From: Oerskovia turbata
GTDB taxonomy: Bacteria; Actinomycetota; Actinomycetes; Actinomycetales; Cellulomonadaceae
Length of the DNA: 64,000 bases
Direction: 5' to 3'
Assembly (NCBI RefSeq): GCF_000718325.1
Contig: NZ_JOFV01000001.1
Coordinates: 186,001 to 250,000, forward strand
Shown here: one piece after another, positions 1 through 64,000 of the stretch
How positions within the stretch are numbered: the first letter of the stretch is position 1
How the letters are laid out: the number at the start of each line of letters is the position of its first letter
The notes under the pieces: model-generated
The model's database searches: none
The model's input: only the letters and a program-made list of their open reading frames with translations
What the model was told of the DNA's origin: nothing
Translations under genes and position numbers: made by a program

Positions 1-1
1 G

Positions 2-544
2 ACGGAGAACTTCACGGAGTACCTCGCGGACGCCTCGAACGGCGCCTGGCCGCACGAGGCCAGCGGTGACTGGCCGCTGTCCGGCGGACAGTCCGGCCAG
101 GGCACGCAGGGCGTCGTCGACACGGTCACGGGTGCCGAGGGCGCCATCGGGTACGCCGACGCCTCGCGCGCCGGCGACCTGGGCACGGTCGCGATCAAGG
201 TCGGCGAGGAGTACGTGCCGTTCTCGCCCGAGGCCGCGGCCAAGGTGGTCGACGCCTCGCCGCGCGCCGCGGACGCGACCGACAAGCGCCTGGTCGTCGA
301 GATCGACCGCACCACGACCGAGCCCGGCGTCTACCCGCTGGTCCTCATCTCCTACTCGCTCGCGTGCGACACCTACGACAAGGCCGAGGACGCCGCCAAC
401 GTCAAGGCGTACCTGACCTACGTCGCCAGCGAGGAGGGCCAGGCCCGCGCGGCCGAGCCGTCCGTCGCCGGCTCCGCCCCGATCTCGGACGCGCTGCGCA
501 CCGAGGTCCAGGCTGCGCTCGACTCGATCAGCGTCAAGAGCTGA
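2..544 (+). CDS. pstS: PstS phosphate-binding protein, C-terminal part
   Basis: This is the 3' end (about 180 codons) of the periplasmic-type phosphate-binding lipoprotein of the Pst ABC transporter. The 5' end lies outside the window. The open frame runs from base 2 and shows the PstS-typical segment TENFTEYLADAS, the substrate-loop stretch SGGQSGQGTQGVV, and later GAIGYADASRA and YPLVLISYSLACDTYDK. Identity rests on these motifs and on pstC, pstA and pstB following in the classical order. PstS captures phosphate outside the membrane and delivers it to PstCA. In actinobacteria such operons are usually induced by low phosphate; the promoter is not visible here. Confidence 0.93.
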   Translation, partial: TENFTEYLADASNGAWPHEASGDWPLSGGQSGQGTQGVVDTVTGAEGAIGYADASRAGDLGTVAIKVGEEYVPFSPEAAAKVVDASPRAADATDKRLVVEIDRTTTEPGVYPLVLISYSLACDTYDKAEDAANVKAYLTYVASEEGQARAAEPSVAGSAPISDALRTEVQAALDSISVKS

Positions 545-560
545 CCGAACACCTGAACAC

Positions 561-629
561 GGTCACTCACCCAGGGGCGGGTCACGTCGAGGCACTGCGC
601 CCGACGCGGCCCGCCACGGGTGCGTGACC
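561..629 (+). promoter_or_regulatory. Candidate pstS-pstC intercistronic stem-loop
   Basis: Arms at 561-572 and 618-629 pair in 11 of 12 positions (GGTCACTCACCC against GGGTGCGTGACC), and the loop holds further GC-rich complementarity. It sits between the pstS stop and the pstC GTG. Such structures often stabilise the upstream message or partly terminate it, giving more binding protein than permease. The function is inferred from position only. Confidence 0.35.
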
Positions 630-678
630 ACCGGAACGTCCGTCCCACCACCGCCGCACCTCAGTCATCGGAGCATCA

Positions 679-1662
679 GTGGCCGTCACCTCTCCTCCCT
701 CCACCCGAGCCGGGCTCGAGTCCGAACCCACGGTCCCCGTGACCAAGGGCGGCCTGGCGGGCCGTCTCTTCGCGGGCCTGTCGACGGGTGCCGGGATCCT
801 CATCCTGCTCGTCCTCGCCGCGGTGGCCGTGTTCCTCGTCATCGAGGCGTGGCCGGCCCTGACGGCGAGCCCCGAGGAGCTCCAGGAGATCTCCTGGTTC
901 AAGGCGGACTCGCTGCTCGCCTACGTCGGGCCTCTGGTGTTCGGCACGCTCCTCGCCTCGATCCTGGCGCTCCTGATCGCCGTGCCGGTCTCGGTGGGCA
1001 TCGCGCTGTTCATCTCGCACTACGCGCCCCGGCGTCTGGCGCAGGGCCTCGGCTACCTGATCGACCTCCTCGCGGCCATCCCGAGCGTCGTGTACGGCCT
1101 GTGGGGCGCGTTGTGGCTGCTCCCGATCCTCAACCCGTTCTTCACGTGGCTGAGCGGCACGCTCGGGTTCATCCCCTTGTTCGAGGGGTACCAGGCCCCC
1201 GCGAAGAACATCATGTCGGCCTCGATCGTCCTGGCCGTCATGATCCTGCCGATCATCACGGCGGTCTCGCGCGAGGTGTTCCTCCAGACCCCGGTCCTGC
1301 ACGAGGAGGCCTCGCTCGCGCTGGGGGCGACCCGCTGGGAGATGGTCCGCATGGCCGTCCTGCCGTTCGGCCGCTCGGGCGTGATCAGCGCGTCGATGCT
1401 GGGCCTCGGGCGTGCGCTCGGCGAGACCATGGCCGTGCTCATGGTCATCTCGCCCGGGTTCCTCTACTCGCTGTTCCTGCTCAAGCCGGGCCAGCAGCAG
1501 ACGATCGCCGCGAACATCGCCTCGAAGTTCCCTGAGGCCAGCGGCCTCGCGGTGAGCACCCTCATCGCGACGGGCCTCGCGCTGTTCGTCATCACGTTCG
1601 TCGTCAACATGATCGCGCGCTGGATCATCGCGCGCCGCAAGGACTTCTCGGGAGCGAACTGA
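679..1662 (+). CDS. pstC: Phosphate ABC transporter permease PstC
   Basis: A 327-aa inner-membrane permease of the PstSCAB phosphate importer, starting at GTG. Hydrophobic segments begin near residue 30 ([20 protein letters not shown]) and continue through the protein. The cytoplasmic coupling loop that contacts the ATPase is recognisable ([15 protein letters not shown], then [14 protein letters not shown]). Its length fits PstC. It lies about 135 bp after pstS and its stop overlaps the pstA start by one base (TGATG), indicating coupled translation with its heterodimer partner. Confidence 0.95.
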
Positions 1663-2750
1663 TGACGGCCACCGACCTCACCCCCACCACGCCCGCCGCC
1701 CCCGACGGCTCGGGCTCCCTCCAGCTCGTCCCGGCGCAGAAGCGCCTGCCCCGCTGGGCCCCCTGGGCCTTCGCCCTGGGCGGTGTCCTCGTCGCGTTCG
1801 CGGTCCTCGCGCTCGCCGGGAACCCGACCGTCGCGGGGGTGCTGGGCCTCGGCGCGGTGCTCTACGCCGTCGGGCTGACCGTGACCTCGCGGTTCGTCGA
1901 GGGCGCCCGCTGGGCCACCGACCGCCTCGCGACCACGCTCGTGACGTTCGCGTTCCTGCTCGCGCTGATCCCGCTCGTCTCGCTGCTGTGGATCGTGGTC
2001 TCGCGCGGCGCCGAGCTGTTCGGGGCGACGTTCCTGTCGACCGACATGGTCGGCGTCTACGGCGACATGACGAGCGGCGGGATCTGGCACGCGATCGTCG
2101 GGACGCTCCTCATCACGGGCGCGGCGACGCTCATCTCCGTGCCGATCGGCCTGCTCACCGCGATCTACCTCGTCGAGTACGGGCGCGGCCCCCTCGCCCG
2201 CTGGATCACGTTCCTCGTGGACGTCATGACGGGCATCCCGTCGATCGTCGCGGGCCTGTTCGCGTTCTCGCTGTTCACGCTGATCTTCGGCCCCGCGTAC
2301 CGGGCCGGGATCATGGGCGCGGTCGCGCTGTCGCTGCTCATGACCCCGGTCGTGATCCGCTCGGTCGAGGAGATGCTGCGCCTGGTCCCCAACGAGCTGC
2401 GCGAGGCGTCCCTCGCGCTGGGTGTGCCCAAGTGGCTGACGATCGTCAAGGTCGTGCTGCGCACGTCGATCGCCGGGATCGTCACGGGCGTGATGCTCTC
2501 GATCGCCCGCGTGATCGGGGAGACCGCGCCGCTGCTCCTCACGGTCGGCCTCATCACCCAGGTGAACTGGGACCTGTTCGACGGCCGCATGGCGACCCTG
2601 CCGGTCTTCGCCTACCGCCAGTACGAGCAGGGCGGCGTCGGGATCGACCGGGCGTGGGCCGCGGCCCTGACCCTGATCCTGATCGTCATGCTGCTCAACC
2701 TGATCGCCCGGCTCGTCAGCCGCCTGTTCTCACCCAAGACCGCTCGCTGA
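1662..2750 (+). CDS. pstA: Phosphate ABC transporter permease PstA
   Basis: A 362-aa membrane permease that pairs with PstC. About the first 60 residues form a polar stretch (rich in T, P, A and Q) followed by two extra hydrophobic segments, which is longer than the E. coli protein but common in actinobacteria. The EAA-type coupling loop reads [20 protein letters not shown], followed by [15 protein letters not shown]. Its start codon overlaps the pstC stop, and pstB follows after 65 bp. Confidence 0.95.
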
Positions 2751-2815
2751 ACCGAGCCCACCAGCCTGTCCGGGCACCGCACCCCGCGGGACCGGACACC
2801 GGAAGGAAGCACATC

Positions 2816-3595
2816 ATGTCGAAGCGAATCGACGTCTCCGACCTCAACGTCTACTACGGCGACTTCCTCGCCGTGGAGGGCGTGACCATGGCGATCGAGC
2901 CGCGCTCGGTCACGGCGCTGATCGGCCCGTCGGGCTGCGGCAAGTCGACGTTCCTGCGCACGCTCAACCGCATGCACGAGGTCATCCCGGGGGCGCACGT
3001 CCAGGGCAAGGCCGTCATGGACGGCCAGGACCTCTACGCGCCCGACGTCGACCCGGTCGCGGTCCGCCGCCAGGTGGGCATGGTCTTCCAGCGGCCCAAC
3101 CCGTTCCCGACCATGTCGATCAAGGAGAACGTCCTCGCGGGAGTGCGCCTCAATAACAAGCGCATCTCCAAGTCCGACGCCGAGGAGCTCGTCGAGACGT
3201 CGCTGCAGGGCGCGAACCTGTGGAACGAGGTCAAGGACCGCCTCGACCGTCCCGGGTCGGGCCTGTCCGGCGGGCAGCAGCAGCGCCTGTGCATCGCGCG
3301 CGCGATCGCGGTGCGCCCGCAGGTGCTCCTCATGGACGAGCCGTGCTCGGCTCTCGACCCGATCTCGACGCTCGCGATCGAGGACCTCATGGCCGAGCTC
3401 AAGGACGAGTACACGATCGTCATCGTGACGCACAACATGCAGCAGGCGGCCCGTGTGAGCGACCGCACGGCGTTCTTCAACATCGCGGGCACGGGCAAGC
3501 CGGGCCGGCTGATCGAGATGGGCGACACCGCGACGATGTTCTCGTCGCCGACCGAGCAGGCCACGGAGGACTACATCTCGGGCCGCTTCGGGTGA
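2816..3595 (+). CDS. pstB: Phosphate import ATP-binding protein PstB
   Basis: The 259-aa ATPase that powers PstSCA. Walker A is GPSGCGKST near residue 40, the Q-loop is [11 protein letters not shown], the ABC signature is [14 protein letters not shown], Walker B is [13 protein letters not shown] and the H-loop is [11 protein letters not shown]. These match the PstB subfamily, including the family-typical [12 protein letters not shown]. The ATG at 2816 is chosen because a strong ribosome binding site (GGAAGGA) lies just upstream; the frame stays open further upstream but that part is inside pstA. A perfect terminator hairpin follows. Confidence 0.97.
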
Positions 3596-3622
3596 CCTGG
3601 CGGCACCCGCACCGCCCGTGAC

Positions 3623-3668
3623 GCACGACGGCGAGGCCCCCTTCCAGGAGGGGGCCTCGCCGTCGTGC
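3623..3668. terminator. Terminator after pstB
   Basis: A perfect 19-bp inverted repeat (3623-3641 with 3650-3668) and an 8-nt loop. It lies between convergent pstB and the lpqE-like gene, so it can serve both strands. Confidence 0.85.
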
Positions 3669-3717
3669 TGTCTTGCGTCGCCGGTGCCGGCACCGTTGCC
3701 GGACCGGCGGCCGTCGA

Positions 3718-4203
3718 TCAGGGCAGGTAGTCCTGGTACTCCTCGAGCGCGCCGTTGACGACCGGGACCTGGACGGTCTCGGACTCGCCCGAGCTCGCGG
3801 TGACCGTCACGGAGATCGTGGCGCCGGGGGCGGCGTCGACGTTCCCGAACTGGGCCTCGAACCCGTCCTCGACGCCGATGTAGACGGTCTCGCCGGCCTC
3901 GAGCGGGATGTCGACCGGGTCGGTGCCCTCCGGGGCGATGGTGATCTCGACCGGCTCGTCCGAGTCGTTCGCGGCCCCGCCCAGCAGCGTCCCGGGCTCG
4001 CCCTCGGCGGCCGAGACGATGAGCAGGTTGAGCGCGCGGACCTCGTCGGTGAGGTCGACGCGGATGCCGTCCGACGGCGAGTAGGCGATGTCCGTCGTGA
4101 TGGGTGAGCAGGCCGACACGGCGACGGCGCTCGCCACGATCACGGGGATCGCGAGCATGAGCGACCGGCGCGGCGTGGTCGGGCGGGACGGGGTGCGGGT
4201 CAC
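3718..4203 (-). CDS. lpqE: LpqE-like lipoprotein
   Basis: A 161-aa exported lipoprotein of unknown molecular role. The N-terminus has an arginine-rich n-region (TRTPSRPTTPRRS), a hydrophobic core and a lipobox ending VSAC, so acylation is expected near residue 32. The mature part (DEVRALNLLIVSAAEGEPG, then DSDEPVEIT and VDIPLEAGETVYIG) looks like a small beta-sandwich resembling mycobacterial LpqE. The assignment leans on synteny: in Mycobacterium tuberculosis lpqE is divergent from carD-ispD-ispF, exactly as here. No catalytic residues are evident. Confidence 0.7.
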   Translation of the reverse strand: MTRTPSRPTTPRRSLMLAIPVIVASAVAVSACSPITTDIAYSPSDGIRVDLTDEVRALNLLIVSAAEGEPGTLLGGAANDSDEPVEITIAPEGTDPVDIPLEAGETVYIGVEDGFEAQFGNVDAAPGATISVTVTASSGESETVQVPVVNGALEEYQDYLP

Positions 4204-4520
4204 GTGCGCTCCAATGTGCTGCGGTCAGTCTCGGTGTGCTCAGGGGGTGTGCTCGACGAGGTTCTCCGCCGCCGGCGCCCCCCTGGGCGCAGATGATCAC
4301 AGCCTAGTCGCTCCCGGAGGTGTCCGGCCCGGTGTCTCCCGGAGCGTCGGTCGGCGCGGCGTCGGGTCTCCCGAGGCGGGCCGCAGCCCGTCCGGAGCCG
4401 TCAGGGCGTGGGAGGTATTCGTGCCAGGACGTCCTCCGGAGGGCCGCACGACCAGGAAAAACGCTGGGACGGTGCGCCTGCCGACCTGGGCAGGGGCTCG
4501 GAACGGAGGGACCCCCGTGG

Positions 4521-4526
4521 TAAGAT
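4521..4526 (+). promoter_or_regulatory. Candidate carD promoter -10 element
   Basis: TAAGAT lies 28 bp before the carD ATG, followed by an AAAGGGG ribosome binding site. The rest of the 351-bp divergent spacer (4204-4554) holds no gene that I can see; a TAGGCT on the minus strand (4301-4306) could be the -10 of the lipoprotein gene. Confidence 0.4.
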
Positions 4527-4554
4527 CGACCTCCGCGAAAGGGGACATCTGCAG

Positions 4555-5037
4555 ATGACGTTCACAGTAGGCGAGACCGTTGTCTACCCACATCACGGTG
4601 CCGCAAAGATCGAAGAGATCAAGACCCGCACCATCCGCGGGGAGGACAAGATCTACCTGAAGCTCAAGGTGGCTCAGGGCGACCTGACGATCGAGGTCCC
4701 GGCGGACAACGTCGACCTGGTGGGCGTCCGCGACGTCGTCGGCCAGGAAGGCCTCGACAAGGTCTTCGAAGTTCTTCGCGCACCATACACCGAAGAGCCG
4801 ACCAACTGGTCGCGCCGCTACAAGGCCAACCTCGAGAAGCTGGCCTCGGGCGACGTGATCAAGGTGGCAGAGGTCGTCCGCGACCTCTCGCGACGTGACG
4901 CGGACCGCGGCCTCTCGGCCGGGGAGAAGCGCATGCTCGCGAAGGCTCGACAGATCCTGGTCTCGGAGCTGGCCCTGGCCGAGCACACCGAGGAGGACAA
5001 GGCCGAGGCCATCCTCGACGAGGTCCTGGCTTCCTGA
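4555..5037 (+). CDS. carD: CarD-family RNA polymerase-binding regulator
   Basis: A 160-aa CarD protein. The family binds the RNA polymerase beta subunit through an N-terminal Tudor-like domain and stabilises open promoter complexes, mainly at rRNA and housekeeping promoters. Seen here are the start [21 protein letters not shown], the [18 protein letters not shown] strand region and the helical C-terminal domain with [13 protein letters not shown] and [20 protein letters not shown]. Length and order match actinobacterial CarD. A hairpin terminator at 5062-5099 separates it from ispD. Confidence 0.96.
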
Positions 5038-5061
5038 GCAGAACCCTCACCCACGCACCAC

Positions 5062-5099
5062 CGACGACGCACGGACCGCCAGCGGTCCGTGCGTCGTCG
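5062..5099 (+). terminator. Terminator after carD
   Basis: An 18-bp perfect inverted repeat (5062-5079 with 5082-5099) around a very short loop, 25 bp after the carD stop. Confidence 0.8.
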
Positions 5100-5224
5100 T
5101 CGTTCACGCCGACGTCCGCGTGAGGAGGCGCTCACCGCGCCCCGCGTGAGGAGGCGTGGGGGCGACTTCTCACGACCGCTCGTCTCGTCAGCGGGCCGAG
5201 GACGGTCCGCAGGCCGAGATCGTC

Positions 5225-5230
5225 TACCGT
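5225..5230 (+). promoter_or_regulatory. Leaderless-type -10 element of ispD
   Basis: TACCGT sits 7 nt before the GTG at 5238, the spacing expected when transcription begins at the start codon. This favours 5238 over the GTG at 5229. Confidence 0.4.
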
Positions 5231-5237
5231 GATCGGT

Positions 5238-5981
5238 GTGACGACCCTCGCCATCCTGACCGCCGCCGGCTCCGGTACCCGCCTCGGCTTCGACCTTCCC
5301 AAGGCCCTCGTCCCCCTGCGCGGTCTTCCGCTGGTCCTGCACGCGGCCCGCCGCCTGACCGCCTCGGGCGTGGTCGACGCGCTCGTCGTCACGGCACCGA
5401 ACGGGCTCGTCTCGGTCATGTCGGACGTCCTGGAGCACGACCCGCACGTGAGCGTGCCCGTGGTCGTCGTGGCGGGCGGGACCACGCGCCAGTCGTCGGT
5501 CGCGGCGGGCCTGACGCGGGCCCGTGCCGACATCGACACGGTCGTCGTGCACGACGCCGCACGGCCGCTGGCCCCGGCCGCGATGATCCGTCGCGTCGTC
5601 GAGACCGTCAAGGCGGGTCACCAGGCCGTCATCCCCGGGCTCGCCGTGACGGACACCGTCAAGATCCTGGCCCCGCGCGGCCCGGCCGAGGGCTCCACGC
5701 TGCCCGCAGGGGTGGACCGGGTCGCCGCCACCCCGGCGCGCACGCTGCTGCGCGCCGTCCAGACGCCGCAGGCCTTCGACCGGGCGCTCCTGGTGCGCGC
5801 GCACGCCGCAGGAGCCGCACGGGCCCGGACCGAGGCCACGGCCGCGACGGACGACGCGTCGCTCGTCGAGGCGCTGGGGGAGGACGTGTTCGTGGTCGAG
5901 GGCGACGAGCTCGCGATGAAGGTCACGACCGCACGCGACTTCTACTACATCGAGAAGCTGCTGACGGAGGACGTGCGATGA
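5238..5981 (+). CDS. ispD: 2-C-methyl-D-erythritol 4-phosphate cytidylyltransferase
   Basis: A 247-aa enzyme of the MEP isoprenoid pathway: it transfers CMP from CTP to methylerythritol 4-phosphate. Hallmarks are the N-terminal nucleotide-binding motif [10 protein letters not shown] followed by KALVPLRG, then VHDAARPL and [15 protein letters not shown], and the C-terminal [21 protein letters not shown]. The start at GTG 5238 is chosen from the promoter spacing; GTG 5229 would add three residues. The stop overlaps the ispF start (ATGA), so the two are co-translated. Confidence 0.95.
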
Positions 5982-6463
5982 ACCTGCCACGCACCGGCAT
6001 CGGGACCGACGTCCACGCGTACGCCCCGGCGGGCGAGGAACGCGAGCTGTGGCTCGCTGGACTGCACTGGCCCGGGGAACGCGGCCTGGCAGGCCACTCG
6101 GACGCCGACGTGGCGGCTCACGCCGCGGCCGACGCCCTGTTCTCGGCGGCGGGGATCGGGGACCTCGGCTCGAACTTCGGGACGAGCGCCCCGGAGTGGT
6201 CGGGGGCGAGCGGCGCGTCGCTGCTCGCCGAGGCCGCCCGGCGGGTGCGCGCTGCCGGGTTCGAGATCGGCAACGTCGCGGTCCAGGTCATCGGCAACAG
6301 GCCCCGCCTCGGGCCGCGCCGGGCCGAGGGCGAGGCAGCGTTGAGCGCCGCCGCCGGGGCGCCCGTGACCCTCACGGCGACCACGACCGACGGCCTGGGG
6401 CTGACCGGCCGCGGCGAGGGCGTCGCGGCCCTCGCGACCGCGCTCGTCGTCCGGACCGGCTAG
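5978..6463 (+). CDS. ispF: 2-C-methyl-D-erythritol 2,4-cyclodiphosphate synthase
   Basis: A 161-aa trimeric MEP-pathway enzyme that cyclises CDP-ME 2-phosphate with release of CMP. Metal-binding residues are seen in GIGTDVHAY (D and H near residues 10-12) and in the signature [19 protein letters not shown], followed by GIGDLGSNF. The end has [16 protein letters not shown]. In mycobacteria cysS and rlmB follow directly; here about 11 kb of other genes intervene before that pair (17.7 kb). Confidence 0.97.
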
Positions 6464-6490
6464 CGGTCTCGACCGGCTCACGAGAGACGC

Positions 6491-6549
6491 CCTGGGACAC
6501 CCGGGCGGTTCCGGGCCAGGACCCCCGGGCCCCGCCCGAGCGCCCCAGG
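6491..6549. terminator. Candidate bidirectional terminator, ispF / GH127 gene
   Basis: Imperfect inverted repeat (15 of 18 positions, 6491-6508 with 6532-6549) in the 96-bp gap between the convergent ispF and GH127 genes. Confidence 0.45.
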
Positions 6550-6559
6550 ACGGGCCGGG

Positions 6560-8494
6560 TCAGGTTGTCGGCAGCCAGATGCGCATGGTCGACGGCCCGC
6601 GGTTCGCCCAGTCGTGGTAGGGGGTCAGGACGACGTCGAGCAGCTCGTCCGCCGGACCCGAGCCGCCCCCCTGGCCGTCCCGATCGGTGCGCGGGCTCTC
6701 CGCGTAGGGCCACGCGCGGTCGGTCGGCGCAGACCGCCGCCCCGTCGCGATCACGAGCCCCTGCTCCTCGCGCAGCGGCAGGGAGGGGTCGACCACGAGC
6801 TCGGCGACGTCGTCGACCGTCTGGTCGAGCGACTCGGCGCACAGCACCTCGGGGCCGCGCTCGACCGCGACGCAGCCCCGCACGGCATCGATCCTGTCGT
6901 CGGCCGTCACGACCCGTGGCGACACGTCGAGCTCGAGGCGCACCTCGTCGCCCGCGAGGAAGGTCCGCCGGACCTCTGCGGTGCCCGGCTCGACGCTCCA
7001 GGTCTCACCGCCCGTGGACAGGCGGGCAGAGGCCGACCACGCCGGCACCCGCACCCGCAAGGACCAGTCACGGCCCGTGTCCCGCAGCACACGGAGGACC
7101 ACGACCCCCGAGTCGGGGAAGTCGGTGTGCACGTCGACCTCGACAGGTGTGCCGTCCGGCAACGCCGTACGGATCTGCGCGTCGGCGTACTGGTGCACCT
7201 GGAGGCCGTCCTCGTCGACCGTCGCGAAGTACGCGGCGAGGCTCGCGAACGTGCGTGCGACGTTGGGCGGGCAGCACGAGACCTCGAACCAGGGGGCCCG
7301 CAGCGAGGACGAGGCGCGCACGCTCGCGACGTCCGCGGGTGCGACGGCTCCCGGGACCCGCTGGTGCAGGGTGTTCGTGTAGTAGAACGATGTGCCGTCG
7401 TGCGCGGGGGACGTCGCGACGACGTTGAAGAGCGTCCGCTCGACCAGGTCGGAGTAGCGGGCCTCACCCGTGGCGAGCAGCAGCCGCCAGCTCGTCATGA
7501 TCGAGCCGATCCCGGCGCAGGTCTCCGCGTACGCCCGGTCGGGGGGCAGGACGAAGTCCTCCCCGAAGGCCTCGTCCTGGTGGTGCGAGCCCTGCCCGCC
7601 CGTGAGGTAGGTGCGCCGGGCCACGGTGTTCTGCCACTGCGTCGCGACCGCGCGCAGGAGATCGCGGTCGCCCGTGTCGGCGGCGACGTCGAGAGCACCG
7701 GCCGCGAGATAGTTGGCACGCACCGCGTGCCCCCGGAAGACGGTCGCCTCACGGACCGGCTGGTCGTCCTGGAAGTAGGAGCGGCCGAACTCGATGTCAC
7801 GCAGCGTGCCGTTGCCGTGCCGCTCGACGAACAGCGCAGCCTGGTCGAGATAGCGACGCTCGCCCGTGACCCGGGACAGCTCGGCGAGCGCGACCTCGAT
7901 CTCGGCGTGCCCGCAGATCCCCTGCCGGCCGTCGGGCCCGAACACCGCGCACACGTGGTCGGCGGCCCGCCGGGCCACGTCGACCAGGAGCTGGTCGCCG
8001 CCCGTGCGGGCGCGGGCCACCGCGGCCTGGATCAGGTGGCCGTAGCAGTACAGCTCGTGCCCCCACTCGAGGTCCGAGTAGCGGTCCCCCTGGCCAGGCC
8101 GGCCGAACATCGTGGACAGGTAGCCGTCCGGCTCCTGCACGGCCGCCACGCGCCGGACGATCGCGTCGAAGCGGGCGTCGAGCTCGCCGTCGGGCCTCCT
8201 GCCCAGCTCCCAGGCCATGGCCTCGAGGAGCTTGTACACCTCGGAGTCGGAGAACTCGCGCCCGCGGCGGGCCGCCGGGAGACGGCCCTCGACGGCCGCG
8301 TCGAAGTTGCCCAGCCACCCCTCCTTCTCGAGCCAGTGCTCGATGTGGGCCAGCGTGGCCACGCGGTTCGTCTCCTGGCGGTCGGCCCAGAACCCGCCCG
8401 TGATCCGGACTTCGTCGAGGCCGAGCGGACGCAGGACCGACGAGCTGGGGACGACCGGTCGGCCGCCGGTCGACCGACTGGTGGTGGTGGTCAC
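6560..8494 (-). CDS. GH127 beta-L-arabinofuranosidase-type glycoside hydrolase
   Basis: A 644-aa member of glycoside hydrolase family 127 (former DUF1680). Characterised members remove terminal beta-L-arabinofuranose from plant oligosaccharides, using a cysteine nucleophile next to a zinc site. The hallmark EVSCCPPNVARTFASL lies near residue 410; earlier motifs are GGFWADRQETN, YKLLEAMAWELG and AETCAGIGS. No signal peptide is seen, so it should act on imported sugar in the cytoplasm. The GTG start at 8494 has a strong GGAGG site. It is the last gene of an operon with a binding protein and two permeases, which supports intracellular breakdown of an imported arabino-oligosaccharide. The exact substrate is inferred. 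Confidence 0.85.
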   Translation of the reverse strand: MTTTTSRSTGGRPVVPSSSVLRPLGLDEVRITGGFWADRQETNRVATLAHIEHWLEKEGWLGNFDAAVEGRLPAARRGREFSDSEVYKLLEAMAWELGRRPDGELDARFDAIVRRVAAVQEPDGYLSTMFGRPGQGDRYSDLEWGHELYCYGHLIQAAVARARTGGDQLLVDVARRAADHVCAVFGPDGRQGICGHAEIEVALAELSRVTGERRYLDQAALFVERHGNGTLRDIEFGRSYFQDDQPVREATVFRGHAVRANYLAAGALDVAADTGDRDLLRAVATQWQNTVARRTYLTGGQGSHHQDEAFGEDFVLPPDRAYAETCAGIGSIMTSWRLLLATGEARYSDLVERTLFNVVATSPAHDGTSFYYTNTLHQRVPGAVAPADVASVRASSSLRAPWFEVSCCPPNVARTFASLAAYFATVDEDGLQVHQYADAQIRTALPDGTPVEVDVHTDFPDSGVVVLRVLRDTGRDWSLRVRVPAWSASARLSTGGETWSVEPGTAEVRRTFLAGDEVRLELDVSPRVVTADDRIDAVRGCVAVERGPEVLCAESLDQTVDDVAELVVDPSLPLREEQGLVIATGRRSAPTDRAWPYAESPRTDRDGQGGGSGPADELLDVVLTPYHDWANRGPSTMRIWLPTT

Positions 8495-8573
8495 GGAATT
8501 CCTCCGGTGAGGTCGATGCCCACGAGGATGGGCGAGGTGATGGGTGGGACGGGACTGCGCGGTGACCCGGAGG

Positions 8574-9506
8574 TCAGCCCTTGAGCGCGCCCGACATGAA
8601 GCCCTGGACGTAGTGCCGCTGCAGCAGCAGGAAGAGGACGACGCACGGCAGGGCGAGGACGACCACGCCCGCCTCGGTGGCCCCGTAGTCGACGATGCCC
8701 ATGATCTGCTGGCGCATGTTGGCCACGGCCAGCGGGAGCGGGAGCTTGGACGAGTCGGAGATGAGGATCAGCGGCGCGATGAAGTCGTTCCAGGCCGCGA
8801 GGAACGCGAAGAGGCCGACCGTGATGAGACCGGGCTTGACCGCCGGCAGCAGCACCCGCCGCAGGGCACCGAACGACGTGCACCCGTCGACGAGGGCCGC
8901 CTCCTCCATCTCGGTGGGGACGGACTCGAACGAGATCCGCATCATGAAGGTCGCGAACGGGAGCTGGAACATCGTCAGGACCAGCGCGAGCCCGAAGAGC
9001 GAGTTCTGCAGGTGCAGGGCGTTCAGCAGGACGTAGAGCGGGATCAGCAGGGTCGCGTAGGGCACCATCAGGATCCCGAGCGTGAGCATGAAGAGGATGT
9101 TCTTGCCGGGGAACGCGAAGCGGGCGAACGCGTAGCCGCCGAGGAGCGAGGTCACGAGGGTGAACAGCACGGTCAGCCCGGAGACCACGACCGAGTTCAG
9201 GAGGTACTGCCCGATCCCCGCCTGGTAGCCGGCGAGGGTCACGTAGTTCCCGAACCCCCAGCCGTCGCTCTGCGCGCTGCCGGCCTGCGGCGAGACCGAT
9301 GCGACACCGGCCCAGATGAGCGGGAAGAGGAAGATCAGGGCGAGGCCGCCCGTGAAGACGTAGTACGGCGTACGCAGCGCGAGGCCGCCGAGCGTCGTGG
9401 TCGGGGTCGCACGCACGACCCGGCGTCGTCGCCGTGCCGGCGTGGGGGGCGCGGCGGTCACGGACGGAGGGACGGGAGCGGACGGGGTGTCGGTCGTGGT
9501 GGGCAT
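8574..9506 (-). CDS. Carbohydrate ABC transporter permease (MalG type)
   Basis: A 310-aa inner-membrane permease of the carbohydrate-uptake (CUT1) family. After a polar Pro/Thr/Arg-rich tail (residues 1-40) there are six hydrophobic segments. The EAA coupling loop near residue 215 reads EEAALVDGCTSFGALRRVLL, followed by PAVKPGLITVGLFAFLAAWN, which is typical of MalG-like subunits. The ATG at 9506 lies 11 bp after the upstream permease stop. The partner is the permease at 9518-10474. No ATPase is encoded in this operon. Confidence 0.9.
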   Translation of the reverse strand: MPTTTDTPSAPVPPSVTAAPPTPARRRRRVVRATPTTTLGGLALRTPYYVFTGGLALIFLFPLIWAGVASVSPQAGSAQSDGWGFGNYVTLAGYQAGIGQYLLNSVVVSGLTVLFTLVTSLLGGYAFARFAFPGKNILFMLTLGILMVPYATLLIPLYVLLNALHLQNSLFGLALVLTMFQLPFATFMMRISFESVPTEMEEAALVDGCTSFGALRRVLLPAVKPGLITVGLFAFLAAWNDFIAPLILISDSSKLPLPLAVANMRQQIMGIVDYGATEAGVVVLALPCVVLFLLLQRHYVQGFMSGALKG

Positions 9507-9517
9507 GTCCGGGGTCC

Positions 9518-10474
9518 TCACTTCTCGTCCGTCTGGCGCATGCCGCGGAACTGCAGGGCGTTGATGACGATCAGGGCCAGGAGCACGAGGATCGACAGGG
9601 CGGCAGCGCGGCCCAGGTCGTTCTGGCCCTGGAACGCCATGTTGTAGATCAGCTGGACGACCGTGATGGTGCTGTTGTCCGGGCCGCCCTTGGTCAGGAT
9701 GTAGAACTGGTCGAACGCGAGCAGCGAGCCCGTGACGCACATGATCGTGCAGAGCATGAGCGAGGGGCGCAGGAGCGGCAGGGTGATGCTCCGGAAGATC
9801 TGGAACGGCTTGGCGCCGTCGATGCGCGCCGCCTCGTACACCTCGCCGGGGATGTTCTGCAGACCCACCAGGAGCAGGAGCATGTAGAAGCCCGCGAACC
9901 GCCACACGATGAGGAAGACGGTCGACCACAGGGCCGCGGTGGGTGTGCCCAGGAAGGAGATGGGCTCGTCGACCAGGCCGAGCTTCTCGAGGAAGGGGCT
10001 GATCGGGCCGGACTGGGGGGAGTAGAGCGCGTAGAACAGGAGCGAGGCGGAGGCCAGGCCGAGCGCGCTGGGGACGAGGAACGCGGTGCGCAGGAACCCC
10101 TTCCACCGCGTGCTCTCCTGGACCAGCAGCGCCATCCCGAGCCCGAGGCCCAGGAGGAGGACCGTCGCGATCACGGTGTACTTCAGCGTGAAGACGATCG
10201 ATGGCCAGAAGTACTTGTTGGCGACGACGTCCTGGAAGTTCTCCGGGAAGTTGGGGCCGCGGTTGCCCGCGAGCAGGGGCCAGTCGGAGACCGACATCTG
10301 CACGACCAGGAGGATCGGGACGATGAAGAAGAGGCCGACGAAGACGGCGGTGGGCATCGCGTAGAGCCAGCCCTGGGCCCCCCGACCGCGCAGGGCGTTG
10401 CGCGTGCGGCGGCGCCCGGCCGGGCGGGCTGCGGGCCTCGGGGTGCTCACGGGGGCCGTGGTGTGCGTGGTCAC
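9518..10474 (-). CDS. Carbohydrate ABC transporter permease (MalF type)
   Basis: A 318-aa permease with about six membrane segments starting near residue 35 (AMPTAVFVGLFFIVPILLVV). The coupling loop reads YEAARIDGAKPFQIFRSITL with PLLRPSLMLCTI after it, typical of CUT1 MalF-like subunits. The GTG at 10474 is preferred because AGAGAGGA precedes it; the frame extends upstream through the hairpin but with no family similarity. It forms the transmembrane pair with the next gene and receives substrate from the binding protein encoded upstream. Confidence 0.9.
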   Translation of the reverse strand: MTTHTTAPVSTPRPAARPAGRRRTRNALRGRGAQGWLYAMPTAVFVGLFFIVPILLVVQMSVSDWPLLAGNRGPNFPENFQDVVANKYFWPSIVFTLKYTVIATVLLLGLGLGMALLVQESTRWKGFLRTAFLVPSALGLASASLLFYALYSPQSGPISPFLEKLGLVDEPISFLGTPTAALWSTVFLIVWRFAGFYMLLLLVGLQNIPGEVYEAARIDGAKPFQIFRSITLPLLRPSLMLCTIMCVTGSLLAFDQFYILTKGGPDNSTITVVQLIYNMAFQGQNDLGRAAALSILVLLALIVINALQFRGMRQTDEK

Positions 10475-10499
10475 GGGAGTCCTCTCTGACTCGGGTGGA

Positions 10500-10533
10500 C
10501 CGTGGTGGGTGCGCCGGTGCGCACCCACCACGG
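10500..10533 (-). promoter_or_regulatory. Intercistronic hairpin between binding-protein and permease genes
   Basis: A perfect 15-bp stem (10500-10514 with 10519-10533) with a 4-nt loop in the 85-bp gap. In sugar ABC operons such hairpins commonly protect the binding-protein message or cause partial termination so that binding protein exceeds permease. Function is inferred from position. Confidence 0.6.
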
Positions 10534-10559
10534 TGCTCGTCCTCGACGGACGGAGCTGG

Positions 10560-11882
10560 TTACTGGTCGAGGACGGCCGTGATCTCGTCGTTGTCGGCGT
10601 CGATGTTCTTCGCGTCGCCGAAGACCGCTCCACGGACGAGCGTCAGCCACGGGCTGTCGGGAGCGTTGAACGCCTGCTGGAAGTTGATCGCGACGGGCGT
10701 GCTGCCCTTGGCCGCGACCTCGTTGATCGTCACGAGGCGCGGGTCGACGGCCGCGTACTTGTTGTCGGCCAGGTCCGCACGCGACACGACGTCGTTGTTC
10801 TTGGCCAGGACCTCGACCTGCGCGTCCTCGCTCGTGAGCCACGAGAGGAAGTTCCAGGCGGCCGCCTCGTTCTTCGAGTCCTTCGAGATCCCGATGCCGT
10901 CACCGCCCACGAACGTGGACTCCCCGCCGTCGGGACCGGGGATCGGGGCGACGCCGACGTCGACCGTCTCGGCCGCGGTCGACAGCAGGGTCGCGGGGTA
11001 CGGCATCACACCGACCTTGCCCTCCTGGAAGGGGCCGGTCCACGTCGCGCCGGTCTCGTCCTTGGTGCCGGTGCCGATCGCCCCCGAGTCGACCATGTCC
11101 TTGTAGACCGCGTAGACGTCCTTGGCGGTGTCGCTCGCGAGCAGGGACTCGGTGCCGTCGGCGCTCAGGACCTGGTCGCCGCCGGCCCAGACGGACGGGA
11201 ACCACGTGAAGAGCGTGCACCCGCCGCAGTTGCCGCCGAAGTACGTGCCGGACACGCCGTCCTTGCCCAGCCCGCTGATCGCCTTGGCGTGCTCGCCGTA
11301 CTCCTTGAGCGTCGTCGGGGGCTTCTCGGGGTCGAGCCCGGCCTCGCGGTAGAGGTCCTTGTTGTAGAACATGACCGAGAGGTCGAGGACGAACGGCAGG
11401 ACGTGCTCCTGGTCCTCGTACGTCCCTGCGTCGACGTGGCCCTGCGCGAGCTCGTCGGCGTAGGGAAGCCCGTCGATCCGGTCGGTGATGTCGGTGAACA
11501 GGCCTTGGGAGGTCCAGTTCGGGACGTAGACGATGTCCGCCGCGAAGAGATCCGGGAGGCTGCTGCTGCCGGCCGCCGCGCCCACCTTCGCGACGTAGTC
11601 GTCGTTGGGCGTGATGGTCAGGGAGACCTGGTTCTTGTGGCTCGCGTTGTAGGCGTCGACCAGGAGGGTGGCCTGCTTCTCCATCGGGGCACGGGTCCAC
11701 AGCGTGAGCTCCGTGCCGTCGTCGATCCCCTCGGGCGAGTCGCTCGCGGCGGCGTCGCCGCCGGACCCGCTGTCGGTGTCGTCGGCGGGCGAGCACGCAG
11801 CCAGGCTCGTGGCCAGCATGCCGACCGTGAGGAGGGTCGCCAGCGGGCGGACTGCGCGGATCGACTTCCGTGTGGTGCTCAT
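10560..11882 (-). CDS. Sugar ABC transporter substrate-binding lipoprotein
   Basis: A 440-aa extracellular solute-binding protein (family 1). The N-terminus starts MSTTRKSIRAVRPLATLL, continues with a hydrophobic core and a lipobox (SLAAC near residue 30), and then an acidic Ser/Asp/Gly linker. Mature motifs include TELTLWTRAPMEKQATLLVD and, late, EAAAWNFLSWLTSEDAQVEV, typical of carbohydrate-binding members. ATG 11882 is used because it gives a proper signal peptide. It is the first gene of the minus-strand sugar operon and divergent from a LacI regulator. Confidence 0.9.
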   Translation of the reverse strand: MSTTRKSIRAVRPLATLLTVGMLATSLAACSPADDTDSGSGGDAAASDSPEGIDDGTELTLWTRAPMEKQATLLVDAYNASHKNQVSLTITPNDDYVAKVGAAAGSSSLPDLFAADIVYVPNWTSQGLFTDITDRIDGLPYADELAQGHVDAGTYEDQEHVLPFVLDLSVMFYNKDLYREAGLDPEKPPTTLKEYGEHAKAISGLGKDGVSGTYFGGNCGGCTLFTWFPSVWAGGDQVLSADGTESLLASDTAKDVYAVYKDMVDSGAIGTGTKDETGATWTGPFQEGKVGVMPYPATLLSTAAETVDVGVAPIPGPDGGESTFVGGDGIGISKDSKNEAAAWNFLSWLTSEDAQVEVLAKNNDVVSRADLADNKYAAVDPRLVTINEVAAKGSTPVAINFQQAFNAPDSPWLTLVRGAVFGDAKNIDADNDEITAVLDQ

Positions 11883-11967
11883 TCGAGCCTCCAAGCTCTC
11901 TTCGTTGAGGGTGGTACGGGGGTGTGCGGGTGCTGCTGTGCACGTCCAGGGGGCCTGCACACGGCGA

Positions 11968-11980
11968 CGAAACCGTTTCG
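11968..11980. promoter_or_regulatory. Candidate LacI-family operator
   Basis: Palindrome CGAAAC-C-GTTTCG, about 86 bp upstream of the binding-protein start, in the divergent spacer with the LacI gene. The form with a central CG and flanking A/T triplets is typical of LacI-family sites. A second, weaker palindrome GAAAA-GG-TTTTC lies at 12099-12110, nearer the regulator. The 335-bp spacer (11883-12217) holds no gene that I can see. Confidence 0.6.
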
Positions 11981-12217
11981 GAAGCAGGTCATGGAGATCT
12001 GACGATCGTGACAATCCTGCGTCCGTGACGAGCTCAATCCGCGTGTTGAGGCCGCTGGGAGCAGGTTAGCGCTCACACGGCCTCTCGCGAAATCCGCCGA
12101 AAAGGTTTTCTGAGACTATTGCGGAGTGAGGGAGCCGTCAACCCTCTGAGGGGGCTACAGTTTCGTCACGACCTCCGGACCCACCAGGGGCCTGGAACAT
12201 CTCGAGGGAGCAGGACG

Positions 12218-13279
12218 ATGGTGCGCGAGGACGAAGGGGGAGCCCTGCCGGTCGACCGAGCCAAGCGCTCGGTCACGCTGACCGACGTCGCCCGGCTCGC
12301 AGGCGTCTCGGTGGCCACGGCCTCCAAGGCGCTCAACGGGCGTGACCAGGTCAAGGCCGAGACCAGGACGCGGGTCATGGAAGCGGCCGAGCGCCTGTCG
12401 TTCCAGCCCAACGCGCTCGCCCGTGGGCTGCTCGCGGGCCGGACCGGCACGGTCGGCCTGCTCACGAGCGACCTCGAGGGACGCTTCGTCATCCCCATCC
12501 TCATGGGCGCCGAGGACGCGTTCGGGGCCGGCCGCGTCTCGGTCTTCCTGTGCGACGCGCGGGGCGACTCGATCCGCGAGCAGTACCACCTCCAGGCGCT
12601 GCTCTCACGTCGCGTCGACGGTCTGATCGTCGTCGGGCGCCAGACGGACCCGCGCCAGTCGTTGGGCCAGCGGCTCCCCGTACCCGTGGTCTACGCCTAC
12701 GCGCCGTCCCAGGACGACACGGACCTCTCGATCGTCCCCGACAACGTCGCGGGCGGTCGGGTCGCCGTCGAGCACCTCATCGCGTGCGGGCGACGGCGCA
12801 TCGCGCACGTCTCGGGCGACCCCACGTACGCGGCAGCCCAGGACCGCGCCGCCGGCACCACCGCGGCGCTCGCGGCAGCGGGACTCGAGCTCGCGGGGGA
12901 CGGCGTGCTGTTCGGGGAGTGGTCGGAGAGATGGGGACGGAGCGCAACGGCCATGCTCCTGGCCAAGGACCCGTCGATCGACGCGATCTTCGCCGCGAGC
13001 GACCAGATCGCCCGGGGCGTGCTGGAGACCCTCCGTGAGCTCGGCAGGGACGTACCGGGCGACGTCTCGGTCATCGGGTTCGACAACTGGGAGCAGTTCG
13101 CGCTCGGCGCGCGACCCGAGCTCACGAGCGTCGACAACAACCTCGAGGTCCTGGGACGCTACGCAGCACAACGCCTGTTCGCCGCGATCGACGGCCAGCG
13201 GGCGTCAGGGGTCGAGAAGCTCCCGTGCCGCCTGGTCCCGCGGGAGTCGACCTCACCGCTCGGAGCGCTCGGTCCCTAG
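12218..13279 (+). CDS. LacI-family transcriptional regulator
   Basis: A 353-aa repressor-type regulator. The N-terminal helix-turn-helix and hinge are clear (VTLTDVARLAGVSVATASKA, then LNGRDQVKAETRTRVMEAAERL). The periplasmic-binding-like effector domain follows (TGTVGLLTSDLEGRF, SVIGFDNWE). ATG 12218 has a GAGGGAG site; longer readings lack one. Divergence from the sugar operon and a fitting palindrome suggest it represses that operon and probably itself, with a pentose or oligosaccharide as inducer. The inducer is inferred. Confidence 0.93.
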   Translation: MVREDEGGALPVDRAKRSVTLTDVARLAGVSVATASKALNGRDQVKAETRTRVMEAAERLSFQPNALARGLLAGRTGTVGLLTSDLEGRFVIPILMGAEDAFGAGRVSVFLCDARGDSIREQYHLQALLSRRVDGLIVVGRQTDPRQSLGQRLPVPVVYAYAPSQDDTDLSIVPDNVAGGRVAVEHLIACGRRRIAHVSGDPTYAAAQDRAAGTTAALAAAGLELAGDGVLFGEWSERWGRSATAMLLAKDPSIDAIFAASDQIARGVLETLRELGRDVPGDVSVIGFDNWEQFALGARPELTSVDNNLEVLGRYAAQRLFAAIDGQRASGVEKLPCRLVPRESTSPLGALGP

Positions 13280-13292
13280 GCGTGACCCGCCG

Positions 13293-13871
13293 TCACCCGA
13301 CGGGCGTCACGACCAGGCTGTCCGTCACCGCGCGGGCCTGCGCGGCGCCGTCGGCGTCCTGCGTCGCGAACGACTCCGTGACGAACGCGAACGCGGTCCC
13401 CGCCGTGGTCGCGACCTCGACGATCGTCTCGACCTGGGAGACCTCGATGCCGTCGACCGTGCGGGTGCCCCCGAACCGGTGGGCGGGAAGCCCGGCGAGC
13501 TCGATCGGTCCCGGCTGGGTCGGGTCGACGGTCCAGTCCGCGGTCCCCGCCAGGAAGTCGGCAGCGGCGGCGGTCCGCTCGACGAGCGTCGACCCGCCCG
13601 GGGCCTCGGTCGTGACGACCACGTTGGCCGTGAAGCCCGGGTCGCCGTACGGCTTCTGCGCACGGACGACGAGAGGCACCTCCTGCCCCGCCCGGTCCCA
13701 GCCCGCGGGTACCGTCAGCGTGACCGAGACCCCGTCGGCGACGACCACGACGCTCTGCGAGGTCGCCGCAGGCGGCGGCGCCTCGTGCGTCGCGCCGCCG
13801 CACCCCGCGAGCAGAGGCACGAGCAGCCCGCAGGCAGCGACGAGGGAGAACGGGCGGTGCGAGCGAGCCAC
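13293..13871 (-). CDS. Secreted lipoprotein of unknown function
   Basis: A 192-aa lipoprotein: the signal sequence ARSHRPFSLVAACGLLVPLL ends in the lipobox LAGC. The mature part (VSVTLTVPAGWDRAGQEVPL, then GTAFAFVTESFATQDADG and ending TDSLVVTP) resembles the small LpqN/PsbP-like fold used by several actinobacterial lipoproteins, but I see no signature that proves it. GTG 13871 has AAAGGA upstream. It is convergent with the LacI gene (13-bp gap) and divergent from the TetR gene. Confidence 0.75.
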   Translation of the reverse strand: MARSHRPFSLVAACGLLVPLLAGCGGATHEAPPPAATSQSVVVVADGVSVTLTVPAGWDRAGQEVPLVVRAQKPYGDPGFTANVVVTTEAPGGSTLVERTAAAADFLAGTADWTVDPTQPGPIELAGLPAHRFGGTRTVDGIEVSQVETIVEVATTAGTAFAFVTESFATQDADGAAQARAVTDSLVVTPVG

Positions 13872-14066
13872 AGGTGTCCTTTCGGGCCGGGACGGGCTCC
13901 GACGGGAGCCGATCCTCCCAGCCTGCCACGCCCAGGTCGTGGCACGGCCCGTTCGCACGCCCCCCACGTGCGAAAATACGACATTGAAGGCATGGTGGAC
14001 AGCGACGACGACGGGGCGTTCCTGCCCCGCCGTGCTGCCGGAGCGTGGTCATGAGGGAGGTCGACG

Positions 14067-14729
14067 ATGAACCGCATGTCGATCGAGGAACGTCGGGCGC
14101 AGATCGTCGACGCAGCGATGTCGATCGCCGTCCGGGACGGTGTCGAGGCCGTGACGGTGCGCGGGGTCGCGGCCGAGGCCGGGATCTCGTTGGGGACCGT
14201 GCACTACTGCTTCGAGGACAAGGACGCGATGCTGCGTGCCATGGGGCACAGCGTCGCGGTCGTCGCCTCGGACCCGGTGCGCATGGCCATGGACCCCACG
14301 AAGGACATCCGGACCATCGCCCACGCGGCGGCCGACGGCCTGTGGGAGGGCCTGACGCCGCGCCGGCACATGCGGCTGCTGACGTTCGAGTTCGCCACCG
14401 CCGGGTCGCGCAACCGTGCGCTGCGTCCCGTCGCGAAGGCGCACCTCGAGCAGACGTGGGCCATGACGCAGGGCATCCTCGACCAGCTCGCCGAGATCGC
14501 GAACATCACGTACTCGATGGACACGCCCTTCCTGTCGCGCATCGTGGCGGGGTACATCGACGGCATCGAGATCGCGTGGCTCGTCGAGCAGGACGACGAC
14601 GCCGCGATCCGCAGCTTCCACGCGCTCGCCGACTACGTCCTGTCGCTCGTGGTGCACCCCGACGGCGCGGCTCCGGGCGCAGGACCTGACGACGGGCGGC
14701 CCGACGGCGCCGCCCCCGCCGCGTCGTAG
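14067..14729 (+). CDS. TetR-family transcriptional regulator
   Basis: A 220-aa TetR-like regulator. The DNA-binding domain is residues 5-55 (RAQIVDAAMSIAVRDGVEAV, then RGVAAEAGISLGTVHYCF with the typical FEDKDAML). The C-terminal part is helical and would bind an unknown ligand, with a polar Gly/Asp/Pro tail. It sits downstream of the divergent lipoprotein and convergent to the FAD oxidase, so one of these may be its target; the sequence does not decide. ATG 14067 has a GAGGGAGG site. Confidence 0.88.
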   Translation: MNRMSIEERRAQIVDAAMSIAVRDGVEAVTVRGVAAEAGISLGTVHYCFEDKDAMLRAMGHSVAVVASDPVRMAMDPTKDIRTIAHAAADGLWEGLTPRRHMRLLTFEFATAGSRNRALRPVAKAHLEQTWAMTQGILDQLAEIANITYSMDTPFLSRIVAGYIDGIEIAWLVEQDDDAAIRSFHALADYVLSLVVHPDGAAPGAGPDDGRPDGAAPAAS

Positions 14730-14796
14730 GCGCACCGCACACCGTGCGCATCCCGTGCGGCGCGTCCACCGCGGGGTGCACCGTGAGCCGTGCGCC

Positions 14797-16200
14797 TCAG
14801 CGCGGCCCGAAGACCTGGTCCGTGTAGGGGTTGGCGAACACGCCGCCGGGGTCGGCCTGGGCGCGGACCCGGCGGAAGGCCTCGAAGCGCGGGTACCGCT
14901 CCGCGAGGTCCTCGGCAACCAGCGTGTGGAGCTTGCCCCAGTGCGGTCGCCCGCCGACGTCCGCGACGATCTTCTCGACGCCCTCGAAGTAGCGCTCGTG
15001 GGGGAGGCGCACGTACTGGTGGACCGCGACGTAGGCGCTGTCGCGTCCGTGCGCGGTCGAGAGCCAGACGTCGTCCGCGGCCGCGAAGCGGACCTCGACC
15101 GGGAAGGGGACGTTCTCGCCCGAGGCGCGGACCCACGAGTCGATCTCCTCGAGCACGTTCACGAGCTCCGCGCGGGGGACCGCGTACTCCATCTCGCGGA
15201 AGCGCACCCTGCGCGGCGACACGAACACCTCGTGCGAGGGCGCGACGTACGTGCGCGGGGCGAGCGCACGCGCCGACAGGGCGTTGATCCGCGGGGTCGC
15301 GCGCGGCACCGCGGTCGCGACGCGGTTGACGACCTCGAACAGCCCGTTGGACAGCAGCTCCTCGTCGACCCACGACCGCGCGCGCGTCACCGCGCCCGGG
15401 CGCTCGCCCCGGGCCGTGCGCAGGACGGCCGCGGCCTCGTCGTCGGGCGCGAGGCGGTCGTTGCGCTTGGTGAGCGCCCGGCGCGTGTGGGGGAACCAGT
15501 AGAACTCGACGTGGTCGTGCGCGTTCTCCAGGCCCTCGGCGTCGCTGCCACCGCCACGTCCGCCCGACGCCGTGCTGAGCTCTTCGAGGACCCGGTCCAG
15601 CGGCCAGGGCTCCTCCTGGGCACGCAGGTGGAACGCCGGGACCACGTCGAGCGTGACCGCGGCCAGCACGCCCGTGCTGCCCAGGCCCAGGCGGCTCGCC
15701 TCGAACAGGTCGGGGTTCTCGTCGGGCGTGGCCTCGGTCACCGAACCGTCGGCGCCGACCACGCGCACACCACGCACCTGCGTCGCGAGCCCGCCGAGCG
15801 AGGCTCCCGTGCCGTGCGTGCCGGTCGAGATCGCGCCCGCGACCGACTGCCGGTCGATGTCCCCGAGGTTGCGCATCGCGAGGCCCGCGGACGCGAGCAC
15901 CGCGTTGAGCCGGTGCAGACGGATCCCGGCACCCACGGTCACGCGCGCCCCGGTCTCGGTGCGGGTCACGTCCTCGACGGTGCCGAGCGCGTCGAGGCTC
16001 ACGAGCACGCCGTCGGTCACGGCCGCACCCGTGAACGAGTGCCCCGCACCGACGGCCCGCACGCGCAGGCCGTCGGCGGCGGCCCGACGCACGACCTCGG
16101 AGAGCTCGTCGGTGTCGCGCGGGGCGACGCGGTGCAGGGGAGCGGCGGTCTGGTTTCGCGCCCAGTTCGTCCATGAACCGGGAGCCTGCTGGCTCGTCAC
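14797..16200 (-). CDS. FAD-linked sugar-lactone/alditol oxidase
   Basis: A 467-aa flavoprotein of the vanillyl-alcohol-oxidase fold. The N-terminal FAD domain contains VRAVGAGHSFTG, whose histidine is the usual covalent FAD attachment point, and GDIDRQSVAGAISTGTHGTG. The C-terminal ALO domain ends with RPHWGKLHT, then YPRFEAFRRVRAQADPGGVF and NPYTDQVFG. This matches the D-arabinono-1,4-lactone / L-gulono-lactone / alditol oxidase family; substrate cannot be fixed from sequence. It starts at GTG 16200 and is divergent from a PLP aldolase-like gene, a pairing I recall from other actinobacteria. Confidence 0.85.
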   Translation of the reverse strand: MTSQQAPGSWTNWARNQTAAPLHRVAPRDTDELSEVVRRAAADGLRVRAVGAGHSFTGAAVTDGVLVSLDALGTVEDVTRTETGARVTVGAGIRLHRLNAVLASAGLAMRNLGDIDRQSVAGAISTGTHGTGASLGGLATQVRGVRVVGADGSVTEATPDENPDLFEASRLGLGSTGVLAAVTLDVVPAFHLRAQEEPWPLDRVLEELSTASGGRGGGSDAEGLENAHDHVEFYWFPHTRRALTKRNDRLAPDDEAAAVLRTARGERPGAVTRARSWVDEELLSNGLFEVVNRVATAVPRATPRINALSARALAPRTYVAPSHEVFVSPRRVRFREMEYAVPRAELVNVLEEIDSWVRASGENVPFPVEVRFAAADDVWLSTAHGRDSAYVAVHQYVRLPHERYFEGVEKIVADVGGRPHWGKLHTLVAEDLAERYPRFEAFRRVRAQADPGGVFANPYTDQVFGPR

Positions 16201-16222
16201 ACACGCACTGTCTCACGAGGGG

Positions 16223-16228
16223 TAGGTT
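16223..16228 (+). promoter_or_regulatory. Leaderless-type -10 element of the PLP gene
   Basis: TAGGTT lies 7 nt before ATG 16236, the spacing of a transcript that begins at the start codon. Confidence 0.4.
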
Positions 16229-16235
16229 TCCTTCC

Positions 16236-17558
16236 ATGACGACGACGCCCGTGCAGCGCAGCACGCAGGACCCGTCCACGCCGTCCTGGTCCCGAGGACG
16301 GGTGAGCCCCGAGGGGCAGGGGGCGCACGACGCGTCGGCCGGGGCCCGCACCCTCGGCGACCGGCTGTCGGCCGCGACCGAGCGCGTCCCGGGGCCCGTC
16401 GCGGTCGTCGACCTCGACGTGTTCGACGCCAACGCGCGCGAGCTCCTGGCCCGCGCGGGCGGCGTGCCCGTGCGGCTCGCGTCCAAGTCGGTGCGCGTGC
16501 GCCCCCTCGTGCGGCGCGCGGGCGAGCTGGGCTTCGCAGGGATCATGGCGTACTCGCTCGCGGAAGCCCTGTGGCTCGTCGAGGAGGGCGCGCGCGACGT
16601 CCTGGTCGCGTACCCCACGGTCGACCGCCGGGCGCTCGCCGAGCTCGCCGCGGACCTGGCGGCCCGCCGCGAGATCACCCTCATGGTCGACGACGTCGCG
16701 CAGGTCGCGCTCGTCGCCGCGGCGCTCGCGGGCCACCACCCCGGCGTGGACGGCGGTGCGGCACCGGACGGGCCGCCCGTCCTGCTCTGCCTCGACGTCG
16801 ATGCGTCGCTGCGCCTGGGCCTCGGCCCGTTCACGGTCCACCTCGGGACCCGCCGCTCACCCGTCCACACGGCCGCCGAGGCACGAGCCCTCGCACGGGC
16901 CGTCGCGGACACCCCGGGCCTGCGCGTGCGTGGCCTGATGTTCTACGAGGCGCAGGTCGCGGGCCTGCCCGACACGAGCCCCGCCGTACGGCTCGTCAAG
17001 AAGGCCTCGGTCGCGGACCTGGCCACGCGCCGGGGCGAGGTGATCGCCGCGGTGAGCGACGTCGTCGGGCACGACCTGGAGCTCGTGAACTCCGGCGGGA
17101 CCGGGTCGCTCGAGTCGTCCGCCGCGGACCCGGTCGTGACCGAGGTGACGTCGGGCTCGGGGCTCTACGCGCCCGGGCTGTTCGACGGCTACCGGTCGTT
17201 CGACCCGCACCCGTCCGCGTTCTTCGGCCTCGACGTCGTCCGCGTCCCCGCACCCGGCTACGCGACCGCGTTCGCGGGCGGCTACGTGGCCTCGGGACCC
17301 GCCGGGGCGCTGCGCGTGCCACGCGTCGTGGAGCCGGGCTGGCGGCTCACGCCCTCGGAGGGCGTGGGCGAGGTCCAGACGCCGCTGCGCGCCACCCGCG
17401 GGGCCGAGCGACGGCTCACCGTGGGCGACCGCGTCTGGTTCCGGCACGCCAAGGCCGGCGAGCTCATGGAACGCTTCGACCGCGTGCACCTCGTGCGCGG
17501 CGACCAGGTCGTCGAGGAGGTCCCCACCTACCGGGGCGAGGGGAAGAACTTCGGCTGA
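16236..17558 (+). CDS. PLP-dependent alanine racemase-N / aldolase-like protein
   Basis: A 440-aa protein with an N-terminal alanine-racemase-like PLP barrel (GPVAVVDLDVFDANARELL, then VPVRLASKSVRVRPLVRR, where the SK lysine should carry PLP). The C-terminal part resembles D-threonine aldolase / amino acid deaminase-type proteins (metal-binding and beta domain: WFRHAKAGELMERFDRVHLV). Family members are often annotated only as amino acid deaminase/aldolase; activity here is unproven. ATG 16236 is supported by the promoter spacing. About 40 N-terminal residues are polar and poorly conserved in character. Confidence 0.8.
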   Translation: MTTTPVQRSTQDPSTPSWSRGRVSPEGQGAHDASAGARTLGDRLSAATERVPGPVAVVDLDVFDANARELLARAGGVPVRLASKSVRVRPLVRRAGELGFAGIMAYSLAEALWLVEEGARDVLVAYPTVDRRALAELAADLAARREITLMVDDVAQVALVAAALAGHHPGVDGGAAPDGPPVLLCLDVDASLRLGLGPFTVHLGTRRSPVHTAAEARALARAVADTPGLRVRGLMFYEAQVAGLPDTSPAVRLVKKASVADLATRRGEVIAAVSDVVGHDLELVNSGGTGSLESSAADPVVTEVTSGSGLYAPGLFDGYRSFDPHPSAFFGLDVVRVPAPGYATAFAGGYVASGPAGALRVPRVVEPGWRLTPSEGVGEVQTPLRATRGAERRLTVGDRVWFRHAKAGELMERFDRVHLVRGDQVVEEVPTYRGEGKNFG

Positions 17559-17671
17559 CGGCGTCGGCGACGCTCCCCGAGGTGCCGACCGTGACCACGA
17601 GCGAGGCCGACGGCACCGACGAGCACCGCCCCCACGAGAGGGCGGGTTCTGCCGGGAGGGGTGCACCCCGG

Positions 17672-17677
17672 TAACCT
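17672..17677 (+). promoter_or_regulatory. Leaderless-type -10 element of cysS
   Basis: TAACCT with exactly 6 nt to the GTG start at 17684. Confidence 0.5.
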
Positions 17678-17683
17678 TTGGTC

Positions 17684-19123
17684 GTGAGCCTTCGACTGTT
17701 CGACACCGCGACGCGGGACGTGCGCGCCTTCATCCCTCAGACCCAGGGTGAGGTCGGCATCTACCTGTGCGGTGCGACGGTCCAGTCGGCGCCGCACATC
17801 GGGCACATGCGCTCGGCCGTCGCGTTCGACGTCCTGGTGCGCTGGCTGCGCCGCACAGGCTCGCGCGTGACCCTCATCCGCAACGTCACGGACATCGACG
17901 ACAAGATCCTCGCCAAGTCCGCCGACGCCGGCGAGCCCTGGTGGGCCTGGGCCGCGACCTACGAGCGCGAGTTCACCGCGGCCTACGACGCCCTGGGCGT
18001 CGCACCGCCCACCTACGAACCCCGCGCCACCGGGCACGTCACCGACATGGTCGAGCTCATGCAGCGGCTCGTCGACACCGGCCACGCCTACACGACCGGA
18101 CCCGGCGACGTGTGGTTCGACGTGCGCTCGTGGGCCGACTACGGCTCGCTCACCAACCAGCGGCTCGAGGACCTCACGCCCGCACCCGCGGACTCGGCCG
18201 AGGAGTCCCTCAAGCGCGACCCCCGCGACTTCGCGCTCTGGAAGGCCCCCAAGCCCGGCGAGCCCGCCACGGCCTCCTGGGACACCCCGTTCGGGCGCGG
18301 ACGACCCGGCTGGCACCTCGAGTGCTCGGCCATGGCCCACCGCTACCTCGGCGGCACGTTCGACATCCACGGCGGCGGCCTCGACCTGCGCTTCCCGCAC
18401 CACGAGAACGAGCAGGCCCAGTCCCGCGCCGCCGGCGACGGGTTCGCCCAGTACTGGCTCCACTCCGCGTGGGTCACGCAGGGCGGCACCAAGATGAGCA
18501 AGTCCCTCGGCAACGGGCTCCTCGTCCGCGAGGTCCTGCGCACCACGAGCCCCGCCGTCCTGCGCTACGCGCTCGCAGCCGTCCAGTACCGCTCGATGCT
18601 CGAGTGGACCCAGGACACCGTGAGCGAGGCCGAAGCCACGTGGGAGCGGCTCAGCGGGTTCGTGCAGCGCGCGACCGAGCGCGTCGGGACGATCGACCTC
18701 GACGACGTGCGCCAGGCCGAGCTCCCGGCCGCCTTCGTGGCCGCCATGGACGACGACCTCAACGTGCCCGCCGCGCTCGCGGTCGTGCACGAGCACCTGC
18801 GCGCCGGGAACTCGGCCCTCGCCGACCGCTCCCCGGCCGCGGACGCCGTCGCCCGGCACCACCTCGTCGCCCTCCGGGCGATGCTCGACGTCCTGGGGCT
18901 CGACCCCGCGGGCGAGCGGTGGGCCGACGCCGGGGACACCCGGTACCGTCAGGCGCTCGACGCGGTCGTCACGGCCGAGCTCGACGCCCGCGCACAGGCA
19001 CGGGCAGCACGTGACTTCGCCACCTCCGACGCGATCCGGGACCGCCTCGCGGTCGCCGGGATCGTCGTCGAGGACTCCAGCGACGGGGCCCGCTGGTCCC
19101 TCGCTGCACGCCAGGGCACCTGA
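17684..19123 (+). CDS. cysS: Cysteinyl-tRNA synthetase
   Basis: A 479-aa class I aminoacyl-tRNA synthetase that charges tRNA-Cys. It shows the zinc-ligand start YLCGATVQ, the HIGH motif in [40 protein letters not shown] (further zinc ligands) and the KMSKS loop ([11 protein letters not shown]). Length and the catalytic-site sequence fit CysS rather than the related mycothiol ligase MshC. GTG 17684 is preferred because it is 6 nt from a -10 element. It is followed by rlmB, as in mycobacteria. Confidence 0.95.
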
Positions 19124-19214
19124 CCCGGAACCCTGGACGGCAGGACGGGCCCACCCGGGCCCAGGGTCCGCCACCACAACTTCACTCGCACACAACGACC
19201 GACGGGGCAGACCC

Positions 19215-20237
19215 ATGGCTGGAAACTCACAACGACGCGGCGCGACCCGCAGCAGCAACAAGAAGGGCGCCGTCGCCGGCACGGGCGGCAAGAACCGCCG
19301 CGCCCTCGAAGGCCGCGGCCCGACGCCCAAGGCCGAGGACCGCACCTACCACAAGGCCCACAAGGCGAAGGTCGCCGCCGAGCGCCGCGACGCCACCTCG
19401 ACCGGCCCGCGCGCGCACGACGCCAAGAGCGCTGCCCGCGGCGGACGCCCCAGCGGGCGCACGCCCTCGCGCACGACCCGTTCGAGCAGCGCGAACGAGG
19501 TCGTCAACGGCCGCAACGCCGTGCTCGAAGCCCTGCGCGCCTACATCCCGGTCTCCGCGGTGTACATCGCGACGCGCCTCGAGGCTGACGACCGCACCAA
19601 GGAGATCCTGAACATCGCCTCCGGGCGCGGGTACAACCTCCTCGAGGTCACCAAGGCCGAGCTCGACCGCATGACCGACGGCTCGGTCCACCAGGGCGTC
19701 GCGATCCAGGTCCCGCCCTACGAGTACGCCGACCCCGAGGACCTGCTCGACCGCGCGCACGAGGCCGGCGAGCCGCCGCTCATCGTGGCCCTCGACGGTG
19801 TGACCGACCCGCGCAACCTCGGTGCCGTGCTGCGTTCCGCGGGCGCGTTCGGGGCACACGGCGTCCTGGTGCCCGAGCGTCGCGCGGCCGGCGTGACGGC
19901 ATCCGCGTGGAAGGTCTCCGCGGGCGCTGCGGCGCGCGTGCCCGTGGCCCGCGCGACCAACCTCGTCCGCACGCTCACCGAGTACAAGGCCGCCGGTTGC
20001 TTCATCGTGGGGCTCGACGGCGGCGGCCCGGTCGCCGTGGGCGAGCTCGCGTTCGGCAAGGACCCGCTCGTGCTCGTCGTCGGCTCCGAGGGCAAGGGCC
20101 TCTCGCGCCTCGTCCGCGAGACGTGCGACGTCGTCGCCTCGATCCCGATCCTCTCGGACGTCGAGTCCCTCAACGCCGGTGTCGCCGCCGGGATCTCGCT
20201 CTACGAGGTCGCGCGCCTGCGCTCCGCCGAGGACTGA
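19215..20237 (+). CDS. rlmB: 23S rRNA 2'-O-methyltransferase, SpoU/TrmH family
   Basis: A 340-aa SpoU-family RNA methyltransferase. About the first 90 residues are a basic, low-complexity extension (GNSQRRGATRSSNKKGAVAG and onward), followed by the L30e-like substrate-binding domain (NEVVNGRNAVLEALRAYIPV) and the knotted catalytic domain with ALDGVTDPRNLGAVLRSA, LVVGSEGKGLSRLVRE and SIPILSDVESLNAGVAAGIS, the three SpoU motifs. In E. coli RlmB methylates G2251. It follows cysS as in M. tuberculosis. Confidence 0.93.
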   Translation: MAGNSQRRGATRSSNKKGAVAGTGGKNRRALEGRGPTPKAEDRTYHKAHKAKVAAERRDATSTGPRAHDAKSAARGGRPSGRTPSRTTRSSSANEVVNGRNAVLEALRAYIPVSAVYIATRLEADDRTKEILNIASGRGYNLLEVTKAELDRMTDGSVHQGVAIQVPPYEYADPEDLLDRAHEAGEPPLIVALDGVTDPRNLGAVLRSAGAFGAHGVLVPERRAAGVTASAWKVSAGAAARVPVARATNLVRTLTEYKAAGCFIVGLDGGGPVAVGELAFGKDPLVLVVGSEGKGLSRLVRETCDVVASIPILSDVESLNAGVAAGISLYEVARLRSAED

Positions 20238-20256
20238 GTCCCCGCCTCGTTCGTCC

Positions 20257-20303
20257 AGGACGCCCCGTCGCGCCACCTTCCCGGGGGCGCGACGGGGCGT
20301 CCT
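20257..20303 (+). terminator. Terminator after rlmB
   Basis: Perfect 18-bp inverted repeat (20257-20274 with 20286-20303) with an 11-nt loop, 20 bp after the stop and between convergent genes. Confidence 0.85.
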
Positions 20304-20404
20304 GCGTCGGCGGCGTGCGACGCCGGCGGCGCGTCGCTGGCCGTGCGGGGGGCCGCCTGGCGGGGCACTGGGGCTGGTGGTGACGCAGGGCGCCCCGGCC
20401 GCGA

Positions 20405-21646
20405 CTACTCCTGCCGGTCGACCTCACCCGGGGCGAGGCCCAGGATCGCCTTCTCGTCGGGGCGGTGCCGCAGGACGTTCTCGACGTAGGAGGCCGTGGC
20501 CTCGGGCATGGGGATGTCGCGCCCGGCCTTCTCCGAGATGAACCAGCGGTGGTCGAGGATCTCGTGGAAGAGCTGGGCCGGCTGGAGCTTGCGCCGCAGG
20601 TCGCGCGGCACCGCCTGGATGGTCGGCTCGAAGACCCCGCTGAGCCAGTCGTGCGCGACGAACTCCTCGTCGTCGTTCTGGCGCTCGGCGGCGGCCCGGT
20701 AGGAGTCGAGGTCGTTGAGGAGGCGGCGTGCCTGGTTCTCCTGGACGTCGAGGCCCGTCAGGCGCAGCAGGCGGCGCGCGTGGTGGCCCGCGTCGACGAC
20801 CTTGGGCTGGATCTGGACGGTCGTGCCGTCGATGTCGGTCGTGATCGCGAGCTCGCCCACGTCGAAGCCCAGGTTGTTGAGGCGTTCGATGCGCGCGGCG
20901 ACGCGCCAGCGCTCGTCCGAGGCGAAGGTCTCGGCGTTCGTCAGGGCCTCCCAGAGCTCGTCGTAGCGTGCGACGAGCGCGTCACCCACGAGGATCTCGT
21001 CGATGTCCTCGTCGAGCAGCTCGCCTGCCGACAGGTCCATGAGCTCACCGATGATGTTGGTCCGGGCGAGGTCCACGTCGTAGCTGCGCTGGCCCGGGCT
21101 CAGCTCGCGGTGCAGGTCCCCGGTCTCGGCGTCGACGAGGTACGCGGCGAAGGTCTCGGCGTCGCGCCGGAAGAGCGTGTTGGACAGCGACACGTCGCCC
21201 CAGTAGAAGCCGATGAGGTGCAGGCGCACGAGCAGGACCGCGAGGGCGTCGATGAGCCGGGTCGCGGTGTCCGGCTGGAGGGCCTGGCTGAAGAGCGCGC
21301 GGTAGGGGAGCGAGAACTGCAGGTGCTCGGTGATGAGCACGGCTTCGAGCCGTTCGCCGTTCGCGTCGCTCCGGCCCGTGATGACCCCCACGGGCACGAC
21401 GCTGGGGACGTCGAGGCGGCTGAGCTGGCGCAGCAGCTCGTACTCGCGGTACGCGACGGACTCGCCGATCTCCTTGATCGCGATGACGCGGCCCGAGAGC
21501 CGCACGAAGCGCACGATGTGGCGCGAGATACCGCGGGGCAGGGCGGCCAGGACGCTGTCCGGCCACTCCTCCAGGGGGATGTCCCAGGGGAGGTCGAGCA
21601 GTGCTGGGTCGGGGGCTGACGCGGTGATCTGCAGGTTCTGCACCAT
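20405..21646 (-). CDS. DUF4032 kinase-fold protein
   Basis: A 413-aa protein with a lipopolysaccharide-kinase-like N-terminal region: VIAIKEIGESVAYREYELLR resembles the ATP-binding lysine segment, GFYWGDVSLSNTLF the catalytic loop, and AYLVDAETGDL the metal-binding segment. A C-terminal helical region (GVFEPTIQAVPRDLRRKLQP, then AELFHEIL-like and RDIPMPEATASYVENVL) fits DUF4032. The substrate is unknown. ATG 21646 has AAAGGA upstream. It lies downstream of the ABC ATPase on the same strand with a hairpin between them. Confidence 0.82.
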   Translation of the reverse strand: MVQNLQITASAPDPALLDLPWDIPLEEWPDSVLAALPRGISRHIVRFVRLSGRVIAIKEIGESVAYREYELLRQLSRLDVPSVVPVGVITGRSDANGERLEAVLITEHLQFSLPYRALFSQALQPDTATRLIDALAVLLVRLHLIGFYWGDVSLSNTLFRRDAETFAAYLVDAETGDLHRELSPGQRSYDVDLARTNIIGELMDLSAGELLDEDIDEILVGDALVARYDELWEALTNAETFASDERWRVAARIERLNNLGFDVGELAITTDIDGTTVQIQPKVVDAGHHARRLLRLTGLDVQENQARRLLNDLDSYRAAAERQNDDEEFVAHDWLSGVFEPTIQAVPRDLRRKLQPAQLFHEILDHRWFISEKAGRDIPMPEATASYVENVLRHRPDEKAILGLAPGEVDRQE

Positions 21647-21731
21647 GACAGGTCCTTTCTCCGCGGTGGCCGGTCGCGTGCGGGGGCGTGGTGGCGCGGA
21701 CGTTCCGCACCACCGGGAAGGATATGCGAAA

Positions 21732-21765
21732 GGGGGCGGCCCCGGCTGTCGCCGAGCCCGCCCCC
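21732..21765 (-). terminator. Candidate terminator after the ABC ATPase gene
   Basis: 8-bp GC-only stem GGGGGCGG / CCGCCCCC (21732-21739 with 21758-21765), 13 bp beyond the ATPase stop on the minus strand. Confidence 0.5.
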
Positions 21766-21778
21766 GTGTCGCTGTGGG

Positions 21779-22903
21779 TCAGCTGAGACGCAGGCCCGTC
21801 GCGGTCGAGAAGATGTGCGTGTTGCCGGGACGGATCGCCACGTAGATGCGCTCGCCCTTGGCGGGCACGTTGCGCGGGTCGACGCGGACGATGATCTGGT
21901 TGTCGCCGGCACCCGAGTGGATGTCCGCGTTGGCTGCCAGGTCGCCCTTGAGGGTGCCGTAGACGAACGCGTCGGAGCCGAGCTCCTCGACGATGTTGAC
22001 CTCGACCGGGAAGGCGCTCTCGTTGGCCTGCGAGGTGACCTCGAGGGCCTCGGGGCGGAAGCCGAGCGTGATCTTGCCCTTGTCGGCGTCGGTGATCTTG
22101 GCGGCGACGTCGCGCTCGAGCGGGATGCGGGCCGGGCCGACCTCTGCCAGGCCGTTGTTCACGGCGAACGTGCCGAGGTTCATCGCGGGCGAGCCGATGA
22201 AGCCGGCGACGAAGACGTTGGCGGGGGTGTCGTACATGTCGCGCGGCGTGCCGACCTGCTGCAGGAGGCCGTCCTTGAGGACCGCGATGCGGTCACCCAT
22301 GGTGAGGGCCTCGGTCTGGTCGTGCGTGACGTAGACGGTCGTGACGCCGAGGCGACGCTGGAGCGACGCGATCTGCGTACGGGTCTGGACACGCAGCTTG
22401 GCGTCGAGGTTCGACAGCGGCTCGTCCATGAGGAACACCTGGGGCTGACGCACGATCGCGCGGCCCATGGCGACACGCTGACGCTGACCACCCGAGAGCG
22501 CCTTGGGCTTGCGGTCCAGGTACTCGGTGAGGTCGAGGATCTTGGCGGCCTCCTCGACGCGCTGGCGGATGTCCGCCTTGGGCGTGCCGGCGATCTTCAG
22601 CGCGAAGCCCATGTTGTCCGCGACGGACATGTGGGGGTACAGCGCGTAGTTCTGGAACACCATCGCGATGTCGCGGTCCTTGGGCTGCACGTCGGTGACG
22701 TCGCGGTCACCGATGAAGATGTGCCCGCCGTTGACGTCCTCGAGGCCCGCGAGCATGCGGAGCGACGTCGACTTGCCACAACCCGAGGGGCCGACGAGGA
22801 CGAGGAACTCGCCGTCCTCGATGTGCAGGTTGAGCTGGTCCACCGCAGGACGCTCGGTCCCCGGGTAGAGCCGCGTTGCGTGGTCGAAAGTGACCGTAGC
22901 CAT
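21779..22903 (-). CDS. ugpC: Carbohydrate ABC transporter ATPase (UgpC/MsmK type)
   Basis: A 374-aa ATPase with an N-terminal nucleotide-binding domain (Walker [11 protein letters not shown]-loop VFQNYALYPHMSV, signature LSGGQRQRVAMGRAI, Walker B VFLMDEPLSNLDAKL) and a C-terminal TOBE/MalK regulatory domain (ITLGFRPEALEV). MsmK/MsiK-type ATPases are known to serve several sugar importers at once. The GH127 operon in this window has permeases but no ATPase, so this monocistronic gene is a good candidate to energise it. The 250-bp upstream spacer (22904-23153) shows no gene. Confidence 0.92.
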   Translation of the reverse strand: MATVTFDHATRLYPGTERPAVDQLNLHIEDGEFLVLVGPSGCGKSTSLRMLAGLEDVNGGHIFIGDRDVTDVQPKDRDIAMVFQNYALYPHMSVADNMGFALKIAGTPKADIRQRVEEAAKILDLTEYLDRKPKALSGGQRQRVAMGRAIVRQPQVFLMDEPLSNLDAKLRVQTRTQIASLQRRLGVTTVYVTHDQTEALTMGDRIAVLKDGLLQQVGTPRDMYDTPANVFVAGFIGSPAMNLGTFAVNNGLAEVGPARIPLERDVAAKITDADKGKITLGFRPEALEVTSQANESAFPVEVNIVEELGSDAFVYGTLKGDLAANADIHSGAGDNQIIVRVDPRNVPAKGERIYVAIRPGNTHIFSTATGLRLS

Positions 22904-23153
22904 GATGGGTACATCCCTCCACCGGCAGGTACGTGCCGGACGATCCGTTGTGTAGTGACGTGCCGCGCTTTCACGTGGTGCGTGTCTGCTGTGACACAGA
23001 AGAAGTCGAACTGCCAGGGCTTCCGGTCACCCGGGGGACCTGGTGGTCCGACGTCATCGTTGCTCGGCATCCTACCCCTGGTTCCTGAGTCCTCCGTCAC
23101 ACCCGGGTCACGTCCGGGTCACGGTCGTGGTCGTCAGGGGTTCTCAGGGGTTC

Positions 23154-24047
23154 TCAGGAGTCCAGCAGGTCGGCGAGCGTGGTCAGTGCGGCCGCGGCGC
23201 CGGCGGGGTCGGCGACGCGGTACGTGGCGAGGGTCTCGCCCTCGCCCACCTTGATGCCCACGTCGGCCGGGCCGAGCACCGCGAAGGCCCGCTCGTCGGT
23301 CACGTCGTCGCCCAGGTAGAGCACGGCGGGGGAGCCGAGCCGCGCGCGCAGCGTGTCGAGCGCGATGCCCTTGGAGGTCCTGGTGACCGCGATCTCGACG
23401 ACGTTCTTCCCGGCCATGACGTGCGCGCCGAGCCGGTCCCCGAGCTCGACGGCAGCGGCCGACGCGGTGTGCGCGGGCCCGACGGGTGACAGGCGGGTGT
23501 GGAGCACCGCGGCCGAGGGCTTGTGCTCGACCCAGGCACCCTCGATCGGTGCCGCGATCTCCTCGAGGCCGGATGCGACGTCGGCGAGCAGGTCGCGCTG
23601 CGCCTCGTCGAGCGCGACGGGGACGAGGCGGACGCGTGCCGCCGTCCCGTCGGCACGCACCGAGCGCTCGTCGTCGGTTCCGTCCCGCAGCGGTGCGAGC
23701 ACCTCGCCCGTCTCTGCCCCGTGGCTGCCGACGAGGAGCGCACCGGGCGGCGGCGAGGCGAGGTGCGCGAGGTCCTCGATCCGGCGGCCCGACACGAGCG
23801 CGACGCGCACCCGGTCGGGTCCGCACGCCGCGAGGCGCGCGAGGGCTGCGGCGGCGGCCGGGGTGGGGCGTGACGCGAGCGGGTCGTCCCCGAGGGGGGC
23901 GAGGACCCCGTCGAAGTCGCTGGCGACCAGGACGGGTCCGGTCCCTGCGTCCTGGTGGGGCGTCGCGGCGGCCGCGAGGGTCGCGAGGGCCACGCCGAGG
24001 TCGGCGGGTCCGCCGACCTCGGTCTGAGAGGTTCCCGACGCCGTCAC
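23154..24047 (-). CDS. otsB: Trehalose-6-phosphate phosphatase
   Basis: A 297-aa HAD-superfamily phosphatase that makes trehalose from trehalose 6-phosphate. The nucleophile motif is [11 protein letters not shown] near residue 43, motif II is [15 protein letters not shown], the substrate-cap region includes [16 protein letters not shown], and the acidic motif is [12 protein letters not shown]. The GTG start overlaps the otsA stop by four bases (GTGA), indicating coupled translation. Confidence 0.93.
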
Positions 24048-25534
24048 GCGCCTTCCCCTTCGACGGGTGCCTCGTCCGTGGGGCGGGACGGGGCGTGGGT
24101 GCGGGGCGTGTCGCGCGAGGGCATGGCCTGGAGCACGCCGAGGAACGACTCGGACCACTTCGAGACGTCGTCGGCGAGCACGCGGCGGCGCAGGCGGCGC
24201 ATGCGCTTGCGTTGCTCGCGCACGTCCATGTTCGCGGCCGCGACGATGATGTCCTTCATGCCGTCGATGTCGTGGGGGTTGACGAGCAGCGCGCCGCCCG
24301 CGAGCTCGTCGGCGGCCCCCGTGAACTCCGAGAGGACCAGGACGCCGCGGTCGTCGGAGCGGGCCGCGATGTACTCCTTGGCGACGAGGTTCATGCCGTC
24401 GCGCAGCGAGGTGACGAGCATGACGTCGGCCGCGAGGTAGAGCGCGGCCATCTCCTCGGGCGGGTAGGAGTGGTGCAGGTAGTGGATCGCGGCGTGGCCG
24501 ATCTCGGCGTACTCGCCGTTGATGCGGCCCACGAGGCCTTCGACCTGCTCGCGCAGCTCCTGGTAGGCGCCGACGTTCTCGCGGCTCGGGCTCGCGACCT
24601 GGACGAGCGTGACGTGCTCGACGTCGATGCGCCCGTCCTGGAGGATCTCGCCGTAGGCCTTGATGCGGTGGCGGATGCCCTTGGTGTAGTCGAGGCGGTC
24701 GACGCCGAGCATCATGCACTCGGGGTCGCCCAGGTCGGCGCGGATCTCGCGCGAGCGGGCCTGGACCTCGGGGGTCCGGGCGAGCTCGTCGAACGTCCGG
24801 GAGTCGATCGAGATGGGGAAGGCCGCGGCGCGGACGTTGCGCGAGGGGCGGTCCTCGTCGCCGGGGACGGTCACGATGGGGCCGCGGGTCGTGTAGCCCG
24901 TGAGGCGGCGCACGGCGCGGATGAAGTTGGACGCGTCGCCCGCGCGCTGGAACCCGATGAGGTCGGCGCCCAGGAGCCCGTCGATCACCTGGCGTCGCCA
25001 CGGGAGCTGCTGGAAGAGCTCGAGCGGTGGGAACGGGATGTGGTTGAAGAACCCGATCTTCAGGTCGGGGCGCTGCTCGCGCAGCATGCGTGGCACGAGC
25101 TGGAGCTGGTAGTCGTGGACCCAGACGGTCGCGCCCTGCTCGGCCTGCGCGGCGGCGGCGTCGGCGAAGCGCTGGTTGACGCGGCGGTACGCGTCCCACC
25201 ACTGCCGGTGGAACGCGGGGGGAGCGATCACGTCGTGGTAGAGCGGCCAGAGCGTGTCGTTGGAGAAGCCCTCGTAGTAGCGCTCGATCTCGGTCGCGGA
25301 CAGCGTCACGGGCACCAGGCGCATGTCGTCGGCGTCGAACGGGTCGACCTCGAGGTCAGGGGCTCCGGACCAGCCGACCCAGGCGCCGTCGGACTTCTGC
25401 ATGACGGGTTCGAGCGCGGTCACGAGTCCCCCGGGGGAGCGCTTCCAGTCGACGTGCCCCTCGTCGTCGACCGTGAAGTCGACGGGGAGCCGGTTGGACA
25501 CCACGACGAGGTCGTAGCCGTCTTTGCCAGTCAA
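24044..25534 (-). CDS. otsA: Trehalose-6-phosphate synthase
   Basis: A 496-aa GT20 glycosyltransferase that joins UDP- (or GDP-) glucose to glucose 6-phosphate. Motifs: [11 protein letters not shown] at the N-terminus, [63 protein letters not shown] and [18 protein letters not shown]. The start is TTG at 25534: AAGGAGA is 7 nt upstream, and the frame further upstream has A/T-rich codons unlike this genome. A long continuation of the frame upstream is a shadow of the kinase gene. Followed by otsB, it completes the OtsAB route. Confidence 0.95.
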
Positions 25535-25642
25535 TGGAGATCTCCTTGGTATTCGGTTGAACTTTGGTGAAACTCCACCCAGGTTATCGGTGTCGCGTCC
25601 TGCGTGCTCCCGGGAGCGCAGGGCAGGGCCCCGATTTGTCGA

Positions 25643-25648
25643 TACCTT
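25643..25648 (+). promoter_or_regulatory. Leaderless-type -10 element of the kinase gene
   Basis: TACCTT with exactly 6 nt to ATG 25655; no ribosome binding site is seen. Confidence 0.45.
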
Positions 25649-25654
25649 GACACC

Positions 25655-27901
25655 ATGGAGGAGGCCAGCAGCAGACCAGCCGACCCGGCGCACGACCCGG
25701 CGCTCGACCCGGCGCGGAGCAGCGGTGCCGCGCGGCGCGGCGGCCTGCCCACGGGCAGCGAGGTCGGCGGGTACCGCATCCTCGCGCGGCTCGGCGCCGG
25801 CGCGATGGGCGCGGTCTACGAGGCCGAGGACGGCGGCGGGAACCTCGTTGCGATCAAGTTCCTGCACGCGCACCTCGACGTCGACGCGCAGGGGCGCGAG
25901 CGCCTTCGCCGCGAGGCCGTCGCCCTCCAGCGCCTGCGGCACCCCGCGGTCGCGCAGATCCTCGACGTCGAGCTCGACGGCTCCGAGGCGTTCATCGTGA
26001 CCGAGCTCGTCGACGGCCCCAACCTCGAGGAGGAGATCGCGACGGGCGGCCCGCTCGACGCGCGCGACCTGTTCGAGCTCGCGGACCAGCTCGCCGAGGC
26101 GCTCGAGGCGGTCCATGCGGCAGGGGTCGTGCACCGCGACCTCAAGCCCAGCAACGTCCTGGTGACCGAGAACGGCCCGGTCCTCATCGACTTCGGCATC
26201 GCGCACGGGCTCGACGAGGCCCGTGCGACCTCGACCGGCCTCGTCATGGGCACACCGGGCTACCTGGCCCCCGAGCTCCTCGAGGGCGCGGCCCCGAGCG
26301 CCAACAGCGACTGGTGGGGCTGGGCGGCGCTGCTCGCGTTCTCCGCGACCGGTCGCCCACCGTTCGGCATGCGCCCGGTCGAGGCCGTGCTCGCGCGCGC
26401 CCGGTCGGGAGAGGCGGACCTCGACGGGCTGGGGCCGCGGACGGCCGCGGCGCTCGCGGCGGCGCTGCGGGCGGACCCGGCCTCCCGGCTCGGCCCGTCG
26501 GAGGTCGCCGCGGTCCTGCACCGCGTGGCCCAGGAGGGAGACGGCCCGACGGCGTCGCCCGCCACGGGCGCGACGGCGGTCGTCCCGCACCACCTCGGGG
26601 GAGGGGGGAGCGCCGGTGGTGGGGGCAGGGCGGCCGGTGGCGCGGCGCTCGCCGGTACCGCCGCCGTGGCCGCCGCCGGAGGCACGCTCGCCGCTGCCGA
26701 GCGAGCGGCCGCCGTGGGGGCCGCGGCGCCCGCTGCCGCGAACGGGGCCGGCGGTGGCGCGGTGGCCACCGCGGGTGCCGGTGCGTCCGGTGCCGCGGCG
26801 ACCGTCGCCCTGCCGGCCTCGGCCGGGGACGTCCAGCCGACGAGCGTCGTCCCGACCGTGCGCTCGGCAGTGCCCGTGCCGCGGCCGACCCCGACCGCAC
26901 CGTCGATCCCGCCGCTCGCCGCGACCCAGATCATCGCGAACGACGGCCGGACCGTCGCGGTGCCGACGATGCCGCCGACCAGCATGCCGCCGACGGCCAT
27001 GTCGCCGACCGCGGTGCAGCCCGCCGTCCAGCAGCCCACCCTGAGGCAACCCCCGGCCCCCTCGGCGCCACCCGGGGCGTACCCGCCCGCCCAGGGCCCG
27101 TACCCCCCGCCGTCCCAGGGCCCGTACGCGCCGCAGCCCGCTCCTCCCGCGGACGCTCCGGCGTCGGGCAGGCGGAAGGGGCGTGGCGCGCAGGTGGCCG
27201 GAACCGAGGGTGGCGACCCGCTCGACGCGTTCGGCCAGCCCCTCGGCGAGGTGTCCGCGTCCGGCTACGCCCGACCCGCCCACCGGCGGCGCGCCGGGAC
27301 CGTCGCGGCCCTCGGGCTGCCGCTCGTGCTGCTCGCCGGGACGTACCCGGGCATCGCGTTCGTGCTCCTCGCCGTGGTCGTGGTCGTGCTGCGCGTCGTC
27401 GGGGTGGGGGCTGACTCGTTCCACGGCCGTCGCGAGCGCAAGGGTGTCCAGCGCAGCGACGGCGTGCGCTCGGTGGTCGCGGTGCCCTGGTACGCGCTGC
27501 GCGCGGTCGTCGGCGCCGTACCCTCGCTGCTCGTCGCGCTGTGCGGGGGCGTGCTGCTCGTCGTGGGCTCGTGGTGGCTGCTCGCGCCCGGGATGCTCGT
27601 CCTCGCGCCGCAGCAGACCGTCGAGGCGCGGTCGGTCGGCGGCGCCAACGAACCCTGGGTGTTCACGGTCGTGCTGTGCGTCGCGATGGTGGTCACGGTG
27701 CTGCTCGCGTGGTTCGGGCCGCTGTCCGGCCTCACCCGGTACGGCGCGCGCACCACGCTCGCGCACGTGGCCCCCGGCCGCGTCGGGGCGATCTTCCTGG
27801 TCCTCGCCGGGCTCGTCCTCGCAGCGATCGTGCTCTTCCCCCTCGGCGACGGGGCGCCGATCGACTGGGCCCCCTTCCCGGGACCGCCGCCCAGCCTGTG
27901 A
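25655..27901 (+). CDS. Membrane-anchored Ser/Thr protein kinase
   Basis: A 748-aa Hanks-type kinase. The catalytic domain occupies about residues 35-290: P-loop [16 protein letters not shown] lysine in VAIKFLHAH, catalytic loop [19 protein letters not shown], and YLAPELL. Then comes a long Ala/Gly/Val/Pro-rich region (about 300-530, with many [19 protein letters not shown] stretches) and at the C-terminus about five hydrophobic segments (from about residue 550). There are no PASTA or other extracellular sensor repeats, so this differs from PknB. The substrate is unknown. Its divergent neighbour is otsA. Confidence 0.9.
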
Positions 27902-27939
27902 CGCCCCGCGACTCACCGGAAACTCTCAGAATGCGCGGG

Positions 27940-27945
27940 TACCCT
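27940..27945 (+). promoter_or_regulatory. Leaderless-type -10 element of the small membrane protein gene
   Basis: TACCCT with 6 nt to GTG 27952. Confidence 0.4.
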
Positions 27946-27951
27946 GAGCCC

Positions 27952-28566
27952 GTGACCAGGACGTCCGCCCCGGGAGCGCCGACCGGCGCGACCTCCGGGA
28001 CAGCCCCGAGCGAGGCCGCACCCGCGGCCCGCCCGCGCGCGCGCACGGACCGCCCCGAGCGCCTGCTGGGGCGGTCGCTGACCGCCGCGACCTCGCTCGT
28101 CGTCGCAGGCTTCCTCCTGGTCGTCGGGACCCTGACGCTCCTCGCCGACCGCGGGTTCAGCCTCGTCCACCAGTGCGTGCCCGCCCCGGGCGGCTGGGGG
28201 GTCGCAGGCGTGCACCTGGCCCTCCTGCGGGAGACCGCCGACTGCCCCGCCGGCACCGCCGCGCTCGGGGGAGACCCCACCCGCGTGGTCACGGTCGTCG
28301 GCGTGCTCGCGCTGCCGGTGCTGCTCGCCCACCTCGCGCTGCTCCTCGCCGGGTGCGGGCTGGCCGCCGAGGCCCTGCGCGTCCGTGACCGGGCGACCGC
28401 CGTCCTGAGCCCGCGCCGCGCCGTCGCCCTCCTGCGGGCGCCGCTCGCACCCGTCGCCCTCTCGTGCCGGCAGGTCGTGCGGTCCGCGACCAAGGTGCTG
28501 CACCACCTCGCGCTCGCCGCGGTGCGCTCCCTGCGCGGGCCACCCGCCGCGCTCGCGGCCGCCTGA
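27952..28566 (+). CDS. Small membrane protein of unknown function
   Basis: A 204-aa protein that I do not recognise. It has a polar Ala/Pro/Arg-rich N-terminal tail (1-40), a hydrophobic segment (TSLVVAGFLLVVGTLTLLAD), an extracytoplasmic-looking loop with two cysteines (VHQCVPAPGG, ETADCPAG), a second hydrophobic segment (VVGVLALPVLLAHLALLLAG) and a basic C-terminal tail. GTG 27952 is preferred from promoter spacing; an in-frame ATG at 27931 is the alternative. It lies between the kinase gene and the DsbA-like gene on the same strand. Confidence 0.65.
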   Translation: MTRTSAPGAPTGATSGTAPSEAAPAARPRARTDRPERLLGRSLTAATSLVVAGFLLVVGTLTLLADRGFSLVHQCVPAPGGWGVAGVHLALLRETADCPAGTAALGGDPTRVVTVVGVLALPVLLAHLALLLAGCGLAAEALRVRDRATAVLSPRRAVALLRAPLAPVALSCRQVVRSATKVLHHLALAAVRSLRGPPAALAAA

Positions 28567-28703
28567 CGACTCGATCCCGACTCGTCACCGCCGCGCGACC
28601 CGGTGCCACCCGCACCCTGGGCACGCGTGGCACGGACCGCTACCCTCGCGACCAGTGCGCCCCCGCGTGGGGCCGCGCCACCACACGACCTCCAAGGACT
28701 CCC

Positions 28704-29546
28704 ATGTCGAACGAACCCCGTCAGACCAAGGCCGACCGCCGCGACGCTGCCCGCGCCGAAGCCCTCGCGCTGCGCGAGGCCCAGGCCAAGCGCGACAAGC
28801 GCAACCGTGCGATCACCATCGGCGCCCTCGTCGGTGGGCTCGCCGTGCTCATCGGCGCCTTCCTCTGGGTCTTCATCCCCGCGATGAACCAGAAGGAGGC
28901 GCGCACCACCGCACCCATGACCGGTGTCACCGCCCCCGCCACGGCCAACGACACGGGCGGCATCCCGATCGGCACGGACGGCGCCGCCGGGACCAGCACC
29001 GAGGGCGCCGTCGAGCTGGGCGTGTACTTCGACTACATGTGCCCCATCTGCGGTGACTTCGAGCAGGTCAACTCCGCCTCGATCGACGAGATGCGCGAGG
29101 CCGGGGACATCACCCTCGTCCAGCACCCCGTCGCGATCCTCAACCGCATGACGAACGCGCAGGAGTTCTCCACCCGCTCGGCCGCCGCTGCCGCGTACGT
29201 CGCCGAGCACGCCCCCGCCCAGTTCAACGCGTTCAACTCGGCGATGTTCGCCAACCAGCCCGAGGAGAACAAGGAGACGCTGACCGACGCGCAGATCGCG
29301 GAGATCGCCAAGACCGCGGGCGTCCCGGCCGACGTGGCCGACGAGATCGCCGCGGGTGCAGCGGTCGACGAGTTCGGCGACTGGGTCGAGGGCGCCACGA
29401 ACCTCGCGACGCAGAACCCCGACCTCGCCAACCCGCAGACCGGTGGCTTCGGCACGCCGACCATCACGATCAACGGCGAGCGCTGGGACGGCAACTGGAC
29501 CGACCCGGCCGAGCTCAAGAAGGCCGTCGAGGCAGCCAAGGGCTGA
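28704..29546 (+). CDS. DsbA-family thioredoxin-like membrane protein
   Basis: A 280-aa thiol-disulfide protein anchored in the membrane. It has a charged N-terminus (QTKADRRDAARAEALALREA), one membrane segment (about residues 35-57), then an extracytoplasmic thioredoxin domain with the redox motif C-P-I-C in YFDYMCPICGDFEQV and a cis-proline region GGFGTPTITING. The family oxidises or isomerises disulfides in secreted proteins. ATG 28704 follows an AAGGA site. The upstream TACCCT (28641-28646) may be its promoter -10. Confidence 0.88.
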   Translation: MSNEPRQTKADRRDAARAEALALREAQAKRDKRNRAITIGALVGGLAVLIGAFLWVFIPAMNQKEARTTAPMTGVTAPATANDTGGIPIGTDGAAGTSTEGAVELGVYFDYMCPICGDFEQVNSASIDEMREAGDITLVQHPVAILNRMTNAQEFSTRSAAAAAYVAEHAPAQFNAFNSAMFANQPEENKETLTDAQIAEIAKTAGVPADVADEIAAGAAVDEFGDWVEGATNLATQNPDLANPQTGGFGTPTITINGERWDGNWTDPAELKKAVEAAKG

Positions 29547-29585
29547 CCTGCCCGGTCGCTCGCGGTGCGCTCGCGGCAGCGTGCG

Positions 29586-29627
29586 TCGGTCGGCGTCCGT
29601 CCCTGGTGAGGGACGGACGCCGACCGA
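29586..29627 (+). terminator. Terminator after the DsbA-like gene
   Basis: Perfect 19-bp inverted repeat (29586-29604 with 29609-29627) with a GGTG tetraloop, 40 bp past the stop and before the tRNA gene. Confidence 0.85.
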
Positions 29628-29710
29628 CCGCTCGCCCCGCGTCCACCGCACGCCCGGCACCCGGTAGGCTGTTCGCGCACCTCACGGTGCCGCTGCCCTC
29701 CGGGTGGCGT

Positions 29711-29783
29711 GCCGCCTTAGCTCAGCTGGTAGAGCACTCGCCTTGTAAGCGAAAGGTCGTCGGTTCGAACCCGACAGGCGGCT
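29711..29783 (+). tRNA. tRNA-Thr (anticodon TGT)
   Basis: A 73-nt cloverleaf: acceptor GCCGCCT / AGGCGGC, D-arm GCTC...GAGC, anticodon loop CTTGTAA with anticodon TGT at 29744-29746, and T-arm GTCGG TTCGAAC CCGAC. The anticodon stem CTCGC / GCGAA has one C-A mismatch at the outermost pair. CCA is not encoded. It reads ACA codons, which are rare in this GC-rich genome. Confidence 0.95.
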
Positions 29784-29850
29784 CCGGTCCCACCACGCAG
29801 GCCGGCGTCGTCCGGGGACGTCGGCGGCCTGAGCCCGACCCCGACCCCGA

Positions 29851-29881
29851 GCGCGGTCGCGGTCGCGGTCGCGGTCGCGCG
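29851..29881 (+). repeat. Short tandem repeat (CGCGGT)n
   Basis: About four CGCGGT units, next to a short CCCCGA duplication, in the spacer between the tRNA and the 3' end of the SGNH gene. Simple-sequence DNA; no function seen. Confidence 0.8.
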
Positions 29882-29901
29882 GCGCCGCCCGGCCGGCCCG
29901 T

Positions 29902-30723
29902 CTACTGCGACTGCACCGGCGTCAGCGCGGGCGCCTTGGGCTCGCGCAGGTCGCCCGACGAGTGGCCCCGGAGGCGTCGCGTCGCCCACGGGTACACGTG
30001 CACGCGCACCCACTCGGCGTTCTGCCGTGCACGGTCGAGGAGGGGGACGGGGGGAAGGGGCGACAACGGGTCGTCCCACGCGGCGTCGTCGGGCGCCTGG
30101 CCGAGGCCCACGAGCGCGGCCTGGGCCACGCGCTGGTGCCCGTCGGGCGTGAGGTGGATGCGGTCGTCGGACCACATGCGCCAGTCGTGCAGCGACGCCA
30201 TGCCCCACAGGTCCAGGACGTGGGCGCCGTGGCGGCGCGCGATCGACCAGATGTGCGCGTTGAACACGCCCACCCGGCCGCGCGTGAGGCCCACGAGGGG
30301 CGAGCCCGACGTGTCGAAGCCCGTGCCGAGCAGGACGTCGATGCCCTCGGCACGCAGGCGCCCGACGGCATGGTCGAGGTTGCGGGCCAGGCGGTCGATG
30401 TCGGCTGCGGGGCGCAGGATGTCGTTGCCGCCGCCGACGAGGCTCACCAGGTCGGGCTTGAGCGCGAGCGCTGCCGGGACCTGCTCCGAGAGGATCGAGC
30501 GCAGGAGCCGGCCGCGGATCGCGAGGTTGGCGTACTCGAGCGGTGCCCGGCCTGCGGCGCTGCGTCGCGTCGACAGGTGCCCTGCGAGGAGGTCGGCCCA
30601 GCCGCGCTGGCGGTCCGGGTCGTTCGGGTAGGGGTCCCAGAGTCCTTCCGTGAACGAGTCGCCGATCGCGACGTAGCTGGCCCAGCGGGGCGCGTTCTCA
30701 TCGGTGGGGTGCGAGGTGGTCAC
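29902..30723 (-). CDS. SGNH/GDSL-family hydrolase
   Basis: A 273-aa esterase-type hydrolase. Block I with the nucleophile is YVAIGDSFTEGLWDP, block II is ANLAIRGRLLRSIL, block III is SLVGGGNDILRP, and block V with the catalytic Asp and His is WSDDRIHLTPDGHQRVAQ. There is no signal peptide, so it is probably cytoplasmic. Substrate unknown. GTG 30723 is chosen since CACAAT lies 6 nt upstream; a GTG at 30741 would add six residues. Confidence 0.88.
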   Translation of the reverse strand: MTTSHPTDENAPRWASYVAIGDSFTEGLWDPYPNDPDRQRGWADLLAGHLSTRRSAAGRAPLEYANLAIRGRLLRSILSEQVPAALALKPDLVSLVGGGNDILRPAADIDRLARNLDHAVGRLRAEGIDVLLGTGFDTSGSPLVGLTRGRVGVFNAHIWSIARRHGAHVLDLWGMASLHDWRMWSDDRIHLTPDGHQRVAQAALVGLGQAPDDAAWDDPLSPLPPVPLLDRARQNAEWVRVHVYPWATRRLRGHSSGDLREPKAPALTPVQSQ

Positions 30724-30867
30724 CGGTCCATTGTGTGACACGGGGCGCGGGGCGTCCCGTGAGATTCCCGACGGCGCAGCGCGGCCCCGGTGGCGCGGTG
30801 CGGTCGTCCGAGGTCGCGCCGTGGCCTGCGGTGGCCCGCCCTGGCACGCTGTGCCCGGCCCGCCGCG

Positions 30868-31620
30868 TCAGGTCGTCGGCAGCGTCCAGTCGACCGGCGC
30901 CGACCCCTGGGCCACGAGCAGCTCGTTGACGCGCGAGAAGGGCCGTGACCCGAAGAACCCGCGGCGAGCCGACAGCGGGCTCGGGTGCGCGCTCTCGACG
31001 ACCGGGGTGTCGCCCAGGAGGGGCTTGAGCGTCGCGGCGTCACGGCCCCAGAGGATCGCGACGAGCGGCTGGTCGCGGGCCACGAGCGCGCGGATCGCGG
31101 CCTCGGTGACGGCCTCCCAGCCCTTGCGGCGGTGCGAGCCGGTGTCTCCCGCGCCGACCGTCAGGACCCTGTTGAGCAGCATGACGCCCTGGTCGCTCCA
31201 CGCGGACAGGTCACCGTGCACGGGCGTAGGGGTGCCGAGGTCGGTCGCCATCTCGGCGTAGATGTTCTGGAGCGAGCGCGGGACGGGGCGCACGTGCGGC
31301 TGGACGGAGAAGGACAGGCCCATCGCGTGCCCGGGGGTCGGGTAGGGGTCCTGGCCCACGATCAGGACACGCACGTCGGCCAGCGGTCGTTGGAAGGCAC
31401 GCAGGACGTCCGACGGCGCAGGCAGGTACGGGCGTCCGGCCGCGGCCTCGGCGCGCAGGAAGTCGCCCACGGCCCGCAGCCGGGGCTCGACGGGGGTCAG
31501 CGCCTCGGCCCAGTCCGGGGCCATGATCTCGGCGAGCGGGCGGTGGCCGCCGGTCGCGGGGACCTGCTCGAGGGCGTCAGGGGACGGTACCGGGGACGGT
31601 GGCGTCGCGAAGCTGTTCAC
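30868..31620 (-). CDS. ung: Uracil-DNA glycosylase
   Basis: A 250-aa family-1 uracil-DNA glycosylase that removes uracil from DNA to begin base-excision repair. The water-activating motif is [20 protein letters not shown], the uracil-binding region includes [14 protein letters not shown], and the minor-groove loop is [23 protein letters not shown] 31620 places the start at the natural N-terminus ([12 protein letters not shown]); the longer frame upstream is a shadow of the DUF3263 gene. Confidence 0.95.
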
Positions 31621-31737
31621 GCGGCGAGGGTACGCGAGCGGGTGAATGACATGGTTGTGGTTCGCGCGTAGGCTGGTGCGGTCCAGGTGCCTGCTCCCGA
31701 GAAGCGGGCCGCGTCCCGACGAGTGAGGATCTTGCCC

Positions 31738-32058
31738 ATGAGCGAAGCGTTCGCCGCGACCGAGCACCTCGTCGCACCCGCTGAGCCGGACGACGCGGCC
31801 GCCACGGAATCGGGGCTCTCGGCCCGCGACCAGGAGATCCTGGCCTTCGAGCGCCAGTGGTGGAAGTACGCCGGTGCCAAGGAGCAGGCGGTCCGTGAGC
31901 TCTTCGACATGACCGCGACGCGCTACTACCAGGCACTCAACACCTTGATCGACTCCCCGGCCGCTCTTGCGCACGACCCCATGCTCGTCAAGCGTCTGCG
32001 GCGGATGCGGTCCACCCGGCAGCGCGCGCGGTCGGCCCGTCGCCTCGGCGACATTTAG
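31738..32058 (+). CDS. DUF3263 protein
   Basis: A 106-aa protein whose second half matches DUF3263, a small helical family found in actinobacteria: [20 protein letters not shown], then [20 protein letters not shown] with a C-terminal Arg-rich tail ([15 protein letters not shown]). The helix-turn-helix-like pattern [14 protein letters not shown] suggests DNA binding; this is not shown. ATG 31738 is preferred over an upstream start. TGACAT-16-TAGGCT at 31647-31674 may be its promoter. Confidence 0.85.
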
Positions 32059-32077
32059 TCGCTGGGCCAAGTCGGGC

Positions 32078-32083
32078 TAACCT
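32078..32083 (+). promoter_or_regulatory. Leaderless-type -10 element of the LytR_C gene
   Basis: TAACCT with exactly 6 nt to GTG 32090, the same geometry as at cysS. Confidence 0.5.
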
Positions 32084-32089
32084 GTCGGC

Positions 32090-32752
32090 GTGAGCAAGAG
32101 CGATTACCCCTACGCGCCTGACGAGTTCGACGTCCCCGCGCCCGAGGGCGCACCCGTGGGGGTCTATCGCGCTCCGCGCAGCGGCTGGAGCAAGACGTGG
32201 CCCTTTCTCCTCGTCGCCGTGATCTTCGCAGGTCTCGCGGTCGGGGGGGTCGCCGCGATCTCCGGCGGGCTCGGCCAGAAGGCCCCGGTGGAGGCCGACA
32301 AGCCCGCGGCGGAGCAGCCGGCCGACGGCGCGGCCGTGGAGGAGCCCCCGGTCACGGAGGAGCCACCGGTCGTGGAGGAGCCCCCGGTCACGGAGGAGCC
32401 CCCCGTCACGGAGGAGACGCCGACGGCCCCCGCCACCGACCTCACGGCCCTGCTCGCCGTCGCGGACAAGGGTGCGTACGTCCGGGTCCTGAACGACGGT
32501 GGGCCCGCCGGTGAGGCACGGACCGGCAAGGACGCGCTGGACGCGCAGGGCTTCACCCAGACCAAGGCCGAGGACTACCCCGGCGACTCCGGCCTCACGG
32601 TGAACACCGTGTGGTACACCGAGAACCGCAAGGAGACGGCGACCGCCGTCGCGGCGATCCTCGGCATCCCGGCCGAGCAGATGACCGAGACGCAGGTGCG
32701 CGAGGGGGACGTCGTCGTGGTCCTGAAGTCGGCACTCACCCCCGCTCCCTGA
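32090..32752 (+). CDS. LytR_C-domain membrane protein
   Basis: A 220-aa membrane-anchored protein: a cytoplasmic tail, one membrane segment (about residues 38-58, FLLVAVIFAGLAVGGVAAIS), a spacer made of near-identical PPVTEE units (about 83-110), and an extracellular LytR_C domain (AYVRVLNDGGPAGEARTGKD through ILGIPAEQMTETQVREGDVV). LytR_C domains are found on or beside LCP cell-wall ligases; no ligase domain is present here. It follows the DUF3263 gene by 31 bp, an arrangement I recall from other actinobacteria. Confidence 0.85.
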   Translation: MSKSDYPYAPDEFDVPAPEGAPVGVYRAPRSGWSKTWPFLLVAVIFAGLAVGGVAAISGGLGQKAPVEADKPAAEQPADGAAVEEPPVTEEPPVVEEPPVTEEPPVTEETPTAPATDLTALLAVADKGAYVRVLNDGGPAGEARTGKDALDAQGFTQTKAEDYPGDSGLTVNTVWYTENRKETATAVAAILGIPAEQMTETQVREGDVVVVLKSALTPAP

Positions 32753-32884
32753 TCGCCCGGTCCCGCCGATCCTGCGCCTGGCCCGTGCTTTCCTCGTGTG
32801 ACCTCTGCCACTAGGCTCGATCCCACCACGGGGCGTCCCATGCTCCGCTGCTCGCACCCGGTTCGTACGCACGAGGAGACGTTG

Positions 32885-33088
32885 ATGGCACAGGGCACCG
32901 TGAAGTGGTTCAACGCCGAGAAGGGCTTCGGGTTCATCACCCCCGCCTCGGGCGGGCCGGACCTCTTCGTCCACTTCAGCTCGATCCAGAGCGACGGCTA
33001 CCGCTCGCTCGACGAGGGTCAGCAGGTCGAGTACGAGCAGGGGCAGGGACAGAAGGGCCCCCAGGCCGAGCAGGTGCGCGCGCTCTGA
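32885..33088 (+). CDS. cspA: Cold-shock protein (CspA family)
   Basis: A 67-aa single cold-shock domain with both RNA-binding motifs: [15 protein letters not shown] (RNP1) and DLFVHFSSI (RNP2). It binds single-stranded RNA or DNA as a chaperone. Its stop lies 5 bp before the next gene. Confidence 0.96.
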
Positions 33089-33093
33089 GCGCC

Positions 33094-34584
33094 GTGACCC
33101 CCGCCCGGCACCTGACCGAGGTCGACGTCGTCGTCGTCGGGTCGGGCCCCAACGGGCTCGCGGCGGCGGTGACGTGCGCCCGGGCCGGGCTGTCCGTGCG
33201 CGTCCTGGAGGCGCAGCCCACGGCCGGCGGGGGATCTCGCACGCTGGACCTCGGGCTGGCCGAGGGCATGGTCCACGACATCTGCTCGGCCGTGCACCCC
33301 ATGGCGTGGGCGTCGCCCTTCTTCCAGGCGTTCGACCTGCCGTCGCGCGGTGTCGAGCTGCTCGTCCCGGAGGTCTCCTACGCCCAGCCGCTGCCGGGCG
33401 GTCGCGCGGGGATCGCCTACCGGGACCTCGACCGGACCGTCGACGCTCTGGGACCCGACGGCGCCGCGTGGCGCTCGCTCCTCGGCTCGCTGTCCCGGCA
33501 GCCCGGGCACGCGGTCGCGACGGCGCTCGGTGACAAGCGCAGCATCCCCGCAGGCCTCCTTCCGCGCGGGGCGCCGACCGCGGCCCGGTTCGGCCTCGGG
33601 GTCCTCGAGCAGGGCACGGGCCTGTGGGACCGGCGCTTCGTGGGGGACGTCGCACCGGCTCTCCTCACGGGGGTCGCCGCCCACGGGATCGCCCCCATGC
33701 CCTCGCTCGCCTCGGCCGGGGTCGCGATGCTGCTCGCCTCGCTCGCGCACACCGACGGCGGCTGGCCCATCCCCCGAGGGGGGTCAGGAGCGATCATGAC
33801 CGCGCTCGTCGCGGACCTCGAGGCGCACGGCGGCCAGGTCGTGACCGACCACCCGGTCCGCTCGGAGTCGGACCTGCCTCCAGCACGCGCGATCATCTTC
33901 GACACCACCCCGCGCACGGTCGTCGAGGTCTTCGGGTCCCGCCTGACCGGCCGGGCCGCCCGAGCGCTCACCGCGTTCCCCTACGGCAACGCAGCGGCCA
34001 AGGTCGACTTCGTCCTGCGCGGGCCGGTGCCGTGGCAGCACGCCGACGTCGGGAGAGCGGGAACCGTCCACGTGGGTGGAACGCGCGCGGAGATGGCCGC
34101 CGCCGAGGCCGCGGTCGCGGCAGGCACGCACGCCGAGCGCCCCATGGTGCTCGTGAGCGACCCGACGGTCGTCGACCCGTCCCGCCTCGTGGGCGACCTG
34201 CGGCCCCTGTGGGCGTACGCGCACGTCCCCGCCGGCTCCACGCTCGACGTCACCGAGGCGATCACGGCGCAGATCGAACGCTTCGCACCCGGCTTCCGCG
34301 ACGTCGTCGTGACCTCACGCTGCGTGCCTGCCGCGCGCATGAGCGAGCACAACGCCAACTACGTGGGTGGGGACATCGCGGCGGGGGCCGTCAGCCTCTG
34401 GCGCGTGATCGCGCGCCCGACCGCGCGCCTCGACCCCTACGCGACCGGCCTCGACGGCGTCTACCTCTGCTCGGCCTCCACGCCCCCCGGCCCCGGTGTC
34501 CACGGGCTCGGCGGCTGGTACGCCGCGCGGCGCGTGCTGCACCGCGAGTTCGACCTGCCGCACCCGCCACGACTGGCCCCCTGA
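33094..34584 (+). CDS. FAD-dependent oxidoreductase, phytoene desaturase-like
   Basis: A 496-aa flavoprotein. The N-terminal dinucleotide-binding motif is VDVVVVGSGPNGLAAAVTCA followed by EAQPTAGGGSRTLDL; the C-terminal end has the matching FAD motif (GVYLCSASTPPGPGVHGLGG). It resembles the broad phytoene desaturase / amine oxidase family, but no carotenoid genes are nearby, so its substrate is open. GTG 33094 begins 5 bp after the cold-shock gene. Confidence 0.8.
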   Translation: MTPARHLTEVDVVVVGSGPNGLAAAVTCARAGLSVRVLEAQPTAGGGSRTLDLGLAEGMVHDICSAVHPMAWASPFFQAFDLPSRGVELLVPEVSYAQPLPGGRAGIAYRDLDRTVDALGPDGAAWRSLLGSLSRQPGHAVATALGDKRSIPAGLLPRGAPTAARFGLGVLEQGTGLWDRRFVGDVAPALLTGVAAHGIAPMPSLASAGVAMLLASLAHTDGGWPIPRGGSGAIMTALVADLEAHGGQVVTDHPVRSESDLPPARAIIFDTTPRTVVEVFGSRLTGRAARALTAFPYGNAAAKVDFVLRGPVPWQHADVGRAGTVHVGGTRAEMAAAEAAVAAGTHAERPMVLVSDPTVVDPSRLVGDLRPLWAYAHVPAGSTLDVTEAITAQIERFAPGFRDVVVTSRCVPAARMSEHNANYVGGDIAAGAVSLWRVIARPTARLDPYATGLDGVYLCSASTPPGPGVHGLGGWYAARRVLHREFDLPHPPRLAP

Positions 34585-34626
34585 CGCCCGGCCCGGGCGG
34601 CGCCGTCGGACAGGGTCGAACGACGC

Positions 34627-36081
34627 TCAGGGAAGCGCCGCGCCTGCCGTGCGCTGCTCCTCCAGCTCGACGAGCGTCAGCACCACGAGCGCCGAGCTCC
34701 ACGTGAGCGGTGCGACCGCCGCAGGGGAACCGTCCGCGAGAACCTTCTCCGGGATCGCGCCCGAGGCCGTCCGATGGGTGTCGAGCCAGTCGAGCCAGCT
34801 CTCCGCGGCCCCGACCTCGCCCGTCGAGGCGCCGGCCAGAGCGAAGAGCGCCGTCTGGGGCGTCCACGAGATGCCGTCGGTGCGCCAGCCCGCCCCCGGC
34901 GCCACGCCGCCGGCGGGCCGGAGCATCGACATCACCGACGACCGCCACGCCTCGTCGGCCCCCTCCAGGGCCGTGGGCTGGAACGGCGGCAGGGCGAACG
35001 TCGTCGCCGCGTCCTGCGGGCCGCCTGACGCGTGCCGCGGATAGCCCCGGGGGCCGAAGCGCCCCTCGATCGCCGTGCGCAGACGAGCGGCGGCACGAGC
35101 GGCGTCGGCCGCCGACGCCCACCGCTCGTCGTCGGCATAGATCGAACGAGCCGCCTCGAGGCCCGCGAGCAGGGGCGCCGCGGTGCCGAGCGTGAGCTCG
35201 GTCGGGCGGACCTCCCAGTAGTCGCTCGACGGGGGTGGCAGGTCCGTGTCCTCGTCGAGCAGGGTGAGCACGTGAGCGGTCGAGGCGTCGACGAGCGGGC
35301 CGAGCCGATCGTGCGCCGCAGCCCGGTCCTGCGGGTCGTCGACCTCGTCGAGCACGATCCAGGCCGACCACAAGGCCCACCCGTTGCCGTCCGACTGGCC
35401 GCCCCGGTCGTCCGGCACGCCCGAGGCGTCAGGTCGGTAGCGCGCCTGGAACGACCCGTCGGGCTCCTGGACCGACCGCAGGAAGTCCAGGACCCGCAGC
35501 GCGTCCCCCACGTGACCGGTCCGGGCATAGGCCGCCGCCGTGAAGGACGCGTCCCGGGGCCAGACGAAGCGCCACTTCGGGGAGGGGGCCGCGAGCGAGG
35601 CGCCGTTCTCGAGCGTCAGGGCGTGCAGGTCGAGCAGGGCGTCCTCGCCGAGCTCCTCGAAGCGCGTGCCGGCGCCCGGGAGCCGGCCGTCCGCGAGCCA
35701 GGCCCGGGAGGCGCTCGCGGCGTGCTCGGCAGCCTCGGTGTCCAGGAGCCGGTCCGCCGAGAGAGGAGAGCCGGCGACCACCGTCAGCCGGTCGACCTCG
35801 CCGTCAGCCGGGTCGAGGCCTCCGGCGAGCAGCGCGGGATCGAGCGCGGCGGGGTCGAGGACACGGCTGCCGTCGAGGTAGGTGGCCGCCATGCCGTCAG
35901 GAAGGCGGAGCAGGGAGCCGTCCCCGGCGGTCGCGACGCCGTCCTGGTAGAGGTCGACGTGCACGTCGGTCGGCAGGGACGCGGGGGTGGCACCCGCGGT
36001 CACGAGCACCACGACAGGGGCGATCGCTGCCCCGAGCACCGCCAGTCGCCACCGCGTCGTCGCGAACCTCACAGTGCGCAT
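34627..36081 (-). CDS. Secreted GH15-like glycoside hydrolase
   Basis: A 484-aa exported protein with an N-terminal hydrophobic signal (LAVLGAAIAPVVVLVTAGAT). The catalytic-type (alpha/alpha)6 barrel shows WRFVWPRDASFTAAAYARTG (about residue 170), NGWALWSAWIVLDEV, and near the end GAIPEKVLADGSPAAVAPLT followed by WSSAL, as in glucoamylase-family (GH15) enzymes. It is shorter than typical GH15 with a starch-binding domain. The likely role is hydrolysis of an alpha-glucoside outside the cell; substrate unproven. Confidence 0.72.
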   Translation of the reverse strand: MRTVRFATTRWRLAVLGAAIAPVVVLVTAGATPASLPTDVHVDLYQDGVATAGDGSLLRLPDGMAATYLDGSRVLDPAALDPALLAGGLDPADGEVDRLTVVAGSPLSADRLLDTEAAEHAASASRAWLADGRLPGAGTRFEELGEDALLDLHALTLENGASLAAPSPKWRFVWPRDASFTAAAYARTGHVGDALRVLDFLRSVQEPDGSFQARYRPDASGVPDDRGGQSDGNGWALWSAWIVLDEVDDPQDRAAAHDRLGPLVDASTAHVLTLLDEDTDLPPPSSDYWEVRPTELTLGTAAPLLAGLEAARSIYADDERWASAADAARAAARLRTAIEGRFGPRGYPRHASGGPQDAATTFALPPFQPTALEGADEAWRSSVMSMLRPAGGVAPGAGWRTDGISWTPQTALFALAGASTGEVGAAESWLDWLDTHRTASGAIPEKVLADGSPAAVAPLTWSSALVVLTLVELEEQRTAGAALP

Positions 36082-36086
36082 CCTAG

Positions 36087-37952
<1,866 letters not shown>

Positions 37953-38000
37953 TCCGTCCGCTCACGCGGCCGGGCTCGTAGGAGCCCGCGCAGCTGACAC

Positions 38001-38042
38001 GAAGGGCCGTCCGGCCAGGGAGACCTGGCCGGACGGCCCTTC
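38001..38042 (+). terminator. Terminator after groEL
   Basis: Perfect 19-bp inverted repeat (38001-38019 with 38024-38042) and a GAGA tetraloop, 48 bp after the stop. Confidence 0.9.
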
Positions 38043-38057
38043 GGCGTCTCCGGGCCC

Positions 38058-38279
38058 CCGAGGGGGACGTGCCAAGGCCCCGAGGGTGACGCCCGTGACT
38101 GCCGAGGGTGACGTGCGTGCCTGTCGAGGGTGACGCCCTTGGCTGCCGAGGGTGACGCCACGACTCCGAGGCTGACTGGCACCCCTCGGCGGAGGCAGGT
38201 CACCCTCGGCGGTCGGGTGCGTCACCCTCGGCATTGGTCGGCGTCACCGTCGGCGGTCGGGTGCGTCACCCTCGGCGGG
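38058..38279. repeat. Intergenic inverted double array of 22-nt repeats
   Basis: Five plus-orientation cores (CCGAGGGTGACG-like) begin at 38058, 38080, 38102, 38124 and 38146, exactly 22 nt apart. A diverged copy follows at 38166. Then come minus-orientation cores (GTCACCCTCGGC) whose TCACC begins at 38200, 38222, 38244 and 38266, again 22 nt apart, plus a diverged copy near 38180. The halves face each other around 38178, so the strand could fold back. Spacer bases differ between units. Within the 521-bp gap 37953-38473 no gene is seen; the gap also holds the groEL terminator, a G-rich repeat and the iron boxes. Confidence 0.93.
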
Positions 38280-38305
38280 GTTGGGGTTGGGGTTGGGGTT
38301 GGGGG
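38277..38305 (+). repeat. (GGGGTT)n simple repeat, possible G-quadruplex
   Basis: Five runs of four or more G separated by TT, directly abutting the 22-nt repeat array. Such spacing permits a G-quadruplex. It lies about 90 bp upstream of the iron boxes. Confidence 0.85.
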
Positions 38306-38395
38306 CAGGCGGGCACGGGGGCGGTGGCGAGATGGCAGATTGTCGGCATCTGTCCGTTCCGTGGACGCCTCTTCCCAGGCGGGCAGCGTGTGTGC

Positions 38396-38430
38396 TTAGG
38401 TCTACCTCAGTGAGGGAAGGTTTACCTAAC
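38396..38430 (+). promoter_or_regulatory. Two overlapping DtxR/IdeR-type iron boxes
   Basis: TTAGGTCTACCTCAG starts at 38396. On the other strand TTAGGTAAACCTTCC covers 38415-38429. Both resemble the 19-bp DtxR/IdeR consensus TTAGGTTAGCCTAACCTAA, with the inner TAGGT...ACCT best kept. They lie 44-78 bp before the first siderophore gene, so iron-loaded regulator should shut the operon off. Confidence 0.8.
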
Positions 38431-38473
38431 TCATTCAACTAACTCGCTTCACACGCCTGGCTCTGGGGGGACC

Positions 38474-39133
38474 ATGGGACTGCCGACGATCGCCGCCTAC
38501 GACGGCCCGGCACCGCACGAGTACCCGAGCAACCGCGTGACGTGGCAGGTCGACCCTGCCCGTGCGGTGCTCCTCGTGCACGACATGCAGCAGTACTTCG
38601 TGAACGCGTTCGACCCGGCGTCGCCCGCCCTGCGGGCCGCCGTCCACAACATCTCGCGGCTCGCCGCGACGGCGCGCGAGATCGGTGTCCCGGTCGTCCT
38701 GACCGCCCAGCCACCCGCGCAGCGCCCCGCCGACCGCGGGCTGCTCACCGACTTCTGGGGTCCGGGCATCCTGGACGACGGGTCGGACGTCGTGATCGAC
38801 GAGCTCGCTCCGCAGCCGGGGGACGCCGTGCTGACCAAGTGGCGCTACGACGCGTTCGTGCGCACCGGGCTGCGGGACCTCCTGCGCGAGCAAGGACGGG
38901 ACCAGCTCGTCGTGACGGGCGTCTACGCGCACATCGGCTGCCTCGTCACGGCGTGCGACGCGTTCATGCACGACGTCCAGCCGTTCCTCGTCGGCGACGC
39001 CGTCGCGGACTTCTCGCTCGCCCACCACCGCCAGGCCCTCGCGTGGGCGGCGGACCGGTGCGCGGTCGTCGGGACGACGGACGACGTGCTGACCCGTCTC
39101 GGGGCGCACGTCCCCGCGGTGGTGGGGGCATGA
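38474..39133 (+). CDS. dhbB: Isochorismatase (2,3-dihydro-2,3-DHB forming)
   Basis: A 219-aa isochorismatase that splits isochorismate to 2,3-dihydro-2,3-dihydroxybenzoate and pyruvate. Key motifs: VLLVHDMQQYFVNAF with the catalytic Asp, VLTKWRYDAFVRTGL with the Lys, and VVTGVYAHIGCLVTACDAFM. It lacks the C-terminal aryl carrier domain of EntB and bacillibactin DhbB; that function is a separate gene at 45339. It is the first gene of the siderophore operon. The stop overlaps the next start (ATGA). Confidence 0.94.
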   Translation: MGLPTIAAYDGPAPHEYPSNRVTWQVDPARAVLLVHDMQQYFVNAFDPASPALRAAVHNISRLAATAREIGVPVVLTAQPPAQRPADRGLLTDFWGPGILDDGSDVVIDELAPQPGDAVLTKWRYDAFVRTGLRDLLREQGRDQLVVTGVYAHIGCLVTACDAFMHDVQPFLVGDAVADFSLAHHRQALAWAADRCAVVGTTDDVLTRLGAHVPAVVGA

Positions 39134-39921
39134 GCACGCGGGTCGCTCTCGTGACCGGTGCCGCGGGCGGCATCGGGGCTGCGGTCGTGGGTGCGCTCGC
39201 GGCGCAGGGCTACGTGGTCGTCGCGGGAGACCTCGACGGCGCGGTCCCGACGACGCCGCCCGGCAAGGCGACGGAGGGCGCCGTCGTCCCGGTGCGCCTC
39301 GACGTGACCGACGAGCAGGACGTCGTGCGCCTGGTCGGCTGGGTCGAGGCCGAGATCGGCCCGCTCGAGGTCCTCGTGAACGCCGCCGGTGTCCTGCACC
39401 CCGGCGTCGTGACCGAGTCCTCGCTCGCGGACTGGCAGCGCATGCTCGCGGTCAACGCGACGGGCGTCTACCTCGTCTCGCGCGAGGTCGCGCGATGTCT
39501 GTCGGAGCGCCGGCGGGGCGCGATCGTCACGGTCGCGTCGAACGCGGCAGGCGTCCCGCGCGTCGGGATGGCGGCGTACGCGGCCTCGAAGGCGGCGGCG
39601 TCGAGCCTGACCAGGTCGCTCGGTCTCGAGCTCGCGCCGTACGGGGTGCGCTGCAACGTGGTCTCGCCGGGCTCGACCCGCACGCCCATGCTCGCGGCGC
39701 TCGCCGGGTCCCCAGGGCCCGACGACGTCCCCGTCCTCGACGAGTCGGCCGAGGCCCGCGTCGTGGCCGGGGTGCCGGAGGACTTCCGGCTCGGCATCCC
39801 GCTCGGCCGGCTCGCCGAGGTGCAGGACGTGGCCGACGCGGTCGTCTTCCTCGTCTCGGGAGCGGCCCGGCACATCACGGTGCACGAGCTCGTCGTCGAC
39901 GGCGGCGCCACGCTCCGCTGA
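39130..39921 (+). CDS. dhbA: 2,3-dihydro-2,3-dihydroxybenzoate dehydrogenase
   Basis: A 263-aa short-chain dehydrogenase that oxidises dihydro-DHB to 2,3-dihydroxybenzoate with NAD. The cofactor motif is [15 protein letters not shown], then VNAAGVL, the catalytic Ser region [20 protein letters not shown] with Y-A-A-S-K, and the C-terminal LVVDGGATL. Function among many short-chain dehydrogenases is fixed by its place between isochorismatase and isochorismate synthase. Confidence 0.92.
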
Positions 39922-40011
39922 CGTACCCGTCCCCCCGCACGACCTCTCGCACGTCACCCTGCTGACGACCTCGCAGGTTCACGTATCCATCGACATCGAC
40001 GAGGACGCCAC

Positions 40012-41268
40012 ATGACCGGCTTCACCGTGCTCGACCCGGCAGAGACCGTTGTCGCGCCCGACCCGGCGCACGCCCGCCACCATGGTTCACCCAGCGATGC
40101 GCCCGACGCCGCCGCCCCCCTCGGGCACGGCGAGTTCCGTCTCGCGTCGCCCGACGTGGGTCTCGTGGCGCACGGCGTGCGCGAGCGCCTCGACGTGCCG
40201 TCGTGGGACGGCCCGACGGTCGCGGCCGCGGCACGCGACCTGCTCGCCCGGGCGGCCTCCGCGCGGTGGGCGGGGGAGCCCGCGCCCATCCTCGTGGGGA
40301 CGATCCCGTTCGACCCCTCGCGCCCGGCGCACCTCGTCGTCCCGGCGCACCAGTCCTGGCGGCCCGTGGTCGCTGCCGGTGCACCGGGCGAGACCATCGA
40401 GGAGGCCCCGCTACCCGTCGCCCGGCCCGAGGGTGCGCTGCCCGGACGTGACGACGTGGTCTTCCGCGCCGCCGTCGGGCGGGCCGTGTCCCGGCTCGAG
40501 GACGGCGTGGCCGAGAAGGTCGTCCTGGCGCGCACCCTCGACGTGTCCGCGGCGGGTCCGCTCGACCGTGGCGTGGTGCGTGCCGCGATGCGGTGCGCGA
40601 ACCCGGACGCGTACGTGTTCGACGTCGAGCTGCCCGGCGACCAGGGGCACCTGATCGGGGCGAGCCCCGAGCTCCTGGTCTCGGTGCGCGACGGCGTGCT
40701 GCACAGCCACCCGCTCGCGGGCTCGGCCCCGCGCTCGGCCGACCCCGAGGAGGACCGCGCGACCGGGCAGCGGCTCCTGACGTCCGAGAAGGACCTGCGC
40801 GAGCACGCGTTCGTGACCGCCGCGATCCGCGAGGTGCTGCGCGCGTACGTCGCCCACGAGGACGACCTGGACGTTCCGACGTCCCCGGAGCTCGTCGCGA
40901 CCTCGCACCTGTGGCACCTCGGCACGCCCGTCACGGCGCGTCTGCGGCCTGGCGTCTCGGTGCTCGACGTCGTCTACGCGCTGCACCCCACGCCCGCGGT
41001 CTGCGGGCACCCGCAGGCCGCGGCACGCGAGCTCATCGGGTCCCTCGAACCGTTCGACCGTGGCTTCTACACGGGCCTCGTCGGCTGGGCGGACCAGGCC
41101 GGGAACGGCGAGTGGGCGATCGTGCTGCGCTGCGGCGTGGTGCGCGGCGCGGACGTGCGGCTGTTCGCGGGGGCGGGCGTCGTCGTCGGGTCCACGCCCG
41201 AGGGCGAGCACGCCGAGACCGCCGTGAAGTTCTCGACGCTGCTGTCCGCGCTGGGCGTGGTCTCGTGA
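40012..41268 (+). CDS. dhbC: Isochorismate synthase
   Basis: A 418-aa chorismate-utilising enzyme that converts chorismate to isochorismate, the first committed step to DHB. Motifs: EKVVLARTLDV, LIGASPELLVSVRDGVLHSH, PLAGSAPR, then HPTPAVCGHPQAAARELIGS and FYTGLVGWAD, with a Mg-binding glutamate in TPEGEHAETAVKFSTLL. The stop overlaps the GTG of the ligase gene (GTGA). Confidence 0.94.
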   Translation: MTGFTVLDPAETVVAPDPAHARHHGSPSDAPDAAAPLGHGEFRLASPDVGLVAHGVRERLDVPSWDGPTVAAAARDLLARAASARWAGEPAPILVGTIPFDPSRPAHLVVPAHQSWRPVVAAGAPGETIEEAPLPVARPEGALPGRDDVVFRAAVGRAVSRLEDGVAEKVVLARTLDVSAAGPLDRGVVRAAMRCANPDAYVFDVELPGDQGHLIGASPELLVSVRDGVLHSHPLAGSAPRSADPEEDRATGQRLLTSEKDLREHAFVTAAIREVLRAYVAHEDDLDVPTSPELVATSHLWHLGTPVTARLRPGVSVLDVVYALHPTPAVCGHPQAAARELIGSLEPFDRGFYTGLVGWADQAGNGEWAIVLRCGVVRGADVRLFAGAGVVVGSTPEGEHAETAVKFSTLLSALGVVS

Positions 41269-42986
41269 GCGTCGAACTCGCGCGCCCGGCGCCGTTCGTG
41301 CTCGACGGCGTCGTACCGTTCCCGGCCGACGTCGCCGAGCGCTACCGCGCGGCCGGGTTCTGGACGGACCAGACGCTCGGCTCGCTCGTGCGCGACGCAG
41401 CCGCCGCACGGCCCGACGCGACCGCGCTCGTCGACGCGGCCCGCAGCATGACCTACACGGACCTGGACCGTGCGGCCGACGACCTCGCGCACGGCTTCGC
41501 GGCGCTGGGGCTGCGCCGGGGCGACCGCGTCGTCGTGCAGCTACCGAGCGCGAGCGAGCTGGTCGAGGTGCTGGTCGCGCTCGGACGCTCGGGCGTCGTG
41601 CCGGTCCTCGCGCTGCCCGCGCACCGGCGCACCGAGGTCGAGTACTTCGCGGCGCACACGGGCGCGGTCGCGCTCGTGACCGGTGGCGTCGAGGCGGGCT
41701 TCGACCACGCGGCCCTCGCCCGGGAGGTCGCCGGGACCGTGGCCTCGGTGCGGCACGTCGTCGCGACCCCCGCGGCGCACGCCGAGCGGCCGGACGCACC
41801 CAGCCCGTTCACCGCGCACTCCCTCGACGACCTGCGCCGGGCCGACCTGACCGCGGTCCGCGGACCCTTCGAGGACGCCGCCCACCCGGCCGACGTCGTG
41901 CTCCTCCAGCTCTCGGGCGGGACCACGGGCACGCCCAAGCTCATCCCGCGCACGCACGCCGACTACCTGTACTCGGTGCGCGAGAGCGCGCGGATCTGCG
42001 GGCTCGGTCCGGGCTCGGTGTACCTCGCGACGCTGCCCGTCGCGCACAACTACGCCCTGACGTCGCCCGGTGTGCTCGGGGTGCTGCACGCGGGCGGGAC
42101 CGTCGTCCTGTCCCCGCACGGCGCCCCGGACACGGCCTTCCCGCTCGTCGAGCGGCACCGCGTCACGCACGTCGCCCTCGTGCCGCCGCTCGCGCACGTC
42201 TGGGCCGCGTCGCCGCTCGTCGCCGCGCACGACCTGTCCTCGCTCGAGGTCCTGCAGGTCGGGGGAGCCAAGCTGGGGACGAGCGCGGCCGAGCGCCTGC
42301 TCGACGTCTTCGGGGACACGCTCCAGCAGGTCTTCGGCATGGCCGAGGGGCTCGTCTGCTACACCCGGGCGGGCGACCCGCGCGAGGTCGTCGTCGGGAC
42401 CCAGGGACGGCCCGTCTCTCCCGCTGACGAGGTCCTCGTCGTGGACGACCACGACGAGACCGTGCCGCCCGGGCACCCCGGGCACCTGCTGACCCGCGGC
42501 CCGTACACGATCCGCGGCTACTACCGGGCGCCCGAGCACGACGCGCGCTCGTTCACGGCCGACGGCTTCTACCGCACGGGCGACCTCGTGGTGCGCGACG
42601 CCGCGGGGTACCTCACGGTCGTCGGGCGCGCGAAGGAGCAGATCAACCGCGGTGGAGAGAAGATCGCCCCCGCCGAGGTCGAGAACCACCTGCGCGCGCA
42701 CCCCGACGTGCTCGACGCGAGCGTCGTCGGCGAGCCCGACGAGTACCTGGGCGAGCGGGCGGCAGCGCGCGTCGTGCCACGCCCCGGGACGGTCGCGCCG
42801 ACGGGTCCCGTGCTGCGCCGGTTCCTGCGCGAGCGCGGCATCGCCGCCTACAAGATCCCCGACCGCTTCGAGACCGTCGAGGCGCTCGCCACCACCGCGG
42901 TCGGCAAGGTCGACCGCACCCACCCGGCCCCCGCTCCCGCGGCCGCCGGCACCGAACCCCGCACCCAGCCGTGGAGCACGCGATGA
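41265..42986 (+). CDS. dhbE: 2,3-dihydroxybenzoate-AMP ligase
   Basis: A 573-aa stand-alone adenylation enzyme that activates DHB and loads it on the aryl carrier protein (45339). Motifs: LLQLSGGTTGTPKLIPRTH (P-loop, A3), LPVAHNYALTSPGVLG with the asparagine in the DHB-pocket region, QQVFGMAEGLVCYTR (A5), YRTGDLVVRDAAGYLTVVGR (A7-A8) and TTAVGKVDRT with the A10 lysine. These fit EntE/DhbE rather than amino-acid A domains. Four-base overlaps on both sides. Confidence 0.95.
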   Translation: MSVELARPAPFVLDGVVPFPADVAERYRAAGFWTDQTLGSLVRDAAAARPDATALVDAARSMTYTDLDRAADDLAHGFAALGLRRGDRVVVQLPSASELVEVLVALGRSGVVPVLALPAHRRTEVEYFAAHTGAVALVTGGVEAGFDHAALAREVAGTVASVRHVVATPAAHAERPDAPSPFTAHSLDDLRRADLTAVRGPFEDAAHPADVVLLQLSGGTTGTPKLIPRTHADYLYSVRESARICGLGPGSVYLATLPVAHNYALTSPGVLGVLHAGGTVVLSPHGAPDTAFPLVERHRVTHVALVPPLAHVWAASPLVAAHDLSSLEVLQVGGAKLGTSAAERLLDVFGDTLQQVFGMAEGLVCYTRAGDPREVVVGTQGRPVSPADEVLVVDDHDETVPPGHPGHLLTRGPYTIRGYYRAPEHDARSFTADGFYRTGDLVVRDAAGYLTVVGRAKEQINRGGEKIAPAEVENHLRAHPDVLDASVVGEPDEYLGERAAARVVPRPGTVAPTGPVLRRFLRERGIAAYKIPDRFETVEALATTAVGKVDRTHPAPAPAAAGTEPRTQPWSTR

Positions 42987-44512
42987 GCAACCCGTCCCGC
43001 ACGCAGGACCCCCGCACGCAGGACCGCCGCCGCACGGCGCACGACGTGGACGTCGACGTCCTGGGTGTCGGCTTCGGGCCGTCGAACATGGCCCTCGCGA
43101 TCGCGATCGAGGAGCACAACGCGAGCGCCCAGGCACCGTTGCGCGCGGTCTTCCACGAGCGTCAGGCGACCTCGCGCTGGCACCACGGGATGCTCTTCGA
43201 GGACGCGCACATGCAGGTCGCGTTCGCCAAGGACCTCGTGACGCTGCGCAACCCCACGAGCGACTACTCGTTCCTCGCGTTCCTGCACGAGCAGGGCCGC
43301 CTGACCGACTTCCTCAACCGGGGTAGCTTCGCGCCGTTGCGCGTCGAGTTCGCGGCCTACCTGCGCTGGGCCGCGGCCCGTCTCGCGGGGTTCACGCGCT
43401 ACGGCTCGTCGGTCGAGTCCGTGACGCCCGTGCACGACGGCGGGAGGGTCGTCGCGTTCGACGTCACCGTCGCGGGGGAGCACGGTACGAGCAGGACCAG
43501 GGCCCGTGACGTCGTCGTCGCCGCAGGCCTCCAGCCCCGCCTCCCGGAGGGCGTCGTCGAGTCCGGCCGGGTCTGGCACAACCAGCGCCACCTCGACCGC
43601 GTCGCGCTCGCAGGCCACGACGTGCGCCGCGCCGTGGTCGTGGGCGCAGGGCAGAGCGCGGCCGAGATCATGATCGACCTCTACGACCGGTTCCCCGGCG
43701 CCGAGGTGCACTCGGTGTCGCGCCGCTACGGCTTCTCTCCCTCGGACTCGACGCCCTACGCCAACTCGGTGTTCGACCCGGGCGCGGTCGACGTCTTCTA
43801 CGACGCCCCGCCCGCCGGGCGCGCGCAGCTCATGGCGCACCACCGCAACACCAACTACTCGGTCGTCGCCGAGGACACCATCCGCACCCTGCACGAGCGC
43901 GAGTACCGCGACCGGTGGCTCGGGCGCGGGCGCCTGCACTGGCACCGCTGCACCGAGGTGCTCGACGTGCGGGACGCCTCGGCCACCCCGACGGACGGCC
44001 CGGCGGGAGGTGCGGTGGACGGTCCGGCGGGACGTCCGGTGGGCGGCCCGGTGGCTCTGACGCTCGCCGAGAACCTCACGGGGACGACGGCCGTCCTCGA
44101 CGCCGACCTCGTCGTGCTCGCCACGGGCTACCGCCCCCTGGACCCGGCGACGCTGCTCGGCGGCGCGACCGACCTGCTCGGTCGCGACGCCGACGGGGCC
44201 CTGGACCTGCACCGCGACCACCGCGCCCGCCTCACCGCGCCTGCCGACGCCGGGCTCTACCTCGTGGGGCAGTCCGAGCACTCGCACGGACTCGGCTCGA
44301 CCCTGCTGTCCACGCTCGGGGTCCGCGCCGGAGAGGTGCTCGCGTCGGTCCTGGCCCGCCGGGTCGACGGCGCCGGGTCCGCCGGGCCCGCCGCGCACGT
44401 CCCGGACGAGACGGACGGCGAGACGGACGGCGAGACGCGCGCGGCGCCGTCGGGCACGGGCCGCCTTCTGCCCGGCGGGCGCGTCCTGCCCGACCCGCTG
44501 GTCGTCCGATGA
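42983..44512 (+). CDS. L-ornithine/L-lysine N-monooxygenase
   Basis: A 509-aa flavin N-hydroxylase (SidA/PvdA/IucD family). The FAD motif is VLGVGFGPSNMALAIAI, the NADPH motif VVVGAGQSAAEIMIDLY, and the family-typical TPYANSVFDPG, HHRNTNYSVV and VLATGYRPLDP are present. It N-hydroxylates a side-chain amine to make a hydroxamate precursor. The hydroxyornithine code of the last NRPS A domain argues for ornithine. Oddities: a Gly/Pro insertion near residue 335 (DGPAGGAVDGPAGRPVGGP) and a duplicated DGET near the C-terminus, both low-complexity. Confidence 0.92.
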   Translation: MSNPSRTQDPRTQDRRRTAHDVDVDVLGVGFGPSNMALAIAIEEHNASAQAPLRAVFHERQATSRWHHGMLFEDAHMQVAFAKDLVTLRNPTSDYSFLAFLHEQGRLTDFLNRGSFAPLRVEFAAYLRWAAARLAGFTRYGSSVESVTPVHDGGRVVAFDVTVAGEHGTSRTRARDVVVAAGLQPRLPEGVVESGRVWHNQRHLDRVALAGHDVRRAVVVGAGQSAAEIMIDLYDRFPGAEVHSVSRRYGFSPSDSTPYANSVFDPGAVDVFYDAPPAGRAQLMAHHRNTNYSVVAEDTIRTLHEREYRDRWLGRGRLHWHRCTEVLDVRDASATPTDGPAGGAVDGPAGRPVGGPVALTLAENLTGTTAVLDADLVVLATGYRPLDPATLLGGATDLLGRDADGALDLHRDHRARLTAPADAGLYLVGQSEHSHGLGSTLLSTLGVRAGEVLASVLARRVDGAGSAGPAAHVPDETDGETDGETRAAPSGTGRLLPGGRVLPDPLVVR

Positions 44513-45342
44513 GCCTCACCACGACCGACCTGCGCGTCGGCTACGGCAGGCGCGACGTGCTCCAGGGCGTCGACCTCGAGATCCTCCAGGGCGAGCTCAC
44601 GGTCATCGTCGGGCCCAACGGCTGCGGCAAGTCGACCCTGCTGCTCTCGCTCGCCCGCGTCCTGCGACCCACCACGGGGACGGTCGAGCTCGACGGGCAG
44701 GTCGTCACGTCGATGCCGCCCCGCGAGGTCGCCAAGCAGCTCGCGTTCCTGCCGCAGGCCCCCGTCGGCCCCGACGGCATCCGGGTGCGCGACCTCGTGG
44801 CCCGCGGACGACACCCGCACCAGGGGTTCCTGCGCGCGCTGTCGTCCGAGGACCACCGGGTGATCGACGAGGCGCTGCTCGCGACCGACACGCTCGACCT
44901 GTCGACCCGGCGCGTCAACGAGCTGTCGGGCGGGCAGCGTCAGCGCGTGTGGATCGCCATGGCGCTCGCGCAGGAGACGTCGCTGCTGCTGCTCGACGAA
45001 CCCACGACGTTCCTCGACGTCGCGCACCAGCTCGACGTCCTCGACACGTGCGCGCGCCTGCACGACGAGGGCCGCACGGTCGTCGCGGTCCTGCACGACC
45101 TCAACCTCGCCGTGCGGTACGCGACCCGGCTCGTCCTCATGAAGGACGGCGCGGTCGTGGCGCACGGGCGACCCGAGGAGGTCCTGGACGCCGACGTCGT
45201 CCGGCACGTGTTCGGGATCCGCGCCCACGTCGTGACCGACCCCGAGGGCTGGCCGCTCGTCGTCCCCGTCCGCTCCGACGTCCTGGCCAGGCGTTCGCCC
45301 GCACGCACCCGCGCACCACACCCCGCCGGAGGACCCGCATGA
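44509..45342 (+). CDS. Fe-siderophore ABC transporter ATPase (FecE type)
   Basis: A 277-aa ATPase of iron-siderophore importers: Walker A VGPNGCGKSTLL, VRDLVARGRHPHQG (typical of FepC/FecE), signature LSGGQRQRVWIAMA, Walker B LLLDEPTTFLDVAHQ, and H-loop VLHDLNLAVRYA. No FecCD-type permease is encoded in the window, so the membrane part must lie elsewhere. Four-base overlaps with both neighbours. Confidence 0.94.
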   Translation: MSLTTTDLRVGYGRRDVLQGVDLEILQGELTVIVGPNGCGKSTLLLSLARVLRPTTGTVELDGQVVTSMPPREVAKQLAFLPQAPVGPDGIRVRDLVARGRHPHQGFLRALSSEDHRVIDEALLATDTLDLSTRRVNELSGGQRQRVWIAMALAQETSLLLLDEPTTFLDVAHQLDVLDTCARLHDEGRTVVAVLHDLNLAVRYATRLVLMKDGAVVAHGRPEEVLDADVVRHVFGIRAHVVTDPEGWPLVVPVRSDVLARRSPARTRAPHPAGGPA

Positions 45343-45584
45343 CGCACCCGACCATCACGCGCGAGCAGGTGCTCGCGGACCTCGTCGACGTCCTCGGCGC
45401 GGGCGGACCGGCCGCGCACGAGATCGGGCTCGACGACGACCTGACCGACCACGGCCTCGACTCGGTGCGGCTCATGGCCCTGCTCGAGCGCTGGCGCGCC
45501 GCGGGCCACCCCGTGGAGTTCGCCCAGGTCGCGGCCCGGCCCACGCTGCGCGGCTGCCTGCGCGCGCTGGGCGTCGCCGCCTGA
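45339..45584 (+). CDS. Stand-alone aryl carrier protein
   Basis: An 81-aa carrier protein. The phosphopantetheine attachment motif is DHGLDSVRLMAL with Ser near residue 41. It is expected to carry the DHB thioester made by the ligase at 41265 and offer it to the first condensation domain. In enterobactin systems this domain is fused to the isochorismatase; here it is separate. Confidence 0.92.
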   Translation: MTHPTITREQVLADLVDVLGAGGPAAHEIGLDDDLTDHGLDSVRLMALLERWRAAGHPVEFAQVAARPTLRGCLRALGVAA

Positions 45585-45657
45585 CGCCGCGATGCCCACG
45601 CACCCCCTCCGATCCACCGCACGACCTCGCCAGACCCACCTCAAGGAGAAGCCCAGC

Positions 45658-46686
45658 ATGTCCAGCACCCGAACCCTCACCACCGCACGTGGTACCCGGA
45701 CCTCCCGCGCCACCGCCTGGTTCCTCGTCCCGGCCCTCGCCGCGGTCCTCGCCGTGGGCGGGTGCGCGGGCGGCACGTCGGCGGCCGACGAGCCCGCCGG
45801 TTCCTCGGCGGAGGCGGGCACCCGCACGGTCGAGACCGCGTTCGGGACGGTCGACATCCCCGCGGACCCGCAGCGCGTCGTCGCCCTCGAGGGCGGGGCG
45901 GGGCCGCTCCTCGAGGCGGGCATCGTGCCCGTCGCGACCGCGGACGGCGACTGGGCCGAGTCGTACCTGCCCGAGGAGTTCGAGCAGGTCGCGGACCTGC
46001 CGATCGTGATGGGCGCGGACGGCTGGGACTACGAGAAGATCGCGTCGCTCGACCCCGACCTGATCGTCGGGTTCGTGCGCGGCGGCAAGGAGGAGGAGCT
46101 CAGCGCCGAGAAGAAGGCCGACTTCGACAAGCTGTCGCAGATCGCCCCGACCGTCCTCGTCCGCGCCACGGGCTCTGCGACGGTCAAGGACGCGTCGGTC
46201 GCGATCGCGAGCGCGCTCGGAGCGGGCGAGGACGCCGAGGCGACGAAGGCCGAGTACGACGCGCGCGTCGCGGAGATCAAGGAGACGTACGGCGACGTCA
46301 TCGCGGCCAACACGTTCGCGGGGCTCGACTCGTTCGAGGAGGTCACGGTCTACTCGCAGATCTCCTGGCTCGGTGGGATCCTCGCCGACATCGGTGCGCC
46401 CCTGCCGCAGGTCGTGGCCGAGGAGACGGCCGAGAACGGCGTGTTCCTGTCCGCCGAGCAGCTCGGCCAGGTCGCCGACGCGACCGTCGTGCTGACCGAG
46501 CAGACCGTCGACGGCCGGCCCGGCCCCGGGGCCGAGGAGCTCGAGGCCACCTCGACGTACCAGTCGCTCCCGGCCGTGACCGCAGGCCACGCGTACGGCA
46601 TCCGCTACTTCTTCGCGGACCGCTACAGCCTGGCGCTCGACGTCCTCGACCAGCTCGAGGTCGTGCTCAAGGACCTCCAGGGCTGA
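45658..46686 (+). CDS. Fe-siderophore-binding lipoprotein
   Basis: A 342-aa periplasmic-binding protein of the FeuA/FepB type. The signal sequence ([16 protein letters not shown]) ends in the lipobox VGGC. The mature part has [45 protein letters not shown] and [20 protein letters not shown]. It should capture the ferric siderophore for the ATPase at 44509. ATG 45658 follows AAGGAG; its stop overlaps the first NRPS start. Confidence 0.93.
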
Positions 46687-49600
46687 TGACGACGCCCTCC
46701 GCCCCCGCCCTCGTGCCGTCCGGCGCCGCGCCGACGGCCTTCCCGCTCACGACCGCGCAGCTCGGCGTGATCGGCGCGCAGCTCGTGCGCCCCGGCACGA
46801 CCGCGTTCGCGGTGGGCGAGGTCGTCGAGATCACGGGCGACGTCGACACGGGTGTGCTCGCGCTCGCGGTCGAGCTGGTGGCCGGGGAGACGGAGGCGCT
46901 GCGGACGGCCTTCGTGGTGTCCGACGACGTCGCGCAGGTCGTCCACCCGGCCGGCGGTCCCGCGCTCACGAGGGCGCGTGCGGACGCCGCGACCGGTGGC
47001 GTGCGGGTCCTGGACCTGTCGGGGGTGCCCGAGGCCCGGGAGCGCGCGGCCGCTCTCGTCGAGACGGACCGGGCGCTGCCCTTCGCGCTCGACGTCCCGG
47101 GGCTGGCCCGCCAGACGATCGTCCGCCTCGACGCCACGACCGTGTGGTGGTCCCTCGTGGTGCACCACGCGATCCTCGACGCGTACGGGATCACGCTCGT
47201 CGTGCGCCGCGTCGCCGAGGTCGTCACCGCGCTCACCTCGGGTCGCGACGTGGGCCCCAGCCCGTTCGGGAAGGTCGCGGACGTCGTGGCCGAGGAGGCC
47301 CGCTACGCGGGCTCGCCCGAGCGGGAGCGGGACCGGGAGCACTGGGCCTCGCGGGTGGGCGCCCTCGACGGCGGTCCGGGGAGCTTCAGCGACGGGCCCC
47401 TCTCGGAGACGGCCGCCGGTCCGGTCCCGGCCGACGCCGTGGTGCGCGTCGCGCACGAGGCGGGGTGCGCCGTCGGGCCGCTCGAGGAGGTCGCCGCGCG
47501 GTCCGGTGCCGGGTGGCCCGACGTCGTCGCGGCCACCTTCGCGGTGCACCTCGCGCTGGTCGCGGGGCGCCGCCGCGTGGGCGTCGCGATGCCCGCCATG
47601 AACCGCATGGGGTCGGTCGCGGCGGTCGTGCCGACCATGCGCGTCAACGTCCTGCCGGTCGTGGTCGACGTCGCGCCCGCGCAGAGCGTCGACGAGCTCG
47701 TGACACAGGTGCGCGAGCGCGTGGGCGAGCTGCGCCGGCACGGGCGCTACCCGGCCGAGCAGATCGCGCGCGACGCGGGCTCGGCCGTGACCGCGGCCGA
47801 GCTCAACGTCAAGCTCTTCGACCACGACCTGCGCTTCGGCGCCGCCGTCGGCCGGCTCCGCAACGTGGCCGAGGGGCCCGTCGACGACCTCGCGGTCTCG
47901 GTCGTGCGCGTCCCCGGGCCGGACGGCGACGAGCTGCGCCTGACGGGCACCGCACCCGCACGCCTCTTCACCGCGCCCGACGTCGCCGCTCGCCTGCGCG
48001 AGCTGGCCCACCTCCTCGAGAGCGTGGGCCGTGCCGCGCCCGGTGCGCGCGTGGGGAGCCTCGGCCTCGCGCCCGCGGCGACCGAGGCCGCGATCGTGGC
48101 CGCCTCGACCGGAGCCGCGCTCCCCGGGGACGTGCCGCCCCCGCTCGCCGGGGCGCTGTTCGACCAGGCCGTGGCCCTGCGCGGGGACGCCGTGGCGCTC
48201 GTCGCGCGCGAGACCTCGACGTTCCGCGCGCTCGACGAGCGCGTCGCGCACCTCGCCGGACGGCTCGTCGCGGCCGGAGCCCGCTCCGACACGCTCGTCG
48301 CGGTCGACCTGCCGCGCGGCACCGACTACGTGGTGACGCTGCTCGCGCTGCACCGCTGCGGGGCCGCCGCGCTCCTGCTCGACGACCGGACCCCGCCCGC
48401 GCGACGCCTCGCGCTCGCCGACCGGCACGAGGCACGGCTCGTCGTCGCCGACGTCACGGGTCTGTCGCTCCACAGCGGCGACGGCTCCCTGTGGACGGGG
48501 CGCGTCGTCGTCGGGCCGCGCGGGGACGCCGCCGCCCGGGGCGAGACGCCCCTGCGGCACGCGCTCGACGTGCCCCGCGACGCGCTCGCCTACGTCCTGC
48601 ACACCTCGGGCTCCACGGGCGAGCCCAAGGCCGTCGGGATCAGCCACGGCGCGCTCGCGCAGTTCCTCGCCCATCACGCTGCGCAGGTCGTGCCGCGCGC
48701 GGGCCGGTACCCGGCCCCGGCGCAACGCGTCGCGCAGACCATGCCGCTCGTGTTCGACGGCTCGTGGGACACGCTGCTCACCCTGTTGCTCGGGCACGAG
48801 CTCCACCTGCTCGACGTCGAGCAGTACCGCGACCCCGGGACCCTCGTGGACCTCGTGGTCGAGCGCGGCATCCACCGCCTCGACCTCACGCCCACCGTCA
48901 TGTCGGCCGTCGTCGAGGCCGGGCTGTTCGCACGCGACCACTCCCTGCGGACCGTGTCCGTGGGCGGCGAGGCCTGCCCGCCCGCGCTGTGGACCACGCT
49001 GCGCGCACAGCCAGGCCTCGACGTCCTCAACCTGTACGGGCCCACCGAGTACACGGTCGACGCCGTGGGCGCGAGCGGCGCCGACGCGGACCAACCCGTG
49101 ATCGGGCGGCCGCTCAGCGCCACGGCCGCCCTGGTGCTCGACCAGCACCTGCGGCCCGTGCCCGACGGCGTGGTCGGTGAGCTCTACCTCGCCGGCCCCC
49201 AGCTCGCGCGCGGCTACCTGCGCCGCCCCGACCTCACGGCCGAACGCTTCGTCGCGAACCCGTTCGGGACGGCGGGGGAGCGCATGTACCGCACGGGCGA
49301 CCTCGCGCGCCGCGACGCCGACGGACTGCTGCACTACGTCGGTCGGCGCGACCACCAGGTCAAGATCCGCGGGTTCCGCGTCGAGCCCGGCGAGACCGAG
49401 GCCGCGCTGCTCGCGCTGCCCGACGTCGCGCAGGCGACCGTGCAGGCGCGCAGGTCCGCGCTCGGCGCGCGCCTGGTGGCGTACGTCGTGGGCCCCGGGC
49501 TGACGGGCGACGCGCTGCGCGCGGCGCTCGCGGACGTGCTGCCCGAGCACCTGGTGCCCTCGGCCGTCGTGGTGCTCGACGCGCTGCCGCTCACGACCAA

Positions 49601-50126
49601 CGGCAAGCTCGACGTCGCAGCGCTCCCGGACCCGGCCCTCCTCCCGCCGCTGGAGCCCGGCGCGCCGCTGGAGCCCGGCGCGCCGAGGGTGACGCCCTCG
49701 CCCGCCGAGGGTGACGGGATCGCCCGCCGAGGGCGACCGCACCAGGCGCCGACGGTGACCGACGTGGCCCTGGCGTTCGCCTCGGCCCTCGACAGCGGCC
49801 CCGTCCCGCCCGACGCCGACTTCTTCGCGCTCGGCGGCGACAGCATCCGCGCGATCCACGTCGTGGCACGACTGCGCGACAAGGGCTGGCGCTCGAGCGT
49901 GCAGGACGTGTTCGAGCAGCGCACCGTCGCGGGCGTCGCCGCCAGGTTGCGGCCCCTCGTCGTCACCGACGGCCCGACGGCGCAGCGCCCCTCCGGCGCC
50001 GACGCCGCGCGGGTACCGGCGACCGCGGACGCGGCAGCCCCTCTCCTCGACCTCGCGCCCGGCGACCTCGACCGCCTCGGCGCACTCCTCGGCGACCGCC
50101 GACGCACACGGAAGGCACGACCATGA
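46686..50126 (+). CDS. NRPS 1, C-A-T, DHB-accepting initiation module
   Basis: A 1146-aa one-module synthetase. The condensation domain (about 15-440) has [13 protein letters not shown] at 160 and [20 protein letters not shown], as in DhbF/EntF-type starter domains that accept DHB. The adenylation domain (about 455-975) has [35 protein letters not shown] and [10 protein letters not shown]; the pocket residues I read are D-G-D-D-S-G-L-V-D, where several acidic positions suggest a basic amino acid. A 22-nt repeat array encodes residues 1000-1028, before the carrier domain ([12 protein letters not shown], Ser near 1052). The stop overlaps the next gene by four bases. Confidence 0.92.
49683..49760 (+). 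repeat. 22-nt repeat array A in NRPS 1, A-T linker
   Basis: Four plus-orientation cores starting at 49683, 49705, 49727 and 49749, all 22 nt apart. They encode PRVT, AEGD, RRGR and PTVT in turn because the period shifts the frame by one. The RRGR copy has GGGCGAC where the others have GGGTGAC or GGTGAC. Confidence 0.93.
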
Positions 50127-53100
50127 GCTCGACCGAGGACATCGAGGCCGTCTGGCCCCTCACCGCGCTGCAGCGCGCACTGACCGCGCACGCCGGGCTC
50201 ACCGACGGGCACGACCCGTACGTGGGGCAGACCCTCGTCGAGCTGCGCGGCCCCCTCGACGGCCCTGCCCTCGAACGCAGCCTCGACGCGCTCCTCGTGG
50301 CCCACCCGAACCTGCGCGCGGGCTTCGCGGTCGACGACGACCTGGACCCGGTCCAGTTCGTCCCCAGCCAGGCCACGGCCGAGGTCGTCTGGTACGACGC
50401 GGACGTCCGGGGCCCGGTCGGGCTCTCCGGCACCGTCTCGGCGGACACCGACGACGCTCTCGGGGCCGACCGTGCCCTGCGGGTCGCGACCCGTGCGGCG
50501 GCCGAGGCCGAGCGGTCGCTCCCGTTCGACCCGGCCGACCCGCCGCTCGTGCGCTTCGGGGTCGTCGCGCTCGGCGCGGCGCACCACGTGCTGGTCGTCA
50601 CGAGCCACCACCTGGTGCTCGACGGCTGGTCGATGCCGCTGCTCGTGCGCGAGGTCGCGCGCCTCTACGGAGCCGAGCTGTCCGCCGAGGGTGACGCACC
50701 CGCCCGCCGAGGGCGACCGAGCTCGGCGCCGACGGTGACCGCCGTACCGCCGACGGTGACCGACTCACCCGCCGAGGGTGACGCCCTCGACCCCGCCCTC
50801 GACCCCGCTCGAGGCCGGTTCGTCGACCACCTCGTATGGCTGGGACGGCAGGACGCCGACGCAGCACGCACGCACTGGCGAGAGGCCCTCGCCGACGTCG
50901 AGCCGTCCCCCTGGCCCGTGTCCGCCGCGTGGACGGCGACGGACCGAACCCCCGTGGACGCGTTCGCGACCCACCGGACCCTCGCCACGACCGCCGTCGA
51001 GGCGATCCGCAGGGGAGCCCGCGCCCAGGGCGTCACGTCGGCCACGCTCGTGCGCGCCGCCTGGGGCCTGACCGTCGCGGCCCACGCCGGGTCGACCTGC
51101 GCGACCTTCGCCGTCCCGGTCGCGCTCCGCGGCCCCGACGTCGCGCACGCCGACGAGATCGTCGGGATGCTCACAGAGTCGGTCGTCGCACGCGTCGGCG
51201 CCGACGCCGCCACGACCCTCGGCGAGGTCGTCGCCGACCACTCCCGCCGGTGGAACGCCTCGTGGGAGCACCAGCACGTCGGGCTGCGCGGCATCCAGGC
51301 AGCGACGGGGTCGGAGACGCCCGTCGCGACGACGCTCGTGTCGTTCGAGCAGACGCCCGGCGCCGGCGTGGTCGCGCCGACGGTCGTCGGCCTCGACCCC
51401 GTGCACCTGCGCGTGCTCGCGACGCACGACGCCACGCACTTCCCCCTCGCGCTCGCGGTCGACGCCAGCCCCGACACGTGGGACCTCGCCCTCGACGCGC
51501 ACACGGCCGCCTTCACGACGACGGCCGCCGACGCTCTCCTCGCGACGTTCGAGCGGATCCTCCTCGCGATCGCCACGAACCCGGGCGCGCGGGTCGCGAG
51601 CCTCGACCTGGTCCCGCGGCGTCCCGACGGCGTGACCTCGGACGGCGCGACCGCCGCGGGCGCACTCGCCGGCACGGCGGCCGCCCCGGCAGCCGGTCGC
51701 GTCCCGACGAGCCCTCCCGCCCTCGTGACCGACGTCCTCGCCGGCTCGATCGCGCGCCACCCGCACGCGGGCGCGCTCGTCGTCGGGGACAGGCGGTGGA
51801 CGTTCGCCGAGCTCGACCTCGCGATCACGCGCGCCGAGCGCCGCCTCACGGCGTGCGGGGCCCGGCCGGGCGACGCGCTCGCGATCGACCTGCCGCGCGA
51901 CGAACGGATCGTGCACGTGATCCTCGCGGCCCTGCGCCGCGGCCTGGCCGTGACGCCCCTGCCGCACGGGGCGCCCGAGCGCCGCGCGCACGTCCTGCGG
52001 ATCAGCGGTGCGCGGCTCCTGTGGGACGAGTCCGGGCCGCGCTCCCTCGACGCGGCGCCCATGCCCGCCCGCAGAGCGACGGACGCACCCGGGGCGAGCA
52101 CCGCCGTCGGGCCCGACGACGCGCCTGCGGCGGCCCGGACGCCTGAGCCGAGCACCGCCGTCGGGCACGACCTGCCGCCCGCCCCCGACGCCGCGACCCT
52201 GCGCGCGTGCGTCGGCAGCATCATCTTCACGTCCGGCTCGACGGGCGAGCCCAAGGGGGTTGCCGTGGGGCAGGACGCGCTCGCGCACCTGCTGGACCGG
52301 CACCGCACCGAGCTCTACCCGCCGGGCGAGCGCCTGCGGGTCGCGCACACCGCGGCGTTCTCGTTCGACGCGCACTACGACGCGTTCCTCGCGCTCGCAG
52401 CGGGCCACGAGCTGCACGTGCTCGACGAGGACGTGTTCCTCGACCCGGTCGCGCTGCGCGACTACGCGCGCGACCAGCGCATCGACTACCTCGACTTCAC
52501 CCCGACCGTGTGGACCGCGCTGCTCGCGGGCGCCGAGTGGGCGCGTCTGCCGCGGATCTGCGTCGCGGGCGGCGAGGCGTTCGGGCCCGCGCTGTGGACG
52601 CGGATGCGGGAGCTCGCGGCGCGCACGGGCGCGCGCGTCGTCAACCTGTACGGCCCGACCGAGGCGACCGTCGACGCCCTCGCCGCGGACGTCGCGGACA
52701 CGGCAGAGCCCGTCGTCGGGCGACCCGTGGGGCGCACCCAGGCCGTGGTGCTCGACGCCGCGCTGCGCGAGGTCCCCGCCGGCACCGTGGGCGAGCTGTA
52801 CCTCGCGGGACCGCAGCTCGCCGAGGCGTACCTGGGGCGCGCGGGCCTGACCGCGAGCCGCTTCGTCGCCCGCCCCGGCGGCGCCTCGGGGGAACGCATG
52901 TACCGCACGGGAGACCTCGCGCGCCGCGCCGAGGACGGCACCCTGAGCCTGCTCGGCCGCAACGACGACCAGCTCTCGCTGCACGGGTTCCGCATCGAGC
53001 CGGGCGAGGTCGAGCAGGCGCTCGTCGCGCTCGACGGCGTGGCCGAGGCCGCGGTCGTGCTCGCCGAGCACCCGCGGTGGGGTGCGCGCCTCGTGGCGTA

Positions 53101-56100
53101 CGTGACGGGAGCGGGCCTCGACCCCGAGGCCCTGCGCGCCGCGGCCGCGGACCGCCTCGCGAGACACCTCGTGCCGACCGCGTTCGTCACCCTCGACGCC
53201 CTGCCGCTCACGCGTCACGGCAAGCTCGACCGCCGCGCGCTGCCCGCGCCCGACTGGGACGGGTCGCGGACCTCCGGGGGTGGGGCCGGTGGTACCGCGT
53301 CCGCCGGGCGGGCCGCTGCCGAGCCGACGCCCGTCGAGGCGCAGGTCCACGCGGCCGCCGCGCGCGTCCTGGGCGGCGACGGCGTGGGCCTCGACGAGAG
53401 CTTCTTCGCCGCGGGCGGTGACAGCATCGACGCGCTCCAGCTCATCGCCGCGCTGCGCCGTGAGGGGCTCGTCCTCTCGCCCGCGGACCTGTTCGCGGCG
53501 CGCACGCCGCGCGAGATGGCCAGGCGCGTCCGGCCCGACGGCGCCGCGCCCGCTGGTGGGTACGTCGCCCCGGGTGCTGGGGCAGGGGCAGGGGCAGGGG
53601 CAGGTGCGGGTACGGGTGCTGGCGCGGGGGCAGGTGCGGGGTCGGCCCGGGGCGACGGCGCCGCCGACGTGCTCGTGGCGCTGACGGACGCGCAGGCTGC
53701 CGCGTTCGACGAGCACGCGCGCGCGGTCGTGGCGGGCGCGACGCGCGTCGTCGACGTGCTGACCCTGACCCCGACCCAGCTCGGCATGGTCGCCGAGGCC
53801 GCGCGTGACGCGGTCGACGCCTACCGCACCACGACCCGGTTCACCGTGACCGGGCTGGGCGACGACGGGTCCGCGCGGGTCGCGGGTGCGGTGCAGGCGC
53901 TCGTGGCCCGCCACGCGAACCTGCGCAGCGGCGTGCTCCAGCTCGACCTGCCGGCGCCCGTCTTCTTCGTGCCCGACGCTGTCCAGGTACCGGTCGCCGA
54001 GCACGACGGCCGCGGGCTCGACCCGGTGGCGCTGGCCGCCCTGCTCGACGAGGTGGACCTCACCGAGCGTTCGCGGCTGGGTGACCTGTCGTTCGCGCCG
54101 CTCGTGGCGGGTGCGGTCGTGCGGACGGGCGAGGACGAGCACGTCCTGGTCCTCGCGATGCACCACCTGTTGACCGACGGTTGGTCGGTGCCGCTCCTGG
54201 CGCAGGACCTGCGGAGGACTCTCACGTCGGACGCAGCGGTGGGCGCGGGGGCGGATGGCGTGGCGGGTGCGGCGACGGGCGACGAGGCCTCCGTGGAGGT
54301 GGCCCGTGCGAGCGACCCGTCGTTCCGTGACTACCTGACGTGGCTGCGTGACGCGGAGTCGACCCGTGCCGAGGTCGAGGCCTTGTGGCGGGCGGAGCTC
54401 GCCGGGGTCGTGGAGCCGTCGCTGCTGGGCGCGCTGCCCGCTCCCGCGCCGACGGTGACCGACTCACCCGCCGAGGGTGACGGACCTGCCCGCCGAGGGC
54501 GACGCACCGAGACGCCGACGGTGACGTGCCGGCCCGCCGAGGGTGACGCGCGCGTCGTGACGACGCTCCCCCCGGGGACGGAAGGGCTCCGGGAGGCTGC
54601 CCGCCGCGCCGAGGTCACGCCCGCGACCGTCGTCCAGACGGCATGGGGCCTCGTCGTCGCGGCACTGACCGGGCAGCCCGAGGCCGTCGTGGGCTCGACC
54701 GTCGCGGGTCGCCCGACCGACCTGGAGGGCGCGGACCGCATCATCGGCATGTTCGTGAGCTCGTCACCGGTCCGGGTCCCGGCCGGGGCGCACGTCACCG
54801 CCGACTCGCTGCTCCAGGACGTCCAGGCGCGACAGGCTCGGCTCCTCGCCGCCCACCACGTGGGCCTTCCGTCGATCGCCCGGATCGTCGGCCACTCGCT
54901 GTTCGACACCCTCGTGGTCGTCGAGAGCTACCCGCGCGAGACGGCCGCGGTCACCGTCGGCGGTGACACGGTCACCCTCGGCACGAGTGTCGGTCACCCT
55001 CGGCGGGCCGGCATGTCACCCTCGGCGGGCGGGGGCGTCACCCTCGGCGGGTGGGGGCGTCACCCTCGGCCCGTCGACGTCGTTCCCACCGGGGGCCACG
55101 ACGCGACGCACTACCCCGTGACCGTCACGGTCCTGCCCTGTGCGGACGGCGGGCTCACGATCGAGCTCGAGGAGCGCCCCGGGGTGCTCGACCCCGCGGT
55201 CAGCGCCGTCCTCCCGGCCGCGCTCACCGCGGCGGTCGAGCACCTGGCCCGCGGCGGCGCCCTCCCGACGGCGCACGCCCTCGTCGGTGAGGTGCGCGTC
55301 CCACGCCCGGCACCCGCCGAGCCTGCACCCCGCACCGAGTCCCTACCCGCACCCCGGACCGACGCCCAGGGCGACGCCCAGGGCGACGCGAACATGCCGG
55401 TGAGCGGCGCCGTCGGGCCGCGTGACGGCCACGCGGGCGAGCGTACCGAGCGTGTCCGTGCGGAGATCGCGCGCGTCCTGGGTGACGACGTCGGCCCGAC
55501 GACCGACTTCTTCGCCGCGGGCGGCGACAGCATCAGCGCGATGCAGCTCGTCGGTGCGCTGCGAGGACGAGGGCTGGTCGTGACGGTCGGGGCGGTCTTC
55601 ACGGGCCGCACGGCGGCGGGCATCGCCCTCGCCGCGACCGAGGTCGAGCCCGCTCCCGCGCGACCGGCCGCCCGCACCGTCGAGGTCACCGAGTCGGGCG
55701 ACCTGCCGCTCACGCCCGCGCTCGCGTGGCTCCTGGAGGCCGGCGGCGACCACCGCGGGTTCGTCCAGGTGCGCGTCCAGCGCACGCCCGCCGGCCTCGC
55801 CGAGGACTCGCTGCGGGCGGCGCTCGGGGCCCTCGTGGAGGCCCACGGCGCACTGCGTCTCGCGGTGCACGACGGCGCCGCGCGTGTCCTCGACGTCGCC
55901 TCGCCCACCGTCGTGGCCGGGGCGGGCGACGTCCTGCACGTCACCGACGGCCCTCTCACCGAGGCGCTGCGTGGAGCGGCGGCGCAGGTCGACCCGGCGG
56001 CGGGCCGGGTCCTGCGCGCGGTCTGGGACCGGGGGGCTCGCGAGCTGGCCCTCGTGGCGCACCACGTCGCGGTCGACGCCGTGTCGTGGCGCATCCTCGT

Positions 56101-59100
56101 GGACGACCTGCGGACGCTCGTCGCAGGCCGTCCGTTGCCGCACGCGTCGGCGAGCCTGCGGGCCGCGGCGTCGGCCATGCACGACGAGGCCGCGCGCCGG
56201 GAGGGCGAGGTGCCCGCGTGGGTCGACGTGCACTCCGGCGAGGCCGTCTCGCTGACGGCTCGACCGCTCGACCCGGCGCTCGACACGGTGTCGAGCGCTC
56301 GCGAGGTCGTCGTGCGTCTCGGTGCCGACGACACCCGGCTCCTGCTGGGACTCGCCCCCGAGCACCGCACGGACCACGTGCTGCTCGCGGCGTTGTCGCT
56401 CGCTGCTGCCGACGTGGCGGCTGCCGGAGCGGCACCCGCCGACGCGGCATCCGACGTGGCGCCGGGCGCGGCACCTGACGTGGCGCCGGGCGCGGCGTGG
56501 GCCGGCGCGGACCTCGTGGTCGAGACCGAGGGGCACGGGCGACGCCTCGACGGCGAGGGCCCGGACCTGTCGCGCACGGTCGGCTGGTTCACGACGACCT
56601 GGCCGCTGCGCCTCGCCGCGGTGCCCGGGGCGACGGCGACGGCGCACCTGCGAGCGACGGCCCGACAGGTCGCCGCGGTCCCGGGGGACGGCCGGGCGTA
56701 CGGGTTGTTGCGTCACCTGGCGCCGGGCACGTCGGTGGTGTTGCGCGATGCCGCGGTGGCCTGCCCGCCACAGGTCCTCGTGAACTACCTGGGGCGTGAG
56801 ACGGAGAGCGTCGACGACTGGGGGAGCGTGGCCGACGCCGCGCACGTCGAGTCCACTCTCGACCTGCACGCCGACCTGCCCCTGTCTCACCCGGTCGAGC
56901 TCAACGCGTACGTGGCCGACGGCGCCGCCGGGCCCGAGCTCGTGGCGCGCTGGCTGCTGGCCCCGGCGGTGTCCGGGAGCGGCACGGCGTCACCGTCGGC
57001 GGGCGATCCGGTCACCGTCGGCGGGCCGGACGGTCACCCTCGGCGGGTGGGGGCGTCACCCTCGGCGGGGGAGTCGGTCACCCTCGGCGAGGGCGTCGGC
57101 TCGTTCGGCGAGAGGCTGGTCGAGGCGTGGGTCCGGCACCTGCGCGCGCTCGTCCGCGGGGCCGTCGCCGAGGCCCACGACGACGCCGGCTTCTCCGACG
57201 GCCGGGCGACGACGCTCCCCACGGGCGTCCCGTGGCCGCTCACCCCCGTCCAGCGAGGCATGGTCCTGCACGCCCTGGAAGCACCGGTCGACCGCTACAC
57301 GAGCGCGATCGACGTGGGGCTCGACGGCCCGCTCGACGTCGCCGCGTTGCGTGCCGCTGCGGCCGACGTCCTCGCGGCCCACCCGCAGCTGCGTCTCGCG
57401 GTTGCCGCACGGGGCCCGCAGGACGTGGGGCTTGTCGTCACGGACGTCACCGAGGTCCCGCTGCGCGAGGTCACGCTGCCCGACGACGTCGCCCACCCCG
57501 TGCGCACCGCGCGAGATGCGGCCAACGGGGGTTCCGGCGGTTCCCCGACCCCAGTTGGCCGCATCTCGCCGGACGGTGCTGGCGACGCGGCCCAGGACTC
57601 CGGGACCGGGCACCTCGACGACCCTCACCCCGACGCCGTGCGCCGAGCCCTCGACGAGATCATGGCCGACGAGCTCGACCGTCCGTTCGACCTGGCGCGC
57701 CCGCCGCTGCTGCGGCTCGTCGTCGTCCGGGTCGGCTCCCACGAGGGCGCCCGGCACCGGCTCGTCGTGACCAACCACCACGTGCTGCTCGACGGCTGGT
57801 CGGTGCCGTTCCTGGTCGACCTCCTGCTGGGGGCGTACGTGCGCCGCGTCGGTGCACCTGCGGGAGCGACGCCGTCGGGCAGCGGACCGGCGACGCACCC
57901 GACCGGGCTCGTGCCGCCCACGCCGGGCACCGCCTGGCAGCTCTCCCGGCGCCTCGCGCGACGCGACACCGGCGCGGTCGGCGTGTGGCGCGACGCCCTC
58001 GCCGGGGCGCGACCCGTGCGCGTGGCCGAGCCCGAGGACACGGGCGAGCGCCCGGCCGTCCTGCACGCGACGCCCGTGGGCCTGGGCACCCGGCTCGTCG
58101 CGGCCGCACGGGCCGCGCAGGTCACGACCGCCGACGTCGTGACCTCGGCCTGGGGGCTCGTGCTCGCCGCCCTCACGGGGGAGCGCGACGTCCTCACGGG
58201 AACGACCGTCGCCGGGCGGCCCGCGGAGATCGAGGGTGCGCACGACGTGCTCGGGATGTTCGTCAACACGGTGCCCGTGCGGATCACGGTCCGGAGGCCG
58301 GGGGACAGCACGACCTGGACCCTCGCGGACCTGGTCCGCTCGGTCCACGAGCGGCAGGCGCGCCTGCGGGACGTCGACCACGTCGGGCTCGCGGACGTGC
58401 AGCGCGCGCTCGGGGTCGGCGAGCTGTTCGACACGCTGCTCGTGGTCGAGAACTACCCGCGCGACGCCGACGCCCAGCCGGGCGCCGAGGCCGGGCTGCG
58501 GATCACCGACGTCCAGGGCGACGACCGCACGCAGTACCCGCTCGCGCTGACCGTCGACGCGTCCGAGGGGCTGAGCGTGCAGCTCGACCACCTGGCGTCG
58601 GTGCCCGCCGACCGGGCGGGCGCGGCGCTCGCGGGCGTCGTCGAGGTGCTCGGGCTGCTGGCCGACTCCCCGTCGACGCCGGTCGAGGACGTGCTGGCCG
58701 GGCTCGCCGCGCGGCACCCGGCGCTACGCGGGCGCACAGCGGCCGGGGCCCCCGCCTCCACGGCGGACGCGCCCGAGGACGCGCCCGAGGGCGCGCCCGT
58801 CGCCGTCGTGCGCGAGGTCTTCGCCGAGGCGCTGGGCGTGCGACGCGTGGCCGACGACGACAACTTCTTCGCCCTGGGCGGCGACTCGATCGTCGCGATG
58901 AAGGTCACGACGACGCTCCGCGCGCGGGGTTGGACGGTCGACCCGCGCTCGGTCTTCGCAGCACCGACCCCGGCCACGCTCGCCCTGCGGGCCCGCCCCG
59001 CCGTCCCCCCTGGCCCGGCCGCCGTGTCAGAACGAGCGAGCACTCCAGTGCTCGCTGGCTCTGACAGCTCTCCGCTCGTCTCCCCGCTCCTCGCGTTGTC

Positions 59101-59149
59101 CGCGAGCGAGCTCGGCGACCTCGACGACCTGATGAGGAACCTGACATGA
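50123..59149 (+). CDS. NRPS 2, C-A-T-C-T-E-C-T, with two A-less modules
   Basis: A 3008-aa synthetase. C1 has [10 protein letters not shown] at 161. A1 (about 530-1040) has [25 protein letters not shown] and [12 protein letters not shown]; pocket residues I read are D-A-D-D-V-G-L-V-D, probably a basic amino acid. T1 is [12 protein letters not shown] (about 1100). A Gly/Ala linker follows, then C2 ([10 protein letters not shown], 1347), T2 ([12 protein letters not shown], about 1802) with no A domain between, E ([14 protein letters not shown], 1980), C3 ([10 protein letters not shown], 2552) and T3 ([12 protein letters not shown], about 2920), again with no A domain. All His motifs are intact. 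T2 and T3 must be loaded by an A domain from another module. Four 22-nt arrays and two palindromes are embedded in frame. Confidence 0.92.
50685..50783 (+). repeat. 22-nt repeat array B in NRPS 2, C1 domain loop
   Basis: Five plus-orientation cores starting at 50685, 50707, 50729, 50750 and 50772 (one 21-nt step). They encode AEGD, RRGR, PTVT, PTVT and AEGD about 25 residues after the C1 histidine motif. Again only the RRGR copy has T to C. Confidence 0.93.
53566..53645 (+). repeat. Gly-Ala tandem linker in NRPS 2
   Basis: Repeated GGGGCA / GGTGCGG-type hexamers encode an alternating Gly-Ala stretch (about residues 1148-1175) between T1 and C2. It looks like a slippage-grown flexible linker, separate from the 22-nt family. 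Confidence 0.85.
54449..54548 (+). repeat. 22-nt repeat array C in NRPS 2, C2 domain
   Basis: Five plus-orientation cores at 54449, 54471, 54493, 54515 and 54537, all 22 nt apart, encoding PTVT, AEGD, RRGR, PTVT and AEGD about 95 residues after the C2 histidine motif. The RRGR copy again has GGGCGAC. Confidence 0.93.
54950..55070 (-). repeat. 22-nt repeat array D in NRPS 2, C2 domain, opposite orientation
   Basis: Six minus-orientation cores; TCACC begins at 54951, 54972, 54994, 55016, 55038 and 55060 (one 21-nt step). They encode VTVGG, VTLG, GHPRR, SPSAG, VTLGG and GRHPR. It sits in a loop after the VVVESYPRE strand of the C domain. No frame of this orientation gives a stop, and no T-to-C equivalent is seen. 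Confidence 0.93.
56989..57090 (-). repeat. 22-nt repeat array E in NRPS 2, E domain
   Basis: Five minus-orientation cores; TCACC begins at 56990, 57012, 57034, 57056 and 57078, exactly 22 nt apart. They encode SPSAG, VTVGG, GHPRR, SPSAG and VTLGE near the C-terminal end of the epimerisation domain. Confidence 0.93.
57511..57569. repeat. Hairpin palindrome inside the NRPS 2 C3 domain
   Basis: Perfect 16-bp inverted repeat (57511-57526 GCGAGATGCGGCCAAC with 57554-57569), extendable to 22-bp arms with one mismatch. It is read in frame as about 20 residues ([20 protein letters not shown]) in the C3 domain upstream of its histidine motif. Unrelated in sequence to the 22-nt family. Confidence 0.88.
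59025..59066. repeat. Hairpin palindrome in the NRPS 2 C-terminal tail
   Basis: Inverted repeat with 20-nt arms, 18 of 20 paired (59025-59044 with 59047-59066), read in frame as [15 protein letters not shown] between T3 and the C-terminal docking-like helix. Its base composition is less GC-rich than its surroundings. Confidence 0.82.
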
Positions 59150-62100
59150 CCACGACCGACGAGCGCACCGGCACGGCCCCCGCCGGAGGTACGGCCGCCT
59201 CCGCGACCGCCGTCCCCACGATCGCCGAGGTCCTGCCCCTTGCCCCGCTCCAGGAGGGCCTGCTCTTCCACGCCGTCTCGGAGGACACGGGCCTCGACGT
59301 CTACACGATGCAGTCGACGTACCGGTTCCCGGGCGGCGTCGACGAGCACGCGATGCAGCGCGCGTGCGAGTCGCTGCTGCGGCGGCACGCGGTCCTGCGC
59401 GCGGGGTTCGCGCACGAGCGCTTCGCGCGCCCGGTGCAGTTCGTGCCCACGGCGGTCACGGTCCCGTGGCGCGTCCACGACCTGTCCGACCTCGACCCCG
59501 CGCGGCCCGACGCGCGCGCCGACGCTCTCGACCGGCTCCAGTACGACGAGCGCCAGCGCCGCTTCGCGATGGACCGCCCGCCGCTCATCCGCTTCGTGCT
59601 CGTGCGGCTCGGCGAGCAGGGGGCCGCGCTCGTCGTGACGAACCACCACATCCTGCTCGACGGCTGGTCCGACGCGCTGCTCGTGACCGAGCTCCTGCGG
59701 CACTACGCCGCGGGCGGCGAGGACGCGAGCCTGCCGCCCGCCCCGCAGTTCCGCGACTACCTCGCGTGGGTCGCGGCGCAGGACGCGGGCGCGGCGGCGA
59801 GCGCGTGGGACGTCGCGTTGTCGGGTCTCGCGGAGGGGACGCTCGTCGCCCCGCCGGACCCGCGCCGTCGGGCCTCGATGCCCGAGGTCGTCGAGCGGGA
59901 CCTCGATCCGACCCTCTCGCTCGCGGTCCTGGCCCTGGCGCGCACGTGCGCGGTCTCGGTCAGCACGGTCTACTCGGCCGCGTGGGCGCTCGCGCTGCGC
60001 TCGGTCACGGGGAGCGACGACATCGTGTTCGGCAGCACCGTCTCGGGTCGCCCGCCTGCGCTCGCGGGCGTCGAGGACATGGTCGGGCTGTTCCTCAACA
60101 CCGTGCCCGTGCGCCTGGCGACGCGGCCTGGGGAGCCGTTCCGCGACCTGCTGCGCCGCTTCCAGTCGGAGCAGGCCGAGCTCATGGCCCACCACCACGT
60201 GAGCCTGGGCGAGCTGCAGCGCCGGGCGGGCGTCGGGACGCTGTTCGACACGCTCTACGTCATGCGCAACACGCCCGAGGACGACGCCGAGCTCGACCGG
60301 CTCAGCGCGTCCGTGGGCCTCGAGGACGTCGAGGGCGGCGACGCCACGCACTACCCGCTGACGTTCGTGGTCCACCCCGGGCAGCCGTACCGGCTGATCC
60401 TGTCGCACCGCACCGACGTCGTCGACGCGGCCCGGGCAGGCGCCCTGCTCGACCAGGTCGAGGCGGTCCTGCGCCGCGCGGTGGGTGAGCCGGGTGCACC
60501 GGTCGCCCGGGTCGCCGCGGTGCCCGACGACGTCGCGCCCCTCCTGCTTGCGCGTGGCGTCCGCGCGGTGCAGGACGTGGGCGAGGAGTCGTTGCTCGAC
60601 CTGCTGGACCGGGCCGTCGCGGCCCACCCGCAGCGCACCGCGCTGGTCCACGGCACCGACTCCGTGACGTTCGCCCGGCTCGGTGAGCGCGTCGACGGGC
60701 TTGCGCGCGCGCTGGTCGCGGCCGGTGCCGGGCCCGAGGACGTCGTGGCGCTCGCGGTGCCGCGCGGCATCGACTTCGTGGTCGCGCTGTTCGCGACCCT
60801 GCGGGCCGGGGCGGCGTACGTGCCGCTCGACGCCGCGCACCCGGCCGAACGGCTGTGCGCGATCGTCGAGGCGGCAGGGGCTTGCGCCGTGGTGCTGGAC
60901 GAGTCGTTCCGGGGTCTCGTGGCGCCGGTGCTGGCGGGCCGCACGGTGGTGAAAGCGCCCCCGGCACCCCCTGCACCGCCGACGGTGACGTACCCGCCCG
61001 TCGAGGGTGACGGACACGCCCGCCGAGGGCGACCGGACCTGCCGCCGACGGTGACCGACCCGTGGCCCGCCTACCGGCACGACCGCCTCGCGTACGTCAT
61101 GTACACGTCGGGGTCGACGGGCACCCCCAAGGGCGTGGCGATCGAGCACGGGGGCCTGGTCAACATGCTGCGCAACCACCGGGCGGAGATCTTCGAGCCG
61201 CTCGTCGCCTCCCGCCCGGCCGGGCTCCGCGCCGAGCCGGTCCGGGTAGCGCACACGGTGTCGTTCGCGTTCGACATGTCGTGGGAGGAGCTGCTGTGGC
61301 TCGTCGACGGCCACGAGGTGCACCTGCTCGACGAGGCCGTCCGACGCGACCCGCACGCCATGGCGTCGTACTGCGCAGCGGAGCGGATCGACGTCGTCAA
61401 CGTGACGCCTTCGGTGTGCTCGGCGCTCCTCGCGGAGGGCCTGCTCGACGAGGGGCGTCACCGTCCGGGCCTCGTGCTGCTGGGCGGCGAGGCCGTGGGG
61501 GCGGAGGTGTGGGACGCGATCGTCGCCACCCCGGGGACGCGTGGCTACAACCTGTACGGCCCGACCGAGTACACGATCAACACGCTCGGTGGCGGCACGG
61601 ACGAGAGCCGGCGCCCGACCGTCGGGCGTCCCATCGCCAACACGTCGGTGTACGTCCTGGACTCGGGCCTCGCGCCCGTGCCCGACGGCACGCCGGGCGA
61701 GCTGTTCGTGAGCGGGGTCGGGCTCGCCCGGGGGTATCACGGGGCGCCCGGTCTGAGCGCCGAGCGGTTCGTCGCAGACCCGTTCGGGGTGCCGGGCACG
61801 CGCATGTACCGCACGGGCGACGTGGTGCGCCGCAGGCCCGACGGGCAGCTCGACTTCCTCGGGCGCAGCGACGGCCAGGTCAAGATCCGGGGCTACCGGG
61901 TCGAGCCGGGGGAGTCGCAGGCGGTGCTGGCGCGCGACCCGCGGGTCGCGCAGTGCGCCGTGGTCGCCCGCCGGGGGGCTGGGGATGGGCACGTCCTGGT
62001 GGGCTACGTGGTGCTTGCCTCGGGCGCGGAGCCCTCCGCCGAGGGTGACACCCCCGCCCGCCGAGGGCGACGCCCCGGGGCGCCGACGGTGACCGACGTG

Positions 62101-63468
62101 CCCTCCGAGGGTGACGCGGCCCTCCTGGCCGACGTGCTGCGCACCATGCGCCGAACGGTTCCCGACCATCTGGTCCCCTCGGCCCTCGTCCCGCTCGACG
62201 AGCTGCCGCTGACGCCGCACGCCAAGCTCGACGTCCGTCGCCTCCCGGCCCCCGACCTCACGCGCGGGGGCGGGCGCGAACCCCGGACGGACCTCGAGCG
62301 CGAGCTCTGCGCGATCTTCGCCGAGGTCCTGGGCGTGGCGAGATTCGGGGCCGACGACGACTTCTACGCCGCCGGGGGGCACTCGCTCCTCGCGATGCGC
62401 GTGGTCTCGATGGTCCGCACGCGACTGGGCCGCCCGCTCAGCGTCGGCGTCCTCGTGACCGCTCCGACGGTCGAGGCGATCGTCGCGCACTGGGACGCCC
62501 CGGAGACCGACCCGTTCGCGGGCACGCTCACGCTGCGTGCGCCCTCGCCCGGGAGCGGGGCCGCGCCGCTCTTCTGCCTCGCGCCGGCAGGTGGCCTCGG
62601 GTGGTCCTTCGCGTCGCTCGTCCCGCACGTCCCGGCCGGGGCGGCGGTGTACGCGCTGCAGTCGCCGCGTCTCGCGGGGCCCGACGGCGCCCCCTCCTCG
62701 CTCGTCGACCTCGCCGAGCACTGGGTCCGGTCGGTGCGCGAGGTGGCGCCGCACGGGCCGTACCACCTGCTCGGCTACTCGTTCGGGGCCCACCTGGCTC
62801 ACCTCGTGGCGACTCGGTTGCAGGAGGCGGGCGACGTCGTCGCGAGCCTGACGATGCTCGACGCCGAGGCCGTCGTGCCCGAGGTGGGCGGCGCCGTCGG
62901 GCAAGGCGGTCACCCTCGGCGGGGGAGTGCGTCACCCTCGGCGGGGGAGTGCGTCACCCTCGGCGGGCGGGACGGTCACCCTCGGCGGGCGGGACGGTCA
63001 CCGTCGGCGGAGGATGCCGACGAGCGCGCCGAGATCGACGCCCTGCGGTCCCTGCTCGCCGCCGGCGGTGCCGACCCCGACCTGTTCGCCGCGCCCACGC
63101 GCGACGACGTCCTCGACGTCCTGGCGGATGCGCCCGGCGCGTGGGGCGACCTCGACGAGGACGGGCTCGCCGCGGTCGTCGACACCTACCTGTCCTCGTG
63201 CGACCTCATGGGCCAGGCCCGCTACACCCCGTTCCGGGGCGACCTGCTGCTGTTCACGGCGCACGAGGGCACCGACCGCCACGACCTCGCGGCCCAGCGC
63301 GACGCCTGGACCCCGCACGTGACCGGCACCGTGACCCAGCACGCGGTCCTCGCGGGCCACCACGACATGGTGTCGCCCGCGGCGATCGGCCAGCTCGGCC
63401 CGGTCCTCGCGCGACACCTGTCCCAGGCCCCCGCGACCACCCATCCCCGCACCGACGAGAGGCACTGA
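59146..63468 (+). CDS. NRPS 3, C-A-T-TE, hydroxyornithine-type termination module
   Basis: A 1440-aa terminal module. C (about 20-450) has [14 protein letters not shown] at 167. A (about 480-1020) has [34 protein letters not shown] and [14 protein letters not shown]. The pocket residues read D-M-E-N-L-G-L-I-N, the code recorded for ornithine / N5-hydroxyornithine A domains, matching the N-hydroxylase at 42983. T is [12 protein letters not shown] (Ser near 1082). The thioesterase (about 1130-1440) has the nucleophile elbow [12 protein letters not shown] (Ser near 1212) and a late His (AGHHDMVSP). It should release the finished siderophore. Three 22-nt arrays are embedded. Confidence 0.94.
60979..61056 (+). 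repeat. 22-nt repeat array F in NRPS 3, A domain before motif A3
   Basis: Four plus-orientation cores at 60979, 61001, 61023 and 61045, 22 nt apart, encoding PTVT, VEGD, RRGR and PTVT about 20 residues before the ATP-binding P-loop. The RRGR copy has GGGCGAC. Confidence 0.93.
62039..62116 (+). repeat. 22-nt repeat array G in NRPS 3, A-domain C-terminal lobe
   Basis: Four plus-orientation cores at 62039, 62061, 62083 and 62105, 22 nt apart, encoding AEGD, RRGR, PTVT and SEGD between the VGYVVLASG strand and the [14 protein letters not shown] helix. The RRGR copy has GGGCGAC. Confidence 0.93.
62909..63011 (-). repeat. 22-nt repeat array H in NRPS 3, thioesterase lid region
   Basis: Five minus-orientation cores; TCACC begins at 62910, 62932, 62954, 62976 and 62998. 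Units 1 and 2 are identical over 22 nt, and units 3 and 4 are identical over 22 nt, indicating recent tandem duplication. They encode GHPRR, SPSAG, VTLGG, GHPRR and SPSAE in the likely lid of the thioesterase. Confidence 0.94.
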
Positions 63469-63471
63469 CCC

Positions 63472-63717
63472 ATGAACCCCTTCGACGACTCCGAGGGCAC
63501 CTTCCTGGTGCTCGTCAACGACGAGCAGCAGCACTCCCTGTGGCCCGAGTTCGCGGCCGTCCCGCCCGGGTGGGACGTCGTGCTGGGCGCCTCGACGCGC
63601 GCGGTCGCGCTCGCGTACGTCGACGCGCACTGGACGGACCTGCGCCCCGCGAGCCTGCGCCGCGTGCTCGACGGCGCCGCTCCCGCCGGGCCCCGGACCG
63701 CGACGACAGCGACGTGA
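63472..63717 (+). CDS. mbtH: MbtH-like NRPS accessory protein
   Basis: An 81-aa MbtH-family protein, a small partner required by many A domains for folding and activity. The signature residues are visible: [20 protein letters not shown], then [16 protein letters not shown] and [13 protein letters not shown]. The C-terminal dozen residues are a polar tail. It lies 3 bp after the NRPS 3 stop, and its own stop overlaps the exporter start (GTGA). Confidence 0.95.
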
Positions 63718-64000
63718 GTGCCTCGGGCCTCTTCTCCGCGCTCGCCCTCGACCTGTCGCCGCTGCGCGCGAGCCGCAGCTTCCGCCTGCTGTTCGCCGGG
63801 CGCGTCGTGTCCCTGCTGGGACTCGGCATGCTGGTGGTGGCGCTGCCCGTGCAGGTCTACGCGCTCACGGGCACGTCGCTGCACGTCGCGGGCGTCAGCA
63901 CGACCCTGGGGGTCGCGGCGTTCGCGGGGACGCTCGTCGCGGGCGTCGTCGCCGACCGCCTGGACCGGCGTCGCGTCATCCTGTGGTCGCGCTCGGCCGC
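63714..64000 (+). CDS. EntS-like MFS exporter, N-terminal part
   Basis: The first 95 codons of a major-facilitator transporter cut by the window end. [20 protein letters not shown], then [20 protein letters not shown] and [20 protein letters not shown] (the MFS loop 2-3 motif) resemble EntS, the enterobactin exporter. As the last visible gene of the operon it probably exports the siderophore. Confidence 0.88.

What the first reader, a model, noticed from the sequence alone, without database searches (positions are those of the whole stretch)
38058..63011. A 22-nt periodic repeat family confined to the siderophore region and embedded in NRPS coding sequence
Nine arrays of a 12-16-nt core (CCCGCCGAGGGTGACG or its complement) recur at a strict 22-nt period: one intergenic (38058-38279) and eight inside the three NRPS genes (from 49683, 50685, 54449, 54950, 56989, 60979, 62039, 62909). 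In-gene arrays total about 38 units of 4-6 copies each. I see no copy in the first 38 kb. Spacer bases vary while the period is kept, unlike a simple minisatellite. The period is about two helical turns, so cores would face the same side of the DNA, as with an array of binding sites. I know of no described family with this core. Function is inference.
Basis: seen in the sequence. Interest (0 to 1): 0.9.

Follow-up and report, generated by a model that had tools for sequence, protein, structure and literature searches.

The report
Phased 22-bp DNA motif arrays, Oerskovia
Bacteria of the genus Oerskovia carry a family of short DNA arrays, a fixed 12-letter motif repeated every two turns of the double helix, which sit behind genes and even, in-frame, inside them, and whose motif stays fixed while the letters between the copies drift, as would be expected if a still unknown protein binds them.

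Summary
The arrays are real. A 12-bp core, GCCGAGGGTGAC, recurs at 22 bp (sometimes 21) in nine places of the window; 40 permuted cores give none. 'Confined to the siderophore region' is wrong: the window's genome (an Oerskovia) holds 250 exact cores, and in 710 kb read nearly in full 100 of 100 lie in arrays. In a collection of 84,980 species the paired pattern is essentially confined to Oerskovia (28 of 34 stretches). Of 66 sampled arrays 49 lie outside genes or across a gene end, mostly near stop codons. Facing arrays always point inward. In-gene arrays keep the frame; sense units in the frame where the core would read TGA have CGA instead (5 of 5). Across species the core is conserved and the spacer drifts, in coding and non-coding arrays; in one species (G002) the constraint is much weaker. 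Arrays are not copies of each other; they grow and shrink locally. No RAYT transposase, Rfam, phage or plasmid match was found. Best reading: site arrays for an unidentified sequence-specific DNA-binding protein. Binding is inferred, not shown. Main rival: a self-amplifying repeat whose core is needed by the amplifying machinery.

The parts
38057..38176 (+). left arm of the intergenic composite, 6 core units at 22,22,22,22,20 nt
38199..38276 (-). right arm of the intergenic composite, 4 core units at 22 nt, facing the left arm
   Evidence: G002, G003 and G005 hold only 21-25 nt here, with a degenerate single inverted pair
49682..49759 (+). array of 4 units in NRPS gene 1, sense
50684..50782 (+). 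array of 5 units in NRPS gene 2, sense, one 21-nt step shared with O. rustica (G003)
54448..54547 (+). array of 5 units in NRPS gene 2, sense (2 units in G003 and G005, 5 in G004; 3 units = 66 nt = 22 aa)
54950..55070 (-). array of 6 units in NRPS gene 2, antisense
56989..57088 (-). array of 5 units in NRPS gene 2, antisense
60978..61055 (+). array of 4 units in NRPS gene 3, sense
62038..62115 (+). array of 4 units in NRPS gene 3, sense (4 units in G004; only remnants in G003 and G005)
62909..63008 (-). array of 5 units in NRPS gene 3, antisense
46713..50126 (+). NRPS gene 1 (condensation, AMP-binding, carrier domain); start from own gene model
50123..59149 (+). NRPS gene 2
59146..63468 (+). 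NRPS gene 3 (condensation, AMP-binding, carrier domain, thioesterase)
38004..38039 (+). hairpin after the groEL ORF (36138-37952), present in the three relatives, just upstream of the array; terminator role inferred

Best explanation
A genus-specific family of DNA-binding-site arrays. Shown: each array is a run of a 12-bp core (GCCGA[G/C]GGTGAC, usually followed by G) every 21-22 bp, about two helical turns; neighbouring cores on opposite strands always face inward, most often 5-7 bp apart; arrays lie mostly at gene 3' ends and, frame-compatible, inside genes; unit number changes locally between species; cores are kept while spacers drift. Inferred: a sequence-specific, orientation-aware DNA-binding protein occupies successive cores on one face of the helix; single cores are too weak to matter, so tandem duplication of the unit is favoured and core mutations are selected against; duplications inside genes survive only when they add whole codons (three 22-nt units, or 21-nt steps) and carry no stop. 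The identity of the protein and what the occupied arrays do are unknown; anchoring, insulating or organising the chromosome fits better than regulation of single genes.
For: Period and core: (lag 22: 11.0 identical runs per 100 kb; other lags not divisible by 3 give 0.1-1.3, except lag 44, two units, 5.1). 100 of 100 exact cores in 710 kb lie in arrays. Core against spacer divergence in orthologous NRPS arrays: G003 15/336 against 55/195, G005 14/200 against 26/84, G004 42/310 against 64/182. In one array matched unit by unit through its odd 21-nt step: 1/60 against 14/39, Fisher p 4e-6. Non-coding arrays: G003 39/464 against 87/279, G004 19/261 against 52/158, G005 15/170 against 28/106. In-gene cores lie in all frames and both orientations, so protein selection is an unlikely reason. 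Inward polarity 16 of 16 in G000 and 14 of 14 in relatives, 0 outward (the 14 differ in sequence, but some may be orthologues). G002, about as distant as G005 by flanking fourfold sites (0.192 against 0.167), has core divergence 62/227 against 14/200, as if the constraint had weakened there. In complete genome G005 the 21 multi-core loci fall 9, 8, 3, 1 in quarters from origin to terminus.
Against: No binding protein found; the one family of chromosomal binders tested, ParB (PF02195), shows one copy over the cut-off in each of 7 genomes, with or without many arrays. Many arrays are missing or degenerate in relatives, which speaks against strong selection on each. Aligning arrays lets cores pair with cores of non-orthologous units, which inflates core identity; many G003 and G004 loci were fetched because they hold intact core pairs; at one of 8 non-coding loci compared with G003 the core was no better kept than the spacer (22/58 against 15/38). 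In NRPS genes the core is only about as conserved as the coding flank (G003 0.045 against 0.054, G005 0.070 against 0.078, G004 0.135 against 0.107), and its fourfold sites only modestly more so (6/85 against 404/3723, G003). Identical spacers in different arrays are commoner than in 20 column shuffles (30 against a mean of 7.5, maximum 12), which points to some dispersal.
Confidence: 0.45

Rival explanations
1. A self-amplifying repeat (minisatellite-like). Units duplicate by slippage or template switching and occasionally move between loci; the core is conserved because the amplifying machinery needs it, not because the cell does.
For: Identical neighbouring spacers in 23 of 140 unit pairs; alternating unit types within arrays; cross-locus shared spacers above shuffles; exact-core number ranging from 10 to 250 among seven species of one genus; many arrays missing or degenerate in relatives.
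Against: Ordinary slippage copies the whole unit, yet neighbouring units differ by 0.69 of 12 in the core and 3.73 of 10 in the spacer (units were admitted with at most 2 core mismatches, which caps the first figure). Any unit length should do, yet independent loci use 21-22. The longest stretch shared by two arrays is 38 nt. Does not by itself explain inward polarity.
Confidence: 0.32
2. Transcript 3'-end elements: inward-facing cores form hairpins that terminate transcription or protect mRNA ends.
For: 21 of 30 intergenic loci with a neighbouring gene end lie within 25 bp of, or overlap, the stop codon; the commonest gap between facing cores (5-7 nt, 11 of 30) gives a 12-bp stem and short loop; the window composite folds far better than shuffles (z -9.2).
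Against: Spacers of opposite arms are not complementary beyond chance (0.536 same composite and level, n 28; 0.557 different composites). 24 of 36 intergenic loci were scored with one orientation only when arms within 60 bp were merged. 17 of 66 arrays lie inside genes, 8 of them antisense. groEL already has its own hairpin upstream of the array.
Confidence: 0.12
3. A mobile element family of REP/REPIN, MITE or Rickettsia-palindromic-element type, inserted by a transposase in trans.
For: Short, partly palindromic, often extragenic, also in-frame inside genes; one species has many more than its relatives.
Against: Y1 (RAYT) transposase in 0 of 8 genomes searched; arrays are not copies of one another; the same sites are occupied by fewer or degenerate units in relatives, so growth is local; by eye no target duplication at the groEL site.
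Confidence: 0.06
4. DNA uptake or recombination signal spread by biased uptake, like the 12-mer DUS of Neisseria (recalled).
For: A 12-mer with convergent identity at independent loci, often as inverted pairs behind genes. The comparison with DUS is recalled, not tested.
Against: DUS are single or paired (recalled); here 100 of 100 exact cores in the contigs read nearly in full are in phased arrays. Competence was not examined.
Confidence: 0.04

Closest known systems
REP elements and REPINs (PMC3116915; abstract, outline and the section on tandem REPs read)
   Same: Short, over-represented, often inverted doublets able to form hairpins, mostly extragenic, sometimes in evenly spaced tandem arrays
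   Different: No RAYT here; the unit is a non-palindromic 12-mer at 21-22 bp in arrays of 2-10; 17 of 66 sampled arrays lie inside genes
TAACTGA direct repeats of Beggiatoaceae and others (PMC4679880; abstract and outline read)
   Same: Many sets (169) of mostly 2-6 direct repeats of a fixed short motif, a binding role proposed, no mechanism of spread evident
   Different: Heptamer, mostly just upstream of start codons, phylogenetically scattered; here a 12-mer with free spacers, at gene 3' ends, genus-specific
Rickettsia palindromic elements (PMC10969869; passages read)
   Same: Repeats tolerated in-frame inside unrelated genes
   Different: RPEs are inserts of about 150 bp encoding a conserved peptide; here unit-wise arrays that encode different peptides in each frame
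Noc and SlmA binding sites (search listing and starts of abstracts only; terminus depletion of Noc sites recalled)
   Same: Scattered chromosomal sites; SlmA sites more abundant near the origin (abstract start of PMC4117426), as suggested here for G005
   Different: Single palindromes, not arrays (recalled); no extra ParB/Noc-like protein over the cut-off here
Plasmid iterons, and Tn7/Mu end sites of 22 bp (recalled)
   Same: Direct repeats about two helical turns apart bound by one protein
   Different: One or two sites per replicon or element; here dozens of chromosomal loci

Membership tests
REP/REPIN | RAYT (Y1) transposase in the genome | tested here: not met
   PF01797: 0 of 8 genomes, control rings in 5 of 14
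REP/REPIN | inverted doublets forming a hairpin | tested here: met
   inward neighbours 16 of 16 and 14 of 14, though 24 of 36 intergenic loci were scored with one orientation only
MITE | discrete copies with common ends and target duplication | tested here: not met
   longest stretch shared between any two of 66 arrays is 38 nt; by eye no duplication at the groEL site, the only site inspected for it
Rickettsia palindromic element | one conserved ORF or peptide per element | tested here: not met
   peptides differ by frame and orientation
Minisatellite / VNTR | head-to-tail units with copy number varying between relatives | tested here: met
Minisatellite / VNTR | whole unit homogenised, locus-specific unit sequence and length | tested here: not met
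   core and 21-22-nt period common to independent loci, spacers divergent
CRISPR | longer repeats with unique spacers and Cas genes | tested here: not met
   12-nt core, 10-nt spacers often duplicated; Cas genes not searched
Intrinsic terminator | hairpin at transcript 3' end | tested here: inconclusive
   position fits, spacer arms do not match each other beyond chance, no RNA data
Noc/SlmA-type chromosomal sites | depletion near the terminus | tested here: inconclusive
   G005 multi-core loci 9,8,3,1 by quarter, p 0.002-0.004, but all 40 loci merged at 20 kb p 0.13; G002 not significant
Noc/SlmA-type chromosomal sites | cognate DNA-binding protein | not testable with these tools
   no second ParB-type protein over the cut-off in 7 of 7 genomes (one weak second match in G005); other families not searched
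Known RNA family | match to an Rfam model | tested here: not met
   0 matches in window 37000-64000

The most novel reading that the evidence does not exclude
The arrays are the landing sites of an unknown chromosome-organising protein of Oerskovia (an actinobacterial counterpart of Noc/SlmA-type or insulator-type systems) that binds phased cores with polarity. Its sites thin out near the terminus and always face inward, and are kept even at the price of rewriting the linkers of core enzymes such as a glutamyl-tRNA reductase; the lineage of G002 has lost or relaxed the system, so its sites decay.
Probability: 0.17. Interest if true: 0.85.

Novelty: new variant of a known kind. Interest (0 to 1): 0.62.

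Why it matters
It is a repeat family in which DNA-level constraint on a 12-mer can be told apart from protein-level and RNA-level constraint, because the same core is kept in every reading frame, in both orientations and outside genes, while its spacers drift. If a protein binds it, a genus of Actinobacteria has a chromosome-wide binding system for which I found no description, with a natural weakening (G002) and a natural expansion (the window's species) to test it on. If it is self-amplifying, it is a clean model for how a repeat spreads through coding sequence, including a gene for tetrapyrrole synthesis, with one base changed where the frame would otherwise stop.

Tried and rejected
Siderophore-specific role: rejected, genome-wide. 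Chance heptad coding repeats: the 6 of 34 stretches outside Oerskovia are single pairs, five at the codon-compatible 21-nt spacing and one at 23, and a viral contig hit lies in a 21-nt repeat; the Oerskovia period of 22 is not a multiple of 3. RAYT: 0 of 8. Rfam: none. Plasmids and phages: no match at blastn sensitivity. RNA arms matching each other: not supported. Array copied as a unit: not supported. A conserved array beside a regulator (idea: autoregulated binder): the locus kept in G001, G004 and G000 lies between a small membrane-type protein gene and a cystathionine-beta-synthase-type gene, judged by eye from the translations, no regulator. ParB paralogue: none over the cut-off. First gene model called antisense shadows, replaced. 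Literature: searches listed no paper whose title or abstract start describes this repeat; the library is open-access PMC only, and 3 papers were opened.
Full report
WHAT IS THERE. The finding's arrays are all present. In the window, cores within two mismatches of GCCGAGGGTGAC form ten runs: two facing each other behind groEL (38057-38176 '+', 38199-38276 '-') and eight in three NRPS genes, 38 in-gene units in all. Ten chains of three or more units occur against none for each of 40 permuted cores. The NRPS genes belong to a siderophore-type cluster with isochorismatase, chorismate-binding, AMP-ligase and ornithine/lysine monooxygenase genes.

NOT CONFINED TO THE REGION. The window lies on contig C1 of a 4.03-Mb genome in 74 contigs. 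The strict pair pattern occurs 111 times there, on at least 11 contigs (list cut at 100 places), and the exact core 250 times against 2 for the reversed core. I read C1 and C6 nearly in full (710 kb, window included): 100 of 100 exact cores lie in arrays and the reversed core forms none. With 14 further stretches of up to 20 kb, 12 chosen because they hold hits and 2 where one search listed none (these two gave no array), I had 66 arrays with 305 units; spacing is 22 nt 207 times, 21 nt 29 times, 20 nt 3 times (arrays per source). Identical runs of 10 nt or more peak at lag 22: 11.0 per 100 kb in the window's genome, against 0.1-1.3 at other lags not divisible by 3 except lag 44 (5.1). The lag-22 figure is 22.6 and 35.0 in the siderophore regions of G003 and G004 (31 and 20 kb), 1.9 in G005, 0.9 in G002, and 0 in 80-kb samples of each of five other genera.

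WHO HAS IT. Contig names and lengths show the genus to be Oerskovia (G004 = O. enterophila DSM 43852, G003 = O. rustica). Exact cores per genome: 250 in the window's species, then 113, 61, 60, 33, 12 and 10 in six other species of the genus, 1 to 24 in one genome each of five other genera. Of 221 genomes of the family searched, 8 have the paired pattern: 6 of the 7 Oerskovia and two others with 2 and 1 matches. In a collection of 84,980 species the paired pattern gave 34 stretches, 28 of them Oerskovia, the other six single pairs at 21- or 23-nt spacing in Cellulomonas, Streptomyces, a Chloroflexi MAG, Albidovulum and Luteimicrobium (two); records of the window's own genome may have been left out there.

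ANATOMY. The logo is sharp over GCCGA[G/C]GGTGAC, extends to a preceding C and a following G (about 1 bit each) and is weak in the spacer. Where neighbouring cores (at most one mismatch) within 140 bp lie on opposite strands, they face inward in 16 of 16 cases in the window's genome and 14 of 14 in relatives, never outward (the 14 differ in sequence, though some may be orthologues). Gaps of 5-7 bp make up 11 of the 30. Of 66 arrays, 17 are in genes (9 sense, 8 antisense) and 49 are outside genes or across a gene end, by my own codon-model gene calls. The share depends on the sample: 16 of 37 in C1 and C6 (8 of them in the window's NRPS genes), 1 of 29 in the other stretches. Of 36 intergenic loci, 30 have a neighbouring gene end, and 21 of these lie within 25 bp of it or overlap it. 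Eight called genes end with their stop codon inside an array core, seven of them using the TGA of GGGTGAC.

INSIDE GENES. Four relatives have orthologous NRPS genes. G003, G005 and G004 carry 7, 6 and 7 runs in the stretches held, mostly at the same places with different unit numbers; G002 has one (the first NRPS of G004 was not aligned separately). The NRPS genes stay in long open frames. For example one array has 5 units against 2, a difference of 66 nt or 22 aa. In the sense frame where the core would read CGA GGG TGA, 5 of 5 units have CGA instead, all five in the window's NRPS genes, while 209 of 219 units outside genes have the T (Fisher p 7e-7); the T is also missing in 6 of 33 sense units of another frame, so the change is not unique to that frame. 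Some genes use mostly 21-nt steps instead, giving heptapeptide repeats: two ABC-transporter proteins and a glutamyl-tRNA reductase.

EVOLUTION. The intergenic array of the window is absent in G002, G003 and G005, where groEL's own hairpin is followed by 21-25 nt holding a degenerate single inverted pair. At 16 of 17 array loci of C1, sequence between the matched flanks could be read in G005 and G002 and usually shows fewer or degenerate units, sometimes none (one locus, 365793, had no match in the stretches held). At a locus compared in seven species the array ranges from none (G006, G001) through a remnant (G002) and 3 units (G005) to about nine (G004 and the window's species). No two arrays share more than 38 nt, but identical spacers in different arrays are commoner than in column shuffles (30 against a mean of 7.5, maximum 12 in 20 shuffles), so some units travel.

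CONSTRAINT ON THE CORE. Between orthologous NRPS arrays the core differs at 15/336 sites and the spacer at 55/195 (G003), 14/200 and 26/84 (G005), 42/310 and 64/182 (G004), 62/227 and 43/107 (G002). In one array that can be matched unit by unit by an odd 21-nt step, 1/60 against 14/39. In non-coding arrays with at least 24 aligned core sites: G003 39/464 against 87/279 (8 loci), G004 19/261 against 52/158 (4), G005 15/170 against 28/106 (5), G002 44/202 against 44/103 (5). Limits: the aligner pairs cores even when units are not orthologous; many G003 and G004 loci were fetched because they hold exact core pairs; at one G003 locus core and spacer differ alike (22/58, 15/38); in the NRPS genes the core is about as conserved as the coding flank and its fourfold sites only modestly more so (6/85 against 404/3723 for G003). 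Still, the same core is kept in all frames, both orientations and outside genes, which protein or RNA selection would hardly do. G002 stands out: about as far from the window's species as G005, with much weaker constraint, though its cores still differ less than its spacers.

WHAT IT IS NOT. RAYT in 0 of 8 genomes, no Rfam match, no plasmid or phage match, no long copied element. The composite folds strongly as RNA (z -9.2), but the spacers of opposite arms are no more complementary than those of different loci, so the fold owes most to the cores and the composition.

WHERE ON THE CHROMOSOME. In the complete genome of G005, with dnaA at 174 kb, 21 loci with two or more cores fall 9, 8, 3, 1 in quarters from origin to terminus (p 0.0016; 0.0037 after merging within 20 kb), all 63 loci 18, 23, 17, 5 (p 0.002), but all 40 loci after merging within 20 kb give p 0.13; G002 shows no significant trend. 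In the window's genome only four contigs could be placed: C1 and C6, rich in arrays, on the origin side, C8, with one hit, towards the terminus, C10 between. This was looked for after the fact and is suggestive only.

HOW IT PROBABLY WORKS. Shown: fixed core, free spacer, helical spacing, inward polarity, local growth, frame and stop adaptation, weaker constraint in one species. Inferred: a sequence-specific protein binds phased cores, and this holds the core fixed; tandem duplication supplies units. Not known: the protein and the benefit. The main rival is self-amplification that needs the core; it explains variable numbers and shared spacers better, but spacing and polarity worse.

KNOWN OR NEW. 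The nearest described things are REP/REPIN arrays, TAACTGA direct repeats, Rickettsia palindromic elements and chromosomal binding sites such as those of Noc and SlmA; each shares some traits and fails a defining test or could not be tested. Searches of the open literature listed no account of it.

Counts corrected: contigs 11, C1 loci 16 of 17; 'largely lost' in G002 became 'much weaker'; the in-gene share by sample and the stop-codon overlaps were added.

Noticed in passing
window 38277-38304: A perfect GGGGTT hexamer run (4.7 copies) directly abuts the intergenic composite; the three aligned relatives lack it.
   Followed up: no
window 50123-59149: The middle NRPS has one AMP-binding stretch but three carrier-domain and seven condensation stretches in Pfam, an unusual make-up.
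   Followed up: no
window 38399-38440: A conserved stretch upstream of the isochorismatase gene looks like an iron-regulator box (recalled motif; conserved in three relatives).
   Followed up: no
window 32338-32416: An 18-bp repeat of 4.4 copies in a LytR_C protein gene, unrelated to the 22-bp family.
   Followed up: no
L067 9426-9543: A six-unit array with mostly 21-nt steps inside a glutamyl-tRNA reductase gene.
   Followed up: partly
L202 and L122: G001 and G004 share 94-96% identity in the flanks of one array locus, but the intergenic stretch between differs entirely, nine units against none.
   Followed up: partly
L153 1-180: A viral contig has a 21-nt repeat containing the same 12-mer; likely a coding heptad repeat and unrelated.
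   Followed up: partly
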